Shown piece by piece: positions 1 to 64,000 of a stretch of 64,000 bases of DNA. This stretch comes from Runella sp. MFBS21. GTDB lineage: Bacteria > Bacteroidota > Bacteroidia > Cytophagales > Spirosomataceae. Both the position numbers and the translations under genes were made by a program. How positions within the stretch are numbered: the first letter of the stretch is position 1; each line of letters opens with the position of its first letter. The DNA lies in NCBI RefSeq assembly GCF_029433105.1, contig NZ_JARNTW010000003.1, positions 1 to 64,000 on the forward strand. Reading direction: 5' to 3'. The notes under the pieces are model-generated. The model did not search any database and was not told where the DNA came from. It saw only the letters and a program-made list of their open reading frames with translations.

Positions 1-2
1 GA

Positions 3-119
3 ATGGATAAGAAGACTACCATAGATTGGCAGTTCTCATGCGAGTCTGCCAGAAATACGCTCAATCGGCACTATTCGCACGTTAATCCAAATAATATAAA
101 ATATAAAAAAACTAATTAA
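3..119 (+). CDS. possible C-terminal end of a tyrosine recombinase (partial)
   Basis: This frame is open from the left edge to a TAA at 117-119 and encodes 38 residues. The stretch RHYSHVNP resembles the last segment of phage-type integrases, where the catalytic tyrosine sits in an HYSHV-like context. No other catalytic residue can be seen because the rest lies outside the window. The internal ATG at 3-5 makes a short free-standing ORF equally possible. The call rests on one short motif and is tentative. Confidence 0.3.
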   Translation: MDKKTTIDWQFSCESARNTLNRHYSHVNPNNIKYKKTN

Positions 120-189
120 ACAAGGTACTAAGTTTGTATTGCTATTTTTTAGCTTTTCTATAATATTGCCCTTGAAATTGCATAAATCT

Positions 190-1038
190 ATGAGCATTGT
201 AAAGTATCTAATGGGCAGCTGGCTACTATGGGGACTGATGAGCTGCCATTTGAATGATGTTACGCCCTCTACTATTGATGAAGAAATTACTGACTACCAA
301 GGTGATTTCAATCAATCCTATGGCTCCGACCCAAGCCAACGATACGATATTTATTATCCTTATAGCACCAATCAACAACCTTCTGAAGTTTTGATATTGC
401 TCCATGGTGGGGCTTGGGGAGCAGGCGACAAATCTTTTTTACTCCCAACGGTCAGGGCTTTGATGGCGCAGAAAAAAAACCTGACAATCGTTAATGCCAA
501 CTACCGACTCACCTCTTCCAAGGGAATCCGTTTGGAGCAGCAGCTCAACGATATAAAACTGCTTATAAACCATTTACACCAAAAAGCAACCAATTTTAAT
601 ATTACGACAGGCGCTTTTGCAATTGGTGGAGTAAGTGCTGGTGGGCATTTAGCCTTAGAATACGCCTATGCGAGAGATACAACACGCCAAATCAAAGGCG
701 TTGTTGGGATTGTGGCTCCTACTGATTTGTCTTCAGAGCCCCTACGTCAAACAGGGCTTGATTTATCAATTCAACAATTATTGGGAACTACATTTGAGCA
801 AAATCCAGACGCCTACTACAAAGCGAGTCCTTTTTATGCGGCTAAAAGCACCGCGCCTACCACTTTGCTTTTTTACGGTGGCAAAGATGCGGTCGTACCC
901 AGAGAGCAAGGCGAACTTCTAAAGTTCAAACTGACTGCTATGGGAGTCAAACACAGATACTATTTCTATCCCGACGAAACCCACGATTTCACCGCCGAGC
1001 TGCTCGCTGATAAAATTATCGCCCTTTTTGCGATGTAA
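190..1038 (+). CDS. lipoprotein alpha/beta-hydrolase (esterase/lipase family)
   Basis: 282 residues from the ATG at 190, preferred over an upstream TTG at 139 because it gives a compact lipoprotein signal with lipobox L-M-S-C (Cys about 19). The product is therefore expected on the periplasmic side of a membrane. The alpha/beta-hydrolase core is clear: oxyanion-hole HGGAW (about 72-76), nucleophile elbow G-V-S-A-G (Ser about 149), an Asp in GGKDAVVP and a His in DETHDF near the C-terminus. This fits the BD-FAE/esterase-lipase families acting on small esters or on acyl groups of polysaccharides; the substrate cannot be read from sequence. It converges with the next gene, whose stop codon lies one base away, and no terminator separates them. 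Confidence 0.85.
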   Translation: MSIVKYLMGSWLLWGLMSCHLNDVTPSTIDEEITDYQGDFNQSYGSDPSQRYDIYYPYSTNQQPSEVLILLHGGAWGAGDKSFLLPTVRALMAQKKNLTIVNANYRLTSSKGIRLEQQLNDIKLLINHLHQKATNFNITTGAFAIGGVSAGGHLALEYAYARDTTRQIKGVVGIVAPTDLSSEPLRQTGLDLSIQQLLGTTFEQNPDAYYKASPFYAAKSTAPTTLLFYGGKDAVVPREQGELLKFKLTAMGVKHRYYFYPDETHDFTAELLADKIIALFAM

Positions 1039-1039
1039 T

Positions 1040-3274
1040 TTATTTAACTACGGTCAGTGTGCCTTTAATGGTTTTATCGGTGAATCTTAATCCATAAAAA
1101 TACGTCCCTGTAGTTACTCCGTCAGCACACCATTTGAATTTTTTATCGGTAGACGAAAACACCAGCTTACCCCAGCGATTGTAGATATCTACTTGCAAAA
1201 ATTGGGGTCCACAAGCTACATCCGAAATACCGTCAACGGTAAAACAGTCATTTTTACCATCGTTGTTGGGAGTAATTACATTAGGAATCTTGGATTCTAC
1301 AATTTGTATATCGGGAATATTGGCCATGCGTAGTGTAACGGCCATAGTATCGGTTTTGACGGGTCCACAACTATTGTCTTCACAAATAAAATTAATGACG
1401 AGGTCTTTGCCCGCTAAATCCGCAAATTGGCTGCAAGTAAGCGTCCAATCAAAGCGTGATGTCAAGCGAGGTAAGCCATTTTTAGCATCAAATTTTAAGG
1501 AATATTGACTCAAGTTAAATCCTTTCCCTTGGGCGTATAGCTTGAGTTGGTCGGCTTTGTCAAGGTCATCCCCATACACTTCAAAACTGATGGTATTGTC
1601 TCCTTCGCTGGTCGGATAAGGTACATTGATAAGTTGATTGGCGGGAAGATTGGTCGATACAGATGGTTTATTATTAGCCCGAGCAAAAGCTTGCAATCGC
1701 ACTGTTACGGTATCTTTTACTTGCCGGTTACAGCCTACATCTGTTACTATAAAATCGACAACATACTCACGGTCAAGGGCATTACAAGGAGGGTTCCAAT
1801 TAAAAGGTTGAGTAACGGTTCCTTTTCCAGTACCGTTGCTAAACGACATTCCTACCTGATTCAGCTCAAACCCTCTTCCTTTGGCTTCCAATATCAAATC
1901 ATCGTTATCCTTATCAGCACCTGTGACTTTGAAAGCCAGATTAGTTCCTTGGGGTATACTAGCTCGATTGTTGGCTAAATCTGTAGAAGCTTCGGGGTTA
2001 TTGTTGGCGTTTCCTTCAATAAACACCCTCAAACTCAGCGTATCCGTACGTGGTTGAGGGCAGCCGTCATCACTCACCACGATAGCTACAACAAGAGGCG
2101 TATTGTTTCGACTTTCAAGACATTTTTCGAAGCATATCTGGGCTTTAAGGGTATCTGTGGTAGATTTGGTAGTATAAGTTACGGGATTGACGGTGACACT
2201 TTTATCATCAAAATTCACCCCTATCGTTTTGATAGAGAGGCGTTGATTCGCATCACCATCGGTTATCATGATATCCAAGCACTTAGATTGATCGCGTTTG
2301 ATAGTCAAAAGCTCACCCTTTTTATAAAAGTTTATCTTTCCAGCTTCTCGAAACAATGCCACAGGACTAGCATTTTGGGGACAATCCACCACTTTCAACT
2401 GAAACTCTCGCCTCACTGCCCCAATCCGTACTCCTTTGCGGTATTCTTCAATCAGCACCGCAAATACATATAATCCAAGACGCGAGGCCGTGACACCTAG
2501 CATTCCCGTTTGGGGATTGATGTACAAAGAGGGGTCTCCAGGAATCATATTTTGATTATTAATCCCTGCCACCCATTCTACCTCAGGGTAAGCACTGCTT
2601 CCACGAGCCACTGGCTCAGGATTGCTTGAGCTACTGTAGCCTGCCCAAGGCTTAGTAAGCGAATAAACGAGGCTATCGCCATCGGCATCTTTACCACTAA
2701 AATCAAAAGTGAAGGGACGATTGAGACAAATATAATCTCCTTTGAGCTCTTCAAATTTAGGAGAAGAGTTGGTGTAAGGTTGCCCGTTTTGAATCAAAGC
2801 CGGAAATTCTGTGTAAAAAGTTTCACCAGTATTTGCAGGATTCTGAATATTGGAAATGACACGATTACGACAACACCTCTCCCAAACAATATAATATCCT
2901 CGAGCATCATCAAAATTTTGAGCATTTAATATTACTTCCGACGAATAACGTATTAATAAAGTTTGTAAATCGCCGCTATTGTTACCACATACAGGATTAC
3001 TGTAACTGATAAGTTTGCGAGTGGTTTTCGGCAATTCGATGCCTCCCATCGCTTGGTTGTCTGATTTTCTAAAAAAGTAAAGGCGAATGGTATTGGTTTC
3101 GGCGGCAGCATTGGCATTGGCTTGATCAAAGTAAAGATTAAGCCCTAAATAAAAACGGTTGGTAGAACGGTTGGTGGGATAAAACTCTATTTCCCCTCCT
3201 ACTATGTGCGAAGCATTACTTATCAAAGGAATCAAAAACAAAATCCATAATACTCCAAGTATAATTTTTTTCAT
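1040..3274 (-). CDS. secreted protein with T9SS type B (gliding motility-associated) C-terminal domain
   Basis: 744 residues with a clear signal peptide (about 1-22). The mature N-terminus, ASHIVGGEI, recurs in large extracellular Bacteroidota proteins. The middle holds cadherin/PKD-like beta modules with repeated D-x-D-x-D style acidic turns (for example around KDADGDSLVYSL and TGADKDNDDL). The last ~85 residues match the CHU_C/type B sorting domain: NVITPNNDGKND, then IYNRWGKLVF, then GTYFYGLRF. The protein is thus predicted to cross the outer membrane by the type IX system and be attached or released at the surface. No enzymatic motif was seen; adhesion or a structural role is inference. 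It is divergent from rlmD, with a 151-bp gap that must hold both promoters. Confidence 0.85.
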   Translation of the reverse strand: MKKIILGVLWILFLIPLISNASHIVGGEIEFYPTNRSTNRFYLGLNLYFDQANANAAAETNTIRLYFFRKSDNQAMGGIELPKTTRKLISYSNPVCGNNSGDLQTLLIRYSSEVILNAQNFDDARGYYIVWERCCRNRVISNIQNPANTGETFYTEFPALIQNGQPYTNSSPKFEELKGDYICLNRPFTFDFSGKDADGDSLVYSLTKPWAGYSSSSNPEPVARGSSAYPEVEWVAGINNQNMIPGDPSLYINPQTGMLGVTASRLGLYVFAVLIEEYRKGVRIGAVRREFQLKVVDCPQNASPVALFREAGKINFYKKGELLTIKRDQSKCLDIMITDGDANQRLSIKTIGVNFDDKSVTVNPVTYTTKSTTDTLKAQICFEKCLESRNNTPLVVAIVVSDDGCPQPRTDTLSLRVFIEGNANNNPEASTDLANNRASIPQGTNLAFKVTGADKDNDDLILEAKGRGFELNQVGMSFSNGTGKGTVTQPFNWNPPCNALDREYVVDFIVTDVGCNRQVKDTVTVRLQAFARANNKPSVSTNLPANQLINVPYPTSEGDNTISFEVYGDDLDKADQLKLYAQGKGFNLSQYSLKFDAKNGLPRLTSRFDWTLTCSQFADLAGKDLVINFICEDNSCGPVKTDTMAVTLRMANIPDIQIVESKIPNVITPNNDGKNDCFTVDGISDVACGPQFLQVDIYNRWGKLVFSSTDKKFKWCADGVTTGTYFYGLRFTDKTIKGTLTVVK

Positions 3275-3425
3275 AAGGTTTTAGGGCTAAAGTTCTCGTT
3301 GTATTTTTGTCGCTTCACTTATCTTACGCCTCATCTACTTTACGCAACAATCCAGCTTCACGTTGCTTACAGTATGAGAACAAGAGATTGGTTGGGCATG
3401 GGATAACGGTATACACAAAATTCGG

Positions 3426-4838
3426 ATGAAAAATTACAAAAAAAATAAACAAGTAGTTGAGAATCTTCTCATAGAAGATTTTGCAGCAGAGGGAAAATGT
3501 ATCGGACGCCACAATGGCGCGGTGGTTTTTATCGAAGGCAATGCCGCCCCCGGTGACGTAGTAGATGTAGAAATTCTCAATTTTAAAAAGAAGAAATTTT
3601 ACGAAGCAAAGGTCATTCAAACCCACTCGTATTCAGACAAAAGAGCGGAAGCATTTTGTGATTATTTCGGGACTTGTGGTGGCTGCAAATGGCAGCATAT
3701 CAAATATGAAGAACAACTTCAATTCAAATGGCAGCAAGTAAGCGATCATTTACACCGTATTGCGAAGGTAGCTCTTCCTCCTATTGAGCCGATTTTACCT
3801 TCCGAAAAAACTACTTTTTACCGTAATAAATTAGAGTTTACTTTCTCTAATCTGCGCTGGTTTACGCTTGATGAAATCAATTCGGGAACTGAGCTGGAGC
3901 GTAATGCCTTGGGCTTTCATATCCCTAAACGCTTCGACCGCATTCTCGATATTGAAAAATGCTATCTCCAACCCGACCCTTCCAACGAAATCCGTAATCA
4001 ATTGAGAAATTTTGCCCTCCAAAAGGGATTTCGGTTTTATGACCAAAAAAATAACGTAGGCTTTGTAAGAAACGTAATCTTGCGAACCGCCAATACGGGC
4101 GACGTAATGGTAATTGTACAATTTGCCGAACCTAATCAGTCTGATATAGACGCCACAATGGCATTTTTGGCCGAGAATTTTCCACAAATCTCTTCTCTAC
4201 AATACATCATCAATACCAAAGGAAACGACTCCTATTATGATCAAGAGGTGGTTTTGTACGCTGGCAAACCCTACATTGAGGAGCGTATGGAAGATTTAGT
4301 TTTTAGGGTAGGGCCCAAATCATTTTACCAAACCAACTCCGACCAAGCCTACGAATTGTACAAAGTAGCGCGGGAGTTTGCCCAATTGACAGGCCAAGAA
4401 CACGTATATGACCTTTATACTGGGACGGGGACAATTGCCAATTTTGTGGCCAAACAAGCCAAAGCCGTAGTCGGCGTAGAATACGTTCCTGAAGCGATTG
4501 AAGATGCCAAAATCAATTCCGAAATCAACGGCATTCATAATACGAAGTTTTATGCGGGTGATATGAAAAATGTCCTGAATGAAGCATTTATTACCCAAAA
4601 CGGCCACCCAGATGTCGTGATTACCGACCCGCCACGCGCAGGTATGGATGAGCCTGTAGTGCGTACACTTCTGCGTATGGAACCTACGAAGATTGTATAT
4701 GTGAGCTGCAATTCGGCCACTCAGGCGCGCGATTTGGCATGGTTAGATGAAAAATACGCCGTGAAGCGTGTGCGTCCAGTAGATATGTTTCCGCATACGC
4801 ACCACGTCGAAAATGTGGTGATGCTGGAGAAAAAATAA
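3426..4838 (+). CDS. rlmD: 23S rRNA (uracil-C5)-methyltransferase, RlmD/RumA family
   Basis: 470 residues in the usual order for this family: N-terminal TRAM RNA-binding domain (about 10-68), 4Fe-4S cysteines C78-x5-C84-x2-C87 plus a later cysteine in DIEKCYLQP, and a Rossmann SAM-binding domain with LYTGTGTI. Near the C-terminus are DPPRAGMD, the catalytic-cysteine block YVSCNS and the general-base block FPHTHHVEN. The family methylates uracil C5 in 23S rRNA (U1939 in E. coli); some relatives modify U747 or tRNA U54, so target specificity is by family only. The stop is followed within 5 bases by a perfect palindrome, and then by a second copy of the last ~35 codons. Confidence 0.92.
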   Translation: MKNYKKNKQVVENLLIEDFAAEGKCIGRHNGAVVFIEGNAAPGDVVDVEILNFKKKKFYEAKVIQTHSYSDKRAEAFCDYFGTCGGCKWQHIKYEEQLQFKWQQVSDHLHRIAKVALPPIEPILPSEKTTFYRNKLEFTFSNLRWFTLDEINSGTELERNALGFHIPKRFDRILDIEKCYLQPDPSNEIRNQLRNFALQKGFRFYDQKNNVGFVRNVILRTANTGDVMVIVQFAEPNQSDIDATMAFLAENFPQISSLQYIINTKGNDSYYDQEVVLYAGKPYIEERMEDLVFRVGPKSFYQTNSDQAYELYKVAREFAQLTGQEHVYDLYTGTGTIANFVAKQAKAVVGVEYVPEAIEDAKINSEINGIHNTKFYAGDMKNVLNEAFITQNGHPDVVITDPPRAGMDEPVVRTLLRMEPTKIVYVSCNSATQARDLAWLDEKYAVKRVRPVDMFPHTHHVENVVMLEKK

Positions 4839-4842
4839 ACAT

Positions 4843-4875
4843 AACCCCGGCAACGTTTAGAACGTTGCCGGGGTT
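4843..4875 (+). repeat. REP-like perfect palindrome 1 (also likely terminator of rlmD)
   Basis: Arms at 4843-4857 and 4861-4875 are perfect 15-base complements around a TAG loop. The left arm is AACCCCGGCAACGTT. It starts 4 bases after the rlmD stop codon. The arm fits the pattern AACCCYGSCDRYGTT shared with palindromes at 4992, 47777 and 58445. There is no U-tract, so its role as a terminator is inferred from position. Confidence 0.8.
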
Positions 4876-4884
4876 GAACGTGGG

Positions 4885-4990
4885 TTTGGCATGGCTAGAT
4901 GAAAAATATGCCGTGAAGCGCGTGCGCCCCGTAGATATGTTTCCGCATACGCACCACGTCGAAAATATGGTGGTGCTGGAGAAAAAATAA
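4885..4990 (+). pseudogene. duplicated 3' fragment of rlmD
   Basis: These 106 bases align without gaps to the true rlmD end at 4733-4838, with 7 differences by my count (about 93 percent identity). Five of the seven would be synonymous; the other two swap Val/Met. It encodes the last ~35 RlmD residues, including the FPHTHHVEN general-base block, and ends in the same stop. It has no start and no upstream domains, so it is a dead fragment. It is followed, like the real gene, by a palindrome of the same family, so the unit gene-end plus palindrome is present twice, 152 bases apart. Confidence 0.85.
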
Positions 4991-4991
4991 A

Positions 4992-5030
4992 CTAAACCCC
5001 GGCAACGTTCTAAACGTTGCCGGGGTTTAG
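4992..5030 (-). repeat. REP-like perfect palindrome 2 (likely bidirectional terminator)
   Basis: Arms at 4992-5009 and 5013-5030 are perfect 18-base complements around a CTA loop. The inner 15 bases of the left arm equal the arm of palindrome 1. It lies between the duplicated rlmD tail and the end of the leftward gene ending at 5037, only 6 bases past that stop, and probably ends its transcript. Confidence 0.8.
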
Positions 5031-5036
5031 TTTCCA

Positions 5037-7520
5037 CTACTGATACATCAACCAAGCCGTAGCTTCGCAAGCCTTATTAGCTTTGAAACGAATCCAGCGG
5101 GCTTGAAAATCTTTGCCAAAAGTATGCTCAAAGGTTTCACCAGGTTTTACCGTTACTTCTTTGTACGTCATCCAAGGACCATGACCAATCGGCTCTACTT
5201 CTATGGTGAAAGTGATTGCGTCGGTAGCTTTATGCGAAAGCTTGAGGCTTTTTTTATCATAAAAACCAATCAAATAAGGATCAGAAGGTGTATTGGCTGT
5301 CACTTGGCTATTTTTCCAAGGCCCACCTTGTCCAGTAGGTTTGCCCAATTTCCAAAGATCATCGATAGTTCCTGCCCATACTTTGGCTTTACCATCAGCC
5401 GAGGCAATGATATGATTGCTGTTGGGGGTTTGGGCATCCAAACCCGTCAAAACAAACAATCCACGGTAAGAAGCATAATCATGGATAGTCAATGAATGAG
5501 AAGCAACAGGTCTCATTTTAGCAAAGCCATCGGCATTTTCGGCGGGAAGTTCATAAAAAGTGCCGTGTACATTCATCAAGTCCCGCTCGGTAGCTACTTC
5601 CCGACAAATCCGCAAAGAAGCACTATTTGTCTTAGCCGTGAAAGCGTCGTTTCCTTTGGGTAAACGCCAGCGACGCCCTGCATCATCTACTATCAACACA
5701 GAAGCCTCATCTATGGTGACTACGTCTTTGGGAATCGCAAATTCTTTGCGGATAACCTGAGCCGTAGTAGCGTCATCTTTACGGATCAGGTTAAGCGCAC
5801 TATCCAATTCATAATAGCCGCTTTCGCTAAATTGTCCATTCACAAAATCTCCGGCCAAAACGCCCAATTGACGACGATTTTTTCCCAAACCATACAAAAG
5901 CCCCGCTTTATAATTGGTAGTATTGATATTGCTTAGTCCGTCAAATATTTTGTCTTTAGCAGTAGTAAAACGGCTTTCATCCGTGTAATTAAAATTGATA
6001 GTAGCCGTGGTAGCTTTGTTGGTTTTTACCCGAATCCACTCCCCTACTTCAGAAGCCGCAAAAGAAACAGAAGCTGCTTGTCCTGCTTTTACGGAAGCTG
6101 TTTTTAAAGATTTCCAGCTTCCTTTGCCGTTGGTATCTACTTCAAAAGTAAAAGTCACATCTTCAGCCCCCGCATTGTTTATCCAAGCGATGCGCTGCTT
6201 CCAGCCTGCAAACAAAAACGGATCAGAAGCCACATTTGCCTCTACTTTGTCATTGAGCCAAATCGCACCTTGGGCAGTATTAGGACCCAATTGATCAGGC
6301 ATATTAATAGATGTAAACCAAAGATTTGAATTTGATTGTCCTGGTCCTTCGATATTGCCTTTCGCTTTGCGTTTGTTCAAAAACTCTTTTTGGGCTGAGT
6401 CATCACAACCAAATACGAGGCCATTTTGCCAACGAGTGTAGTCGCCGATTACTTTCAAATAAGCCGAACGGGGGCGAATACCAGCGGTATTTTTAGAAGA
6501 AAATGTCTGAGGAAAACGCCAAAACATACCGTGCATAGTCATCAAGTAGTCAGGGGCTTGGGCTGTGCCAATATCTCTGATACGTGGCCATTCGGTATTC
6601 CACCCATGCGCCCCATCATAGCTATGACTTGCCTTAGGAAGCCTAAAAAATGACCATTTCCCACTATCACGTACCGCTAAAAGTACCGAGCGATGATCCC
6701 AGCCTGTAGCCCAAATAGGATCAGTTTCAGGGTTTTTGTTGCCATAAATGCCCCCTGGCCCTGTTACTTCCACAAACTGATTACGACGAACTACCTTCCA
6801 ATCTTTACCGTTCCATTCGGCCAAAACACCTGCTTCAATGTCAAATTGTTTCAATGCCTGTGGGCCAGATTCACCGTTATTGGAATACACCATTACACCT
6901 TGCCCTGAGTACAGCCCCTTTCCATGTGCACCGGGCAAAAGCATGCCGTTGTGATTGTTGGCGACGTCGTTTTCTTTTTTGTTTTTAACGTTTCCGTCTT
7001 GGTACAAAAGCTTCGATTCTAAGGTTTTGACATCTACCTCATAAAAACCTTCTTCCATAGTTCCGTAATAAATCTTGGAAGCAGGCGAAAAAAGGTGACG
7101 AGCATTGCCAGTATGACGCCCCGGCATCTGAGTATAAGGAATCGTCCTGACATTTCCGTTGCTTCCAATAGCATAAGGGCCAATAAAAAGTTGATTGCTT
7201 TCGGCATGAACCATGCGATTGGCAGGCGTCCCGCCGATGCTTTCCGAACGAATGGTTTTGTGCAAATCAGGAGTGATTTCGTAAAGCTTATCCGAAGACC
7301 CAAAGGGTAAATGCGGCCCATAGGTAATGACCCAAAGTTTTCCTGCCCAAGGTACTACCGCGCCCGTGCCGCATTCTCCTTCGTTGTTATAATAAGCAAG
7401 GTGTGGATAGATGCCGCTGATTTGTTGGTAGGATGATTTGGGCTGGGCTTGGGCCAAGCCACAAGCCAAAACGGCCGTTGCCATTCCTACCGTAAGAGAT
7501 TTGAAGTCTAATGTGTACAT
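5037..7520 (-). CDS. secreted protein of unknown function, family member with duplicated C-terminal module
   Basis: 827 residues with a signal peptide (about 1-25, cleavage near AQAQ). I do not recognise a named domain. It is clearly related to the neighbouring gene at 7533-8984: both share PWAxxLWxITY, a SIxGTxANR-like block, IGPY, LAEWxGxxWK and xATGWD-xxSVL. The region running from an L-M-x-x-H-G-x-F motif to a SDP...W-I-R beta module occurs twice here: about 305-515 (LMTMHGMF, SDPFLF, EWIRVK) and about 610-827 (LMNVHGTF, SDPYLI, RWIRFK). Regular WAG/TDDLW-like motifs suggest a beta-propeller plus beta-sandwich, which is inference. It is last in the sigma-FecR-SusC-SusD transcription unit, so a role in handling the ligand of that uptake system is likely. 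Confidence 0.8.
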   Translation of the reverse strand: MYTLDFKSLTVGMATAVLACGLAQAQPKSSYQQISGIYPHLAYYNNEGECGTGAVVPWAGKLWVITYGPHLPFGSSDKLYEITPDLHKTIRSESIGGTPANRMVHAESNQLFIGPYAIGSNGNVRTIPYTQMPGRHTGNARHLFSPASKIYYGTMEEGFYEVDVKTLESKLLYQDGNVKNKKENDVANNHNGMLLPGAHGKGLYSGQGVMVYSNNGESGPQALKQFDIEAGVLAEWNGKDWKVVRRNQFVEVTGPGGIYGNKNPETDPIWATGWDHRSVLLAVRDSGKWSFFRLPKASHSYDGAHGWNTEWPRIRDIGTAQAPDYLMTMHGMFWRFPQTFSSKNTAGIRPRSAYLKVIGDYTRWQNGLVFGCDDSAQKEFLNKRKAKGNIEGPGQSNSNLWFTSINMPDQLGPNTAQGAIWLNDKVEANVASDPFLFAGWKQRIAWINNAGAEDVTFTFEVDTNGKGSWKSLKTASVKAGQAASVSFAASEVGEWIRVKTNKATTATINFNYTDESRFTTAKDKIFDGLSNINTTNYKAGLLYGLGKNRRQLGVLAGDFVNGQFSESGYYELDSALNLIRKDDATTAQVIRKEFAIPKDVVTIDEASVLIVDDAGRRWRLPKGNDAFTAKTNSASLRICREVATERDLMNVHGTFYELPAENADGFAKMRPVASHSLTIHDYASYRGLFVLTGLDAQTPNSNHIIASADGKAKVWAGTIDDLWKLGKPTGQGGPWKNSQVTANTPSDPYLIGFYDKKSLKLSHKATDAITFTIEVEPIGHGPWMTYKEVTVKPGETFEHTFGKDFQARWIRFKANKACEATAWLMYQ

Positions 7521-7532
7521 ATTAAAGATGAG

Positions 7533-8984
7533 TTATTTAAAAGTAAAATAAGCGGTCCCAACACAATCTTTATCGGCCACTAATCTTATCCATTTAGGAT
7601 TAAAGGATTCTGGGAAATCGATACTTTTACTTTCTTTTGGATTGACTGTGATGGTCTGGAATTTTCGATAATTTCCGTCTCCAACGATATCCGCTTCGAG
7701 GTCAAATTTGACTGAAATGCTGCTATTGTGCCACAAATTCAGCGATTTGTTGTTGAAGTTAAAAGTAAAAAATGGATCCGAAGGTTGTCCTTTTTTGATT
7801 TCCGAATCTAGCCACACACCGCCTTCTCCCTGCAATTTGCCAAAACTCCACAGGTCGTCTGTTTTGCCAAACCATAGACCCGCTTGAGGTTGACCCGCCA
7901 AAGGATTGTTGTCGATGCCACTATTAAAACGCATCGGAGTAGCTTGATTTCCCCCTAATACGAGCATTCCACGCCAACTGCAAAAATCAGGAATGATACG
8001 AAGGTGGGAAGAAATAGGCTTGATAGCCCAAAGCTGATTGCCGTAAGTGTGGTATCCAATTTCGTAAAACAAACCGTGGCAATCCATCAAGGCGCGTTCG
8101 GTCTCTACTTCGCGGATTCGCATCCATTCGGTACAACTCGTTTCGTCAAAAGTACGGCTGCCTTTGGGCAGTCGGTAGCGCTTCCATTCTTTAGTAGAAG
8201 GGAAATAGACATTCATCAACACCGAGGCTTTGTCCCAGCCCGTTGCAATCATAGGTTGACCAAAAGAGCCAGCACTCCATACTTCCGTAAAAGCCGTTTT
8301 TTCAAGGATTTTCCAAGTGTTTCCGTCCCATTCGGCCAGCCGCCCCGCCGACCAAGAGCCATTGTAGTCTTTTTCGTTGTAGCTATTGTTGGTTACTACC
8401 ACTCTTCCGTGTTTGGTAAAACCCGACTTAAAATGCGGTTTTGACCCGACAGGTTCGTCCAGTTCTTTCATAAGATTGAAAAGCTGTTTTGTTTCTAAGG
8501 TAGTCACATCCGTTTCAAAAAACTCGCCTTCCATCGACAAAAAATAAACCTTTTTGGTGGGTTCTGTCAAGTGGGCCATAGTAGCAGCCAAGCGGTATTT
8601 TTTTACTCCTTCAATGAGCCTCACATTGCCGAGCGTATCAACCACATACGGCCCAATAATCAACTGATGCGTAGAAGCATGAATGAAACGATTGGCATAC
8701 GTCCCTACGATACTCTCGGCTCGTTTTTTCAGCTCCATTTTATCATTGATTTCATACAATCCTGTCCCTGAACCCGTTGGCGTCATGTGGGCTACATAAG
8801 TAATAATCCACAATCGATTGGCCCAAGGCATCAGGCCGCCCGTACCTGCCTCAGTACGAGGGCTATGATTGGCAACCATCGCCAAGTTTGGAAAGACTCC
8901 ACTTACCGAAGGCGCATTTTGGGCGTAAGATTGCAAGGCACAAAACAGCCCCACAACAAAATATTTTAAAAAATTTTGTTTCAT
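7533..8984 (-). CDS. secreted protein of unknown function, paralogue of the 5037-7520 product
   Basis: 483 residues from the ATG at 8984; a TTG extension to 9068 would overlap the preceding susD and place charged residues before the signal peptide, so it was rejected. Signal peptide about 1-22 (ends SYAQ). It has the same block order as its neighbour: GTGGLMPWANRLW, ESIVGTYANR, LIIGPY, FFETDVTTLE, LAEWDG, IATGWD, RLPKGS, ALMDCHGLF, WFGKTDDLWSFGK, then a single terminal SDPFF...KWIRL beta module. No catalytic signature was recognised. Gaps of 12 bases to the downstream gene and 80 to susD place it in the same operon; a strong hairpin lies in the 80-base gap. Confidence 0.82.
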   Translation of the reverse strand: MKQNFLKYFVVGLFCALQSYAQNAPSVSGVFPNLAMVANHSPRTEAGTGGLMPWANRLWIITYVAHMTPTGSGTGLYEINDKMELKKRAESIVGTYANRFIHASTHQLIIGPYVVDTLGNVRLIEGVKKYRLAATMAHLTEPTKKVYFLSMEGEFFETDVTTLETKQLFNLMKELDEPVGSKPHFKSGFTKHGRVVVTNNSYNEKDYNGSWSAGRLAEWDGNTWKILEKTAFTEVWSAGSFGQPMIATGWDKASVLMNVYFPSTKEWKRYRLPKGSRTFDETSCTEWMRIREVETERALMDCHGLFYEIGYHTYGNQLWAIKPISSHLRIIPDFCSWRGMLVLGGNQATPMRFNSGIDNNPLAGQPQAGLWFGKTDDLWSFGKLQGEGGVWLDSEIKKGQPSDPFFTFNFNNKSLNLWHNSSISVKFDLEADIVGDGNYRKFQTITVNPKESKSIDFPESFNPKWIRLVADKDCVGTAYFTFK

Positions 8985-9020
8985 TTTCTTAAACGATATG
9001 GAGAAGGAATAGATAATTAA

Positions 9021-9053
9021 AGCGAGCCTGCTAAAAGCAGAGGCAGGCTCGCT
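9021..9053 (-). terminator. intercistronic hairpin after susD
   Basis: Perfect 11-base stem (9021-9031 with 9043-9053) and 11-base loop. On the leftward transcript it is followed by TTTAATTAT, a poor U-tract. It may lower readthrough into the two secreted-protein genes or protect the susCD end of the mRNA from decay. Confidence 0.55.
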
Positions 9054-9064
9054 AAAAAGCAAAA

Positions 9065-10777
9065 TCAATAGCCGTCGTTTTGCTTCATGTTGGAATTGAT
9101 TTGAATCTCAGCCGTAGGAATAGGCCATAAATACTGCCGGTCGTTCCAAGTAGTAGGTACTAGATTTTTGATAAGACCCGTTTTTTCCATTTCACTAAAG
9201 TCAGGAGTACCGTCTTCATCAATTCTAGGCGTACCCGGAAAAAACCAGAGATTTTTGTCCACCACTTTACTACGTAAATCTACGGGGTCGAGCATGCCAT
9301 AAATAGGGCGATTGAGGACTTTGCCCGCAATTCGCCAACGCACAATATCCATATAGCGAAGCCCTTCGAAGGCCAACTCCATACGGCGCTCCATGCGCAA
9401 TTCTCGCCGTAGTTCGGCTTGGTTGGTAGTGGTGATAGCAGGGTAAGATGTAGTAGCCGTAAGCGCCACTTTGTAGGCTCTCGCTCTTACTGAGTTGATA
9501 GCATCCAATACTGATTTATCTATTTGATTTTGTTCAATTTTGGCCTCTGCATACATCAACAATACATCGGCATAACGAACGATAATCTGCTCAGGTTCTA
9601 TCAAACGGCCATTGAGCAACCAAGAATCATCGACTCCTTTTTTCCAAATCAACCCATTGAAAGAAGCAAATTGAGCATTGGCGCGGTTGTCGTTGTTGGT
9701 GACTTTGGTATTGGTACTTAGGCGGGTAACTTGCAGTGCATTGGGATGTGGATCATATATAAATCCTAAGTGAGGCTGCCCAAACTCAACAATGGTAGCC
9801 GTGCAACGAGGGTCGCGGTTTTTGAAGGGGTTACGTGGTTCATAAAGCGGCGACTTATCAATGGTTTTACCATCGGTACATAGATACGAACAAAACAAAT
9901 CCCATGAAGGGTTGGCTGCGGCAAAGCCGCCCGAATTACGGCTAATGATATCGGACGTAACTCCTGTAGTTACTTTCAATTCGAGCGAACGAGGCAATGA
10001 AAAGATAACCTCTCTTGAATTTTTGGTGCTTTGCAAAAACAAATTGGCATAGTCAGAATGCAAAACGTATTGATTCAAGTCCATGCAAGCTTTGGCGGCG
10101 TCGCTAGCTATTGCGTAATCTTTTTCGTAGAGAGCAAAACGCGCTTTCAGAGCCATTGCGACACCTTTGGTAGCACGCTTTACAGCCGAAGCAGCATAAC
10201 TCGTCGGCAAATTGGCAATAGCATAATCAAAATCTTCGTAGATTTTGGCACTCACCGTTTTCTTATCGGTACGGCCTTTGGTATAGGCATCTTCGATACT
10301 GATAACCTCATCACTATACACTACATCGCCAAACTTATTAACCAATTTGGCATATTGACCTGCCCGATGCAGACGAGCTTCAGCTAAGTATACATCCAAC
10401 TTTGCTTGGTTTACTTTAGCCTTGGTTTCAGCGCTATTCAAAGCCGCAATCGCTCTGTTAGCACGAGCAATGGCCTTATAAGAGTTGCGCCAAAGTGTGG
10501 TCGAAAAAGCCCATTGGCTCGTCACTGTGCCAGATTTGATAGGCGTTAGCGTTTGACGATAAAAACCATCATCCGAAAGATAATTGACACCTGTACCGTC
10601 TTCGTCCCATTGCCAAAAATCAATGCGATAGAGGTCATTGAGAGCTAGTTGTATTTCGGTTTCGTTGGAATACCACTTTTCAGCCGACGGCTCCGCAAGT
10701 GGATAAAGGTCAAGGGAATTTTGGCAGGAAGCTAGCAATAGTAAGCTAAGGGCTGCGATATATATATATTTTTTCAT
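9065..10777 (-). CDS. SusD/RagB family surface lipoprotein
   Basis: 570 residues with lipoprotein signal and lipobox L-A-S-C (Cys about 18). The N-terminal SusD helical region is recognisable (ALNDLYRIDFW, YKAIARANRAI) and so is the C-terminal part (RYADVLLMYAEA, INSVRARAY, RRMELAFEGLRYMDIVRW, LWPIPTAEI), the typical ending of PF07980/PF14322 proteins. SusD proteins form the lid that binds ligand over the SusC barrel at the outer membrane. It follows susC by 19 bases in the same operon. The ligand is not identifiable; no dedicated glycosidase lies inside the operon. Confidence 0.92.
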   Translation of the reverse strand: MKKYIYIAALSLLLLASCQNSLDLYPLAEPSAEKWYSNETEIQLALNDLYRIDFWQWDEDGTGVNYLSDDGFYRQTLTPIKSGTVTSQWAFSTTLWRNSYKAIARANRAIAALNSAETKAKVNQAKLDVYLAEARLHRAGQYAKLVNKFGDVVYSDEVISIEDAYTKGRTDKKTVSAKIYEDFDYAIANLPTSYAASAVKRATKGVAMALKARFALYEKDYAIASDAAKACMDLNQYVLHSDYANLFLQSTKNSREVIFSLPRSLELKVTTGVTSDIISRNSGGFAAANPSWDLFCSYLCTDGKTIDKSPLYEPRNPFKNRDPRCTATIVEFGQPHLGFIYDPHPNALQVTRLSTNTKVTNNDNRANAQFASFNGLIWKKGVDDSWLLNGRLIEPEQIIVRYADVLLMYAEAKIEQNQIDKSVLDAINSVRARAYKVALTATTSYPAITTTNQAELRRELRMERRMELAFEGLRYMDIVRWRIAGKVLNRPIYGMLDPVDLRSKVVDKNLWFFPGTPRIDEDGTPDFSEMEKTGLIKNLVPTTWNDRQYLWPIPTAEIQINSNMKQNDGY

Positions 10778-10796
10778 TGCAAATCAAAGGGTTACA

Positions 10797-13700
10797 TTAA
10801 AAACCAATCGTAAATCCACCCAATACGGTTGTCACTATCCCAAAACCTTCGGGGTCCCAACCTTTAGGGTATTTGTTGAGGGTAAACACGTCGGTAGCAT
10901 TGAGATATACCCGAATGTTGTTTGAGAGAATCTTACGCGAAATTCGCTGCGGAATGGTATAGCCTAAGGTGATGTTTTTCAAACGGAAATAACCTCCATT
11001 AAACAACCAAAAATCAGACATGGCACGGTTTAGTCCCTTGTTGGTCTCTGTAAATCTTGGGTATTTGGCAGCTAAATTTTGTTCAGTTGTATTGTTAGCA
11101 CTCCAAGTATTTCCGTCTAAATATACAGGGAATACGCCCCAGTTTTCGGCATTATAATCAGTATAAGGCAATAGCGAGGTGTTTTGGTAACCTATGCCTT
11201 GGAAAGTTACTCCCAAATCAAACCCACTATAATCTAGCTTAATATTGCCGCCATACATCCATTGTGGTTGGGAATTACCTAACAATACACGGTCATACTC
11301 TGGCGAAATTTTGCCATCAGGTACACCGTTAGGGCCGCTGATGTCGGTGTATTTCATATCACCTACTTTTACGTTGGTGTTGATTTTGGGAGAATTATTG
11401 ACATCTTCTTGGGTTTGGTAAATTCCTTCTGAACGATAACCGTACCACTCGTCAAATTGACTTCCCAACTTTTTGATACGGTCGCCTAAAAATTCAGTTC
11501 CACCCAAATCTCCCATGATAGATTTAAACTGAGACAAGTTGAAAGAAGCCGAGTAACGTAGCTTGCCGATGTTATCGGTCCAACCCAAATCCAAATCAAT
11601 GCCTTTGGTAGTCATGATTCCCGTATTTTGGTTAGGATTTTCGAATCCTACGAAAATCGGAATCTGTAATGCCAACAACATATCTTTGGTTTGTTTGTAA
11701 TACACATCGGTGGTGAAGCGCAAACGATTTTTCAAGAAATAAGCATCCAACCCCAAATCGGTAGAGGTGGTTTTTTCCCATGAAATATCCTGAATAGCAT
11801 ACTGCACTTGCGCAGCTGTTTGTTGAGCTACGGCTACGTTGTTTTGGTAAAACAGTGCATTGCTAAAGTTCATGATACCTACCGACGGGTAGTTTCCGAT
11901 ACGTTCGTTGCCAAGATTCCCCCAAGATGCCCGCAGCTTCATAAACGACACCACGTTTTGTCTTTTGAAGAAATCTTCTTCGCTCACTACCCAGCCTGCC
12001 GATATCGACGGGAAAGTACCCCAACGGTAGTTGGCATTGAAGCGCGACGAACCGTCGCGGCGTACATTGGCCTGAATCAAGTATTTATCTTTGAAACTAT
12101 ACGTCAAACGTCCAAAATAAGAGCGATAAGCCGTTTCGAAGGCCGACCCAAAGTTGTCTCTAAAAGCAGCGGGGCCTTGGTTGAGATAAGGATAAGTATC
12201 AAACAAATATTGGTCGCGCGAAGCCCCCATCGACTCCCCTTTGAAGTAATAGTTTTCGTAACCAAGCAAAGCTGTAAAATCATGATTACCAATGGTTTTT
12301 AGGTAATTACCCAAAAACTGCGTGGTAATGCTGTAGTTAGTTGTGCGGTTTTCGTCCAAACGAGTAGTGATACCACCTCCAATCAGCGATACGATGTATT
12401 GATTAGGGTCGTTGGCGGCATATACATCTACTTGACGATTGAAGCGTTTTTGAACGTTAAAATCAAAAATAGGTGCAATGATTCCTGAGAACTTCAATCC
12501 TTCAATTGGCTTTAAATCAAGGGCTAAACGACCCCCAATTTGATTATAATTGAGGCGATCAGTTCCTCCATATTTAATTTTAGCATACACATTTTCACCC
12601 GCTTTGCCGTCGGCAATCCGCCCATCGGCCCAGATAGCAGGATAAATAGGTGATGAAATCAGTATACGTTGTAACGGAGTAGTTGAAGGAGGGTTGTTTC
12701 TAGAATCACCACCAATCAGACTCATATCTGTCTGACTATTACTTGCTGTGGGAGACAGTGAGTTGGTTCTCTTAAAGTTAAAATCGACGGTTCCGCCGAT
12801 GAATTTATTAATAGTAAAATCGTTGTTTGAGCGAACAAAAATCCGATTGTAGTTTTTATTGTCATAGAAGCCACCCACTTTCTCAAAACGAACTGAGGCA
12901 TTTGATTTTACAAATTTTGAGCCACCCACCACGCTAATACTGTGAGCTTCTCTAGGCGCTATTTTATTGAGGGTCAACGCCATCCAGTCAGTATCGGGAT
13001 ATTTATCAGGGTCTGACAGGTGTTTTTGATTATAGTCTGTCAACAAATCTTGGCTGAAGGTGGGAAAGCGATTGGCACCGTTTCCGGCATCATTCCAACG
13101 AAGTTCGTTGACAAGCTCCATATAGCGTTGCGACCGCATATAGTCGGGAAGCTGCGTAGGTGTATCAAAGCCGTTTTCGTAACTATATTGAATAGAAGCT
13201 TGGTCGGTTTTGGCGCGCTTGGTCGTAATCAAAATTACCCCTGCTGCTGCTCGCGATCCGTAAATAGAGGCCGAGGCTGCATCTTTCAATACGGTAAGGT
13301 TTTCAATATCATTGGGGTTTACTTGGTTAACATCACTCACAGGTACACCATCTACAATCACCAGCGGGTCAGAGCTACCAATCGTCGTAATCCCCCGAAT
13401 CCGAATCGTGGCGCCGCCCATCGCACCATTGGCACCACTTCGTGACACCATTACGCCCGACATTGCCCCTTGCAGTGCTTGTGCTACCTGCGTTTCTTTG
13501 CGCTCCTTAAACATCTCCGCGTTGATGGTGGACACGGCACCCGTGAGGTCTTTTTTTCTTTGAACGCCATAACCTACCACCACCACTTCTTCGAGTGATT
13601 TGGTATCGGGCTTGAGCGAAATATTCAGGGAAGTTTGATTGGCGATACTTACTTCTTGACTTAAATATCCCACAAAAGAAAAAACAAGGATGATATTGTC

Positions 13701-14252
13701 GTCAGGAATCGAAAGGCGGAAGTTTCCATTTCCGTCGGTGTTAGCGCCTCTCTGCGTACCTTTTACCAAAATACTCACTCCAGGCAATCCTACGCCTTTT
13801 TCGTCCACAACTGTGCCCGTAATATTTCTATCAACATTTCGGAACAATTCAAGACTTGACGCTTCGCCGTTTGGGAGTACTTCTTTTTCATTTTTTACTT
13901 TTTTGAGGAGTATCCGATTTTCTATTACTTCATAAGTGACCTCAATCGGCTTGAGGATTTGGTCCAACACCGTCGAAAGACGGCGATTGTTGAGGCTGAC
14001 ATTGAGGCGTTGGTTAGATTTGATTTTGGTGCTATACACAAACTTAACGTGGGCCTGTTTTTCAATTTCATTGAGAATTTTTGTTAGCTCCATCCCCTCT
14101 CCCGATACCGAAATAGGGCGATTAAGTACTTCTTGAGCTTGACTATCGTAAGCCCAAGCAATACTGCTGCACAACACAAACAGGAGCAGTTGTGAAAAAG
14201 TAATTTTCATGAGCTTCCACCAGATTTTGGGAATTGGTAACGGTTTTTGCAT
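10797..14252 (-). CDS. SusC/RagA TonB-dependent receptor with N-terminal STN signalling domain
   Basis: 1151 residues from the ATG at 14252; an upstream GTG at 14291 is less likely because MQKPLPIPKIWWK is a typical start of this subfamily. Order: signal region ending SSIAWA, STN domain (about 50-125, with ILNEIEKQ and KPIEVTYEV), carboxypeptidase-regulatory-like beta domain (TGTVVDEKGVGLPGV), TonB box/plug (EEVVVVGYG, then IRIRGITTIG), and the outer-membrane barrel ending in the aromatic residue of GGFTIGF. The STN domain normally touches a FecR anti-sigma factor, matching the fecR/ECF genes directly upstream. The pair with SusD imports oligomers, usually glycans, using TonB energy. Confidence 0.93.
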   Translation of the reverse strand: MQKPLPIPKIWWKLMKITFSQLLLFVLCSSIAWAYDSQAQEVLNRPISVSGEGMELTKILNEIEKQAHVKFVYSTKIKSNQRLNVSLNNRRLSTVLDQILKPIEVTYEVIENRILLKKVKNEKEVLPNGEASSLELFRNVDRNITGTVVDEKGVGLPGVSILVKGTQRGANTDGNGNFRLSIPDDNIILVFSFVGYLSQEVSIANQTSLNISLKPDTKSLEEVVVVGYGVQRKKDLTGAVSTINAEMFKERKETQVAQALQGAMSGVMVSRSGANGAMGGATIRIRGITTIGSSDPLVIVDGVPVSDVNQVNPNDIENLTVLKDAASASIYGSRAAAGVILITTKRAKTDQASIQYSYENGFDTPTQLPDYMRSQRYMELVNELRWNDAGNGANRFPTFSQDLLTDYNQKHLSDPDKYPDTDWMALTLNKIAPREAHSISVVGGSKFVKSNASVRFEKVGGFYDNKNYNRIFVRSNNDFTINKFIGGTVDFNFKRTNSLSPTASNSQTDMSLIGGDSRNNPPSTTPLQRILISSPIYPAIWADGRIADGKAGENVYAKIKYGGTDRLNYNQIGGRLALDLKPIEGLKFSGIIAPIFDFNVQKRFNRQVDVYAANDPNQYIVSLIGGGITTRLDENRTTNYSITTQFLGNYLKTIGNHDFTALLGYENYYFKGESMGASRDQYLFDTYPYLNQGPAAFRDNFGSAFETAYRSYFGRLTYSFKDKYLIQANVRRDGSSRFNANYRWGTFPSISAGWVVSEEDFFKRQNVVSFMKLRASWGNLGNERIGNYPSVGIMNFSNALFYQNNVAVAQQTAAQVQYAIQDISWEKTTSTDLGLDAYFLKNRLRFTTDVYYKQTKDMLLALQIPIFVGFENPNQNTGIMTTKGIDLDLGWTDNIGKLRYSASFNLSQFKSIMGDLGGTEFLGDRIKKLGSQFDEWYGYRSEGIYQTQEDVNNSPKINTNVKVGDMKYTDISGPNGVPDGKISPEYDRVLLGNSQPQWMYGGNIKLDYSGFDLGVTFQGIGYQNTSLLPYTDYNAENWGVFPVYLDGNTWSANNTTEQNLAAKYPRFTETNKGLNRAMSDFWLFNGGYFRLKNITLGYTIPQRISRKILSNNIRVYLNATDVFTLNKYPKGWDPEGFGIVTTVLGGFTIGF

Positions 14253-14292
14253 ACATTTACTTGTTTTTTGATTGGACAAATTAGAAAACACT

Positions 14293-14360
14293 CCCCTCCC
14301 ACAGATTGGCGTTTGTAGAGGGGTTACTCAATGGCCGAAAATGTTCGCAGCATTTTCGGC
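14293..14360 (-). promoter_or_regulatory. tandem hairpins in the fecR-susC gap
   Basis: Two hairpins lie before susC: a perfect 10-base stem (14334-14343 with 14351-14360, 7-base loop) starting just after the fecR stop, and a weaker 6-base stem (14293-14298 with 14318-14323). On the leftward strand neither is followed by a U-tract. The first has T8 only in the rightward direction. Possible attenuator or processing site that sets the ratio of regulator to transporter. Confidence 0.45.
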
Positions 14361-14366
14361 TTTTTT

Positions 14367-15377
14367 TTAGCATCCGTCTCCATTAATGAAGACTACGGTA
14401 CCGCGTTTTTCGTAGGTAGCATCGATTGACTTACAGATAAGTTCGAGCTGCGTAAACATAGATAACCCGTTGAGGTCGGCCGTGATTTTACAATCCTTGG
14501 CGCTAGGATTGGCAATCACAAACTCTACCCCGTACCGTAATGAAAGCGCATCTAGCACCTCTTGCAAACAGGTTTCTTTAAAAACAAAAGGAAGGTTTAC
14601 TACCTCAGGCGCTACAATAGGAACTGGATTTTCGACAATGCCAGGTACGATATTTTTGGAAACTACATCGTACAAAACTTTTTGATTGGGAGTCAGAATC
14701 ACCCCATTTTTCTCCGCTTTTTGGTTTGGTTTTTCGGTATAAACTGACACTTTTCCGGTAGTAACGGACACCTCTATGGTATTGGATTTTTCGTGGTGGC
14801 TTATCCAAAAGCTAGTCCCTAGCACTTCGGTTGTCAAGTCCCCCGAGTGAACTATAAAGGGCTTCTTTACATCTCGTTTTACTTTGAAGAAGGCCTGTCC
14901 TTTGAGATAAACAGTCCGCTTGGTGCGGTTGAAAGTTTTGTCATAAACAATACTGCTATTTTGTTTGAGCAGCACCACCGTGCCATCTTCAAGGCGTACT
15001 TCTTGTTCTAGTTCTGTCGTATTTTTTACTTCAATACCTGTGTTTTCTACCTTAACTGGTAGAGAGGGCTCTACTGTGCTTGCCACTTGAGGCGGTGGCT
15101 CCAACGAATGCCACCATAGCACTCCTGCTAGTAAACAAGCCGCCGCTCCCGAAACCCACGTCAGAGGCATTTGAATGATATGACCCAAGGGGCGAATTTG
15201 GGCATGAATTTGTCGCCATATCCGCTTTTCAAGGTTTTTACGCTGATTTTCGGGTACATTCACAGGATATTGAATGGGTTGGCTTTGAAACCATTCTTCC
15301 AAAAAACGCTCTTCTTCCTCGGTCGTTTTTCCTTCCAAGTACCGCTTAGATATATCGTTAAATTCTTGCTGAGTCAT
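14367..15377 (-). CDS. FecR family anti-sigma factor
   Basis: 336 residues. The cytoplasmic N-terminal part (about 1-70) holds a short helical sigma-binding region with EEERFLEEWF. One transmembrane helix follows (about 72-90), then the periplasmic FecR domain (about 120-230: LEDGTVVLLKQNSSI, YLKGQAFFKV, TEVLGTSFW) and a C-terminal DUF4974-like region near LQEVLDALSLRYGVEF. FecR proteins hold an ECF sigma factor inactive until the cognate TonB receptor with its STN domain reports ligand. It starts 23 bases after the sigma gene, and the STN-type SusC follows, so the three form one signalling chain. Confidence 0.92.
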   Translation of the reverse strand: MTQQEFNDISKRYLEGKTTEEEERFLEEWFQSQPIQYPVNVPENQRKNLEKRIWRQIHAQIRPLGHIIQMPLTWVSGAAACLLAGVLWWHSLEPPPQVASTVEPSLPVKVENTGIEVKNTTELEQEVRLEDGTVVLLKQNSSIVYDKTFNRTKRTVYLKGQAFFKVKRDVKKPFIVHSGDLTTEVLGTSFWISHHEKSNTIEVSVTTGKVSVYTEKPNQKAEKNGVILTPNQKVLYDVVSKNIVPGIVENPVPIVAPEVVNLPFVFKETCLQEVLDALSLRYGVEFVIANPSAKDCKITADLNGLSMFTQLELICKSIDATYEKRGTVVFINGDGC

Positions 15378-15400
15378 TTCTGTATGGGTGTGTTTATAGT

Positions 15401-15958
15401 CTAGTTGTAAGATTGATAAGACTTCAAGTTTTCTTTTAAAAACTTCAGGGATTTTGTAATATGGTACTCCACGGCTTTTTCGCTAAGATTAAGGCTAGTG
15501 GCGATTTCCCTGACCGATTGGTTTTCGAAACGGCTCCGTTTGAAAACCTCCGCGCTTTTTTCGGGCAAAAGATTAAGAATCTTATCTACAGCTTCGGCTA
15601 GTTCTACAAAATTGACAATCTCATCGGTCGCATAGTTTTGGTGGATTTCTTGAAATATGAGGTATTCTTGGTACTTACGATAGCTCACTTGCGACTTGAT
15701 ATAATCATACACTTGGTTTTTGATAGCAATGGTAAGATACAAATCCAAATGCCGAATCACGACTTCCGCACGCCGATTCCAGACGTTTAAAAACACCTCC
15801 TGCACTAGTTCTTCGGCTTCTTCACGCACGCCTGTTTGATGGTACGCAATACCAAAAAGCTTATACCAATACCTACGGTATATCTCCTCAAAGGCAGAAA
15901 TTTTCCCTTCTCTCAAAAACTCCACCAAGCGTGCATCATCCCATTGCTTAATACCCAT
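15401..15958 (-). CDS. ECF-type RNA polymerase sigma factor
   Basis: 185 residues. Region 2 is visible at about 20-90 (FEEIYRRYWYKLF, EELVQEVFLNVWNRR, LYLTIAIKNQVYDYIK). Region 4 at about 120-175 shows LLPEKSAEVFKRSRFE, an HTH around VREIATSLNLSEKAVE, and YHITKSLKFLKENL. This is the sigma-70 family subgroup that pairs with FecR in Bacteroidota. It is first in the operon and probably drives the SusCD genes downstream, perhaps its own promoter too. The upstream ~180 bases contain no exact TAnnTTTG element that I could place with confidence. Confidence 0.92.
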   Translation of the reverse strand: MGIKQWDDARLVEFLREGKISAFEEIYRRYWYKLFGIAYHQTGVREEAEELVQEVFLNVWNRRAEVVIRHLDLYLTIAIKNQVYDYIKSQVSYRKYQEYLIFQEIHQNYATDEIVNFVELAEAVDKILNLLPEKSAEVFKRSRFENQSVREIATSLNLSEKAVEYHITKSLKFLKENLKSYQSYN

Positions 15959-16091
15959 GCGTTTTCGCTATTTACATGTACAGTAGAACAACTACCTCAA
16001 ATCCCTAAATAATTTTGAAAAATATTTGAATAATATTGTTTTAGAAGAAACAAAACTCATTTGTATAGTATTAGTAAACACAAATAAACAA

Positions 16092-16136
16092 CTAATTTCT
16101 AGGAGAATTAGCTAGACAACCTCTTATAAAGAGGTT
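16092..16136. other. two extra hairpins beside a terminator
   Basis: A 6-base stem (16092-16097 with 16106-16111) and a perfect 8-base stem (16118-16125 with 16129-16136, loop ATA) lie between the sigma-factor start and the terminator at 16139-16176. Read rightward, the three structures end in T7, like the 3' half of a small RNA. Read leftward, they follow the GH16 gene terminator. Confidence 0.35.
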
Positions 16137-16138
16137 AT

Positions 16139-16176
16139 AAAAAAGCCACCGGCCGCAAAACCGATGGCTTTTTTTA
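16139..16176 (-). terminator. rho-independent terminator after the GDPD-GH16 gene
   Basis: Arms around 16139-16152 and 16163-16176 pair A6-GCCA-C/T-CGG with a central CGCAAAA-type loop and carry A/T tracts on both sides, so it can work in both directions. It lies ~20 bases past the leftward stop at 16197 and separates that gene from the sigma-FecR-SusCD operon. Confidence 0.75.
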
Positions 16177-16196
16177 TACCAAAAAGCTACATCATT

Positions 16197-17705
16197 TTAC
16201 TGATAAACCCTTACATAATCCACTTCCATTTTGGCAGGAAATACAGTCTCATCAATGCCTTTTGCGCCACCCCAATTGCCCCCTACGGCAATATTGAGCA
16301 ACAAATAATGCGGCTTATCAAAAGGCCATTCATTCGTTGTTTTATGTTCGTTTGGAATACTTAAATACACCTTACCGTCGAGCAAGAAATCCATTTTTTC
16401 GGGAGTCCAGTCGATGGCATAAATGTGAAACTCAGTGTATGGGTTTTTGATAAAAATCTTTTTTGACTTTTGGGTACCCTTCACGTGGTTGTAGGCTTGG
16501 GTATGAATCGTCCCCACCAAAGTATCAGGGTCATAGCCTACGTGCTCCATGATGTCGATTTCACCACACTTAGGCCAACCTACCTGCTTGATATCATTGC
16601 CAAGCATCCAAATAGCCGGCCAAGTTCCCCGCCCTTTGGGAAGTTTGGCTTTTATCTCAATGCGCCCGTATTTCCATTCGCCTTTGTCGCGCGTGACCAA
16701 ACGAGCAGAAGTATAGTCTCGATTTTCGTGTTTTTGTTTACGAGCTGTAATAGTCAATATCCCATTTTTCACGACAGCATTGCTCGTATCGGCTTCGGTA
16801 TAAAACTGTAGTTCATTATTCCCCCAGCCATTACCGCCTACATCATAGCCCCACTTGGCGGCATTGGGCAATCCTGCATAATTAAACTCATCCCCTCCTA
16901 CCAATTTCCACTTTGTTTTGGCAAAAAGTGCATCATGTTTGAGGGCTTTTTCGGGTTCGTCGGTAGTGATATAGTCTATCCCTCTTGCCAAGAAGTAATC
17001 AATAAGCGTAGTATCATTGACCGTCCAAGCATTGGTCGTAATCCCTTCTTGTTGGGCTTTGGTAAGCCATTCTTCATCTTTCTGAAATACACTAAAATGA
17101 TAATCAGCACCGCCGATATTATCAGCTTTGAGCTGCGCTGCCGAAATATTTCCATTCAAATACTGAAGCTTAGCCTTGGCATCTAGCTCTCTTACTTTTT
17201 TCAGAATATCATAATCAAAACTGATATAGACTACCCATTTTTGGACTTTGAGCTTGTGGATGGTTTTTACCACTTTTTCGGCCAAAAGCGCGGCTCGTTC
17301 TTTCCCAGCCGGCGAAGGTTTGATTTCGGCCACAAGCATGGTTTTTTTTTGCTTTTTACCTTCTTTCAAATATTCGTCCAAAGTAGGTAGCAATTCGCCA
17401 TTTTTGAGTGGCTTTTTGCGCAATTCCGCAAAATCGGTCTGCTCAATGTCCATGCCTTCATAATGAGCGTCATGGTTGATGACAAGTACTTCGTCTTTGG
17501 TCATTCGGATATCAAACTCCGAGCCTACACAACCAAGCTTAATAGCCTCTCGAAGTGAGGCGAGGGAGTTTTGAGGGGCACCAGTGTGTTTCCATGCTCC
17601 TCGATGCGCCACAATTTTGTTGGAATGAAAGGATTGGGTCCAAGCGGTATTGAGGCCCAGCATGCTCCACAAAAGGAAAAGAAAAGAAGTTGTTTGTTTA
17701 TTCAT
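16197..17705 (-). CDS. secreted fusion: glycerophosphodiester phosphodiesterase + GH16 glycoside hydrolase
   Basis: 502 residues from the ATG at 17705; an in-frame extension to 17774 lacks signal-like sequence before a clear signal peptide (about 1-23, ends AWTQ). Residues ~30-255 are a GDPD TIM barrel: HRG (34-36), E63-x-D65, NHD with H78, VAEIKP, and ITTDEP at the end. Residues ~265-502 are a GH16 domain: WKLVGGDEFN at its start, catalytic block G-E-I-D-I-M-E (381-387, Glu382 nucleophile and Glu387 acid/base by family rule), and C-terminal MEVDYVRVYQ. GH16 enzymes cut beta-1,3/1,4-glucans or galactans; GDPDs release alcohols from glycerophosphodiesters. Both active sites look intact. It sits next to the sigma-FecR SusCD operon but behind its own terminator, so joint function is inference. 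Confidence 0.88.
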   Translation of the reverse strand: MNKQTTSFLFLLWSMLGLNTAWTQSFHSNKIVAHRGAWKHTGAPQNSLASLREAIKLGCVGSEFDIRMTKDEVLVINHDAHYEGMDIEQTDFAELRKKPLKNGELLPTLDEYLKEGKKQKKTMLVAEIKPSPAGKERAALLAEKVVKTIHKLKVQKWVVYISFDYDILKKVRELDAKAKLQYLNGNISAAQLKADNIGGADYHFSVFQKDEEWLTKAQQEGITTNAWTVNDTTLIDYFLARGIDYITTDEPEKALKHDALFAKTKWKLVGGDEFNYAGLPNAAKWGYDVGGNGWGNNELQFYTEADTSNAVVKNGILTITARKQKHENRDYTSARLVTRDKGEWKYGRIEIKAKLPKGRGTWPAIWMLGNDIKQVGWPKCGEIDIMEHVGYDPDTLVGTIHTQAYNHVKGTQKSKKIFIKNPYTEFHIYAIDWTPEKMDFLLDGKVYLSIPNEHKTTNEWPFDKPHYLLLNIAVGGNWGGAKGIDETVFPAKMEVDYVRVYQ

Positions 17706-18062
17706 TGACAAGTATTGTTTTTCAAAAATTAGCTTCGTTACGCAATTGACGTTGTATTGCTTTAAAAGGCACATAGCGGCACTTTTTCCCCCTACAAACT
17801 TTCACAAAAGTAATATTCAATTATGTTTATAGTTTTTCCCAAATATTTTCTATCCAAACTATAAAGTAACTTTTAAATAATATCATCTTTGTAATTACAA
17901 ACAAAATACCTTAATTGCTAGCGAAAGCCACGTGAGTACAATTTACTAATGAATATACCCACAAAATATCTTCTTCTTTGCCAGAGAAATTCTGCCTATC
18001 TCTCCCTCAGATGGTAAATGCTCTGACTTATTTGCATTACTAGCTATTCAAATTTTACCTCC
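17706..18062. promoter_or_regulatory. divergent intergenic region
   Basis: 357 bases between the leftward GDPD-GH16 gene and the rightward FAD/Fe-S gene. It must hold both promoters. A near match to TAnnTTTG (CATCTTTG, about 17885-17892) lies on the rightward strand. No ORF, hairpin or repeat stands out. Confidence 0.3.
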
Positions 18063-19859
18063 TTGAAACCGACAGACATTCAAAATCCCGAGTACTTCCA
18101 CAAGGTAGTGGATTGTCAGTACGCATGTCCTGCGCATACTCCTGTGCCCGAATACATCCGTCTGATAGCAGCCGAGCGCTACACTGAAGCGTATATGGTA
18201 AACTGGGAATCAAACGTATTTCCAGGTGTACTAGGTCGTACTTGCGACCGCCCTTGCGAACCCGCCTGCCGACGTGGCCGCGTAGAAGAAGAGCCGGTGG
18301 CTATCTGCCGCCTCAAGCGCGTTGCTGCCGACAACAAAGGCGATGTAAAAAGCATGATGCCCCAAGGCCCTTTTGCGCCCAATGGAAAAAAAATAGCGCT
18401 CATTGGTGGAGGCCCTGCTGCGCTCACCGTGGCACGTGATTTAGCACCACTGGGCTATGAGGTTCATCTTTATGACGACCAAACCAAAGGTGGTGGAATG
18501 ATGCGTAGCCAAATCCCTTCTTTCCGCTTGCCCGACAGCGTGCTTTCGGAAGAAGTAGGCTTTATCCTTGATTTGGGTATTCATACGCATTTCAATACCC
18601 GTGTTGAAAGCTTGAAAGACATCCTGAACCAAGGATACGATGCGGTTTTTGTGGGTACAGGAGCCCCTAAAGGTAAAGATTTGGCCGATTTGCCAGGTCG
18701 TTGGGACGCCCAAGCCAATATTCACATCGGAATTGAATGGCTTGCCAATGTAGCCTTTGAGCATACTAGCAAAATCGGCAAAAAAGTAATTGTACTAGGT
18801 GGTGGAAATACCGCTATGGACTGTTGCCGTACTTCTCGCCGCTTGGGTGGTGAGGAGGTAAAAGTAGTGGTCAGAAGCCCTCGCAAAGAAATGAAAGCTT
18901 CGCCGTGGGAAATCGAAGACGCGCTTCATGAAGATATTCCTATTTTAGAAAATCACGTCCCCAAATCGTTTGTATCCGAAAACGGCGTTCTTAAAGGAAT
19001 GTATTTCGAAAAAGTAGAAGCTATCTACGACAACGGAAAACGGAAACTCGTGCCTACTGGTGAGCCAGATATATTCATAGAAGCGGATGATGTGCTTGTG
19101 GCGATTGGTCAAGAAAACTCTTTCCCGTGGATTGAACGTGATTTAGGGCTTGAATTCAACAAATGGGGCTTACCCGTTTTGGATGAAAAAACCTTCCAAT
19201 CTACCCTTTCTAAGGTATTTTTTGGAGGAGATGCTGCTTTAGGCCCCAAAAACGTTATTACAGCCGTGGCCCAAGGTCATCAAGCTGCGGTATCGATTGA
19301 TTTGTATTGCAACCAACAATCCCTCTACGAACGTCCTTCGCCGTATACCAACCTGATTAGTCAAAAGATGGGTATCCATGAGTGGATTTATGACAGCGAT
19401 GTCACGACTGACATTCGTTATAAAGTACCTCATGCCGACAAAAGCCTAACGCTGAAAGACCGTAAAAAAGAGGTTGAGCTAGGTTTTAGTCAAGATACGG
19501 GTTTTAAAGAAGCCCAACGCTGCCTCAATTGCGATGTACAGACGGTATTTACCGAAGATAAATGTATTGAGTGCGATGCTTGTGCTGACATCTGCCCTAC
19601 TACTTGTATCACATTTACGGTCAATGGCGAAGAAGACGACCTCCGCTCCCGACTCAATGCCCCCGCTCATAATGTGGAGCAGGATTTGTACGTATCTGAT
19701 ACCTTGAAAACAGGCCGAGTGATGGTCAAAGACGAAAACGTGTGTCTACACTGTGGACTTTGTGCGGAGCGTTGTCCAACTTCGGCTTGGGATATGCAAA
19801 AATATTTGTACTCAGTAACAAAAGCTGGCTGCCAAACCAGTGTATTAGAAACCATTTAA
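18063..19859 (+). CDS. FAD-dependent pyridine nucleotide oxidoreductase with Fe-S domains (GltD/NfnB-like), partner of 2-oxoacid:ferredoxin oxidoreductase
   Basis: 598 residues starting at a TTG. The only upstream in-frame codons up to a stop at 18024 contain no ATG, and the first internal Met is residue 45, past needed cysteines, so TTG is the best start. Domains: N-terminal cysteine region (C18, C22, C61, C65, C69, C82) like the GltD/DPD Fe-S domain; FAD site IALIGGGPAA (about 111-120); NAD(P)H site VIVLGGGNTA; FAD-closing block FFGGDAALGP; then a C-terminal 2x[4Fe-4S] ferredoxin-like domain (CIECDACADICP and CLHCGLCAERCP). The layout suits shuttling electrons between NAD(P)H and ferredoxin. 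It lies 52 bases before the alpha subunit of a 2-oxoacid oxidoreductase, hence the inferred partner role. Confidence 0.88.
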   Translation: MKPTDIQNPEYFHKVVDCQYACPAHTPVPEYIRLIAAERYTEAYMVNWESNVFPGVLGRTCDRPCEPACRRGRVEEEPVAICRLKRVAADNKGDVKSMMPQGPFAPNGKKIALIGGGPAALTVARDLAPLGYEVHLYDDQTKGGGMMRSQIPSFRLPDSVLSEEVGFILDLGIHTHFNTRVESLKDILNQGYDAVFVGTGAPKGKDLADLPGRWDAQANIHIGIEWLANVAFEHTSKIGKKVIVLGGGNTAMDCCRTSRRLGGEEVKVVVRSPRKEMKASPWEIEDALHEDIPILENHVPKSFVSENGVLKGMYFEKVEAIYDNGKRKLVPTGEPDIFIEADDVLVAIGQENSFPWIERDLGLEFNKWGLPVLDEKTFQSTLSKVFFGGDAALGPKNVITAVAQGHQAAVSIDLYCNQQSLYERPSPYTNLISQKMGIHEWIYDSDVTTDIRYKVPHADKSLTLKDRKKEVELGFSQDTGFKEAQRCLNCDVQTVFTEDKCIECDACADICPTTCITFTVNGEEDDLRSRLNAPAHNVEQDLYVSDTLKTGRVMVKDENVCLHCGLCAERCPTSAWDMQKYLYSVTKAGCQTSVLETI

Positions 19860-19911
19860 TCTCTTTGTTTAGAGCATTTTCAACAAAAAAGAGGTTTAAC
19901 CAAGTCTATCA

Positions 19912-21735
19912 ATGCAACAACTTACCGCAATTAACGACTTAGTAGTACGATTTGCCAATGTCAACGGAACTGGTTCGGCAAGTGCCAACAATATGTTTGC
20001 CATGTCTATTTTTAGAATGGGCATCCCTGTTACTGCCAAAAATATTTTCCCTTCCAATATCCAAGGTTTACCTACGTGGTACGAAGTAAGAGTAAGCGAG
20101 AAAGGCTACCTTGGTCGCCGCGAAGGAGTGGACTTACTCGTGTGTGTCAATCCTCAAAGCATGAAGCAAGACATAGCTTCTGTGAAATCAGGAGGGTATT
20201 TTATTTATGACAACACCAAAAATCTCCACAAAGACTTTATCCGAGAAGATATCAATTATATCGGCATTCCGATGATTGGTATCTGTATGCGCTTGTATCA
20301 AGATGCTCGCCAACGTCAATTGTTCAAAAACATGATTTATGTAGGGGCATTGGCAGCTTTGCTTGATATTGAACTCGAAGTGGTAAAGGGAATCATTGCC
20401 GACGAATTCAAGAAAAAACCCAAACTCATCGAGCCCAACGTCCAAGCGATGATGGAAGGGGTCAAATATGTGCAAGAAAACTACGAAAGCCCGCTAGGTC
20501 TCCGCGTTGAGCGCCGCGACCTTGTAGGAGATAGTATTGTGATCGACGGCAATACCGCTTGTGGATTAGGAGCGGTATATGCCGGTGCCACCGTAGCTGG
20601 ATGGTATCCTATTACGCCATCTACATCGCTAGTAGAAGCCTTTGCCAAATACGCCAACCGTCTCCGCACCGACCCCGAAACGGGCCTTAAAAAAGTAGCG
20701 ATTGTACAAGCAGAAGACGAGCTAGCCGCCCTTGGTATGGTATTAGGCGCAAGCTGGAATGGTGCGCGCGCTTTTACGGCAACCAGTGGTCCGGGGGTAT
20801 CGCTCATGAATGAGTTTTTGGGATTGGCTTATTTTGCCGAAATCCCGGCGGTACTCGTGGATGTGCAACGAGGTGGCCCTTCGACAGGGATGCCTACCCG
20901 CACTCAGCAATCAGATTTGCTGTTGGCAGCTTATGCCTCGCATGGCGATACCAAGCATGTTTTGCTGATTCCGAGCACGCCTACCGAGTGTTTTAATTTT
21001 ATGGCAGATGCCTTCGATTTAGCCGAGCGTCTCCAAACTCCTGTCATCGTAATGACCGACTTGGACTTAGGCATGAACGACCACCTCTCAGCTCCTCTCA
21101 AATGGGATGATTCTCGTCGCTACGACCGAGGTAAGGTCTATACTGCACAAGATTTAGATGCGTTAAGCGCGATGGGCAAACAATTTGGTCGCTATCTTGA
21201 TGTAGACGGAGATGGGATTCCATACCGTACCCTTCCCGCAACTCACCCTACCAAAGGGTCGTTTTTTACGCGTGGTACATCGCACGACGAATACGCTCGC
21301 TATACCGAAGATGGGGTTAAAAACGCTGAAGTACTTAATCGTCTGCTCAAGAAATGGGACACTGCCAAAGACATTACGCCTAAGCCAGAGTTTTACCAAA
21401 CTGCCAACCAAAGTAATATCGGTGTGGTGTTTTTTGGTACTACCACTTACGCCGCCCTCGAAGCACTAGATTTATTAAAACAAGAGGAAGATATAGTAAT
21501 CGATGCTATGCGGGCAACGGCCTTTCCGTTTCATGAGTCGGTAGAGCAGTTTATCGAAGCTCACGACCAAGTATTTGTGATTGAGCAAAACCGTGATGCA
21601 CAGTTCCGTACGTTGTTGATTAATGAATTGGAAATCAACCCAAAAAAATTAATCAAAATCCTCAACTATGACGGAATGCCTATTACAGCCGAAGCGATCC
21701 GCCGCCAAATTGTGGGCGTCTTGGCTACGGTTTAA
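19912..21735 (+). CDS. korA: 2-oxoacid:ferredoxin oxidoreductase, fused gamma-alpha subunit (KorA type)
   Basis: 607 residues. The N-terminal ~190 residues are the gamma domain (GTGSASANNMFAMS motif near 20-33). The alpha pyrimidine-binding domain begins near GLGAVYAGATVAGWYPITPSTS and continues through QAEDELAALGMVLGASWNGARAFTATSGPG (quoted in part), and DLDLGMND. This fused arrangement matches two-subunit 2-oxoglutarate or 2-oxoacid:ferredoxin oxidoreductases, which decarboxylate 2-oxoacids with CoA and pass electrons to ferredoxin. The substrate (2-oxoglutarate versus pyruvate or branched-chain) cannot be settled here. A perfect 14-bp hairpin follows the stop. Confidence 0.9.
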   Translation: MQQLTAINDLVVRFANVNGTGSASANNMFAMSIFRMGIPVTAKNIFPSNIQGLPTWYEVRVSEKGYLGRREGVDLLVCVNPQSMKQDIASVKSGGYFIYDNTKNLHKDFIREDINYIGIPMIGICMRLYQDARQRQLFKNMIYVGALAALLDIELEVVKGIIADEFKKKPKLIEPNVQAMMEGVKYVQENYESPLGLRVERRDLVGDSIVIDGNTACGLGAVYAGATVAGWYPITPSTSLVEAFAKYANRLRTDPETGLKKVAIVQAEDELAALGMVLGASWNGARAFTATSGPGVSLMNEFLGLAYFAEIPAVLVDVQRGGPSTGMPTRTQQSDLLLAAYASHGDTKHVLLIPSTPTECFNFMADAFDLAERLQTPVIVMTDLDLGMNDHLSAPLKWDDSRRYDRGKVYTAQDLDALSAMGKQFGRYLDVDGDGIPYRTLPATHPTKGSFFTRGTSHDEYARYTEDGVKNAEVLNRLLKKWDTAKDITPKPEFYQTANQSNIGVVFFGTTTYAALEALDLLKQEEDIVIDAMRATAFPFHESVEQFIEAHDQVFVIEQNRDAQFRTLLINELEINPKKLIKILNYDGMPITAEAIRRQIVGVLATV

Positions 21736-21741
21736 GAATGA

Positions 21742-21786
21742 TTTTGGTTGGTTTGCCCTGAAATATTCAAGTCAAACCAACCAAAA
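21742..21786 (+). terminator. hairpin after korA (terminator or attenuator)
   Basis: Perfect 14-base stem (21742-21755 with 21773-21786) and a 17-base loop, four bases after the korA stop at 21735 on the coding strand side. Only a short A/T stretch follows, so it may be a partial terminator lowering readthrough to the small membrane gene and korB. Confidence 0.55.
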
Positions 21787-21828
21787 ATTTGCTTAACGTG
21801 AGATAACAATTTTAACTTTTATAACTCA

Positions 21829-22008
21829 ATGACAAAAAAACAAGTAATCAAATACTCACTTCTTTTTGTAGTTTACATTGTTTTATTTGTTTTGATAGTT
21901 GTGGGCGACATAGTACCTTCTCGTATTTCAAGGTTTCTGATACCAATCATGTTTGCAATACCAATGATAAGCGTCATCATACTCACAATCACTGCAAAAA
22001 ACAAATAA
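21829..22008 (+). CDS. small two-helix membrane protein
   Basis: ATG at 21829, TAA at 22006-22008, 59 residues. After a basic N-terminus (MTKKQVIK) come two hydrophobic helices (about 9-26 and 36-55) joined by a short polar turn with GDIVPSRISR, and a basic tail TAKNK. This is a plausible inner-membrane hairpin protein. It lies between korA and korB, which are normally adjacent, behind a hairpin. I do not recognise a family. It could be an unrelated inserted gene or a membrane tether for the oxidoreductase; the sequence does not decide. Confidence 0.6.
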   Translation: MTKKQVIKYSLLFVVYIVLFVLIVVGDIVPSRISRFLIPIMFAIPMISVIILTITAKNK

Positions 22009-22113
22009 GTCAATACTTTTGTATTTAAGATATGGTGAAAGTAGGATGTAAATTCTTCAATATCAAAAATATCCGTAACCTCCCAACCATAATTTAGACA
22101 TCACACATTTAAA

Positions 22114-23166
22114 ATGACTTACATAAAACCCAAATTCCGTCACCCCGAAATGCCCAAAAATCGCGTGGGATATGCCAAAAGCGATTATGAAGGGGTGATT
22201 TCGACCTTGTGCGCTGGCTGCGGCCACGATTCTATCAGCGGTGCTATTGTGCAAGCTTGTTATGAAATGGATATTGAGCCGCACCGAGTTGCTAAGCTAT
22301 CGGGTATTGGATGCTCGTCCAAAACGCCCAATTATTTCCTCAACAACTCCCACGGCTTCAACTCCGTGCATGGACGGATGCCTTCAGTAGCTACCGGTGC
22401 CAACATGGCCAATCGCGACTTGATTTATTTAGGAGTATCGGGCGATGGCGATACTGCTTCGATTGGGATGGGGCAGTTTGTACACGCGATTCGTCGCAAT
22501 CTCAATATGCTTTATATTGTGATGAACAACGGCTGTTATGGTCTTACCAAAGGCCAAGACTCCGCCACTGCCGATGCGGGCTCCGTCAGCAAAAGTGGGT
22601 CTGTCAACCCTTTTGAAGGCATTGATTTGGTCGGAATGGCACTTGAATTGGGCGCAAGTTTTGTAGCAAGAAGCTTCTCTGGCGACAAAACTCAACTCGT
22701 ACCACTTATCAAAGCCGCCCTCTCTCACAGTGGGTTTGCCCTGATTGATGTACTTTCACCTTGTGTGACATTCAACAATAATCCGGGTTCTACCAAATCT
22801 TATGACTATGTACGCGACCATATCGAAGCACTTGCTCAGATTGGTTATGTACCAGAAAAAGAAGAGATTACTGTATCTTACGAAGAAGGAAGTACCGTAG
22901 GCGTCGAACTTCATGATGGCTCAGTGGTACACCTTCAAAAGTTAGCCGATGGCTGGGATCCACGCGACCGCCAAGCAGCAATGCGGCGCTTGCAACAGGC
23001 CAAAGCCGAAGGTGAAATCTTAACGGGGCTAGTGTATGTCAACCCAGAAAGCAAAGACCTGCACGAAGTAATCAAATCTGACCTTCGTCCTCTCAATAGT
23101 CTTAAAGAAGAAGACCTTTGTCCGGGGGCTAATACATTAGAAATGTTAAACGAAGAGTTTAGATAA
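22114..23166 (+). CDS. korB: 2-oxoacid:ferredoxin oxidoreductase beta subunit (TPP-binding, KorB type)
   Basis: 350 residues. Features of the beta subunit: Fe-S/TPP-region cysteines in LCAGCGHDSI and SGIGCSS, the TPP-Mg motif GDGD followed about 27 residues later by NNGCYGLTKGQ, and the later PCVTFN block. It completes the enzyme with korA; the beta subunit carries thiamine diphosphate and one 4Fe-4S cluster. Spacing from korA is 378 bases, filled by a hairpin and a small membrane-protein gene. It ends at a strong bidirectional terminator. Confidence 0.92.
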   Translation: MTYIKPKFRHPEMPKNRVGYAKSDYEGVISTLCAGCGHDSISGAIVQACYEMDIEPHRVAKLSGIGCSSKTPNYFLNNSHGFNSVHGRMPSVATGANMANRDLIYLGVSGDGDTASIGMGQFVHAIRRNLNMLYIVMNNGCYGLTKGQDSATADAGSVSKSGSVNPFEGIDLVGMALELGASFVARSFSGDKTQLVPLIKAALSHSGFALIDVLSPCVTFNNNPGSTKSYDYVRDHIEALAQIGYVPEKEEITVSYEEGSTVGVELHDGSVVHLQKLADGWDPRDRQAAMRRLQQAKAEGEILTGLVYVNPESKDLHEVIKSDLRPLNSLKEEDLCPGANTLEMLNEEFR

Positions 23167-23180
23167 CGTATTATTCCCTA

Positions 23181-23218
23181 CAAAAAAGCCTTCTAATGTA
23201 CATTAGAAGGCTTTTTTG
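23181..23218. terminator. bidirectional rho-independent terminator
   Basis: Perfect 18-base stem (23181-23198 with 23201-23218), with A6/T6 at the outer ends so that a U-tract forms in either direction. It lies between the convergent korB and small lipoprotein genes, touching the latter's stop codon at 23219. Confidence 0.9.
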
Positions 23219-23695
23219 TTAGTGACACACTCTCACAAATTTACGCTCGTTGATTTCTCCTTCTTTTCCAAACATAATGCTAAGTATCAATTCTCGGGTA
23301 GTGAGGCTACGCACTTTAACATTTTTATACCACGTAGCTCCGCCCAAAATTTGCTCATCCAGTTTGACCTCTTTTCCGTCAAAATTATACCGAGTGGCTA
23401 GCTGAGCTGGTGAAGAAGGCGCCACTCCATTGCTTCCCGACAACGCATTTCTAACTTTTACTTCCCCATTAGAAGTAAATTCTACAAAATAAGAATCAGC
23501 AGCGGCTTTTTTCCAAGTAGTATCTGTAATAGGTGGGCAACAACCTCCCAAATAACGAAACTCCGTCAATGTCCATTTTCCCACGAGTGTGGGCTGATCT
23601 GAAACACAGCTTTCAAGGCTCAACAACTCCTCGCTTGAAGATTTGCATTGCATCCCAATCAGGGCAATTAATCCGTATAAAATCAGCTTTTTCAT
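23219..23695 (-). CDS. small lipoprotein, lipocalin-like
   Basis: 158 residues from the ATG at 23695 (an ATG three codons upstream at 23704 is also possible). Lipoprotein signal with lipobox G-M-Q-C. The body starts with LVGKWTLTEFRYLGG, a pattern common in lipocalin-like/DUF4488-type Bacteroidota lipoproteins, followed by alternating beta-strand sequence and a double cysteine in GGCCPP. Function unknown. It is transcribed leftward, away from the enzyme gene that ends at 23759; the 63-base gap would allow co-transcription with the phosphatase and ppk1. Confidence 0.75.
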   Translation of the reverse strand: MKKLILYGLIALIGMQCKSSSEELLSLESCVSDQPTLVGKWTLTEFRYLGGCCPPITDTTWKKAAADSYFVEFTSNGEVKVRNALSGSNGVAPSSPAQLATRYNFDGKEVKLDEQILGGATWYKNVKVRSLTTRELILSIMFGKEGEINERKFVRVCH

Positions 23696-23758
23696 AAATA
23701 TCAATCTCTAAACTTACTGATATTATGACGCCCGCTCTTTCCAAAAGGTTGGAAACCT

Positions 23759-25021
23759 CTACTCCACAATCCACTTATTTTGGGTATTGTATTTGCCTTC
23801 AAACACAATTTTGTAAAGTTGAGAAGGAAGCTTACTTACATCAATAGATACCCTTTCTTGTTCGACGGGTACTTCGTCCATCAATAAATAAGAATCTCTT
23901 TTTCCCTCTTCAAAGTGATTGGTAGTAGTCAACCAAATTTTGACTTTTCCTTCTTTCTCCAACGCTTTCCAAGTCGCCTCTATGGTGTTGCCACTTTTTT
24001 TGACATTGGTATTTATCAACGACAACTTCCCCGTAAGTGCAGTACCATCTATTTCAAAGGCTTGCTCCTTGGGAATATTGATTTGTAAGTGCTGTGCCAT
24101 GGTAGGCATAATATCTACAATAGCGGGCAAAATTTCCACACCTGTTTTTCCCATAAAATAAGAATTCAGCTGAGGCGTATTGGTGATTATCCATGTGCTT
24201 CTTTCTCGATCCGACTGCCCACCGTGGTTTTTACCCATAGAAGCATCTCTGCCGTGATCGGTCGTAATAAAAAGTTGCCATTTTTCGCCAAAATTCTTCT
24301 CGCGATATTGAATAGCCTTCCACAATCGCCCCATTTGAGCATCCATCATCTCTACAGCCCGAACGAATTGATCGCTATCGCCATACCGATGCCCCATATC
24401 ATCGGTATACTCCAGATATACCCACGACAAATCGGGGCTTTCTTCTTGAATATAACGAGCTGCTTCATCCACTACTTTTTCATCAATCTTATGAATATAT
24501 TCTTTCTCAGCATCGTGCGGAAAATGCAGCGTATCAAGTTCGAAGCCATCAAAAAAATAATCTAGCTTAAGATCTCTTGTTTGAGGCAACCTTTCTCCAA
24601 TAAGCTTGGTACGGTTGTCGAGCCAAGTCGAAAAAACAGCCGTTCTTTTATGAGGATATTGTTCTGCAAAAAAACGAAAAATGGTCCAATAATGATAATT
24701 GGGGTCTTTGATTTTATTGTCCCACACATTGTGCTTATTGACCCAAGTGCCCGTCAAGAGGCTGTTATAGCCTACTGCTGAGATAGTGGGCGTTTGCGAA
24801 TAAGTATTTTTCTTTCCTCCTACATACGCTCTGGTATAGCCTCCTACTTTAGCAATAGCTTGCAAATTGGGTAGTTTTTGTTTTTCAATCACATCCGAGG
24901 CAATACCATCTACAATCACAAACAGTACCTTGTTTTTGTCAGTCTGTGCCCAAATTTCTGTATACTTTCCAAGTATTAGGAGTAACGATAAAAAGCTAAT
25001 TTTATAATTCCAGCATTTCAT
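23759..25021 (-). CDS. alkaline phosphatase superfamily / type I phosphodiesterase-nucleotide pyrophosphatase
   Basis: 420 residues with a signal peptide (about 1-25). Metal-binding and nucleophile motifs of the superfamily are visible: [12 protein letters not shown] (first Asp), the Thr-containing block [25 protein letters not shown] (Asp/His pair), and [11 protein letters not shown] with the Asp-His metal pair followed by NHGG. The ending of ~100 residues looks like a beta module. Members cleave phosphodiesters or phosphomonoesters in the periplasm. Only 2 bases separate it from the upstream ppk1, so the two are very likely co-transcribed, linking it to phosphate metabolism by inference. 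Confidence 0.88.
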
Positions 25022-25023
25022 TT

Positions 25024-27327
25024 TTAGGCTTCAGATTCAGAAAGTTGAGAGGTAGATTCATCAGTGGTTTCAGCAGGAAGAGTCAAAAAAAGCCGCGTAT
25101 TCATTACTTCTTCCATTGTCACATGAAAGAAGCGTTCGTGAATATTAAAAGGTTCTTTGTTTTCTTCTTCTCTACACTTGACATAGTTGCCATCTTCCAA
25201 CATATCATAAGCATTGACATTGTCGCGAAGATTGTAATCTAGGATATGAATCGCTTCCTGTTTTACTCGAGGGTCGACAAAAGCAAAAACGGACTCAATC
25301 CGCCGGTCAAACGAACGTACCATCACATCAGCACTACCGCCATATACTTTGGGATTGTCGTTGTTATGAAAATAAAAAATTCGCGTATGTTCCAGAAAAT
25401 CGCCCACAATAGAACGTACAGTAATATTTTCACTCAATCCCTTACGAGCTGGCCGCAAACAACAAATCCCCCTGACAATCAACCGAATAGACACACCTGC
25501 TTGAGAGGCTTTATACAGTTCTTCGATGGTTGCTTTATCTTCCAATGAGTTGATTTTAATACAAATTCCACTCGGCAAACCAGCCTGAGCATTGGCTGCT
25601 TCTTGCTGAATCAGTTTGATGATTTGCTTACGCATATCGCGCGGTGCCGTAATCAAATATTGGTAATCATTGGGTAAAGAATGCCCCGTGATTACATTAA
25701 AAAACTCCATAATGTCGCGGTTATAAACCTCGTCGCAAGTCAATAGACCAATATCAGTATACAATTTGGCAGTTTCTTCGTTGTAATTACCACTCGCCAA
25801 GTGCGCATAGCTCACTACGCCATGCTCTTCTGCTCTCACTACTTGTAGAAGTTTGGTATGGGTCTTGAAACGACTGATACCATATATCACAAAGCAACCT
25901 GCCTTTTGGAGCCGTTGGGCTTCACGCATGTTGTTTTCTTCGTCAAATCTTGCCTTCACTTCAAACAATACCGACACGTGTTTGCCATTTTCAGCGGCTT
26001 TGAGCAGGGCTGCGGTCACTCGCGATTTTTTGGCCAATCGATAGATAGTAAGTTTTATGGCCAATACCTTGGGGTCTTCGGCAGCCTCTTCCAATAATTG
26101 CAAAACAGGCTCGAAGTTGTTATAAGGATGGTGGAGCATGATATCTCCTTCTTTGATGGTTCCAAAGATATCTTCCACCATTTTTTCATGATCTACTCCC
26201 AATGGCGATACTGGTGGTGGGGGCGGCGGTACAAGTTCCGAAAATTCGGGATACTTTATAATTTGCCACAAGCACGTAAAATCTAATAAGTGCTTACATA
26301 CAAACACATTGTAATCATCTATTTCCCAACGTTTTTTAACCAAATTAAGTAACCATTCGGAGGTATTTGCTTCAATTTCCATGCGTACGACACGCCCTAG
26401 TCGCCGCGTTTTGAGTTTTTGTTTTACTTCATCCAAAAAATCATTTTCAACATCATCATTTTCTTCAATCGAAAAATCCCCATTCCTGACGATTCGGAAC
26501 AGGTGCATATCAATAATCTCTACATTTCGGTAAAGTTTTTTGAGTTCGTAACGAATGATTTCTTCAATAGGAACAAACAGTATCTCACCACTTTTACGCT
26601 CTATGGTATAAAACCTTGGCAAATTGGCAGGAATTTGAACAAACGAAATTTTGCGGTTTTCTTCGTCATCTTTTGCTTTTTCGCTAATCTTGGTCACTAC
26701 CGCAAAAATCAATGTTTTGGCCAATAGGACTGGAAAAGTATGCGTATAATCAAACAGCATCGGGGTAAGCATCGGATAAATAGTCCGATCAAAATACTTC
26801 CCTCCTTCTTTTTTTTCGTTTTCGTCCAAATCTGACCAGCGGCCTAATTTTAGATTATGCTGTTCAAACAAAGGCAATAAATCATTTTCAAATACGTCGT
26901 CTTGCTCCTGTGCAAATCGATGAATAGCCGACAAAAGAGCTTTACGAAAGGGGATTTCGCGTAAGCCAGAATAATCGACCCTTTCTTTTCCAAAATCCAA
27001 GTAATTGTATAAGCTACCGACTCGAATCGTAAAAAACTCATCTAAATTAGAGTCGGAAATAGCCAGAAATTTCATACGTTCAAAAAGCGTACGGCGGGTA
27101 CTACGGGCTTGGTCGAGCACTCGAAAATTAAACTGTAACCAACTCAAATCACGGCTGATAAAATTACTCTGTTCAATAGTCTGGCTTACCCGTTCGGCAG
27201 AGCGCGAAAAACGGTCCGTTTCTTCCAAAGGTTGCCCTTCTTTTGGTTCTCGTCGCTCACGAATGAAAGAAAAGAGAGAGGAAAACCCTCCTTTTCGATT
27301 TTCTGAAGATTGGGAATGGTTGGGCAT
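25024..27327 (-). CDS. ppk1: polyphosphate kinase 1
   Basis: 767 residues. All four PPK1 domains are traceable: N domain with [15 protein letters not shown] (about 55-70), head domain, C1 with [25 protein letters not shown] and the autophosphorylated histidine region FKTHTKLL, and C2 with the second conserved His region [11 protein letters not shown] and [15 protein letters not shown]. It reversibly makes inorganic polyphosphate from ATP. The N-terminal ~45 residues are a poorly conserved basic/acidic tail. It is upstream of, and almost touching, a phosphatase-superfamily gene. Confidence 0.95.
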
Positions 27328-27388
27328 ATATTCGTTGGGTATTTAGGGCGATGATATTTTTTCCAAAATTAAAGCATAAAAAAAATAT

Positions 27389-27414
27389 GCCACTCAATCC
27401 ATCGGATGAGTGGC
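27389..27414 (-). terminator. terminator after gyrB
   Basis: The hairpin pairs GCCACTCA (27389-27396) with TGAGTGGC (27407-27414), with further pairing inside. On the leftward strand it is followed by an AT-rich U-tract (ATATTTTTTT). It lies ~40 bases past the gyrB stop. Confidence 0.75.
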
Positions 27415-27452
27415 TCAATTTAATAGTTTCTTAACACTACTTCAACTCGTCT

Positions 27453-29426
<1,974 letters not shown>

Positions 29427-29527
29427 TTAGTTTTGGTAACAAATAGGGTACTTATTTCTGAAAATATTTCAATTTTTTAACGCGTAAAGATACAATAATT
29501 TAGCCAAAAATCCTAAATATTGCGCGT

Positions 29528-32500
29528 TTAAGGTCGTCGATATACCCCTACCGATTGATTGTATACTCCAAACACTAATAAATCATTGACAACCGCCATT
29601 GAGCGCATCTCTCCATTGATATAAAGGCCCGACTGCCATGCCCTCACAGGAGCGAAGATGTGGCTGCCCTTATTGAGAAATAGCTGTCCTTTGCTGGCAT
29701 CCATTTTACCGAGACGGATTCTGGCTCTTTCTACGTTTCCTCCTATTATCAAATCAAGTTTTTGATCTTTGTCTACATCCATCACCTCCAAGGCATATAC
29801 AGGGGCGTATTGTGCCTCGGTGGGCAAAGCCTCAAATACCAAAGTACCCTTCTCATTCCACAAAATCCCGGTGCGTAGTTCGTCGGCACTCAGCTGAGAG
29901 ACGGTTTTCAAAACATCATTTTCCAAAATATCGCTCAGTGTAGCCTTTGAATAACTTACATAATCAGGAAATTTCTTTTTCAAAAAAGGCAACTGATCTA
30001 GCAATTCATCACGACTAGCGTAGGGATATTCCTTGCCTTCTTGAAACAACGACACAATCGGTACTATACCGCCATTACCCGTAAAATCTTTATAATACAA
30101 CTTGAGCTTATCACCCGATGTGACATGGTATTGGGTATTCAGTCCCATATTACCCAGCACAAAATCATCGTCGCCGTCGCCATCGAGGTCAGCGTGGAGT
30201 AAGCTATGTGCCAAAGTAGGCAATAAGGCGCTTGTTTTGGTGTCGTCTGCTAACCATTTCTCACCTTGATTGAGATACACCAAGGGCTTCATCCATTCCC
30301 CTACAAGCAACAAATCTGGCTTTTTGTCATTGTTGAAATCCGAAAATGCAGCCCCTGTAACGAGCGACGAATGCGCAAAAGATTTGATGACCGAAAAATT
30401 GCCTTGTCCTTCGTTTCGCAGCAATACCGACGCCTGCGCTTCAGGAAAACGTCCAGGCACACAATGTGCGCCAATAAACAAATCTTGGTCGCCATCGGCA
30501 TCAATATCAGCGGCTTTGACTACGGTCGCATTGATGCGTAAAGATGAAAAATCCCCTCCTGCATGGCGTTTTAATTTCCCGTTTTGGTTGAGATACAAAC
30601 GGGGTTGTAATAAAGAATCATTGGCCGCTAAAGCATAACCTCCACTGACTACCGCCACATCTAAATCTTTGTCGCCATCAGCATCAAATAGCACCGCGCA
30701 TGAAGATTCAAAGGAAGCATCTTTTTCAAACTCAGGTTGGGGGCTTTTCACAAACCCGTTGGAATTTTGTAGGTATAGCTCATCCGCTTGTCCTTTGGGC
30801 GCCCCCACAAAAACATCCAAACGCCCATCTCCGTTGAAATCCCCTTTGGCCAAACAAGGCCCTACGCCCGAAAGCATCTGAGGTAGCAAGGTCTGAATTT
30901 TGAAATCATTGATGGCAGTGACAGGCAAAATCGGCATCAAATCTCCCGTGTAGGTCAAAAAAGGAGAAACAGTAGGAAAGCTTTCTTGCCTCAGCCTCGC
31001 TTGTGCATAATCCGCCTTGATTGTTTGATTGGCCTGAAGATTTTTCAGAACTTGTGTTTTTTGGTCAGTCCATTTGACAATGAGCGAATCTACCTGCATC
31101 ACCTCTCCTAACCCAAAGTGCAAAGGCACATACATAGCCGACTGAAAACCTCTAACGGGCTGAAATTCGAGCGTTTGCGTTCCTTTTTTTGTAAAAACTG
31201 TTACTTTAGTCCCCATTTTTAAGGCTTCGCTTGGAGCTTTCAAAGCCACGCTGAGATGGTTAGTAGGGCTTTTTTGTTGAGCATTATTTTGATACACAAA
31301 AGCCTTTTCGTTGGTATTGTTTGTGACTAAGTCAAGGTCGCCGTCATTGTCCAAATCTGCATATATCGCTCCATTAGATTGACTTGGTTGGTCAAAGCCC
31401 CAGTCTTTTACTTTATTGTCAAACCCTCCCTCCCATGTTCCCGATGACGACACACCCCGATTTCGGAACACATAATTAGGCTCATTGATGGGAGGCATTT
31501 TGGCAATAACGTCCATTTGGCTTGGCACTTTACCTGTACTGTTTGATTCTACCTGTATATCAGCCGAATACTTTAAAAACTCCATATTGGTATAATCGCG
31601 AGCGTAACCGTTGGTCACAAACAAATCTTTGAACCCATCATTGTCAAAATCCGCAAAAAGTGCCGACCAACTCCAATCGGTATTGGAAATTCCTGCTAGT
31701 TGCCCTATTTCCGAAAACACAGGTATGGCTGCTTTCTCTTTTCCTGTTTTATTTGGATTCACACCCATGTTCAGTTGCAGCATATTGCGCATGGTTTGGT
31801 GATGAAACCCCGCTCTTAGCAATGATTGATATTTGTCGTAGTTATCATCTCCTGCCGTAAGCTTAATACGTTCATTTTGGGCTGGCAACATATCAAGGGT
31901 TACAATATCGGCCCAGCCGTCGTTATTAATATCAGCGGCGTCAGTCCCCATAGAATAAAGTGAGGTACTTCCTACCATTTCTCTAATGCTTTCTTTGAAC
32001 GTTTTACCCTCCTGATTGAGATAAAAATAATCGTTTTCGTTGTAGTCGTTGGAGACATACAAATCTAGCCAGCCGTCGTTGTTGAAATCAGCCACATTGA
32101 CCCCCAATCCAAAACTCAACACATTGTTAATCAAGCCCATTTCGTGCGACACATCCACGTATTTGCCTCCTTCGTTTCGCATCAATTTACTGCCATATCG
32201 GAGGTCGGGTTGCTGTCGATAATTAGCAATCAATTGGCTAAATCCGGCATAGTCTTGAATAGAGTGATTGAGCAAAAAACAATCTAAATCGCCGTCTTTA
32301 TCATAGTCAAAAAAGGCCGCTTGTGTGGTATAAGAAGGGTCATTTAAGCCATATTCAGCGGCTTTTTCGATAAACTTTACGCCTTTTCCTGTCTTACCTT
32401 GATTGATATAGAGTAGATTTTTGCGCAAATTGGGGTCTTCGGCTCCTGAACGACAAACATAAATATCGAGCCAACCGTCGTTGTTAATATCGACCACCGA

Positions 32501-32854
32501 AACGCCCGTTTTCCAGCCTGAATGCTTGATGCCTGCTGCATCCGTGACATCTTCAAAAGTGATTCCTTTGTCAGGTTTGGAGGTATTGAGGTAGAGTTTA
32601 TCTGCCACCATGTTGCCCGTAAAATACAAATCCACGAGGCCATCATTGTTAAAATCCCCTGCCCCTACCCCACCGCCGTTGTAGAAGTACCCGTATTTCA
32701 AAACGTTGTTTTCGGCATCTTCTTCAACAAAATTGTTGAAAGCTATGCCCGTATCATCGGCATCAAGGCAAGTAAAGAGTGTATCAGCTGAGTTTTTACA
32801 GGCCGAAACAAGTAGTGTCCCTAAAAGCAACAAAAACGATTTTGGTCGAAACAT
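29528..32854 (-). CDS. large surface lipoprotein with FG-GAP/VCBS repeats and ASPIC/UnbV domain
   Basis: 1108 residues with lipobox V-S-A-C (Cys about 19). Many calcium-loop repeats of the type D-x-N-x-D-G-x-x-D are spread along the protein (GDFNNDGLVDL, VDINNDGWLDI, ADFNNDGWLDL, ADLDNDGDLDL, ADIDADGDQDL and more), the sign of an integrin-like FG-GAP beta-propeller fold. Around residues 530-600 an ASPIC/UnbV-like segment is seen (GLGEVMQVDSLIVKW). Such proteins are common at the surface of Cytophagales and often accompany SusCD loci; ligand unknown. It begins 5 bases after the SDR gene stop, so it shares that gene's transcript. Confidence 0.88.
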   Translation of the reverse strand: MFRPKSFLLLLGTLLVSACKNSADTLFTCLDADDTGIAFNNFVEEDAENNVLKYGYFYNGGGVGAGDFNNDGLVDLYFTGNMVADKLYLNTSKPDKGITFEDVTDAAGIKHSGWKTGVSVVDINNDGWLDIYVCRSGAEDPNLRKNLLYINQGKTGKGVKFIEKAAEYGLNDPSYTTQAAFFDYDKDGDLDCFLLNHSIQDYAGFSQLIANYRQQPDLRYGSKLMRNEGGKYVDVSHEMGLINNVLSFGLGVNVADFNNDGWLDLYVSNDYNENDYFYLNQEGKTFKESIREMVGSTSLYSMGTDAADINNDGWADIVTLDMLPAQNERIKLTAGDDNYDKYQSLLRAGFHHQTMRNMLQLNMGVNPNKTGKEKAAIPVFSEIGQLAGISNTDWSWSALFADFDNDGFKDLFVTNGYARDYTNMEFLKYSADIQVESNSTGKVPSQMDVIAKMPPINEPNYVFRNRGVSSSGTWEGGFDNKVKDWGFDQPSQSNGAIYADLDNDGDLDLVTNNTNEKAFVYQNNAQQKSPTNHLSVALKAPSEALKMGTKVTVFTKKGTQTLEFQPVRGFQSAMYVPLHFGLGEVMQVDSLIVKWTDQKTQVLKNLQANQTIKADYAQARLRQESFPTVSPFLTYTGDLMPILPVTAINDFKIQTLLPQMLSGVGPCLAKGDFNGDGRLDVFVGAPKGQADELYLQNSNGFVKSPQPEFEKDASFESSCAVLFDADGDKDLDVAVVSGGYALAANDSLLQPRLYLNQNGKLKRHAGGDFSSLRINATVVKAADIDADGDQDLFIGAHCVPGRFPEAQASVLLRNEGQGNFSVIKSFAHSSLVTGAAFSDFNNDKKPDLLLVGEWMKPLVYLNQGEKWLADDTKTSALLPTLAHSLLHADLDGDGDDDFVLGNMGLNTQYHVTSGDKLKLYYKDFTGNGGIVPIVSLFQEGKEYPYASRDELLDQLPFLKKKFPDYVSYSKATLSDILENDVLKTVSQLSADELRTGILWNEKGTLVFEALPTEAQYAPVYALEVMDVDKDQKLDLIIGGNVERARIRLGKMDASKGQLFLNKGSHIFAPVRAWQSGLYINGEMRSMAVVNDLLVFGVYNQSVGVYRRP

Positions 32855-32859
32855 GTAAG

Positions 32860-33615
32860 TTAGTGTTCAAGGTCTCGAATGTCATAAAAACCCCCATTTT
32901 GAAATTTTTCGTTGCCGAGAGCTTTATCAATAAAAGTCGCCACACTCTCTGGTGAGCGCAACTTACCTTCGGCATACAAAGCCTTAAAACGCTCCACCTC
33001 AGCAAACTGCTCAGGCGTACGCGAACGAATCTCATCTTGCATGGCAGTATTTACTACGCCCGGTGCCAAGTTCCAAACCTTAACGGGATGGTGCAACTGA
33101 CTGATTTCAAGAGCCAATACCTGCGAAGCCATCAAAAAACCCGCTTTGGTAGAGCAGTATCCACTCCAGCCGTAATATTCGTGCTTGGCCGCTCCCGACG
33201 AAATATTGACAACTTCCAAAGGTATATTTTTAGCAACTGCCAAGCTCACAAGGTAATTTTGGAGAATCATCGGTGCCGTCATATTCAGAAAAATGGTTTT
33301 GGCCAAATCGGCCGCTGGCACATGAAAAGAGGGTTCTATTTCACCCAAACGCCCCGCGTTGTTAATGAATACAAGAGAGGCAGTGGCGTTGTCTTCTACA
33401 ATTTGGGTCCAATGTTTCATGGTATTTTCGCAGCCTTCCAAATCACTCAAATCTTCTTGAATGCCGATAAAATTGGCCTTCGCCCATGATTCATCGGGCG
33501 CTGTACGGGCAGTACCCACTACTAAGTCTTGGGGTGAATATGTCAAAAAATGCACCGTAACCGCCTTACCAATTCCTCGGCTACTACCTGTTATAAAAAT
33601 AATGCGCTTACTCAT
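32860..33615 (-). CDS. short-chain dehydrogenase/reductase (benzil reductase/sepiapterin reductase-like)
   Basis: 251 residues from the ATG at 33615; an ORF extension upstream to 33756 runs into the DUF5107 gene end and was rejected. SDR signatures: cofactor loop TGSSRGIG (about 9-16), NNAG, catalytic Ser in NISSGAAKHEYYG, and Tyr-x-x-x-Lys in GYCSTKAG. The Arg after the TGSS loop and a TART segment suggest NADPH preference, which is inference. It reduces a carbonyl substrate that cannot be named. It sits between the DUF5107-TPR gene and the FG-GAP lipoprotein. Confidence 0.88.
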   Translation of the reverse strand: MSKRIIFITGSSRGIGKAVTVHFLTYSPQDLVVGTARTAPDESWAKANFIGIQEDLSDLEGCENTMKHWTQIVEDNATASLVFINNAGRLGEIEPSFHVPAADLAKTIFLNMTAPMILQNYLVSLAVAKNIPLEVVNISSGAAKHEYYGWSGYCSTKAGFLMASQVLALEISQLHHPVKVWNLAPGVVNTAMQDEIRSRTPEQFAEVERFKALYAEGKLRSPESVATFIDKALGNEKFQNGGFYDIRDLEH

Positions 33616-33682
33616 ATCTTCAATTGAATGGTTTGATAAAGGAGACAAAATAGGGCAAAAACTCCGTTGAATCAACCAATTT

Positions 33683-36622
33683 TTATTGAAATAACTCCCA
33701 CAATCCCAAATCGTTTTTACTGAGCTGTTTGGTAAATTGGGTAGTCTCGTTGACATCTATTACTTTTTTAGTCATTTTAAGGTCTAATATTTTTTTCAAA
33801 AAAGTAGTTAAGCGATTGTCAGGGTCATAAGGCTCTCCCGAACCCAGATTTTCGGGCCAAGTTTCAGCTTGATTCAAAAAAAGTTTGGCCTCTTTGTATT
33901 TTTTGTTTTTGAACAAATCAGCCGCATACCTGATATTCAATTCTCTAAAAAGTGCATGCGCTCCCGAAGCCCCTTCATTTGGCAGAATGGTAAGTGATTT
34001 CATCAAGTCGATGGCTTCTTTGTAGCGTCTTGCGGCCTTGAGAAGTTGGGCGCGTTGTTGTCCCAAAATATATACTTCGTGGTCTTGTTTGGGTAGTTTT
34101 GAAAAACTTTCATGAAGAGCCAAAGCCTTTGCTAATTCTCCGTTTGTGGCATAAAAATCTGAGAGTGTTTTTACCGTACGCCAACTATTGGGGGCCAATT
34201 CGTAGGCTTTTTCGAGCGCAGCTTTTGCTTGGACTTTGTCAGTTTTGAGTACTTCGGCTTTGTACAAATAGTAGGGGGCAAAATCAAGCATCTCGCCTCC
34301 TTCAATTTCAGTAAAATCACTTAAGCTGATATTGGGGCGAACGGCAGCCTCCGAAAGATGTAAGTAATAGCGTAATTTCCAATGAGGTTTTTGCGTCAAA
34401 GCCCACCGCAAGGCGGCGGCGGTTTCGTTACGAAACGGGAAAACGCCTTCGGGAGAAGCCGCAATCGCCTCCTCTAGCGCTCGCTCCGATTCAATTTTTT
34501 GATTTAGTTTATCCAATAAAAAAGCTTTCCAAATAGCCACTACTGGATGTGAGGACGACGACATCAACACGTCAAGACTTTCATGGTATAGCCCTAGTTT
34601 TTCGTAATCAATCGCCATTTCCAAATATGTCTCAAAAGGCAACTCACTACGAATCATTTCCGAGGCGTGTTTCTTGTCTTCGGTCTTTTGTGTAATCTGT
34701 GCTATTTCAAAACGTACTCTATGATTGAGCGGGTCGTTTTGTAAAATCTCTTTTGCCTTTTGCAGAGCTAATGCTGGGTTGTTGGTAAGACGCAATACGG
34801 TTATCTCTAGCACTTTGGCATCCCAATGATCCGCTTGGCGTTCTAGCACTTGTTGCAATAATTCAGAGGCTTTAGCATAATCTTTTTCATTGACAGCAAT
34901 TTTTGCCAAGTGATACAGCGCGGCACTACGGTAGGTGGGATCAAGAGAAGCGGTGGCAAAGCGGTCTTTGGCCGCTACCCATTGTTTTTGGCCTTCGTAG
35001 GCAATCCCGGCAATAAAATTTGCTTTAGCATCATAGGCATGGTTGGCAAGTGCCAAATCAGCTACTAATCTTGCTTCTCCAAGTTGGCCTCTGACATAGG
35101 CCAATTCTGCTTTTAAAACTTGCGCAGGTTTGAAAGAGGGGCTTTTTTGCAATAAATGCTGTAGCAGTGAATCCGAATCTAGGTAGTTACGCTGATTTAT
35201 TAAGTCTTTGGCGTGCAGATACATGCCATAGTCTGACTTCCAATCAAATGTTTTAGCCGCCTCCAGTGGTCGTTCGGTGTCATTGGAATGCCCGTTGGCG
35301 AGTATCTCCGTCCCCACTAAGATTTTTAGAGACTCTATATTCCCCGTCCAACGTACCGAATCACGAAACGTTTGGAGGGGTTTTAGGTTTAATTTTTTAG
35401 CAAAAATCGGCGTAGTACCTTGCCATACTTTCAACGTATCTTGCACCAACGCAACCGCACAATAATCTATTTTAAGCCAGTTTTCATTAGTTCTTACATT
35501 CATCGAACCGCGCGGCGTAGCGTGGGTCAAACCTCGCGTTTGTTTGACTGGAAACCAGTATTCTGTCCAACTATCATGCGTATAAGGCATAAACGACACA
35601 TGTTTAAACGGGCTATACATACTACCTTCGGAAGCTTGATTAAACAAGCGCCCCGACTGCAACTCTACGTATTGGCCGTCAGTATCGGTCAGGAGTTTAT
35701 CCCAAATCATACCTTGTCGAGACAGACCCCAAATCCATATTTTTTTACCAAGCTTCTCATGGTAAGGCGAATAACGAACAAAGCCCATGTTGTCGTTGTG
35801 CCAGAAACCGCCATAAAAATCGGTCTGTTTTCCCAGAACATGATAAGACTTATAGGAGCCAAAGTTGTTTTGTTCATAAAAATTCAGATGACGCCCCGCC
35901 GAATCGCGAGGCCATGTGCCTACTTCGCCGTTATGCCCTACGTAATGCGTACCCGGAAACACAAATTCCAAGTTTCCAGCAGCTTTAAAGCCCGCATTCA
36001 TCCAATGATAATAGCTCGTCTCCAAAGGTGTGGCATTGTACCAATGGGACTTAGTAGTGAAATACGCCTTGTCTTTCGGGAGATTGACCTCTACCATCCA
36101 GCGCGTTCGAGCCGACCAATCCCAAGCTCCCAAAAAGCAACTAACGCTTCCGTCGGAATTAGTACGGGTAAAATAATCTACGGGTGCCGATACTGTGGGA
36201 GCATGTCCGATGTCTCCAAAATTGATTTCTATCCCCCCCGAAGTCCACGCCCCACGCATGGCTACATCCCGAAACTTGACGACATGATTGAAATACACAA
36301 AGGGAAAATCGGTAGACTTTTCGTAAGCACCCCAAATTTTTCCACCTATCTCAGGCGTGATATACACTTTGATATAATCGTTTTCGAGTTCGATAAACTT
36401 CCAATCTTTCATAACGGGCTTATCCGTAAAACCATCAAACCGAAAATAAGGATAGATTTTTCCGGGTTTAGGCACTGGATTAGGATCAGAAAAAGCATAC
36501 GTTTTGAGGCGTTGAGTGGTTTCTTTGATGGTGGCTTGCTGAGCTGTAGCGGTCACGTTTGCCACCAATAAAAACCCTATTATTAAAATATATTTTTTCA
36601 ATAAAAAACGTAATGGATTCAT
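33683..36622 (-). CDS. secreted DUF5107 domain + TPR repeat protein
   Basis: 979 residues with signal peptide (about 1-28, ends ATAQ). The first ~400 residues match the DUF5107 type: YITPEIGGKIWGAYEKS, IEINFGDIGHAP, WSARTRWMVEV, HWMNAGFKA and LGKKIWIWG, a galactose-mutarotase-like beta-sandwich often found with carbohydrate enzymes. From ~470 to the end, helical TPR repeats dominate (LAELAYVRGQLGEARL-like units, ALYHLAKIAVNEKDYAKA, ALEKAYELAPNS). DUF5107 proteins probably bind sugars; no catalytic acid pair was recognised. It lies downstream of the second SusCD pair, but a long gap and a terminator intervene. Confidence 0.85.
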   Translation of the reverse strand: MNPLRFLLKKYILIIGFLLVANVTATAQQATIKETTQRLKTYAFSDPNPVPKPGKIYPYFRFDGFTDKPVMKDWKFIELENDYIKVYITPEIGGKIWGAYEKSTDFPFVYFNHVVKFRDVAMRGAWTSGGIEINFGDIGHAPTVSAPVDYFTRTNSDGSVSCFLGAWDWSARTRWMVEVNLPKDKAYFTTKSHWYNATPLETSYYHWMNAGFKAAGNLEFVFPGTHYVGHNGEVGTWPRDSAGRHLNFYEQNNFGSYKSYHVLGKQTDFYGGFWHNDNMGFVRYSPYHEKLGKKIWIWGLSRQGMIWDKLLTDTDGQYVELQSGRLFNQASEGSMYSPFKHVSFMPYTHDSWTEYWFPVKQTRGLTHATPRGSMNVRTNENWLKIDYCAVALVQDTLKVWQGTTPIFAKKLNLKPLQTFRDSVRWTGNIESLKILVGTEILANGHSNDTERPLEAAKTFDWKSDYGMYLHAKDLINQRNYLDSDSLLQHLLQKSPSFKPAQVLKAELAYVRGQLGEARLVADLALANHAYDAKANFIAGIAYEGQKQWVAAKDRFATASLDPTYRSAALYHLAKIAVNEKDYAKASELLQQVLERQADHWDAKVLEITVLRLTNNPALALQKAKEILQNDPLNHRVRFEIAQITQKTEDKKHASEMIRSELPFETYLEMAIDYEKLGLYHESLDVLMSSSSHPVVAIWKAFLLDKLNQKIESERALEEAIAASPEGVFPFRNETAAALRWALTQKPHWKLRYYLHLSEAAVRPNISLSDFTEIEGGEMLDFAPYYLYKAEVLKTDKVQAKAALEKAYELAPNSWRTVKTLSDFYATNGELAKALALHESFSKLPKQDHEVYILGQQRAQLLKAARRYKEAIDLMKSLTILPNEGASGAHALFRELNIRYAADLFKNKKYKEAKLFLNQAETWPENLGSGEPYDPDNRLTTFLKKILDLKMTKKVIDVNETTQFTKQLSKNDLGLWELFQ

Positions 36623-36754
36623 GGATAAGAAGTGATTTTAAAGGATAATTATTGAAATAGACTTTTTAATTTAAAACCCACAAGTATCTCATATGCTGCT
36701 TGTCAAAGACATTAGAAAGGAAAATAATTTTAAGTATGGATAAATACCAAGGGC

Positions 36755-36895
36755 ACTTCAAGGGTTTTAACCCTAATTTTTTCAAGTGTAAGAGTTGAAA
36801 ATCAGGGCTAAAGCCCCTGTGCTATTTTCATATTTCTAGCCCCAGCCTAAAGGCCGATGCGACGTGGGGTTAAAACATAACCCTATATCTCGGCT
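36755..36895. repeat. degenerate intergenic repeat with inverted GGGTTTTAACCC / AGGGCTAAAGCCC motifs
   Basis: Within a 366-base gene-free gap. Visible pieces are AGGGTTTTAACCCT (36761-36774), AGGGCTAAAGCCCCT (about 36804-36818), CAGCCTAAAGGCCG (about 36843-36856) and TGGGGTTAAAAC (about 36866-36877). The outer GGGTTTTA/GGGTTAAAAC parts face each other. Phrases such as 'GGGCTAAAGCCC' and 'GCCTAAAGGC' are familiar from short interspersed repeats of this phylum. The rest of the gap, 36623-36754 and 36896-36940, shows nothing but AT-rich sequence. Confidence 0.5.
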
Positions 36896-36940
36896 AATTT
36901 TGCTTAGATACTTAAGTAATTGTACAAAAGATGTAGCTAT

Positions 36941-36976
36941 GAATAAAAACGGGCGAAAATTCGCCCGTTTTTATTC
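36941..36976 (-). terminator. strong terminator after the second susCD pair
   Basis: Perfect 17-base arms (36941-36957 and 36960-36976) around an AA loop, with the A/T-rich outer segment giving a U-tract in both directions. It lies 12 bases past the susD-type stop at 36989. Confidence 0.9.
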
Positions 36977-36988
36977 ATAAATTATCGG

Positions 36989-38545
36989 TTATTGTTTATC
37001 CCACCACAAACGAGTTGTTGATTTATCGGCTCCTCCTAATTTAGAAACCCCCGAATCTACCCCCGCTTTGTTGGTGCTGATTTCGCCAGATACAAAAGGG
37101 GCACGGCGTACAATCGTTCCCACGGGTACTTCAGGATCATCGGAGTTGACTTTTGGATAAAGCTTAGGATAACCCGAGCGGCGATACTCCGCCCATGCTT
37201 CAAAACCGTAAGGAAACAAAGCCAACCATTTTTGGGTCAAAATTTGCTCACGCTGACGAGCAGACGTAGCTTCCCATTTAACGGGGATATCGGTCATACC
37301 AGGGCTTTTTACGACGTCATTGAGAGCAATGGGAGTCGTGGTACCGTTAGTATAAGCTGCAATAGCAGCAGCATCTGTGATACCCCACTGACTCATCGAG
37401 AGAGCAATTCCTTTTTCATACAAGTCTTTGGCAGTACCGCCCATATTCCAGCCATTGAGAGCACCTTCAGCGCGGAGGAAATGCGCCTCCGACGCAAACA
37501 TAATTCCCCAAGGCTGCGTAAAGCGCGCCGCATCTTGGAAAGCGGGAGCTACGTTTGAGTTGGCAGCAGCAGCATTTTCGGGCAATCCTAGCTGTACTTG
37601 CGTATAGCCATTACGCAATCCCTTGTAATTGCTAGTACCTTCTACAGGACTAAAAAACTTACCAATACGAGGATCATTGAAACCTTTAAGCGTACTTTCC
37701 ATCGCAGCACTCATCCGAAACTCATTCCATGCCGTGATTCCTCCCAAAGGATTAGGAGAGTTGGCCGTTACTTTCACCAAAGCATCGTCGGCATTGGTTT
37801 GTAAAGTACCTGCTGCTACCGCTGCTTCAGCTTCTGATTTTGCCAAAGTAGGGTCTACTTTCGACATCCGCAGCGCCAAACGCAAACGCATCGTATTGGC
37901 AAACAAAATCCATTTATCAATGCTGCCATTGTACACTTGGTCGTTGTTGCCCAATACCGTTTTGCCTTTAGATTTTTCGAGCGTAGCTACTGATGTTTTC
38001 AGTGTCGCCAAAAAGTCTTTGTAAATTGATTCTTGGCTATCGTATTCCACGGTTTTGGTACCACCGCCTACTTTAGAATACGGGATAGCGCCCCAGTAGT
38101 CGGTCATTGGCAAATACATTTGCACTTTCCAAATCGACGCAATCGCGTAGATGTTGGCATCTTCAGCTTGCCCGCCGGGTTTTGTGGCATCCAAAACCAC
38201 CAAAAGCGGGGGAATCTGCTGACCATAAAAATTTCCCCAAGCGCCATTGAGCCAGTTGCCTACCATGACGTTACGGTCAGAAGGGAAGTTGATAGCGACG
38301 TTGGCATAGTATTGAGCATGAAGGTCGGCAAACAAGCTTTGCATCAACTGAAAAGGCCCTCTATCTCCAAACACCCCGCGCCATTGGGCTGCCGCAAAGG
38401 CATTGCCTACGGCCGATTTATCAACGGAAGTAAGCTTGGTTTTATCGGTATTGATTTCTTCAAATTTCCCCGTACAGGCATAGAAGCCTACTGAGGCCGC
38501 CACCAACATCACAACCGGGATAGCGATTTTTTTTGATATTTTCAT
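36989..38545 (-). CDS. SusD-like surface lipoprotein (SusD/RagB 2 type)
   Basis: 518 residues from MKISKK at 38545 (an ATG 4 codons upstream also fits). Lipobox-like F-Y-A-C (Cys about 24). It matches the shorter SusD-like_2 class: FEEINTDKTKLTSV start, LLVVLDATKP, MYLPMTDYWGAIPYS, MRLRLALRMSKVDP, EAHFLRAEGALNGW, and ILTQKWLALFPYGFEAWAEYRRSGYP near the end. It pairs with the SusC at 38581 (35-base gap). This class often binds peptides or non-starch glycans; the substrate here is unknown. Confidence 0.9.
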   Translation of the reverse strand: MKISKKIAIPVVMLVAASVGFYACTGKFEEINTDKTKLTSVDKSAVGNAFAAAQWRGVFGDRGPFQLMQSLFADLHAQYYANVAINFPSDRNVMVGNWLNGAWGNFYGQQIPPLLVVLDATKPGGQAEDANIYAIASIWKVQMYLPMTDYWGAIPYSKVGGGTKTVEYDSQESIYKDFLATLKTSVATLEKSKGKTVLGNNDQVYNGSIDKWILFANTMRLRLALRMSKVDPTLAKSEAEAAVAAGTLQTNADDALVKVTANSPNPLGGITAWNEFRMSAAMESTLKGFNDPRIGKFFSPVEGTSNYKGLRNGYTQVQLGLPENAAAANSNVAPAFQDAARFTQPWGIMFASEAHFLRAEGALNGWNMGGTAKDLYEKGIALSMSQWGITDAAAIAAYTNGTTTPIALNDVVKSPGMTDIPVKWEATSARQREQILTQKWLALFPYGFEAWAEYRRSGYPKLYPKVNSDDPEVPVGTIVRRAPFVSGEISTNKAGVDSGVSKLGGADKSTTRLWWDKQ

Positions 38546-38580
38546 TATTTTCTCCATTTGAATGTTAAAAACAATCTGTA

Positions 38581-41500
38581 TTAAAACGAAAGATTCAAGT
38601 TTACCCCAAAAGTGCGAGTAGAAGGCAGAGAGAAAGACTCCAATCCTATTGAGGTATTTTGGGCACCAGATGCAAGCTCAGGATCAAACCCTTTGGCTTT
38701 GTTCATAAAGAAAAACAAGTTACGTCCTACCAACGAAACCGCAATTCCTTGGAAAGGTGTTTTCTTAAACAAACTTGAAGGCAAGTTGTAGCTTAGGGCC
38801 ATCTCACGCATACGGATATTGGAAGCACTGTACGTAAATACTTCTCCCGCCGGGGTATTGCGCCCGCCTACTTTTACCCAGTAGCGTTCGGCAGTAGTAG
38901 CGATATTGTTGGCAGAACCATCTGATTTTACGCCCGGAAAAGTATAACTCTCACGACCTGCCAAGGTCTCTTCAGTAACACCATCTGCATAGATAACCGC
39001 ATTGGTAAACGACGTCACCACGCCGCCCATCCGAGCGCTGATGAGGAAATTGAGGGAGAGATTTTTGTAAGAAATTCGGTTGCTCAAACCTCCCGTCCAA
39101 TCAGGACGAGCATTGCCTAAATACACGGTTGTACCTGAAGTAATTTGGGGCAAGCCATCGGTTCCTACTAGTATCTGTCCGGCATTGTTACGCACATATC
39201 CACGGCTATAGATTTCGCCAAGTGGCCGCCCTTCAATGGCACGAATATTATTCATAAAGTCGTTTGTAAGCTGCAACTCTTTCAAATCAGGCGTAAGCTC
39301 CACGAGTTTGTTAACGTTTTTGGCATAGTTCAAATCAATATCCCAACGCAAATTTTCGCTTTGCACCGGGGTGGCATTCAATACTAGCTCCACGCCTTTG
39401 TTGTTGACCAATCCCGCATTGATAAACTCCGACGACCATCCTGAAGCAGGCGGAATCGCCACTGGGAACAATTGGTTTTTGGAATCGCTATTGTACCATC
39501 CTAAATCAAATCCGAAACGGTTGTTGAGGAATTTCATTTGTAGACCAAACTCCAACGCAGTTGTTAGCTCGGGTTTCAAATTAGGGAAAGGTTTTACAGC
39601 ATCACGTACAATGAACCCATTAGGTCCCCCTGCTAAGAAGGTATAAGTTTGATTGAGAAGATAGGGACGAGCATCGTTACCAGTTTGAGCATACGAACCA
39701 CGCACTTTCATAAATGAAATCGCATCTGGCAAGGTGATCATATTTGATAAAACCGCCGAAAAACCTACCCCAGGGAAGAAGTACGATTGACTCTCTTTTG
39801 GCAATGTAGAAGACCAGTCATTACGTGCCGTAACGGTTACAGTAAGGGCATTTTTGAAAGTCACATCGGCTGTCGCAAATACACCTTGTTTTTCGGTTTC
39901 GTTTACGCCACGTGTGGTTTGAGAGTTGCGGGCATTGCCAGTGATAAACAAGTTTTCGCGATTGAGTCCGTTGTTGACGGTCAATTGGTCAAGCTGACTA
40001 CGACGTTGGAGGCTTCCCCCTACAGTAGCATTGACGGCAATTGACTCCGAAAACTTCTTATCATACATAGCAAACAAATCATAGTTTTGCTCAGTGACTT
40101 GGCGCCAGCTAGTTTGGTATTCACCATTATCAGCGATGGTGTAGGTATTGGTATACCATTTTCCTTCAAATTTATCTACATAACGGTCGATTCCCCCACG
40201 TGCCATCACTTTCAATGCGGGTGTAATTTTATAAGTCAAAGATGTAAAACCCGTGATACGATCCCGATTATCAAGTGCAATTACCCGATTTTTAATCCAA
40301 TAAGGGTTTTGGCCACCATTAGAGCCAGGGTTCCAGTAATTCTGACGAAGGCTACCAGTAACAGGATCAATGTACTCAAAATCTTGCGCTTGTGCCAAAC
40401 TTATATTACGAGGTATGCGCAAAATATGACGTTGAAGGTTGGCAAAGGCTTCGCCCGTTTGCTGACGATTGTCAATACGCTCACTTAAGTAAGTGATTTT
40501 GGTATCCAAAGAAAGCTTTTGGCCAATCTGATTAGAAATTCTAAGGTTAAGAATGTTGCGTTTTAGTTTGTTGTTGTCCACAATTCCCTTGGCACCTACG
40601 TTTGTATAGGAGAAGTAAGTTTGTGTTTTTTCGCTACCTCCTGAGAAAGCAACCGAGTTAGAAATCTGCGAACCAGTCGAATAAAAATCCCGATAATTGT
40701 TAGGATTAGGCGTCATGTTGTAAGTTTTACTAGCATTGGCAGGGTTAGGTCCCCACATCGCTACGGGCTGTCCTTCCATTTTGGGTCCCCAGCTAAATTC
40801 GCTTGCGCGGTTATAGACGCCCGCACTACCTTGCCCATATACGTTTTGGAATTTTTGCAAAATCATCGCTTGTTCGGCTTGGAATGAGCTATTGATAGTA
40901 ACTCCAAAACCTTTTCTTACCGAACCTTTCTTGGTATTGATAATCAAGGCACCATTGGCAGCACGGCTCCCATAAAGTGCGGTTGCAGACGCACCATTCA
41001 ATACGTTGATGGACTCGATGTCGTCAGGGTTAACACTCGAAAGGCCGTCACCTCCGTCACGTCCTCCGTTGGCATTGCCTGGACTAAAGTTAGAGTTGTC
41101 CATCGGTACACCGTCGATGACAATCAAGGCTTGGTTGTTGCCTGTAATAGAGCGGTCGCCACGCAAAACCACCCTTGAAGAGCCTCCCACGCCCGAAGAA
41201 GAACGCGCAATATCGAGGTTTGCTACACGACCAGCAAGGGAATTGGCCACATTGAGCTCACGAGCTTTAGCGATATTACCCGTCTGAATGGTTTGAGTAG
41301 CATAACTCAATACTTTTTGGTCTTTGGAAATCCCCAAAGCCGTAACCACTACTTCACCTAAAGTACGTACATCTGGCGCAAGAGAGACTTCAATCGAAGA
41401 AGCAGCTCCCAACGCGATTTCTTTGGTTTCGTATCCTACAGAGGATAGAATCAAAGTCCCAGTAGCAGGTACCGAAAGTTTAAAGGCACCCTCCGCGTCC

Positions 41501-41661
41501 GTATTGGTACCGCGGCTAGTGCCTTTGAGAAGAACATTTACACCAGGCAGCCCTTGCCCAGCTTCATCTTTGACAGTCCCCGACAGCGTTCGGTCTTGGG
41601 CCGTCAATTGCCCGATGCCGACGAAAATCGACAACAAGCTGACAAATAGAACTTTAAACAT
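38581..41661 (-). CDS. SusC/RagA family TonB-dependent receptor (no STN domain)
   Basis: 1026 residues; signal peptide about 1-21 (ends LTAQ). Carboxypeptidase-regulatory-like domain (LSGTVKDEAGQGLPGV), TonB box EVVVTALGI, plug with VVLRGDRSITG and VIDGVPMDN, large barrel, C-terminal aromatic VNLNLSF. Unlike the receptor at 10797-14252 it has no STN domain and no sigma/FecR genes beside it, so it is not expected to signal by that route. It forms a transporter with the following SusD-like gene. The closest neighbouring enzyme is an M19 dipeptidase upstream on the same strand. Confidence 0.93.
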   Translation of the reverse strand: MFKVLFVSLLSIFVGIGQLTAQDRTLSGTVKDEAGQGLPGVNVLLKGTSRGTNTDAEGAFKLSVPATGTLILSSVGYETKEIALGAASSIEVSLAPDVRTLGEVVVTALGISKDQKVLSYATQTIQTGNIAKARELNVANSLAGRVANLDIARSSSGVGGSSRVVLRGDRSITGNNQALIVIDGVPMDNSNFSPGNANGGRDGGDGLSSVNPDDIESINVLNGASATALYGSRAANGALIINTKKGSVRKGFGVTINSSFQAEQAMILQKFQNVYGQGSAGVYNRASEFSWGPKMEGQPVAMWGPNPANASKTYNMTPNPNNYRDFYSTGSQISNSVAFSGGSEKTQTYFSYTNVGAKGIVDNNKLKRNILNLRISNQIGQKLSLDTKITYLSERIDNRQQTGEAFANLQRHILRIPRNISLAQAQDFEYIDPVTGSLRQNYWNPGSNGGQNPYWIKNRVIALDNRDRITGFTSLTYKITPALKVMARGGIDRYVDKFEGKWYTNTYTIADNGEYQTSWRQVTEQNYDLFAMYDKKFSESIAVNATVGGSLQRRSQLDQLTVNNGLNRENLFITGNARNSQTTRGVNETEKQGVFATADVTFKNALTVTVTARNDWSSTLPKESQSYFFPGVGFSAVLSNMITLPDAISFMKVRGSYAQTGNDARPYLLNQTYTFLAGGPNGFIVRDAVKPFPNLKPELTTALEFGLQMKFLNNRFGFDLGWYNSDSKNQLFPVAIPPASGWSSEFINAGLVNNKGVELVLNATPVQSENLRWDIDLNYAKNVNKLVELTPDLKELQLTNDFMNNIRAIEGRPLGEIYSRGYVRNNAGQILVGTDGLPQITSGTTVYLGNARPDWTGGLSNRISYKNLSLNFLISARMGGVVTSFTNAVIYADGVTEETLAGRESYTFPGVKSDGSANNIATTAERYWVKVGGRNTPAGEVFTYSASNIRMREMALSYNLPSSLFKKTPFQGIAVSLVGRNLFFFMNKAKGFDPELASGAQNTSIGLESFSLPSTRTFGVNLNLSF

Positions 41662-41843
41662 AGATTTGATTGGTTAGTTGGTTATACCAAATGCAAATTA
41701 TGTTTTATTTTTAAAATAATGTTATTACAAGTATACTATTTTTTAATTTTTTTTAATATGTCACTTATACACTTAAAATTTGCACAAAATCCACATCTAC
41801 ATTCTAATTCACTCGAACAAAACTCAATTCACAAAATATTATT
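41662..41843 (-). promoter_or_regulatory. AT-rich upstream region of the second susC
   Basis: 182 bases between the M19 peptidase end and the SusC start; strongly AT-rich with T-runs. It likely contains the susCD promoter. A near match to the -7 element (ATAATTTG, about 41691-41698, leftward strand) is visible; I could not pair it with a convincing -33 TTTG. Confidence 0.35.
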
Positions 41844-42920
41844 TCACCAAGAAGCATTTAAGTGCCTAAACCAGTTTTTATAAAAGATGTTTTCTATATC
41901 CTTATTGGTATATCCTTTGGTTTGGAGCACATTTTGGTATAATTGTAAATCTGAAATGTTATCTAAATCATAGGGAGATTGCTCTCTTCCAAACATGCCA
42001 TCAAGATCAGTTCCAAAAGCAACATGAAGGCTGTTTCCGGTCAGTTGACAAATATGATCCCAATGGTCTACAAGCTTCGCCATCGTAACCCCAAAAGCTT
42101 TGGGGTCTGATTGCCGCTGCAAAAATCCAGGTGCCAACATCCACGCATCCAATGCTCCTCCTATCACGCCTCCCCTTTCTACGATGCGCAAAATCTGCTC
42201 GTCTGTCAGTTGACGCTGATGAGGCACTAAAGCACGGCAGTTGTGATGGCTTGCCCAAATCGGCCCCTTAAACAATTCTAAGGCTTCGTCAAAACCCTTG
42301 TCGGTAAGATGAGTTACATCCAAAATCATTCCTAAGAAGTCCATTTCGCGCAGAAGGTCCCGCCCAGCGGCAGTGAGGCCATCTGTAGTACCCGTACCAG
42401 AAGCATATCGCCCCGACCCATACCACGCAGGCCCGATAGCGCGTAGCCCATAGGCGTATGCTTTTTCGAGGTAAGAAAGATGGATGAGAGAGTCAGCCCC
42501 TTCGAGTGATAAGATAAACCCAACCGGCTTACTTTCATTGGCGATAGAGGTATCTTGCCATAGCGCCATGTGAGCTTGTAGCTGCGTAAGGTTGGTAATT
42601 TGGGTCATTTCACCCAAATCTACCATAGCTTGATACCACGCCACTTGAGCTTGAGTCATGGCCCAAGCCTGAGCCGGCGAGTACCATCCGTCAAAGGCAC
42701 TACCTCGCTGAGTCACCCGCGCCAATTGGGTAGCTACTACGAGGCCGATGTTTCCTTTGCGCAAATCAGGCAATGACACCGTTCCTTTGCCACGGTCGCG
42801 TTTGTCGGTAAGATGTTTTTCTACTTCACGTTCGCGAAGCTCCTGCACAGAGCAAGTATAGTCTCGGTTCCACTCTATGGCATTCATGGCCATATCTAAG
42901 TGGGCATCAATAATAAACAT
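41844..42920 (-). CDS. membrane dipeptidase family (M19) metallopeptidase
   Basis: 358 residues, no signal peptide seen. Renal-dipeptidase motifs: IDAHLDMAM at the N-terminus (first metal H-x-D), the bridging Glu in LSLEGADSL, DVTHLTD (His ligand), SHHNCRAL (His ligand), and FGTDLDGMFG near the end. M19 enzymes cleave dipeptides, including ones with D-amino acids, using two zinc ions. The first ~30 residues are divergent. It could help use peptides brought in by the adjacent SusCD, which is inference from position. Confidence 0.88.
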   Translation of the reverse strand: MFIIDAHLDMAMNAIEWNRDYTCSVQELREREVEKHLTDKRDRGKGTVSLPDLRKGNIGLVVATQLARVTQRGSAFDGWYSPAQAWAMTQAQVAWYQAMVDLGEMTQITNLTQLQAHMALWQDTSIANESKPVGFILSLEGADSLIHLSYLEKAYAYGLRAIGPAWYGSGRYASGTGTTDGLTAAGRDLLREMDFLGMILDVTHLTDKGFDEALELFKGPIWASHHNCRALVPHQRQLTDEQILRIVERGGVIGGALDAWMLAPGFLQRQSDPKAFGVTMAKLVDHWDHICQLTGNSLHVAFGTDLDGMFGREQSPYDLDNISDLQLYQNVLQTKGYTNKDIENIFYKNWFRHLNASW

Positions 42921-43040
42921 CAGTTAAGGGTTTGGGGGGATAAAAAGAATAAACTACTTACGAAGACCACTTTGCACTTGACTCGGGCAAGTTTGTGAAA
43001 TATAACTTGCTCAGAAATGTATCCAGTAGAATGTATAGTA

Positions 43041-43445
43041 CTAATCTTCCGGAAAAGGAATAAAGACAAAGCCTGCGAAATCGTTTTGGACTACAAATAA
43101 GCAACAAAACTCGTCAGGATGACGGTAATTTTCTTTAAACAACTCTACCGATTCTAAGCCTACCAGCCCTCTTTGAATAAACTCATCAATGTAGGAGGCT
43201 CTATAAGCCCATTCGTTTTCAAGTTCGGTCTTATTGATTAATAATATACCCAAATCAATCTCTTTCTGAACAGCCACAAAAATAGGATGCTCAGAAAACC
43301 CTCTTTTACGAATTTGATATGACGCTTCTTTGAGTTGGTCAGATACCTTCACAAAATCTTGTGAAATCAAGCCCAGAAGTCGTTTATTAACTTCGGGCGA
43401 GTTGGCATCATCCATCAAGGTATTTTCGTTACTATGGTTTATCAT
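43041..43445 (-). CDS. conserved-looking hypothetical protein
   Basis: 134 residues, acidic, no signal peptide or membrane segment. The N-terminal half is helical with charged residues (ISQDFVKVSDQLKEASYQIRK quoted in part); the end FCCLFVVQNDFAGFVFIPFP is beta-like. It is the gene directly downstream of alanine dehydrogenase (24-base gap) and co-directional with tsaE, and it shows normal coding character. I do not recognise a domain; function unknown. Confidence 0.7.
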   Translation of the reverse strand: MINHSNENTLMDDANSPEVNKRLLGLISQDFVKVSDQLKEASYQIRKRGFSEHPIFVAVQKEIDLGILLINKTELENEWAYRASYIDEFIQRGLVGLESVELFKENYRHPDEFCCLFVVQNDFAGFVFIPFPED

Positions 43446-43469
43446 AGATTTTGGTGTTGAAGTAAAACT

Positions 43470-44681
43470 TTACATTCTTGCGGCTAGCAAAAGACTCAAA
43501 TCTTTGTGACGCATACTGAATTTTTTGGCAATAACGGGGTTGGTCAGTGTACCTCCGTGAGCGTATACCCCCTTGCTAAACCAACGATTGGCATACATCA
43601 TTTCTTCTACACCTCCCGCAGTACCAGTACGCAAAAGCATCGGCAAAAACACATTGCTCAAGGCAGTGCTAGCCGTGTGAGCTACCCTTGAGGCAATATT
43701 TGGCACACAATAATGAATCACATCATATACGCGATAGGTCGGTTCTTTGTGCGTAGTGATGCGAGAAGTTTCGATACAGCCCCCTTGATCGATAGATACA
43801 TCAATAATGACCGAGTTTGGTCTCATTCGGGCCACCATTTCTTCGGTCACGATACTTGGACTGAATCCGTCGCTTGGACGCAGAGCCCCTATTACCACGT
43901 CAGCCCGCTGAATAGCCTCAGCAAGCGTATCTGATTCAATAATCGAAGTATAGATGTTTTGACCAATAGCGTACTTTAGGCGTTGTAGCCGATAAATATG
44001 TTGGTCAAAAATCTTGATTTCGGCCCCTAATCCCAAAGCTGTCCGTGCCGCATATTCGGCCACGGTTCCGGCACCTATGATCACTACTTTGGTAGGAGGC
44101 ACGCCGGTTATCCCCCCTAAAATAATACCTTTTCCTTGGTTGGCACTACTCAAATACTCCGCCGCAATAAGCATAACGGTACTCCCTGCAATCTCGCTCA
44201 AAGAGCGTATGATAGGCTGCCCTCCTGCGGGGTCTTCGATGTATTCGTAGCTGACAGCCGTGATTTGCTTTTCGTTGAGATGCTCAAAATACGAACGATT
44301 ACGGGTAGGTAGGTTTAAAGCTGAAATAACCGTCTGACCATTTTTGAGGTGTACAAATTCTTGCTCAACGATTGGCTCGATTTTCAGAATCAAATCACTT
44401 TTAAAAACCTCGTTGGGAGAATACACAATTTGGGCACCTGCTTCGCTGTATTCATTATCAAAAAACTGTGCTCCTTCTCCAGCACCCTTTTCTACTACTA
44501 CTTGGTGACCATTTCGAACCAAAATTGCCACTGCTTCGGGAGTGAGCGCAATACGGTTTTCTTGCAATGAAACCTCTTTGGGAAGCCCAATCAACAGGCT
44601 CCGCTGACTCGTTTTCACGGGTGCTAAAGCTTCTTGTGGATAAAGGGCCGTTTTTTTTGCCAATTCACCAAAACCCATCAT
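43470..44681 (-). CDS. ald: alanine dehydrogenase
   Basis: 403 residues. AlaDH/PNT N-terminal domain with IGLPKEVSLQENRIALTPEAV (quoted in part) around residues 32-50, a Lys/His substrate region, and the Rossmann NAD site TKVVIIGAGTVAEYAAR (about 202-218), followed by DVSIDQGGCIE and the family end with NPVIAKKF. It catalyses NAD-linked interconversion of alanine and pyruvate plus ammonia. The ~30-residue N-terminal lead before the AlaDH core is longer than in typical 371-residue enzymes, as is common in Bacteroidota. Confidence 0.9.
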   Translation of the reverse strand: MMGFGELAKKTALYPQEALAPVKTSQRSLLIGLPKEVSLQENRIALTPEAVAILVRNGHQVVVEKGAGEGAQFFDNEYSEAGAQIVYSPNEVFKSDLILKIEPIVEQEFVHLKNGQTVISALNLPTRNRSYFEHLNEKQITAVSYEYIEDPAGGQPIIRSLSEIAGSTVMLIAAEYLSSANQGKGIILGGITGVPPTKVVIIGAGTVAEYAARTALGLGAEIKIFDQHIYRLQRLKYAIGQNIYTSIIESDTLAEAIQRADVVIGALRPSDGFSPSIVTEEMVARMRPNSVIIDVSIDQGGCIETSRITTHKEPTYRVYDVIHYCVPNIASRVAHTASTALSNVFLPMLLRTGTAGGVEEMMYANRWFSKGVYAHGGTLTNPVIAKKFSMRHKDLSLLLAARM

Positions 44682-44702
44682 TTTTTTAGAATCATTTAAA
44701 CT

Positions 44703-45146
44703 TTAGATGTCAACGTTATCAGTAACTGTAATTGCCCTTTTTCCGTTCGCTACTTCCTTAATTGTAATCTTTTTGAAACGCGGGGGCAGCAGCTCAGCAA
44801 TTTTGTCGGGCCATTCGATCAAACACAACGCGCCCGAATCTAAATACTCTTCTACTCCAATATCAAAGGCTTCGGCAATAGATTTTAATCGATAGCAATC
44901 AAAATGGTAAATAGTATCGCCAGCACTGGTAAGGTATTGGTTTACAATCGAAAAAGTGGGGCTTTGAATCGTATTTACAACTCCTAGTTCTTTGCCAATG
45001 GCTTTGACAAAGGTAGTTTTTCCGGCGCCCATTTCTCCTTCCAACAACCAAATACTATCTTCTTTACAAAGCGTTATTACTTCACGAGCGGCGCTAGTGA
45101 TATCGTCCAACTCAAAAGGGGCGATTGAGTACATTTGGTTTGGCAT
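44703..45146 (-). CDS. tsaE: tRNA threonylcarbamoyladenosine biosynthesis ATPase TsaE
   Basis: 147 residues, usual length. Walker A is GEMGAGKTT (about 37-45), followed by TIQSPTFSIVNQY, HFDCYRL (Walker B area) and CLIEWPDKIAELLP. TsaE is the ATPase that with TsaB and TsaD adds threonylcarbamoyl to A37 of ANN-decoding tRNAs. The 21-base gap to ald suggests one transcript. Confidence 0.92.
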   Translation of the reverse strand: MPNQMYSIAPFELDDITSAAREVITLCKEDSIWLLEGEMGAGKTTFVKAIGKELGVVNTIQSPTFSIVNQYLTSAGDTIYHFDCYRLKSIAEAFDIGVEEYLDSGALCLIEWPDKIAELLPPRFKKITIKEVANGKRAITVTDNVDI

Positions 45147-45202
45147 TTCGATTCAGTAATTTACAAAATCAAATGTTTTGTGATAATACTTCTAGGCTAT
45201 TA

Positions 45203-46453
45203 TTAGCCTTCCAATATACCTTGTTTTTTTAAATCTTTGGTCAACTGCTCCATCAACAAGCGATGAGCTTCTGAGGTAGGGTGTCCATCGTGCTGGAGCT
45301 GAAACTCTTTGGAAGGAAATGGAAACAATTTTCGATAATCCAACACTTTAAGCCCTTTCTTTCTCAAAAGCTCTACCATAGGCGAATCTTTGTGCAAAAC
45401 ATCGGGATAAACAATGACATAAAATGGCGCATTATTAAATTGCTTTTTAAACTCTTCCTCGGATTTCTTGATAATATTAGCGGTCAGTTCATAGTCTTTA
45501 GGGCGATAAGCAAAGGGAAAATCCATCGCAAAATGCTGGCGTACCTTACTATGAAACAGCATCATTCCCAAGCGATACTTAAGCGGATGCACAAAGCGGT
45601 AGACCCCCGTGGTTTGCATCGACGACTCGTCAACATCTGGGAAATACCCATCATACATCCCTATCCACCCTGCTGACGGAATGGCCCGATTGACATGGTC
45701 TTCAATATAAGTATAGATGCCAATGCCTTGTTTTTGGGCCACTTGTTTGGTGAGGTCTTGGTGCTGTAAACGGGCCAACATGTGCCGAGGTGAATACCCA
45801 AAAAAACCATAGTTATAAGCCTGATAGTTAGGATTATCTTTTTGAAAGAAATAAGTCATGGTTTCGTTGTCGGCTACGGCGTCTCCAAAAGTAAAAGAGC
45901 AGCCAAAAAAGATCGCATATTTGCTAGGATTGAGATGGTTACTATCCGCAAAAGGCGTAATCCTTCTTGATAACGAATCGGCGTGCATGGTGATATCCAT
46001 GACAGGCTTTCCTCCCAAGGTTTTGAGCCACCTGAAACGCATATTGGGAATGGGTTTTCGGCCTAAAAATTCGTCGAAAGCATAGCTAGAATCATAAGCA
46101 GGGCCTGCATACTGAGGTGCAGGAGTCCCCGAAGAAGGTGCCTGTGGAGCATCATGTATCCAACCTACTACCTTTTCAACCCCTACAATGACCACGATGA
46201 CCGTAATCAAAGAAACCAATATGTTTTGTAAAAGAGGGGGGCCATTTTTTATTAATAAATAGGCAGTAATCAATCCTACCGCCCATGCTACTACTCTAAA
46301 ACCAATGAGCCTTAAATCATAATCAAACCATATTCCGTCTCCATTCCCTACAAAAAACTCTAGACCTATCAACGCTAGAAGAAACAAAATAACATAAGAT
46401 ATGAAGTAGCCGAGACGCGCAAAAAGAGAAGAATTTTTTTGGAAGAAACCCAT
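45203..46453 (-). CDS. membrane-anchored SGNH/GDSL-like hydrolase
   Basis: 416 residues. Three hydrophobic segments near the N-terminus (about 12-34, 46-66 and 72-92). After a Pro/Ala/Ser linker comes a soluble domain with GCSFTFGDAV (block I with the nucleophilic Ser) and, near the end, LQHDGHPTSEAH (Asp/His dyad region with D-x-x-H). This is the plan of acyltransferase/esterase-type SGNH proteins that act outside the cytoplasm. The exact reaction is unknown. It is the first gene of a leftward run with tsaE and ald. Confidence 0.75.
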   Translation of the reverse strand: MGFFQKNSSLFARLGYFISYVILFLLALIGLEFFVGNGDGIWFDYDLRLIGFRVVAWAVGLITAYLLIKNGPPLLQNILVSLITVIVVIVGVEKVVGWIHDAPQAPSSGTPAPQYAGPAYDSSYAFDEFLGRKPIPNMRFRWLKTLGGKPVMDITMHADSLSRRITPFADSNHLNPSKYAIFFGCSFTFGDAVADNETMTYFFQKDNPNYQAYNYGFFGYSPRHMLARLQHQDLTKQVAQKQGIGIYTYIEDHVNRAIPSAGWIGMYDGYFPDVDESSMQTTGVYRFVHPLKYRLGMMLFHSKVRQHFAMDFPFAYRPKDYELTANIIKKSEEEFKKQFNNAPFYVIVYPDVLHKDSPMVELLRKKGLKVLDYRKLFPFPSKEFQLQHDGHPTSEAHRLLMEQLTKDLKKQGILEG

Positions 46454-46723
46454 TCTTTGAAATATTCTAAATTTTAGTCCTCAAAGGTACGACATTTTAG
46501 CCATAGTTTAAATCACTTCTAGACGGCCTTGGTGCACAAGTGTGGAAAGAACTTTGGAAAAATCTTCAAAAAAACAACCTTGTAAACAGTAATTTTTACT
46601 AGATTGTTTCTTCGCTTTGTAGCTTTGTCTTGCTTCTTTATGTTTTTGGCTAGGAAGTAAGAAATGCTCTTTTTTGCCTATTGGAGGTATAACACAACTT
46701 TTATCAATACCCACATTTTATTT

Positions 46724-47770
46724 ATGCAATCAGAACTAGAAAAGGTTTTAAATGTCGGCCTTATTGGTTTCGGACTCTCTGGACGCTACTTCCACGCTCC
46801 TTTTTTAAAAGTTAACCCTGGCTTTAAACTTACCAAAGTAGTCACTAGCAACAGTAGCTCAGTGCATGATTTTGATACCACCGTAGAAGTGGTACAAAGC
46901 GCAGAAGAGCTTCTGGCTGATGCAAACATTGATGTCGTTTTTATATGTACTCCCAATCATCTTCATTTTCCTTATGCCAAAGCAGCTTTAGAAGCAGGAA
47001 AGCACGTAGTGATTGAAAAGCCTTTTGCCAATACAACTACCGAAGCAGATGTGTTGATTGCTTTAGCGAAAGAAAAAAATTTAGTGGTGACAGCCTATCA
47101 AAATCGTCGTTGGGATGCTGACTTTTTGACGATTCGGGCACTTCTTAGCGAAGGAAAACTAGGAAATATTGTTGAGTATGAAGGGCATTATGACCGCTAT
47201 CGGCCCGAAATCGCCCAAGGTACTTGGAAAGAAGTAGCGGCGGCGGGTGCAGGCAATCTTTACAACTTGGGTCCACATATCATCGACCAAGCTCTTGTGC
47301 TCTTTGGGACTCCTGAATCAGTAACGGCTACCATTAAAATCATCAGAGAAGGGGGCGAAACTGACGACTATTTTGATATAAGACTAGCTTACGCTGACAA
47401 AACGGTAATTTTGAAAGCAAGTTTGATGGTGTTTGAAAACAGCCTTCGGTATGTGATTCATGGAAGTACGGGAAGTTTTATAAAATACGGGCTTGATATT
47501 CAAGAAGATACCCTTCGCAAAAATATCTTACCAGATACCCAACCTTGGGGCGAAGAACCTCAAAGTCAGTGGGGAACCTTGTATACCCAAGATGGCCCCG
47601 AAACTATTCCTAGCGTGGCAGGCAACTACATGCCTTTTTATGACAACCTTTATGAGGCTATTGCCCAAGGAGAAGCCATAGAAGTAACACCCCAACAAGC
47701 CCGTAATACCACTCGCGTGATTGAATTGGCACTGGAAAGCAATCGTCTCAAACAAACGTTGGCTTTCTGA
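46724..47770 (+). CDS. Gfo/Idh/MocA family oxidoreductase
   Basis: 348 residues from ATG 46724 (a longer frame to 46664 begins upstream at a leader-like sequence). N-terminal Rossmann motif LNVGLIGFGLSGRYFHAPF, then the family block VFICTPNHLHFPYAKAALEAGKHVVIEKPF (quoted in part). The catalytic lysine is the K of EKPF; a second motif with LYNLGPHIIDQAL supplies the histidine and aspartate. Such NAD(P)-dependent enzymes act on sugars or inositols; the substrate is not identifiable. It converges with an SDR gene, with a REP-like palindrome in between. Confidence 0.9.
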   Translation: MQSELEKVLNVGLIGFGLSGRYFHAPFLKVNPGFKLTKVVTSNSSSVHDFDTTVEVVQSAEELLADANIDVVFICTPNHLHFPYAKAALEAGKHVVIEKPFANTTTEADVLIALAKEKNLVVTAYQNRRWDADFLTIRALLSEGKLGNIVEYEGHYDRYRPEIAQGTWKEVAAAGAGNLYNLGPHIIDQALVLFGTPESVTATIKIIREGGETDDYFDIRLAYADKTVILKASLMVFENSLRYVIHGSTGSFIKYGLDIQEDTLRKNILPDTQPWGEEPQSQWGTLYTQDGPETIPSVAGNYMPFYDNLYEAIAQGEAIEVTPQQARNTTRVIELALESNRLKQTLAF

Positions 47771-47776
47771 AAGCGA

Positions 47777-47809
47777 AACCCTGCCGATGTTCGGAACATC
47801 GGCAGGGTT
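47777..47809. repeat. REP-like perfect palindrome 3 between convergent genes
   Basis: Arms at 47777-47791 and 47795-47809 are perfect 15-base complements, loop CGG, left arm AACCCTGCCGATGTT. The arm fits the same AACCCYGSCDRYGTT pattern as the palindromes after rlmD and beside the RAYT gene. It lies 7 bases past the Gfo/Idh/MocA stop and ends 9 bases before the leftward SDR stop, so it can act as a bidirectional terminator. Confidence 0.8.
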
Positions 47810-47817
47810 GGTTTCAG

Positions 47818-48615
47818 TTATCCATTGTCCGAAAACTCAGGATAGAGCATCATTCCTCCGTCAACGTAGAGGGTTTCGCCCGTGATATAATCCGAATCGT
47901 CAGAGGCAAGCCACACCGCCGCTTTGGCCACATCTTCTGGTTGGCCGATTCGTCGATAAGGAATCAAATTCATCAAATCTTTCATGTTTTGTTCCGACGA
48001 CCACACACTTTTGTTGATAGGTGTCTGAATCGCCCCTGGGCTGATGGCGTTGACCCTGATTTTGAGCGGGGCCAGTTCTTGGGCTATTGATTTCATAAAC
48101 ATCAAAACACCTCCTTTAGAAGCGGCATAATTGACGTGTCCTGCCCACGGAATCATATCATGCACGGAGCTCATACAAATGATTTTTCCGATAGCTCGTA
48201 CGGGTGTTTGACCTTTGGCTTGCGCTACAAAATGCTTCGCGGCTTCTCTGGCGCACAAAAACTGCCCTGTCAAGTTGATATTAATCACATTTTCCCACTG
48301 TTCGAGCGTCATTTCCATAAATGTAGCATCGTTTTGAATGCCGCTGTTGGCTACCACAATATCTATTTGTCCAAACACAGCAACCGCTTTTTCAAACATT
48401 TTGAGAATATCCGCTTCTTTGCCCACATTTGCCTTGACCGCAATGGCATCCCCTCCTGCCGCTTTGATTTGTTTGACTACCTCAAGGGCTTTGTCGCGGC
48501 TACTGTTATAATTGACTACAACGTTGGCACCTTCTTGCCCAAACGCAATAGCGATGGCTTTTCCAATGCCCGAACTGGAGCCTGTAATAATTGCAGTTTG
48601 ATTAGTTAGTTTCAT
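47818..48615 (-). CDS. short-chain dehydrogenase, glucose 1-dehydrogenase-like
   Basis: 265 residues. SDR features: TGSSSGIG (about 11-18), NYNSSRDKA (NADP-favouring region), NSGIQ, catalytic Ser in ICMSSVHD, Tyr-x-x-x-Lys in YAASKGG, and the classical PGAIQTPINK and YVDGGMMLYPEFSDNG ends. The C-terminal pattern is typical of glucose 1-dehydrogenase-like SDRs. Actual substrate unproven. It ends against the palindrome that separates it from the Gfo/Idh/MocA gene. Confidence 0.88.
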   Translation of the reverse strand: MKLTNQTAIITGSSSGIGKAIAIAFGQEGANVVVNYNSSRDKALEVVKQIKAAGGDAIAVKANVGKEADILKMFEKAVAVFGQIDIVVANSGIQNDATFMEMTLEQWENVININLTGQFLCAREAAKHFVAQAKGQTPVRAIGKIICMSSVHDMIPWAGHVNYAASKGGVLMFMKSIAQELAPLKIRVNAISPGAIQTPINKSVWSSEQNMKDLMNLIPYRRIGQPEDVAKAAVWLASDDSDYITGETLYVDGGMMLYPEFSDNG

Positions 48616-48837
48616 ACATATAAAATCTTGGAGAATAAGTTGTTGGTAATGTTAGGTAATTTTATCTTAAAGTAAAAAATCCCTCTCATAATGCGCTAAA
48701 AAGTTGTGCCACTTTTAAGGTATTTTAAATTTAATCCCTCACACTCCATTGGTTCGTTAAACTCAGAAATTGCTCAAGTATTATTTTGTACTAAAAAATA
48801 TTATTTTTGTTACATAAAAATTCTATTCTTCAAGCAC

Positions 48838-49674
48838 ATGGAAGCGATTGTTCGATATTTTGAAACCATACCTTCATCGCACCGCTCGGCTATTTTGGTC
48901 AGTGGAATTACATTATTTTGGCTTCTTGAAAGCGGTGTACCTCTATTTAGGTTTAGGTATAATAAATGGCGGCACGCAGGAATCAATATTTTTTTTACCA
49001 TCACTACTATCATCATCAATTTTGCCCTTGCATTTATTTTGCTCAATGCAAGCGATTGGGCGGTCGCGCACCGTTTTGGGTTGTTACAATGGCTTCCTTC
49101 ACTACCATTATGGGCATTTGCGGTGATTGGATTACTGGTACTTGACTTGATTGGGGCGTGGTTTATTCATTGGACCGAACACAAAGTACGGTGGATGTGG
49201 CGTTTTCACCTGATTCACCACACCGACACACAAGTAGATACTACAACTGCCAACCGTCACCACCCCGGTGAAAGCGTTTTTAGATTTGTATTTACCACTA
49301 TGGCGGTATTTGTAGCAGGAGCGCCGATGTGGTTAGTGATGATGTACCAAGCACTTTCGGTGGCTTTGTCGCAGTTCAATCACGCCAATATCCACCTTCC
49401 GCGCTGGGCTGATAATATACTGAGCTGGGTGATTGTGACTCCTAATATGCATCATGTCCACCACCACTATGTATTACCTTATACTGACTCCAATTACGGC
49501 AATATTTTTTCTATTTGGGATCGGATTTTTGGGACTTTTACCAAACTAGAGCCTTCTCAACTCACCTATGGCATTGATACCCACATGAAACCCGAAGAAA
49601 ACGACGAATTGGGCAGTTTACTCAAAATTCCGTTTGAAGAATATCGCCCTCCCGTAGGAGCCAAATTTGACTAG
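48838..49674 (+). CDS. sterol desaturase / fatty acid hydroxylase superfamily membrane protein
   Basis: 278 residues from ATG 48838; the frame continues upstream to 48706 but that part is not conserved-looking. Membrane helices near 20-40, 50-70 and 90-110. The di-iron histidine clusters are visible: H111-x3-H115, H124-x2-H127-H128, later NRHHPGE and HHVHHHYVLP (two clusters). Members hydroxylate or desaturate lipids, sterols or carotenoids. The substrate cannot be read. An AT-rich gap of ~220 bases separates it from the leftward SDR gene. Confidence 0.85.
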   Translation: MEAIVRYFETIPSSHRSAILVSGITLFWLLESGVPLFRFRYNKWRHAGINIFFTITTIIINFALAFILLNASDWAVAHRFGLLQWLPSLPLWAFAVIGLLVLDLIGAWFIHWTEHKVRWMWRFHLIHHTDTQVDTTTANRHHPGESVFRFVFTTMAVFVAGAPMWLVMMYQALSVALSQFNHANIHLPRWADNILSWVIVTPNMHHVHHHYVLPYTDSNYGNIFSIWDRIFGTFTKLEPSQLTYGIDTHMKPEENDELGSLLKIPFEEYRPPVGAKFD

Positions 49675-49779
49675 TGCACCTGAATTCATTCACAAAATAC
49701 TAATTTCCCAAAACCTTTTTGACGTTTTAATCGTACTTAAAGGGTAGGTAGTTTTTTGTATTTTTTCCTAATAATTCGA

Positions 49780-50571
49780 ATGAATCATATCCAAACAATC
49801 AATGCCCGCATCGAGCCTCTTAGACAACAAATCGTAAATCATCGGGTGTATTCTGCCATCGAAACGATTGAGGATTTACGCGTTTTTATGCAATATCATG
49901 TCTATGCCGTCTGGGATTTTATGTCGTTGTTGAAAGCGCTTCAAAACAATCTTACTTGTACAAGCATACCCTGGTATCCTAAAGGCTCGGCAGCTACTCG
50001 TTATCTTATCAATGAGATTGTGGTAGGAGAAGAATCTGATGTAGATATGGACGGCAATCGTAAAAGTCATTTTGAACTTTATCTGGATGCCATGCAACAA
50101 GCTGGGGCTAATACTGCCGAAATCACTGCTTTTCTTGAGCATCTTTTGCAAAATCATAATTTGAAAAATGCTTTTGCCGTAGCAAAAACCCCTATCGCTG
50201 CCGCTAATTTTGTAGAAAATACATTTGAAGTTATCGATAGCCAAAAACCTTATATACAGGCTGCGGTATTTACTTTTGGACGCGAAGACTTAATCCCGAA
50301 CATGTTTGTCTCTATCATTAATGATTTGCATGCTCATTTTCCTTCCCAAATTTCCATTTTTAAATATTACCTAGAAAGACACATCGAAGTAGATGGAGAT
50401 CATCATAGCTACTTAGCCTTAGAAATGACCCAGCAACTTTGCGAAGTCAACGAACAATACTGGAACGAAGCCCAAGAAGCTGTGGTAAAATCATTAGAAA
50501 AAAGAATCGAGCTTTGGGACGGTGCTTATGAAGAAATAATGGCCAACAAATCGGTTTTGGATGAACATTGA
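49780..50571 (+). CDS. DUF3050 family protein (haem-oxygenase-like fold)
   Basis: 263 residues from ATG 49780. All-helical, matching DUF3050: IEPLRQQIVNH, RVFMQYHVYAVWDFMSLLKAL, WYPKGSAATRYLINEIVVGEESD (in part), HFELYLDAM, and DGDHHSYLALEM near the end. The His/Glu residues in the YHVYAVWDFM and EIVVGEESD motifs resemble metal-binding haem-oxygenase-like proteins. Cellular role unknown. It ends before a stem-loop shared with the convergent gene. Confidence 0.8.
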   Translation: MNHIQTINARIEPLRQQIVNHRVYSAIETIEDLRVFMQYHVYAVWDFMSLLKALQNNLTCTSIPWYPKGSAATRYLINEIVVGEESDVDMDGNRKSHFELYLDAMQQAGANTAEITAFLEHLLQNHNLKNAFAVAKTPIAAANFVENTFEVIDSQKPYIQAAVFTFGREDLIPNMFVSIINDLHAHFPSQISIFKYYLERHIEVDGDHHSYLALEMTQQLCEVNEQYWNEAQEAVVKSLEKRIELWDGAYEEIMANKSVLDEH

Positions 50572-50586
50572 TACGGCCGTCATTTA

Positions 50587-50625
50587 ATTACTTCTGCCGA
50601 GCCTAAAAACCTCGACAGGAGTAAT
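50587..50625. terminator. hairpin between convergent genes
   Basis: 15-base arms (50587-50601 with 50611-50625) with one mismatch and one G-U pair and a 9-base loop. Located between the DUF3050 stop (50571) and the leftward stop at 50639. It probably ends transcription in both directions, though U-tracts are short. Confidence 0.6.
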
Positions 50626-50638
50626 ACTACCAATTAAC

Positions 50639-51489
50639 TCAAGGCACTACACTAAACTGTTTGGTTGTACTTTTGCCTTGGTGTTCTATTCGGAGCCAAT
50701 AGCTGCCACCACTTCCTTCAATTTGGAGCTGAGAAGATACTCTTCTAAAACCTACTCGCCTGCCAGCCGAATCATAAACCACCAACTCAGCATTTTTCCA
50801 GTCTTCTGGCAGCTCTACTACAAACATCCCACGATTGGGGTTTGGGTACAACTTTATTTCTTTTTCTAGCTCTGCTGCTACACTCAACAGCTGTAGTATC
50901 GTAACCTCCAATGGCTCCGAAGTCCGAGAACATCCAAATTTCGTAACCCGAACACTGTAACTCCCACTTTCGCCTACTTCCAAAGACGACGCCGTTGCTC
51001 TCCCTATCTCGGTTCCTTGCTTCATCCACTGATAGCTAAGTTCGGTACCTTGATTGGCTTTTAAAAGCACCTTGAAAGGTGCATAGACTATGCCCACTGA
51101 TTGGGTGCTTATGGAAGCTTCAGGTAAAGGTCGCACATTGATAGCCACGCCTATAGAGCGTTCACTCGCCATACAAGTAGTATCGACAGATTCCACTTGA
51201 TAGGTACCTGTGCTGGTTATGGTAAGATTGTTTTGAAAACTTCCTTGAAGTGGAAGGCCATTTTTGAGCCATTGGTATTTCAAAGTAGGATTGTATAATG
51301 TACTTTTTTATACGGAAATGCAAATAATGTAGAACCATTGGGAGTTTGTAGGCTATAAGGCTGTCCAAATGCAAATTCTCCAACCACATTACTCCCATAG
51401 TTTTTTTCCCATACCGTCTGATACCCTAATTGTGCCCAAGAGGGCAAAACAACCGCCCCCATCAGCAAGATGCTATATAGTTTTTTCAT
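50639..51489 (-). pseudogene. T9SS type A secreted protein gene, broken by a frameshift near 51290-51310
   Basis: Two leftward frames in different phases are needed to read one protein. The first, from ATG 51489, begins with a good signal peptide (MKKLYSILLMGAVV...SWAQ) and continues to FAFPYKK before a premature stop. The second, ending at 50639, has Ig-like/PKD-type modules (KYQWLKNGLPLQG, SYQWMKQG) and a type A sorting ending with KLYPNPNRGMFVVE. A run of six A's at the junction (about 51303-51308): one extra A would join PYKK to a TLYNPTLKYQW continuation. So this is a pseudogene, a sequencing slip, or a scar of an internal deletion. Its partners upstream are an anti-sigma/barrel gene and an ECF sigma factor. 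Confidence 0.7.
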
Positions 51490-51504
51490 GGTTTTGGTAA
51501 GGTT

Positions 51505-52683
51505 TTATGGCATAAGTCCCACACTAATTTTTAGTCCAAAATTGTAAGGATTGACCTTCAGTAAGCCACTATTAGTGGTTTTACTAAGGAGACTATAAGA
51601 AGCCGTAGGTTCGAAAGTCATCAGCAAGTGTGGCGTAAGTATTTTCTGAAACCCTATCGAAGCATGTCCCCATACATAAGGTTCTGCATTAAGCATATCT
51701 ACGGCGGTTTCTGCTCCCAGACCCACAAAATAACGTTTACGACTAAGCACTCCCCAGTTGAATTGCTTATCGATTCTAATACCCAATAAATGTAATTGTT
51801 TGTTTTCTACCTCTTCCTCTATTTGACGACTCACCAACGGCTCATTGGGAGTAGTGTTTGTACGAAGAGTGTATTCATTAGTTGCTAGTGCGTAGGCTGT
51901 TTGCTGTCGCATTTGGGTATAACTCAACCCCACCCGCCATGCGCTATGATTTCTGAGAAGGGTCAACTCGGTTCCAATCTTCAAACCTGTACGACTTCCA
52001 TTGAGTGCTTCTCCAGCATATACTTGTTCGATTTTACCGCTTGCCTCAGGCAAAATATACATCCGTTGATATGTAGCCAAGGGCATCACACTTACAGACC
52101 AGAGCCAAAGCGATTTAGGAAGTTGGCTTTTTGAGGGCACTGCAATCGGTGTTTTTAGATCAATTTGAGAATCTTCAATACCATGGATAACAAGTGGCTG
52201 CAACTCCAATGGTGTTTTTATAGATTCTGATAAAAAGCCCCTCTCAATATCAGACGCATCCGCAGTGGGAGCTTGTACTGTTTCTAGCTCAGGTTCTGAA
52301 ATAACTTTTCCGTCAACAGGAGCATTCCTTTGATTTCTTGAGCGATTAAAATCTTGATTTTTGGTGTACTGTACAAGCTCCTGCTTGGCGATTGGTGGGA
52401 TACCTAAATCGCCTTTAAGAGTTTGCTTAGATGTCATAGTTGCCGACCCCACCGCAGCATTGGTAGGTTTCATTTCTGCCCATTTGCTTTGTACAGGAGC
52501 ATGACAGACACCTGCACAAAATACTCCTACCAATACGCCTATGATTGTTTTTGACCACGGCGAGTGATGTGAATGCTTCGGTAAGGCTTTTTCAATAGTA
52601 TCCCAAGCATCCGGTCGAGGTTCTGATTCAAAGTTTTTGAATATTCCTCCCAAAAAATCCTTCAACTCATCGTCTTGATTCAT
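51505..52683 (-). CDS. anti-sigma factor-like protein fused to an outer-membrane beta-barrel
   Basis: 392 residues. The start (MNQDDELKDFLGGIFKNFE...PDAWDTIEKAL) resembles anti-sigma N-termini coupled to ECF factors in this phylum; one transmembrane helix about 43-62 follows. Then ~120 polar residues, then from ~190 a beta-rich C-terminal half with strands alternating hydrophobic residues and aromatic belts (for example AWRVGLSYTQM, LLGIRIDKQFNW, GLGAETAVDML, FGLKISVG) like an 8-strand barrel. A single polypeptide holding both is unusual; the alternative is a porin-like sensor attached to a sigma-interaction region. It lies 6 bases after the sigma gene stop. Confidence 0.7.
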   Translation of the reverse strand: MNQDDELKDFLGGIFKNFESEPRPDAWDTIEKALPKHSHHSPWSKTIIGVLVGVFCAGVCHAPVQSKWAEMKPTNAAVGSATMTSKQTLKGDLGIPPIAKQELVQYTKNQDFNRSRNQRNAPVDGKVISEPELETVQAPTADASDIERGFLSESIKTPLELQPLVIHGIEDSQIDLKTPIAVPSKSQLPKSLWLWSVSVMPLATYQRMYILPEASGKIEQVYAGEALNGSRTGLKIGTELTLLRNHSAWRVGLSYTQMRQQTAYALATNEYTLRTNTTPNEPLVSRQIEEEVENKQLHLLGIRIDKQFNWGVLSRKRYFVGLGAETAVDMLNAEPYVWGHASIGFQKILTPHLLMTFEPTASYSLLSKTTNSGLLKVNPYNFGLKISVGLMP

Positions 52684-52689
52684 ACTGGT

Positions 52690-53247
52690 TTATAGCGTTA
52701 TTGACCAAAGGCCTACTGCTTTCAATTTTCGTTTTAGAATTTCACGAGCTCTTGCCAATTGTGACTTAGAGGTACCTTCCGCAATCCCCAGGATTTTAGC
52801 GATTTCGGGGTGCGTATATCCGTCAATATAATACATATTTGCCACCATTCGATAGCCGTTTGGCATGGCATTTATTATCTCCAAAATTTCCTCTTGCGAA
52901 AGCTTATCATATACTTGGGGAGATACGCTCCAATCATCCAATATCGTTTCATAATCGACCTGTTCGTTTTCTCGGCGATGCTGACGATAATAATCAATAG
53001 CCGTGCGGATGACCGTAGACTTTACCCAATATTCTACAGACTCTACATTTTTGAGATTTTCAATATTGAGAAAAATCTTAATAAAAGCTTCCTGAAAAAT
53101 ATCTTCTGCCTCTGCTATGGTACGTGCATATCGACGACAAACCCCCATCAAACGCCCCTTGTACAAGTTGTAAAAGGCATTTTGAGCCTGACGGTCGTTG
53201 CGCTGACAAGCTTTTACCAATTCTATTTCTTTTGCAGAAGCGGCCAA
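52690..53247 (-). CDS. ECF-type RNA polymerase sigma factor (second)
   Basis: 185 residues. Region 2 at about 15-85 (FYNLYKGRLMGVCRRYARTIAEAEDIFQEAF in part, NVESVEYWVKSTVIRTAIDYYR in part), region 4 at about 115-180 (AMPNGYRMVANMYYIDGYTHPEIAKILGI in part, KSQLARAREILKRKL). It groups with sigma-70 ECF factors paired with membrane anti-sigma proteins, matching the next gene. It starts in a 143-base gap with the PepSY-like lipoprotein gene end. Confidence 0.9.
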   Translation of the reverse strand: MAASAKEIELVKACQRNDRQAQNAFYNLYKGRLMGVCRRYARTIAEAEDIFQEAFIKIFLNIENLKNVESVEYWVKSTVIRTAIDYYRQHRRENEQVDYETILDDWSVSPQVYDKLSQEEILEIINAMPNGYRMVANMYYIDGYTHPEIAKILGIAEGTSKSQLARAREILKRKLKAVGLWSITL

Positions 53248-53390
53248 AATTTTATAATTTGAAATGAGTGGATTTATAGCTATTTTTTAATGAACAAAGA
53301 GTATCCAAATGAGTAGGAGGCTGGTAAAAGTCGGTGAACGAATAAACCAAAAATTGCCTCAAATAATAATCACAAGTTCCCAACCCCCAC

Positions 53391-54551
53391 TTACATTTTT
53401 TTGTACTGAAATATCCACTGTCCGCCTCCATCAAAAACTACCACATTGTCTTCGCCATTTACCCTTATTTCAGCCACATATTTTGTGGGTTTAGACTCTC
53501 CTATTAGTTGCAGTTTACGTCCTTTTGACCATTGCCAATTGCTCCATTTAGCATCTATGTATTGTCGAGCCGAGGCTGGAAGTTCAGCGGCTGTGATATA
53601 ACTTGCTTTAGTAGTCGATAATTGATTAACTCGCACATCTAAACTCATCCAAAAGGTTTCTTGTAGCGTATTTGTGGCTCGCATTTTCCATTTGTTTATT
53701 TTACCAAATTGCTTTTCTCTGACGCTATAGTTCCAAGTCCAGTTGGTTGTTTGCGAGGCTAATCCTTCACTCAGTTGGGATGGTGTTTCGTTTTGGGTGG
53801 CTATCTCGTATCCAATTTCTTTTTCGAGCGGCATTATCCATTCTTTTATTTGGCCGTTGACATCAAGCAGGACTTCAGTCGTAATCAATGAGTTTTTGTC
53901 GCGTACTGTATTTGTCACAATAATCCTAGTCGTTTTGTCTTCATATACATACACAGACACATTGGCACTTGCATAGTTGTGGGTTTCAAAAAATTGCTTT
54001 ACAACCGAAGGAATACGAGTATCGTTTTTGAGTTGCTCTACCGTAGTCAGAAAAAGAGCCGTTACCCTACCCGTAATATCAGCAGTAGTGTTACTTTCCA
54101 AAACATTATTAGCATTGAAGCGAAGGCGACGACGCAGTCCATCTTTCTGCTCTACTTCCACCAAGTGTCCTATTTTGGTTTGGGAATTTTGTAAAATCAC
54201 CGCCGCTTCTTCTATAAAACCCTCTGGAACAATACGATACACTTCATCTTTAACGACCTGTGGCAATGTTTGCGGGCTACCTACTAATTTGTTTTCAAAA
54301 AGTATCTCGCCCTCATTGTCAATCAACATAAAGCTACGATGAGTAGCGACCGGAAAATCTGCTTGCCAGACATCTTTACTTATACGCGATATCAACACAT
54401 CAGCCATGCCAGGATTAGATACCCTAATCACCTCTACCACTGCTTGCGGCACACCCTCATCATTGGGAGCTGCAGTGCTTTTATCTACAACCGAATCGCA
54501 GGATGCTACTCCTAATAAAAAAAACAGGTATATATATCGCCGAAAAGACAT
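53391..54551 (-). CDS. lipoprotein with PepSY-like/BLIP-type C-terminal domain
   Basis: 386 residues from ATG 54551 (MSFRRYIYLFFLLGVASC); lipobox V-A-S-C (Cys about 18). The last ~80 residues (LPASARQYIDAKWSNWQWSKG, AEIRVNGEDNVVVFDGGGQW in part) match the PepSY-like putative beta-lactamase-inhibitor-type repeat (PF11396). Earlier segments at ~90-170 and ~200-320 may be divergent copies of the same fold, but I could not confirm this. Function unknown; periplasmic or surface-located. Confidence 0.72.
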   Translation of the reverse strand: MSFRRYIYLFFLLGVASCDSVVDKSTAAPNDEGVPQAVVEVIRVSNPGMADVLISRISKDVWQADFPVATHRSFMLIDNEGEILFENKLVGSPQTLPQVVKDEVYRIVPEGFIEEAAVILQNSQTKIGHLVEVEQKDGLRRRLRFNANNVLESNTTADITGRVTALFLTTVEQLKNDTRIPSVVKQFFETHNYASANVSVYVYEDKTTRIIVTNTVRDKNSLITTEVLLDVNGQIKEWIMPLEKEIGYEIATQNETPSQLSEGLASQTTNWTWNYSVREKQFGKINKWKMRATNTLQETFWMSLDVRVNQLSTTKASYITAAELPASARQYIDAKWSNWQWSKGRKLQLIGESKPTKYVAEIRVNGEDNVVVFDGGGQWIFQYKKM

Positions 54552-54666
54552 GCCAGATATGAATCTAAAGGTATACATCAACAAAGACGACACAACAGAG
54601 AAAGGGGTTGTATCACGATTAAATTTTTATCATTCACCCTCAGTTTTTGGGATATTATCACAAACA

Positions 54667-54696
54667 AACGGGGCGACTCCGTAGAATCGCCCCGTT
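54667..54696 (-). terminator. terminator after the RRM protein gene
   Basis: Stem of AACGGGGCGA (54667-54676) with TCGCCCCGTT (54687-54696), ten-base loop. On the leftward strand it continues into TTTGTTTG. It is 24 bases past the RRM-protein stop and also lies ahead of the leftward PepSY-like gene. Confidence 0.75.
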
Positions 54697-54719
54697 ACCA
54701 AAATCCATATTTTTTAGGA

Positions 54720-55073
54720 TTACCAGCGCTTTTTGAAATCATTGTCACGACGGAATCCACCTCCGCCACCGCCACGGTTTCCACCGTCACGATTTCCACC
54801 GCCAAATCCTCCACCAGTGCGAGGACGCTCTTCGCGTGGACGTGCTTCGTTTACGACAAGTACTTTCCCCATAAAATCAAAATCGTTCAATTGTGAAATG
54901 GCTTGTTGAGCCTCATCGTCATTAGGCATCTCGACAAATGCGAAACCCCGGCTTTTACCCGTAAATTTGTCCATGATAATACGGGCCGAAGATACTTCTC
55001 CAAATTCCTCGAATAACTCGCGTAATTCGTCATCGTTCGCTTTGAACGGGACGTTTGCTACATAAATGTTCAT
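54720..55073 (-). CDS. RNA-binding protein with one RRM domain and glycine-rich tail
   Basis: 117 residues. RRM with RNP-2 IYVANV (about 3-8) and RNP-1 KSRGFAFVEM (about 40-49). The C-terminal third is Gly/Arg-rich (GGGFGGGNRDGGNRGGGG in part). Such glycine-rich RRM proteins are common in Bacteroidota and cyanobacteria and are often linked to cold response or RNA chaperone roles, which is inferred from families. The transcript likely carries a ~115-base leader. Confidence 0.93.
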   Translation of the reverse strand: MNIYVANVPFKANDDELRELFEEFGEVSSARIIMDKFTGKSRGFAFVEMPNDDEAQQAISQLNDFDFMGKVLVVNEARPREERPRTGGGFGGGNRDGGNRGGGGGGFRRDNDFKKRW

Positions 55074-55098
55074 TGTGCTTTGATTTGTAAAACGTTTG

Positions 55099-55230
55099 GT
55101 GCGCTACGTACGGCTTTCGATTTAAACTCCTTCCGAATGGATGACAGATACGCAGCAACGCGGTCGAGAGAAATAGAGAAAGTACCAATAGCGCACAAAT
55201 ATAAAAACTAATTTTTTGATTTTTAACAAG
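55099..55230 (-). promoter_or_regulatory. promoter and structured leader of the RRM protein gene
   Basis: An exact Bacteroidota -7 element TATATTTG lies at 55196-55203 (leftward strand), with TTG 23 bases upstream at 55227-55229, a longer spacing than usual. The leader to the ATG at 55073 is about 115 bases. An 8-base perfect inverted pair, GTGCGCTA at 55099-55106 and TAGCGCAC at 55189-55196, could close the leader into one large stem-loop. Confidence 0.6.
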
Positions 55231-55303
55231 CTAAATAAGGATTTTAGAGTTTTTTTAACCTTGCACGCAACGCAATTCCAACTTTTTACGTACAGGTATA
55301 CTG

Positions 55304-55397
55304 AGAATGTAAGGCTATTATTGTCTACATTCTTTATAATTGAGGAACGCACAGGTGGAAGTCGAGGGGGGCAATTGCCCCCCTCGACTTTTTTTAG
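55304..55397 (+). ncRNA. candidate small RNA or attenuated leader upstream of the M16 protease
   Basis: On the rightward strand, a stem (55304-55311 with 55326-55333, perfect 8 bases) precedes a perfect 16-base-arm palindrome (55359-55390, arms 55359-55374 and 55375-55390) followed by T7. This is a standard terminator placed ~65 bases before the protease ATG with no gene ahead of it on that strand. It implies either a short independent RNA or a leader in which termination is regulated. No promoter could be placed with confidence. Confidence 0.45.
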
Positions 55398-55460
55398 TCG
55401 GATGTTTTGGATTTAGAGCATCAGAATATTAATTTTCCCTCTCTATCAAACATATCATCC

Positions 55461-58403
55461 ATGAAAACTTTTGTATTCTTTGCGCTGTCCATGACCGCGC
55501 TATGGTTTCAGTCTCTGGCTCAATCCAAGGCTTATGAATGGCAAACAGCCACAGCCGCAGGTTATGAATATAAGTACGTCAGCAATGACCCACTCCAAGC
55601 TCGTTTTTATACCCTTAAAAATGGCCTTACCGTCATTTTGAGTGTCAATAAAAAAGAGCCCCGTATCTTCACTTTTATCGCTACTCGTGCAGGTTCCAAC
55701 ACCGACCCGCGCACCAATACAGGCTTGGCCCACTATTTAGAGCATATGTTGTTTAAAGGGACAAATCGTTTTGGTTCATTGGACTGGGAAAAAGAAAAAC
55801 CTTTGCTTGACCAAATCGATGCTCTCTATGAGAAATACAACAAAACTACCGACACCACTGAGCGCAAAAAAATCTATGCAGAAATAGACCGCGTGTCAGG
55901 ACAAGCAGCCAAATTTGCAATAGCCAATGAATACGACAAAATGATGTCGTCCATGGGGGCGCAAGGAACCAACGCCTTCACTTCTCACGAAGTAACCGCC
56001 TACATGGAAGATCTTCCAGCCAATGCTATCGACCGCTATTTAGCCGTTCAGGCCGAACGCTTCCGTCAGCCGGTGTTACGGATTTTTCACACGGAGCTAG
56101 AAGCTGTTTATGAAGAAAAAAACCGCTCTCTCGACAATGACCCCTGGAAAGTCCAAGAGAAACTCTACGAAGCACTGTTTCCGACTCATAATTATGGACA
56201 ACAAACTACCATAGGGACTATCGAACACCTCAAAAACCCGTCGTTGGTAGAGATTCGTAATTATTATAACAATTATTATGTACCCAACAACATGGCCGTC
56301 ATTTTTGCGGGGGATTTCAACCCTGGCGAGGTCATCAAAAAAATAGATGCAGCACTGGGATACATGCAGCCTAAACCTGTCAAAGAATATAATCCTGCTC
56401 CCGAAGCTCCACTTACGAGCATCCAAGTACGTGAGGTGTACGGGCCAACTCCCGAAAACATACGTCTTGGCTTTAGATTTCCTTCCATGGTAAATGATTT
56501 AAAAGGAATGGCCGTTTCGACAATTTGTGATGAATTGATGTCAAACAGCGGAGCGGGCCTCATCGACCTCAATCTCAACAAACAACAGAAGATTTTAGGA
56601 GGTAGCTCTACTATCGATTACCTCAAAGACTATTCGGTATGGATTCTATCGGGGCGCCCTAAACAAGGACAATCTTTAGATGAAGTGAAGAATTTGTTAC
56701 TAGGAGAAGTCGAAAAGCTCAAAAAAGGAGACTTTGATGAATCGGTCATTCGCTCTATTGTAAACAACTACAAACGTAATGCTATTCAGCAGCTCGAAAG
56801 CAATTATAGCCGCGTAAGCCCCTTGCTCGAAGCATTTATTAGCTCGGGAGGGAACAATTGGCTCAACTATTCGAGCCGCTTAGACGCCATGTCGGCCGTA
56901 ACGAAAGCTGATATCATGACCTTTGCCAATACTTATTTTAAAGACAATTATGCCGTAGTTTATAAACACAAAGGCCCTGACAAAAACATTGTTAAGGTCG
57001 ACAAACCCAACATCACGCCTGTCGAGGTCAATCGCGAAGCCCAATCTCCTTTTTTACAAAAAGTCAATGCCATGCAAATGGACGAAATCAAACCCGTATG
57101 GCTCGATTATCAAAAAGATTTTAAGAAAAGTAAAATAGGAAATGCCGAAGTTTTGTATGTTCAAAATACTGATAATGAGCTTTTCCGCTTAGGATATCGC
57201 TTTCCAATGGGTACTTATCATAGTAAATTACTCCCGATTGCCACCCAATATTTACAATTCCTGAGTACCGACAAATACAATGCCGAACAAATCAGTAAGG
57301 AGTTTTTTAATCTAGCCTGTAATTACAGCATTTCTTCTTCTGGCGAATACACTACGGTGCGGCTCTCTGGTTTGCAGGAAAATTTTTCTAAGGGAGTAAA
57401 ATTATTAGAACATCTTATCCGAAATTGTAAATCTAATGACGAGGCACTCGAACAACTAAAAGGGAGATTGGCCAAAGCCCGTGCAGATGCAAAACTCAAC
57501 AAAGGTGCCATCATGCAAGGGTTGATGAGCTATGCTCAGTATGGTTCTCAAAATCCTTATAACAATCAACTGACAAATGAGGAATTAAAAAATCTTACAT
57601 CGGCACAGTTGCTTGAAGTACTACATAGCTTGTTTGATTTTCCCCACCAAATCATTTATTATGGGCCTCTATCTTTGACGGCACTTTCTCAAGAAATTAA
57701 AGTAAGCCACCCACTTGCAGCAAAATTCAAAGCGATTCCAGCAAAGAAAGATTTCAAACAACTTGACCAAACTGCCACCCAAGTGCTTTTTGCAGATTAT
57801 GACATGGTACAAGCCGAAATCTCTTGGATTCGCAATACCGCTCAGTATAATCCAGTACTTGCCCCTACTGTCGAGCTGTTCAACAACTATTTTGGCGGTG
57901 GCATGGCTTCCATTGTATTTCAAACCCTTCGCGAATCCAAAGCTTTGGCTTATTCGACTTATGGGTATTATGGTACTCCTCAGAAAAAAGGCCAAAAATA
58001 TACTCTCACAGGCTATATTGGCAGCCAAGCCGATAAGCTCAATGAGGCGATCGCGGGCATGAACGAATTGCTCAATCAACTGCCAGAATCAGAGAAATCG
58101 CTCGAAACGGCTAAAATAAACATGAAAAAAACCTTGCAAACCGACCGTATTTTGCAAGACGGCATTATCTACAATTATCTCAGTGCGCAAGAAAAAGGGA
58201 TAAGTAGCGATGAACGAAAACTCATCTATGACCAAATAGATAAGCTCACTTTCAAAGACTTAAAACAATTTGCTGATACAAATTTGGCTAACAAGCCTTA
58301 TACTTATTGTATAGTAGCCTCTGAAAAAAGAGTCAAAGAAAGCGACTTAGCCAAGTATGGTACCGTCAAAAAACTTTCTTTAGAAGAAATTTTTGGGTAT
58401 TAA
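55461..58403 (+). CDS. secreted M16 family zinc metalloprotease (pitrilysin-like)
   Basis: 980 residues from ATG 55461 (signal peptide about 1-21, ends SLAQ); a TTG extension to 55407 is rejected. Inverted zinc motif H91-x-x-E94-H95 in HYLEHMLFKG and the distal Glu in ELEAVYEEKNRSL. The domain plan is two M16 halves (the second, ~500-950, has inactive-type M16C sequence with GGMASIVFQTLRESKALAYS in part). These enzymes degrade peptides; the N-terminal signal makes this one periplasmic or outer-membrane-facing. It is preceded by a terminator-bearing leader. Confidence 0.93.
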   Translation: MKTFVFFALSMTALWFQSLAQSKAYEWQTATAAGYEYKYVSNDPLQARFYTLKNGLTVILSVNKKEPRIFTFIATRAGSNTDPRTNTGLAHYLEHMLFKGTNRFGSLDWEKEKPLLDQIDALYEKYNKTTDTTERKKIYAEIDRVSGQAAKFAIANEYDKMMSSMGAQGTNAFTSHEVTAYMEDLPANAIDRYLAVQAERFRQPVLRIFHTELEAVYEEKNRSLDNDPWKVQEKLYEALFPTHNYGQQTTIGTIEHLKNPSLVEIRNYYNNYYVPNNMAVIFAGDFNPGEVIKKIDAALGYMQPKPVKEYNPAPEAPLTSIQVREVYGPTPENIRLGFRFPSMVNDLKGMAVSTICDELMSNSGAGLIDLNLNKQQKILGGSSTIDYLKDYSVWILSGRPKQGQSLDEVKNLLLGEVEKLKKGDFDESVIRSIVNNYKRNAIQQLESNYSRVSPLLEAFISSGGNNWLNYSSRLDAMSAVTKADIMTFANTYFKDNYAVVYKHKGPDKNIVKVDKPNITPVEVNREAQSPFLQKVNAMQMDEIKPVWLDYQKDFKKSKIGNAEVLYVQNTDNELFRLGYRFPMGTYHSKLLPIATQYLQFLSTDKYNAEQISKEFFNLACNYSISSSGEYTTVRLSGLQENFSKGVKLLEHLIRNCKSNDEALEQLKGRLAKARADAKLNKGAIMQGLMSYAQYGSQNPYNNQLTNEELKNLTSAQLLEVLHSLFDFPHQIIYYGPLSLTALSQEIKVSHPLAAKFKAIPAKKDFKQLDQTATQVLFADYDMVQAEISWIRNTAQYNPVLAPTVELFNNYFGGGMASIVFQTLRESKALAYSTYGYYGTPQKKGQKYTLTGYIGSQADKLNEAIAGMNELLNQLPESEKSLETAKINMKKTLQTDRILQDGIIYNYLSAQEKGISSDERKLIYDQIDKLTFKDLKQFADTNLANKPYTYCIVASEKRVKESDLAKYGTVKKLSLEEIFGY

Positions 58404-58418
58404 AATCCGACGAAGATA

Positions 58419-58433
58419 ACGCAGGTAGGGTTT
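58419..58433 (+). repeat. half-copy of the REP-like arm
   Basis: AACGCAGGTAGGGTT differs at one base from the left arm AACGCAGGCAGGGTT of the palindrome at 58445-58476, 26 bases away. It is a direct-repeat remnant beside the RAYT gene. Confidence 0.55.
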
Positions 58434-58444
58434 TGTTTTTGGGT

Positions 58445-58476
58445 AACGCAGGCAGGGTTTGAACCCTGCCTGCGTT
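58445..58476 (-). repeat. REP-like perfect palindrome 4, 12 bases from the RAYT gene
   Basis: Arms at 58445-58459 and 58462-58476, perfect 15-base complements, loop TG, right arm AACCCTGCCTGCGTT fitting AACCCYGSCDRYGTT. It sits 12 bases past the RAYT stop (58488) and beyond the M16 protease end (58403), so it can terminate both. A half-copy lies at 58419, and a matching arm flanks the other side of the RAYT gene at 59180. Confidence 0.85.
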
Positions 58477-58487
58477 GTTGCTTGCGT

Positions 58488-59117
58488 TTATTCATACTCT
58501 GTTATCAAATGCTTTATTGCATTTTCATCTACTTGGCTTTGATGAAATAACAGATAAGCTTCTTTTCCGCCAAACCATTCTAATACATACTCTCTCTCCA
58601 ACTTTGTAGGCGCATTACTCAATACACTTCGATAAGAAGAATGAGGATAAATACTAAAATCGTTCACTAATCTGTGTTTTCTGGGATTGTGATGAATATA
58701 CCATATCAATCTTGTAAAATACGCTTCTGAATCTACCACAATCCTCCGAAAAGGCTCTTCAAAAAGCCCTCCTCTACGATTATTTATTTTATTTAGGGCT
58801 TGTGCATAGCCATTAAAAAGTTTTGAAAACTGATTGCTGATACAAAAAGAAGCGCCTCTGTCATTCATACGTCCAGAAGATTTTGTGCCCAACCTTGATA
58901 AGATTTCATCTTCAGAGCGAGTTTTTATCAAAAAATGGAAATGATTTTTCAATAAACAATAGGCATAGGTTTCGCCAATGGGTGCGATATAATACGCGTA
59001 TTTTTGAAGAAAATAGCTGTAATTATATTCTTGCTTAAAAATAGTTTCTCCATTAATACCTCGATTGTAAATATGATAATAAGTCTCAGTCTCTAACTTT
59101 GGTATATTAGCTTTCAT
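58488..59117 (-). mobile_element. REP-associated tyrosine transposase (RAYT, IS200/Y1_Tnp-like)
   Basis: 209 residues with the TnpA_REP plan: YYHIYNRGINGETIF near the start (about 13-27), the HUH metal site H59-F-H61 in NHFHFLIK, and the catalytic tyrosine region WYIHHNP (Tyr140). No transposase terminal inverted repeats or partner genes were found, as expected for RAYTs, which act on REP palindromes elsewhere. Palindrome arms of the same family flank it on both sides (58445-58476 and 59162-59194). All key residues are present, so it may be active. Confidence 0.88.
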
Positions 59118-59161
59118 GCTTTTTGACGTTAGGACGTAATCTATTTTTTACAAGTCACAAT

Positions 59162-59194
59162 GCAGGGTTCAAACCCTCAAACCCTGCCTGCGTT
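59162..59194 (-). repeat. REP-like arm and partial hairpin upstream of the RAYT gene
   Basis: AACCCTGCCTGCGTT at 59180-59194 equals the right arm of the palindrome at 58462-58476. Its partner is shortened: GCAGGGTT (59162-59169) pairs with 8 of its bases around a 10-base loop, and an extra AACCCT lies inside at 59172-59177. It is a decayed copy in the RAYT upstream region. Confidence 0.7.
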
Positions 59195-59201
59195 AATTGC
59201 G

Positions 59202-59951
59202 TTAATTCAAAACCCGTAAACCTACTTCACGATAGGGTGTCAAAATTGTATCTTTGGTTTCGTCGGTCACTAATACTTGAATCAAAGAGATAGAAGCAAA
59301 TTGTAAATATTTAGTCGTTTCTAACTTTGAAGCGTCACAAAGTAGGTAAGTTGTTTTTGACTGTCGAGACATACCCAAAGTCATTTCTGCCTCTTTTTCA
59401 CTTACTGCACTCAGACCATTAGCAACACTAATCCCTCCTACCCCCACAAAAGCTTTGTCGGCATGATAACGGTGTAGATGCTCTAATGCCACAGCTCCAT
59501 GCACCGCTTGCCGTTGTTTATCAACTTCCCCACCTACCAAATTGACTTCTATCTCCGTATTCATTAATTCATAAACTACCGGAAGAGAATTAGTAATGAC
59601 TTTTATTCTTTTGTGCTTGATAAAATCACAAAGCTTAAAAACTGTACTACCACAATCCATAAAAATGACATCCCCTTCTTGAATTTCGGCTGCCGCCAAT
59701 CGACATATCTGCTCCTTTTGAGAAGCATTCATGTTTGATTTTTGGACAAAGCTCACGGGCTGATTTACCAAACTCAACTTCATAGCCCCTCCATGCGTGC
59801 GAAAAAGAAGCCCATCAGCTGCCATTGTTCCCAAATCGCGTCTTACCGTAATCTCCGAAGTATCAAGCTGTTGAGCCAATTCTTTTACTTCGGCTTCTCC
59901 TTTTTCTTCCAGTATTTTTAAAATGATTTGTTTTCTACTTTGATAACTCAT
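59202..59951 (-). CDS. DeoR/GlpR family transcriptional regulator
   Basis: 249 residues from ATG 59951; a longer frame starting at 59990 is rejected because it would run into the operator region. N-terminal [23 protein letters not shown] (about 9-28) then [19 protein letters not shown], the DeoR signature. C-terminal sugar-phosphate sensor domain with [22 protein letters not shown] and a KAFVGVGGI block. Members repress sugar or amino-sugar genes. It faces the Nudix gene across a 64-base region with four TCAAA repeats at 10-bp spacing, probably its operator. Confidence 0.9.
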
Positions 59952-59968
59952 CTCATTTGCTTTATTTT

Positions 59969-60011
59969 GTTCAAAAATAATCAAAAACAATCAAATTCGT
60001 TCAAAAATAAT
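59969..60011. promoter_or_regulatory. phased TCAAA operator-like array between DeoR and Nudix genes
   Basis: TCAAA occurs at 59971, 59981, 59991 and 60001, exactly 10 bp apart; three copies extend as TCAAAAA. The longer GTTCAAAAATAAT appears twice (59969-59981 and 59999-60011), 30 bp apart. The whole divergent gap is only 64 bases, so the array must overlap the promoters. It fits tandem DeoR-type operators, or A-tract bending, or both. Confidence 0.65.
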
Positions 60012-60015
60012 AATC

Positions 60016-60648
60016 ATGAATAATTCTTCTGTCAAAATCATTGAAGAAAAGCTACTTTCCGACAACTGGTATATCCTCAAAAAAATCACTTTTGACTATC
60101 AAAATCCATCAGGTAAATGGTCGCGCCAATCACGAGAGGCCTACGACCGTGGCAATGGTTCTACTATTTTACTTTACAACAAAGCCCAAAAAACAGTCAT
60201 CTTAACTCGCCAATTTAGAATGCCGACTTACGTAAATGGCAATCCTACCGGAATGCTTATCGAAACTTGTGCTGGTCTTCTGGACAAAGATAATGCGGAA
60301 GATTGTATCAGACGGGAAACGGAAGAAGAAACGGGCTATCGAGTAACTGACGTTCAGAAAGTTTTTGAAGCTTATATGTCGCCTGGTTCGGTGACCGAAA
60401 TCCTTTATTTTTTTGTAGCCGAATACCACAAAACCATGAAAGTGAACGAAGGCGGTGGCGCCGAACATGAAAACGAGAACATTGAAGTTTTAGAAATTCC
60501 TTTTCAAGAAGCTCTTTCGATGATACAAACGGGTGAAATCAAAGATGGTAAAACCATCATGCTACTCCAATATGCCCAGCTTCATCAGTTATTTAATCTT
60601 CAACAGGGCGATGATAAAGCGCAAGTCCCGCAATTGGGGTTTCCATAA
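60016..60648 (+). CDS. Nudix hydrolase, GDP-mannose pyrophosphatase (NudK)-like
   Basis: 210 residues. Nudix box at about residue 88-110: G-L-L-D-K-D then [14 protein letters not shown], giving the R-E-x-x-E-E-x-G core. The overall plan (N-terminal beta-domain with [12 protein letters not shown] and C-terminal [13 protein letters not shown]) resembles NudK/ADP-sugar pyrophosphatases, which hydrolyse nucleoside diphosphate sugars to a sugar phosphate and NMP. It is divergent from the DeoR gene and its 3' end overlaps the convergent kinase gene by 56 bases. Confidence 0.88.
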
Positions 60649-61441
60649 CATGTCCTATCGTTATGCCTTTTTCGGCAGCAGCCCTGCGCAAAATGTCGTT
60701 GTAATAAAACGCCACCGAACCCACAAAATGCACTTTATATTGCTGGTGATTAGGGAGCTTACAAACGTACTTGGTTAAAAATTCGAGGAAGGCATCATAA
60801 GCCAATTGATAAGTAAAAGGCTGGGAGCGATTATCGAAAACAAATTTTGAGAAACTTGCAAAATAACGATTAGGAAACGGCTTTTGATAGGCATTCTCTA
60901 AAACAATCTCGCGAGTAAGACCATAACGTTTGGCAAATTTTTCGGCTAATTCTTCGGGCATTTCTTTTTGTAAAAAAGCCACTACCACTTTTTTCCCAAG
61001 ATAGCCGCCGCTCCCTTCATCCCCTAGCCAAAAACCAAGCGAAGGGATTTTGTCAGCAATAGAGTGACCGTCGTAAAGGCAATTGTTAGAACCCGTCCCC
61101 AAAATACACGCAATGCCCGCTTCATGCCCACACAATCCGCGAGCTGCTCCAAGCATATCGCTATCGACTTCAATCGTGTACGCCGAGGGAAAAACAGCCT
61201 GTAAACCTCTACGAACGATATTGCAAGGTTCTTCACCGGCACAACCCGTTCCATAAAAATAGATTTCGTTGACAATATCGCTCACCGACGGCAACAAGTG
61301 TTGGGTTAATTCTTGGGCGATAGACTCAGAAGTTTGGTAGTAGGGACTCAGCCCAATCGTTTTGGCCTGTTGGATATTTCCGTCGGTATCAATGATGCGC
61401 CAATCAGTCTTAGTAGCGCCGCTGTCTGCAATCAGTATCAT
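60593..61441 (-). CDS. N-acetylglucosamine kinase-like protein (BadF/BadG/BcrA/BcrD ATPase family)
   Basis: 282 residues. ASKHA fold motifs: phosphate 1 loop [10 protein letters not shown] (about 5-14), adenosine/phosphate 2 loop LGTGSNN, and [10 protein letters not shown]; family end PIAGLALY. BcrAD/BadFG-type GlcNAc kinases use ATP to phosphorylate GlcNAc. The 3' end overlaps the Nudix gene's 3' end on the other strand by 56 bases. With the DeoR regulator and NudK-like gene it suggests an amino-sugar or nucleotide-sugar theme, which is inference. Confidence 0.87.
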
Positions 61442-61458
61442 AAAAAGGATATTTGGTA

Positions 61459-62331
61459 CTAACTAGGTGGCAAAAATGCTGATTTTTTCGTTGAAAAACG
61501 CCATTTTTTAGCATTCTCAATGTTGATTTGTGTCAAATCCCTAAATACCATACGGTTTCGAAAAATCCATTTGCGGGATAGTCGAAGCGCTAGTATATTT
61601 TTGAGAATACCTAATACGGGAAATATCCCCCACCGAAAATGTTCTTTTAAGGTTGTCAAAGTCGCAAGAAGTACTTGCTTGCGTCGGTGAGATGATATGC
61701 TTTTTTCGTCAAACTCATAAAATAAGAGATACTCAGGTAAATTGGCCACCTTCCAATGTTTGATTACTTGAAAGTAAAAAGCTAAATCCTCCCCTACTCT
61801 AAAACGCTCGTCGTATCCTTTTACCTTGTCCAATACTTGTGTTCGAAACATGATAGAGGGATGCATAAAAGGACAGGACCAGTATATTTTTTGGCGAATT
61901 TCGGTATCTTTAGTAGGCAGTGTACATACAAAAAGTCCTTCGCCTTTTTTGTCTACATACACTCCCCATGTACCTACCAACCCTATTTTGGGATGTTGTA
62001 CCAAAAAAGCCCATTGCTTCTCAAATCGCTGTTTTCCGCAAGTATCACCACAATCCAACCTTGCGACAAAAAGGTACCCTTGCTGTCGAATCCAAATGAG
62101 GCCATGATTAATAGCTTTACAAATCCCCTGATTAACAGTCAAGTACAAAAAATAAATGTCTCCTCGAAAATTTTTCGATTGTCGGACTAAAGCTTCATTT
62201 ATCTTTTCATCACTCCCGTCATCTACCACTAGTACATCTACCTTCTCCGTATTTCCAATGCTCGCAATTGATTTTTGAAGGCCCTCTAAATCATTGAAAT
62301 GTGGAAGTAAAATACAAATTTGGGGTTTCAT
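61459..62331 (-). CDS. family 2 glycosyltransferase
   Basis: 290 residues from ATG 62331 (a start 4 codons upstream also fits). GT2 signs: ILLPHFNDLEGLQKSI at the start, DVLVVDDGSDE (first Asp pair), ARLDCGD (second D-x-D-like), MHPSIMFR, and GEDLAFYFQVIKH (ED base). The C-terminal ~70 residues are basic and hydrophobic (ILALRLSRKWIFRNR) and may attach to the membrane. It transfers a sugar from a nucleotide donor, target unknown. 17 bases upstream of the kinase gene, so probably one transcript with it. Confidence 0.85.
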   Translation of the reverse strand: MKPQICILLPHFNDLEGLQKSIASIGNTEKVDVLVVDDGSDEKINEALVRQSKNFRGDIYFLYLTVNQGICKAINHGLIWIRQQGYLFVARLDCGDTCGKQRFEKQWAFLVQHPKIGLVGTWGVYVDKKGEGLFVCTLPTKDTEIRQKIYWSCPFMHPSIMFRTQVLDKVKGYDERFRVGEDLAFYFQVIKHWKVANLPEYLLFYEFDEKSISSHRRKQVLLATLTTLKEHFRWGIFPVLGILKNILALRLSRKWIFRNRMVFRDLTQINIENAKKWRFSTKKSAFLPPS

Positions 62332-62541
62332 ATTTTTATTCAAATTTTAAGTATATAAAATCTAAAGATTTAGTATATAATTTTAAAACAGTTGATTATC
62401 CTCAAGAAAATACAGCGTTGTTTTGCCTTAGATTTATTGCTTTTAGACGCTTAAATCTTAGAAAGGAACTTAATCCCCCAAATAATTGTGCAGAAGAATG
62501 TAAGTCGAAAGCTTACCTTTGCATTGTTTTTTTGAACTCCT

Positions 62542-63258
62542 ATGAACATACTTACCGCTCATAAAGTACATTTCGAAGATTTAGGATTGATTGATTACCA
62601 GCAAGCTTGGGATTATCAAGAAAAACTATTGGCCGAAAATGTGGCGATTAAAAGCCAAAATCGTCAATTACCTCTTGACTCTCAAAAGAGTACGGCCAAT
62701 TACCTACTTTTTTGTCAACACCCTCACGTCTATACTTTAGGCAAAAGTGGTCATCTCGAAAATCTGCTTTTGACCGAAACCCAACTCCAGGATGTAGGTG
62801 CTACTTTCCACAAAATCAACCGAGGAGGAGATATTACTTATCATGGGCCGGGGCAATTGGTAGGCTATCCTATCTTAGATTTGGAACATTTTTTTACAGA
62901 TATTCACCGCTACATGCGCACCTTGGAAGAGGCTATCATTTTGACTTGTGCCGACTACGGCCTCTCAGCAGGGCGTATTGAGGGACTCACGGGCGTTTGG
63001 CTCGATTTTGAAACCCAACAAAACCCCCGCAAAATATGTGCCTTGGGCGTAAAATGTAGCCGATGGATTACGATGCACGGATTTGCCTTTAATGTCAACA
63101 CTGATTTAGCTTATTTTGGGCATATTGTACCTTGCGGGATTTCAGACAAGGCCGTTACCTCCCTCCAACAAGAATTGGGGCGCGAACTGCCAATGGATGA
63201 AGTAGCCCAACAACTCAAAGGGCATCTCGCGAATTTGTTTGAGATGGAGTGGGCTTAA
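62542..63258 (+). CDS. lipB: lipoyl(octanoyl) transferase
   Basis: 238 residues. LipB motifs in order: FCQHPHVYTLGKSG (about 54-67), NRGGDITYHGPGQLVGYPI (about 93-111), then CALGVKCSRWITMHGFAFN (catalytic Lys in the GVK part), and HIVPCGISDKAVTSL with the catalytic Cys in PCGI. It moves octanoyl from ACP to lipoate-dependent enzymes, the first step of lipoate synthesis. It starts ~210 bases from the divergent glycosyltransferase start and is followed by recQ. Confidence 0.95.
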   Translation: MNILTAHKVHFEDLGLIDYQQAWDYQEKLLAENVAIKSQNRQLPLDSQKSTANYLLFCQHPHVYTLGKSGHLENLLLTETQLQDVGATFHKINRGGDITYHGPGQLVGYPILDLEHFFTDIHRYMRTLEEAIILTCADYGLSAGRIEGLTGVWLDFETQQNPRKICALGVKCSRWITMHGFAFNVNTDLAYFGHIVPCGISDKAVTSLQQELGRELPMDEVAQQLKGHLANLFEMEWA

Positions 63259-63338
63259 TATATTATTATTCTAATAATGTCATGGCCAATTGTTTCGCAG
63301 CACTATACTAACTTTGCGCTCCATTTTGATACGCGTCC

Positions 63339-64000
63339 ATGATTCACGACATTCTCAAGAAATACTGGAATTACGATACTTTTCGGCCTTTACAACAAAA
63401 CATCATCGAAGCAGTGTTGGCGGGGCAAGATACTTTGGCTTTGCTGCCCACGGGAGGCGGAAAGTCGTTGTGCTTTCAGGTGCCGGCTTTGGCCCAGGAA
63501 GGCGTTTGCATCGTAGTAACGCCGCTCATTGCCCTCATGAAAGACCAAGTAGAGCAGCTCCGCCGCCGCCGAATCATGGCAGCCGCCATCTACTCTGGCA
63601 TGAATTGGCACGAAATCGACATCGTACTCGACAACTGCATCCACGGCACTACCAAGTTTTTGTATGTATCGCCCGAGCGGCTCCGCACCGATATTTTTTT
63701 GGCGAGGGTCAAACAAATGAAGGTCTGTCTTCTGGCCATCGACGAAGCCCACTGTATTTCGCAATGGGGCTATGATTTTCGTCCTGCTTACTTGCAGATT
63801 GCCGAGTTTCGAAAACTCATTCCCAACGTTCCCCTTATTGCCCTCACGGCTTCGGCCACCGAGCCAGTAAAGATGGATATATGTCAAAAGCTCGAAATGA
63901 GCCAACCCGCTATTTTTCAGGCTACTTTTGCGCGTTCTAACTTATCTTATTCTGCTTTTTTTGAAGAAAATAAAGAAGCACGGCTTCTCAAAATCCTCCA
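63339..64000 (+). CDS. recQ: ATP-dependent DNA helicase RecQ (partial, cut by window end)
   Basis: ATG at 63339, open through the window end, 220 codons visible. RecQ helicase motifs: Q-motif area with YWNYDTFRPLQQNII, Walker A LLPTGGGKSLCF (about 36-47), motif Ia TPLIALMKDQ, DEAH box at 135-138 in LAIDEAHCISQWGYDFRP (the aromatic-rich RecQ loop SQWGYDFRP), and motif III ALTASAT. The rest of the helicase, RQC and HRDC regions lie outside. It unwinds 3'-tailed DNA in recombination and repair. Confidence 0.92.
   Translation, partial: MIHDILKKYWNYDTFRPLQQNIIEAVLAGQDTLALLPTGGGKSLCFQVPALAQEGVCIVVTPLIALMKDQVEQLRRRRIMAAAIYSGMNWHEIDIVLDNCIHGTTKFLYVSPERLRTDIFLARVKQMKVCLLAIDEAHCISQWGYDFRPAYLQIAEFRKLIPNVPLIALTASATEPVKMDICQKLEMSQPAIFQATFARSNLSYSAFFEENKEARLLKIL

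Follow-up and report, generated by a model that had tools for sequence, protein, structure and literature searches.

The window analysed here, 64,000 nucleotides of Runella DNA, carries several copies of a short palindrome together with a gene for a RAYT, and the question is whether both are parts of one REP/RAYT system, as a sequence-only reading had proposed, or whether the palindromes owe their existence to the host or to replication. The host is a Runella close to R. zeae. The features concerned are:

4733..4840, plus strand: copied 3' tail of ORF 3426-4838 including its stop codon; 101 of 108 positions match the copy between the two palindromes
4843..4875: palindrome AACCCCGGCAACGTT-TAG-AACGTTGCCGGGGTT, 4 nt past the stop of ORF 3426-4838
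4876..4994, plus strand: duplicated gene tail separating palindromes 4843-4875 and 4989-5033
4989..5033: second palindrome, 15-nt word as in 4843-4875, 21-bp arms, loop CTA
47777..47809: palindrome between convergent ORFs, AACCCTGCCGATGTT-CGG-AACATCGGCAGGGTT
58419..58433: lone-arm remnant, AACGCAGGTAGGGTT, one mismatch
58445..58476: palindrome AACGCAGGCAGGGTT-TG-AACCCTGCCTGCGTT, 11 nt past the RAYT stop codon
58488..59117, minus strand: RAYT (REP-associated Y1/HUH transposase), 209 aa, NHFH at 58-61 (HFH 59-61), Y140
59160..59194: degenerate palindrome on the RAYT 5' side; 59180-59194 is an exact arm

Three of the four full palindromes were found exactly as first described; the fourth, given as 4992-5030, really extends from 4989 to 5033. 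Both arm remnants reported before are present, and the siting at gene ends was confirmed, all four palindromes (taken with their 15-bp arms) being located between convergent ORFs. An arm consensus common to all four had been suggested, from which 58445-58476 departs by being 'inside out', with AACGC at its outer and GGGTT at its inner end. In R. zeae, the palindrome 47777-47809 has a counterpart at the same place with one arm mismatch, and the site orthologous to 4843-5033 holds two palindromes with a different sequence between them. The RAYT gene is flanked by family members as described, the 5' one being degenerate; in R. zeae palindromes are present on both sides, with a near-complete copy on the 5' side (L171:2407-2438).

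The catalytic residues of the RAYT, the HUH motif and Tyr140, are intact as stated earlier, and the protein matches PDB entry 4ER8 (E 3.6e-7). Among 48 RAYT relatives N58, H59, H61, Y140, N144, and P145 are invariant, and all 48 match the model NF047646 (REP_Tyr_transpos) at E 0.001; the window protein itself scores 45.5 bits, under the model cut-off of 80. No Pfam family was obtained for it at E 0.01. The gene is present in one copy in the genome. Seven PF01797 matches were found in the host genome, none with palindromes on both sides, a statement that rests on cruder windows measured from the Pfam match itself, with one locus cut short, because in an ORF-based check both motifs were contained in an ORF for just two of the seven.

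The Runella genome contains dozens of near-perfect 33-base hairpins, mostly at gene ends. The motif AACNNNGNCNNNGTT-N0-30-AACNNNGNCNNNGTT gave 53 matches in 7.88 Mb and the reversed motif none; the number indicates scale only, since it includes some overlapping or direct pairs and misses variants outside the motif. Only a handful of copies genome-wide had been named as evidence against a dispersed family, and far more were found. In the fetched stretches 45 or 46 palindromes are present, depending on the counting rule, and 40 of 46 are located outside predicted ORFs, some of the six 'inside' cases being doubtful ORFs. Beyond the pairings demanded by the motif, 272 of 280 arm pairings are complementary in the 40 own motif-matching 33-mers. 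The fixed letters are AAC and GTT at the outer and inner ends of the arms plus a central G.C. Fixed letters are not confined to the outer arm ends, and the recognised outer sequence postulated before would be better described as four similar half-sites. Such nested symmetry is strong in RAYT-flanking arms (5.15 of 7 pairs vs 1.81); in Runella it stems mostly from the letters that are fixed, since within an arm an average of 1.07 of the 3 free pairs match. The window gave no Rfam match at gathering scores, and a description of the palindrome anatomy as found in Runella was not encountered in the open-licence papers searched.

RAYT matches were obtained in 100 of 200 genomes of the host family, and loci from the 30 best of these 100, 13 further Runella loci, and two others were used for comparison. 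Palindromes proved to be concentrated next to the RAYT genes, with 2.47 per kb within 300 bp and 0.077 per kb elsewhere in the same 89 loci, a set that omits L065, which comes from the genome of L036, and L206, which holds no RAYT locus. At least one side is occupied within 300 bp in 69 loci, whereas 20, some of them at contig ends, have no palindrome at this distance; both sides are occupied in 41 of the 85 loci readable on both. Exactly 33 bp are measured by 66 of 129 RAYT-flanking palindromes, compared with 6 of 28 in the background. If at most two mismatches in 11 positions are taken as likeness, the two sides of one RAYT are alike in 38 of 41 cases and pairs from different RAYTs in 139 of 820. 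In addition, the further apart two RAYT proteins are, the more their arm words differ (Mantel r 0.386, p 0.0001; 46 of 53 RAYTs, near-copies dropped). Enrichment at the flanks, the same word on both sides, and words diverging with the protein bear out the REP/RAYT assignment of the sequence-only reading, and a cognate link is well supported by these sequence comparisons.

Palindrome numbers are also statistically tied to the RAYT clade present, as expected from the earlier reading, copies being most numerous in genomes whose RAYT has a matching palindrome beside it. In the 29 family genomes for which the best RAYT locus was fetched, own genome omitted, the median was 52 motif copies when this RAYT has a motif-matching palindrome (11 genomes) and 0 when it has another or none (18 genomes; p 9e-6); collapsed by genus, p is 0.010, one genus being represented in both groups. 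The counts of two palindrome families are opposed across 13 Runella genomes (Spearman -0.79, p 0.001); like all p-values given here, this one is optimistic because the genomes, and likewise the loci, share ancestry. Equal palindrome numbers in relatives lacking the RAYT gene, which would speak against the link, were not observed: the four Runella genomes without a match to the window RAYT at E 1e-6 have 0, 2, 7, and 11 copies, and in a more sensitive profile search three of these genomes gave only weak matches and one gave no match. The picture is not uniform. A second Runella family, TTCCCGAAAG, has 62 copies in G111 and 33 in G095, and it does not flank the two RAYT loci examined per genome (from 4 and 7 profile matches, respectively); dependence on the RAYT may therefore be less than strict. 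G075 harbors 64 copies, and there a RAYT flanked by this palindrome was found in two pieces. G094 has 23 motif copies, yet its best RAYT bears another word. In several Flavobacteria-type genomes the word of the RAYT occurs only one to three times, some of these copies being those next to the RAYT itself, and in two Gelidibacter genomes a word other than the RAYT-adjacent one seen there has 6 and 8 copies.

Comparison with R. zeae revealed that positions are common to both species. Of 31 own clusters four were not comparable, and 26 of the remaining 27 are occupied in R. zeae; in the reverse direction, seven of seven tested sites are occupied in the own genome. The one cluster without a counterpart (L151) differs by a 143-bp indel, either an insertion or a deletion, and a clean 33-bp insertion against an empty site was seen in neither direction (L182, L183, and L190, the last identical to L189, omitted). 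Current mobility of the family, as implied before, is not borne out, and active transposition was rejected, sites being occupied or rearranged both ways apart from the one indel. Most sites in the present genomes look old and fixed. Mobile cargo between palindromes was considered for the own contigs C12 and C31; in both, one flank of the R. zeae C25 site stops at a palindrome of the same word. The adjoining sequence codes for ordinary chromosomal-looking proteins (ORFs read by eye), and the arrangement was therefore taken as a rearrangement breakpoint. Within sites, change is fast. For 24 orthologous palindromes, defined by the strict motif on the own side, loops are the same in seven, flipped in seven, and different otherwise in ten; arms show no difference in 15. 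Arm words have changed between the species with pairing kept, copies within a site have identical words, and gene tails have been copied along with the palindrome.

Could the palindromes be bidirectional terminators or hairpins at mRNA ends that the host preserves, with the RAYT as an incidental neighbour? Their position fits. Of 45 own palindromes, 29 have a predicted 3' gene end no more than 30 nt away (0.12 for random intergenic spots) and only three a 5' end at this distance (0.15); in R. zeae a 3' end is equally close for 18 of 40. Gaps between convergent ORFs hold 29 of 46 palindromes and account for 6.8 kb of the 49.5 kb of intergenic sequence in the stretches fetched. The small number of arm differences between the species and the persistence of copies in Runella genomes without a close RAYT point the same way. 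A plain terminator family is nevertheless insufficient. It predicts neither the common letters AAC...G.C...GTT with a fixed length of 33 bp nor an identical word on both sides of a RAYT, sister species hold rival palindrome families, and T-tracts (six or more T among the following 8 nt) accompany only 5 of 90 own sides and 2 of 80 in R. zeae, a criterion that bears on T-tract-dependent termination. This explanation is unlikely, and the terminator function proposed earlier is matched by position but not by T-tracts; such a role may have been added on top of a REP/RAYT origin. Alternatively, the replication machinery alone could make palindromes and keep them perfect by quasi-palindrome correction and template switching, RAYTs using the hairpins as landing sites. 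Flipped loops, compensated and site-wide identical words, and tandem copies of gene tails are all expected of fold-back copying. Half-sites common across the genome, the same word on both RAYT sides, and words tracking RAYT distance are left unexplained, and we regard this possibility as improbable. A REP/RAYT system of Bacteroidota type is the likely explanation, the 33-bp hairpin being what the RAYT clade would recognise and the arm words being particular to RAYT lineages.

Systems of this kind are partly known. According to Quentin et al. (2018, PMC6006769), subclass 2.6, or RAYT group 5, is mostly from Bacteroidetes, and at the flanks of its genes are 'atypical' structures that lack GT[AG]G and have copies elsewhere in the genome; the Runella system is therefore a variant of a kind already in print. 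In that subclass, the median HuH-Y distance is 82 (81 in the window RAYT), a serine pair follows the core (SS at 160-161 here), and the printed motifs are NH[LIV]H, W[Q], and YIH[QN]NP, compared with NHFH, no W by eye, and YIHHNP here. Proteins for that survey were gathered by means of the Pfam Y1_Tnp profile at 0.01; the same profile detects 19 of our 48 relatives and misses the window protein. The structures are termed weaker in the survey, whereas those in Runella are near-perfect 33-bp hairpins. With the GTAG-tagged REPs and BIMEs (PMC3733652) and the REPINs of Enterobacteria and Pseudomonas, the family has in common that palindromic repeats of 20-40 bp are extragenic, lie beside a RAYT, and form inverted dimers and local clusters. 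It is dispersed and multi-copy like canonical REPs but lacks their foot tetranucleotide: GT[AG]G is directly adjacent to none of the 90 own feet and none of the 79 in R. zeae, and lies within 6 nt of none of the 183 feet of RAYT-flanking palindromes of 31-35 bp. The 33-mer is symmetric, nearly perfect, and built of quasi-palindromic arms, so that it resembles an inverted pair in compressed form. The HUH and Tyr core is common to IS200/IS605 TnpA and the window RAYT, which differs in being single-copy, in its low similarity to the IS200 profile, and in the dispersed palindromes at its flanks.

TnpA-REP binds and cuts at the foot of REP hairpins. By analogy, the HUH/Tyr site of the RAYT would bind a hairpin of two inverted 15-nt quasi-palindromic units with a 3-nt loop and no GTAG tag, and would cut its foot on single-stranded, lagging-strand DNA. 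Past cutting activity may have seeded the copies, which would since have been reworked in place by loop flips, by arms made alike, and by local tandem copies including a gene tail; the agent would be the RAYT or else template switching at the hairpin during replication. A further reading, possible though doubtful, is that the RAYT is a domesticated editor of hairpins rather than a mover: acting on a nested palindrome of four half-sites, it would flip it, make arms and neighbouring copies alike, and thereby repeatedly capture and tandemly amplify adjacent gene tails, with sites fixed at gene ends and fast sequence change as the result.

Within the REP/RAYT repeats known so far, the Bacteroidota RAYTs studied here, often bordered by private hairpin versions, make up an unusual branch. 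Judging by the part of the literature covered, work on RAYTs and REPs has centred on GTAG-tagged repeats of Proteobacteria. Many Bacteroidota RAYTs have their own hairpin words readable alongside, and therefore recognition, co-divergence, and the question of whether RAYTs move, keep, or edit their hairpins become testable. The two closely related Runella species agree in their sites but differ by flipped loops, by exchanged words, and in the gene tails captured, and thus constitute a natural experiment on the effects of hairpins on a chromosome.

As had been claimed from the sequence alone, four dispersed palindromes sharing an arm are present in the window. In the analysis, all four have convergent predicted ORFs on either side. 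These family palindromes are hairpins of the 33-bp type, with two 15-nt arms, whose sequence is called the arm word here, and a loop of about 3 nt. The REP-associated Y1/HUH transposase (RAYT) also has the intact HUH motif and Tyr140 ascribed to it.

4843-4875, family palindrome between convergent predicted ORFs
4989-5033, family palindrome between convergent predicted ORFs
47777-47809, family palindrome between convergent predicted ORFs
58445-58476, family palindrome between convergent predicted ORFs
58488-59117, minus strand, RAYT gene, 209 aa, NHFH at residues 58-61 and Y140

Four other strong palindromes of the window (21742-21786, 23180-23219, 36938-36979, 55359-55390) have arms of 16-21 bp, three of them perfect, and lack the family arm; some resemble ordinary terminator hairpins (A-run, stem, T-run).

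The genome-wide scan proposed in the sequence-only reading was performed on the 7.88-Mb genome of this member of the genus Runella. The motif AACNNNGNCNNNGTT-N0-30-AACNNNGNCNNNGTT was matched 53 times, including some overlapping or direct pairs, and its reversed control not once. In 23 fetched stretches, the window among them, 45-46 palindromes were tallied. The motif leaves pairing free at seven of the 15 arm positions, and there 272 of 280 pairs are complementary in 40 33-mers of strain MFBS21 and 253 of 259 in 37 33-mers of R. zeae. Among 45 palindromes of MFBS21, 27 distinct arms were found, and CAA/TTG is the most frequent loop (22 of 45). The arms also pair with themselves: in 40 distinct RAYT-flanking arms, position i matches position 16-i at 5.15 of 7 places compared to 1.81 (sd 0.18) in shuffled arms, in Runella mostly due to fixed letters. 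This self-pairing suggests that the 33-mer may be read as two small quasi-palindromes placed head to head, similar to a compressed REPIN.

The association with RAYT genes was examined in 89 loci of RAYT relatives, comprising the best matches of RAYT searches and further Runella loci. Of these 89, 69 have a palindrome no more than 300 bp from the RAYT on one or both sides, and 41 of 85 have palindromes on both. Their density is 2.47/kb within this distance and 0.077/kb in the remainder of the same loci, and 66 of 129 flanking palindromes are exactly 33 bp long. Nearly the same word is present on both sides of a RAYT in 38 of 41 cases, but only in 139 of 820 pairs of different RAYTs, and words tend to differ more between more distant RAYTs (Mantel test on 46 RAYTs: r 0.386, p 0.0001). 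Examples of flanking words are:

Runella, AACGCAGGCAGGGTT
Flavobacterium, AAACCTGACAGGTTT
Gelidibacter, AACTCTCTCAGGGTT
Polaribacter, AGACCTCACAGGTTT

In one RAYT group (L057-L061, L063) their place is taken by much longer perfect palindromes of about 60-90 bp, which share a core such as ACGCCATATCT and stand directly at the stop codon.

Among 200 genomes of the Spirosomataceae, the motif is present in 58 and a RAYT match at E 1e-6 in 100. The best RAYT locus was retrieved for 29 genomes. Where a palindrome matching the motif adjoins the RAYT (11 genomes), the median number of motif copies is 52, and in the remaining 18 genomes it is 0. Within Runella, the word TTCCCGAAAG reaches 64, 62 and 33 copies in genomes G075, G111 and G095, which contain the window's motif 2, 0 and 1 times; in MFBS21 and R. 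zeae the motif has 53 and 64 copies, and TTCCCGAAAG has 2 and 1. A strict link between word and RAYT is not apparent everywhere. Palindromes with TTCCCGAAAG border a RAYT in G075, G031, G077 and G017, but this RAYT is in pieces in G075 and G031, and in G111 and G095 neither of the two RAYT loci examined in each is bordered by the word, which counts against such a link. Another word, ACCTGACAGGT, is present in each of the eight genomes that have it beside their RAYT, at 1-10 copies that in some cases are just the RAYT's own flanks, and in none of four Runella and related control genomes. It was also detected in two Gelidibacter genomes, with 6 and 8 copies, where the RAYT seen carries another word.

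With ORFs predicted mechanically, a 3' gene end was found no more than 30 nt away from 29 of 45 MFBS21 palindromes (0.12 for random intergenic positions) and a 5' end near 3 of 45 (0.15 for random positions); the R. zeae count for 3' ends is 18 of 40. The proposal that the element also serves as terminator was not supported by the sequence. A T-tract, counted as six or more T among the eight bases past the hairpin, follows on only 5 of 90 sides in MFBS21; therefore, judged by sequence, the family palindromes are not canonical terminators. The GT[AG]G tag of canonical REPs was found directly at none of 90 hairpin feet in MFBS21, and within 6 nt of none of 183 feet of RAYT-flanking palindromes.

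In seven of eight MFBS21 clusters of adjacent palindromes, the intervening DNA is a copy of sequence extending into the 3' end of the neighbouring ORF. Identity is 101/108 positions in the window, 94/96 in locus L157 and 177/192 in L159, and weaker copies are present in L142, L154, L156 and L161 (21/23 bases). In R. zeae such copying is clear in two of seven clusters, and in one array different gene tails were captured in the two species. In G075 (L194:1300-2260), a RAYT interrupted into two pieces has its own 3' tail repeated together with its TTCCCGAAAG palindromes. Hairpins have thus been amplified locally together with a gene tail repeatedly, and in more than one palindrome family.

Clean empty sites in a relative, the other check proposed, were not encountered in the comparison with R. 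zeae. For 24 of the 31 MFBS21 clusters a syntenic R. zeae interval was available in the fetched stretches, and two more were placed by flank search; all 26 counterparts hold a palindrome, some with mismatches. The single absence from R. zeae, at L151, is a 143-bp indel, and the remaining four fall outside the comparison because synteny or contigs are broken there. In the reverse direction, all seven R. zeae sites that were checked hold a palindrome in MFBS21. Among 24 matched palindromes, four of them tandem copies with uncertain partners, 7 share their loop with the counterpart, 7 have its reverse complement and 10 have some other loop; the arms are identical in 15. Words were altered with pairing retained (AACGTGGGCGAGG to AACGTCGGGGAGG), in one case throughout an entire array (AACGCAGGCAGCGTT to AACGCAGGGAGCGTT).

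Some rearrangements were also observed. A rearrangement breakpoint between the two species is located on a family palindrome (L145:5738 and L155:9202 versus L213, R. zeae C25:26120), whose two flanks are on separate MFBS21 contigs, each adjoining a same-word palindrome. In R. zeae, a small gene lies between two same-word palindromes (L176:4856-5575), and the MFBS21 counterpart (L149:8894-8926) is one palindrome plus an arm, a gain or loss of the gene between repeats. A tandem palindrome array with an 11-nt loop and a period of about 60-120 bp is present in both species (L160:11221-11804, L174:11757-11903).

The E. coli TnpA-REP reportedly binds the hairpin in single-stranded DNA and cuts and rejoins at its foot (described in part in PMC6006769). 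By analogy, the Runella RAYT would bind its hairpin in single-stranded DNA and would cut and rejoin at the foot; earlier cycles would have seeded the copies, which would have been mostly tolerated at gene ends. Two mechanisms could account for the flipped loops, the matched changes in the arms and the copied gene tails: the RAYT may cut and reseal the DNA, or replication forks may copy a folded-back strand.

In Quentin et al. (2018, PMC6006769), RAYT subclass 2.6 is reported in Bacteroidetes, flanked by atypical structures without GT[AG]G that were found by manual inspection and have copies in the genome; the Runella system appears to be of the same kind. In the open-licence papers searched, no account was found of the hairpin's detailed build, of arm words particular to each RAYT, of stable sites whose loops flip or of gene-tail copies.

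The RAYT is present in one copy in MFBS21 and shares 92% identity with its counterpart in R. zeae DSM 19591. A profile search identified PDB 4ER8 (E. coli TnpA-REP; E 3.6e-7), and N58, H59, H61, Y140, N144 and P145 are invariant across 48 relatives. The NCBIfam model REP_Tyr_transpos matches 48 of 48, with the window protein scoring under the model's cut-off. Pfam Y1_Tnp at E 0.01 does not match the window protein and recognizes 19 of the 48 relatives. Since it misses 29, surveys based on Y1_Tnp may undercount the RAYTs of Bacteroidota.
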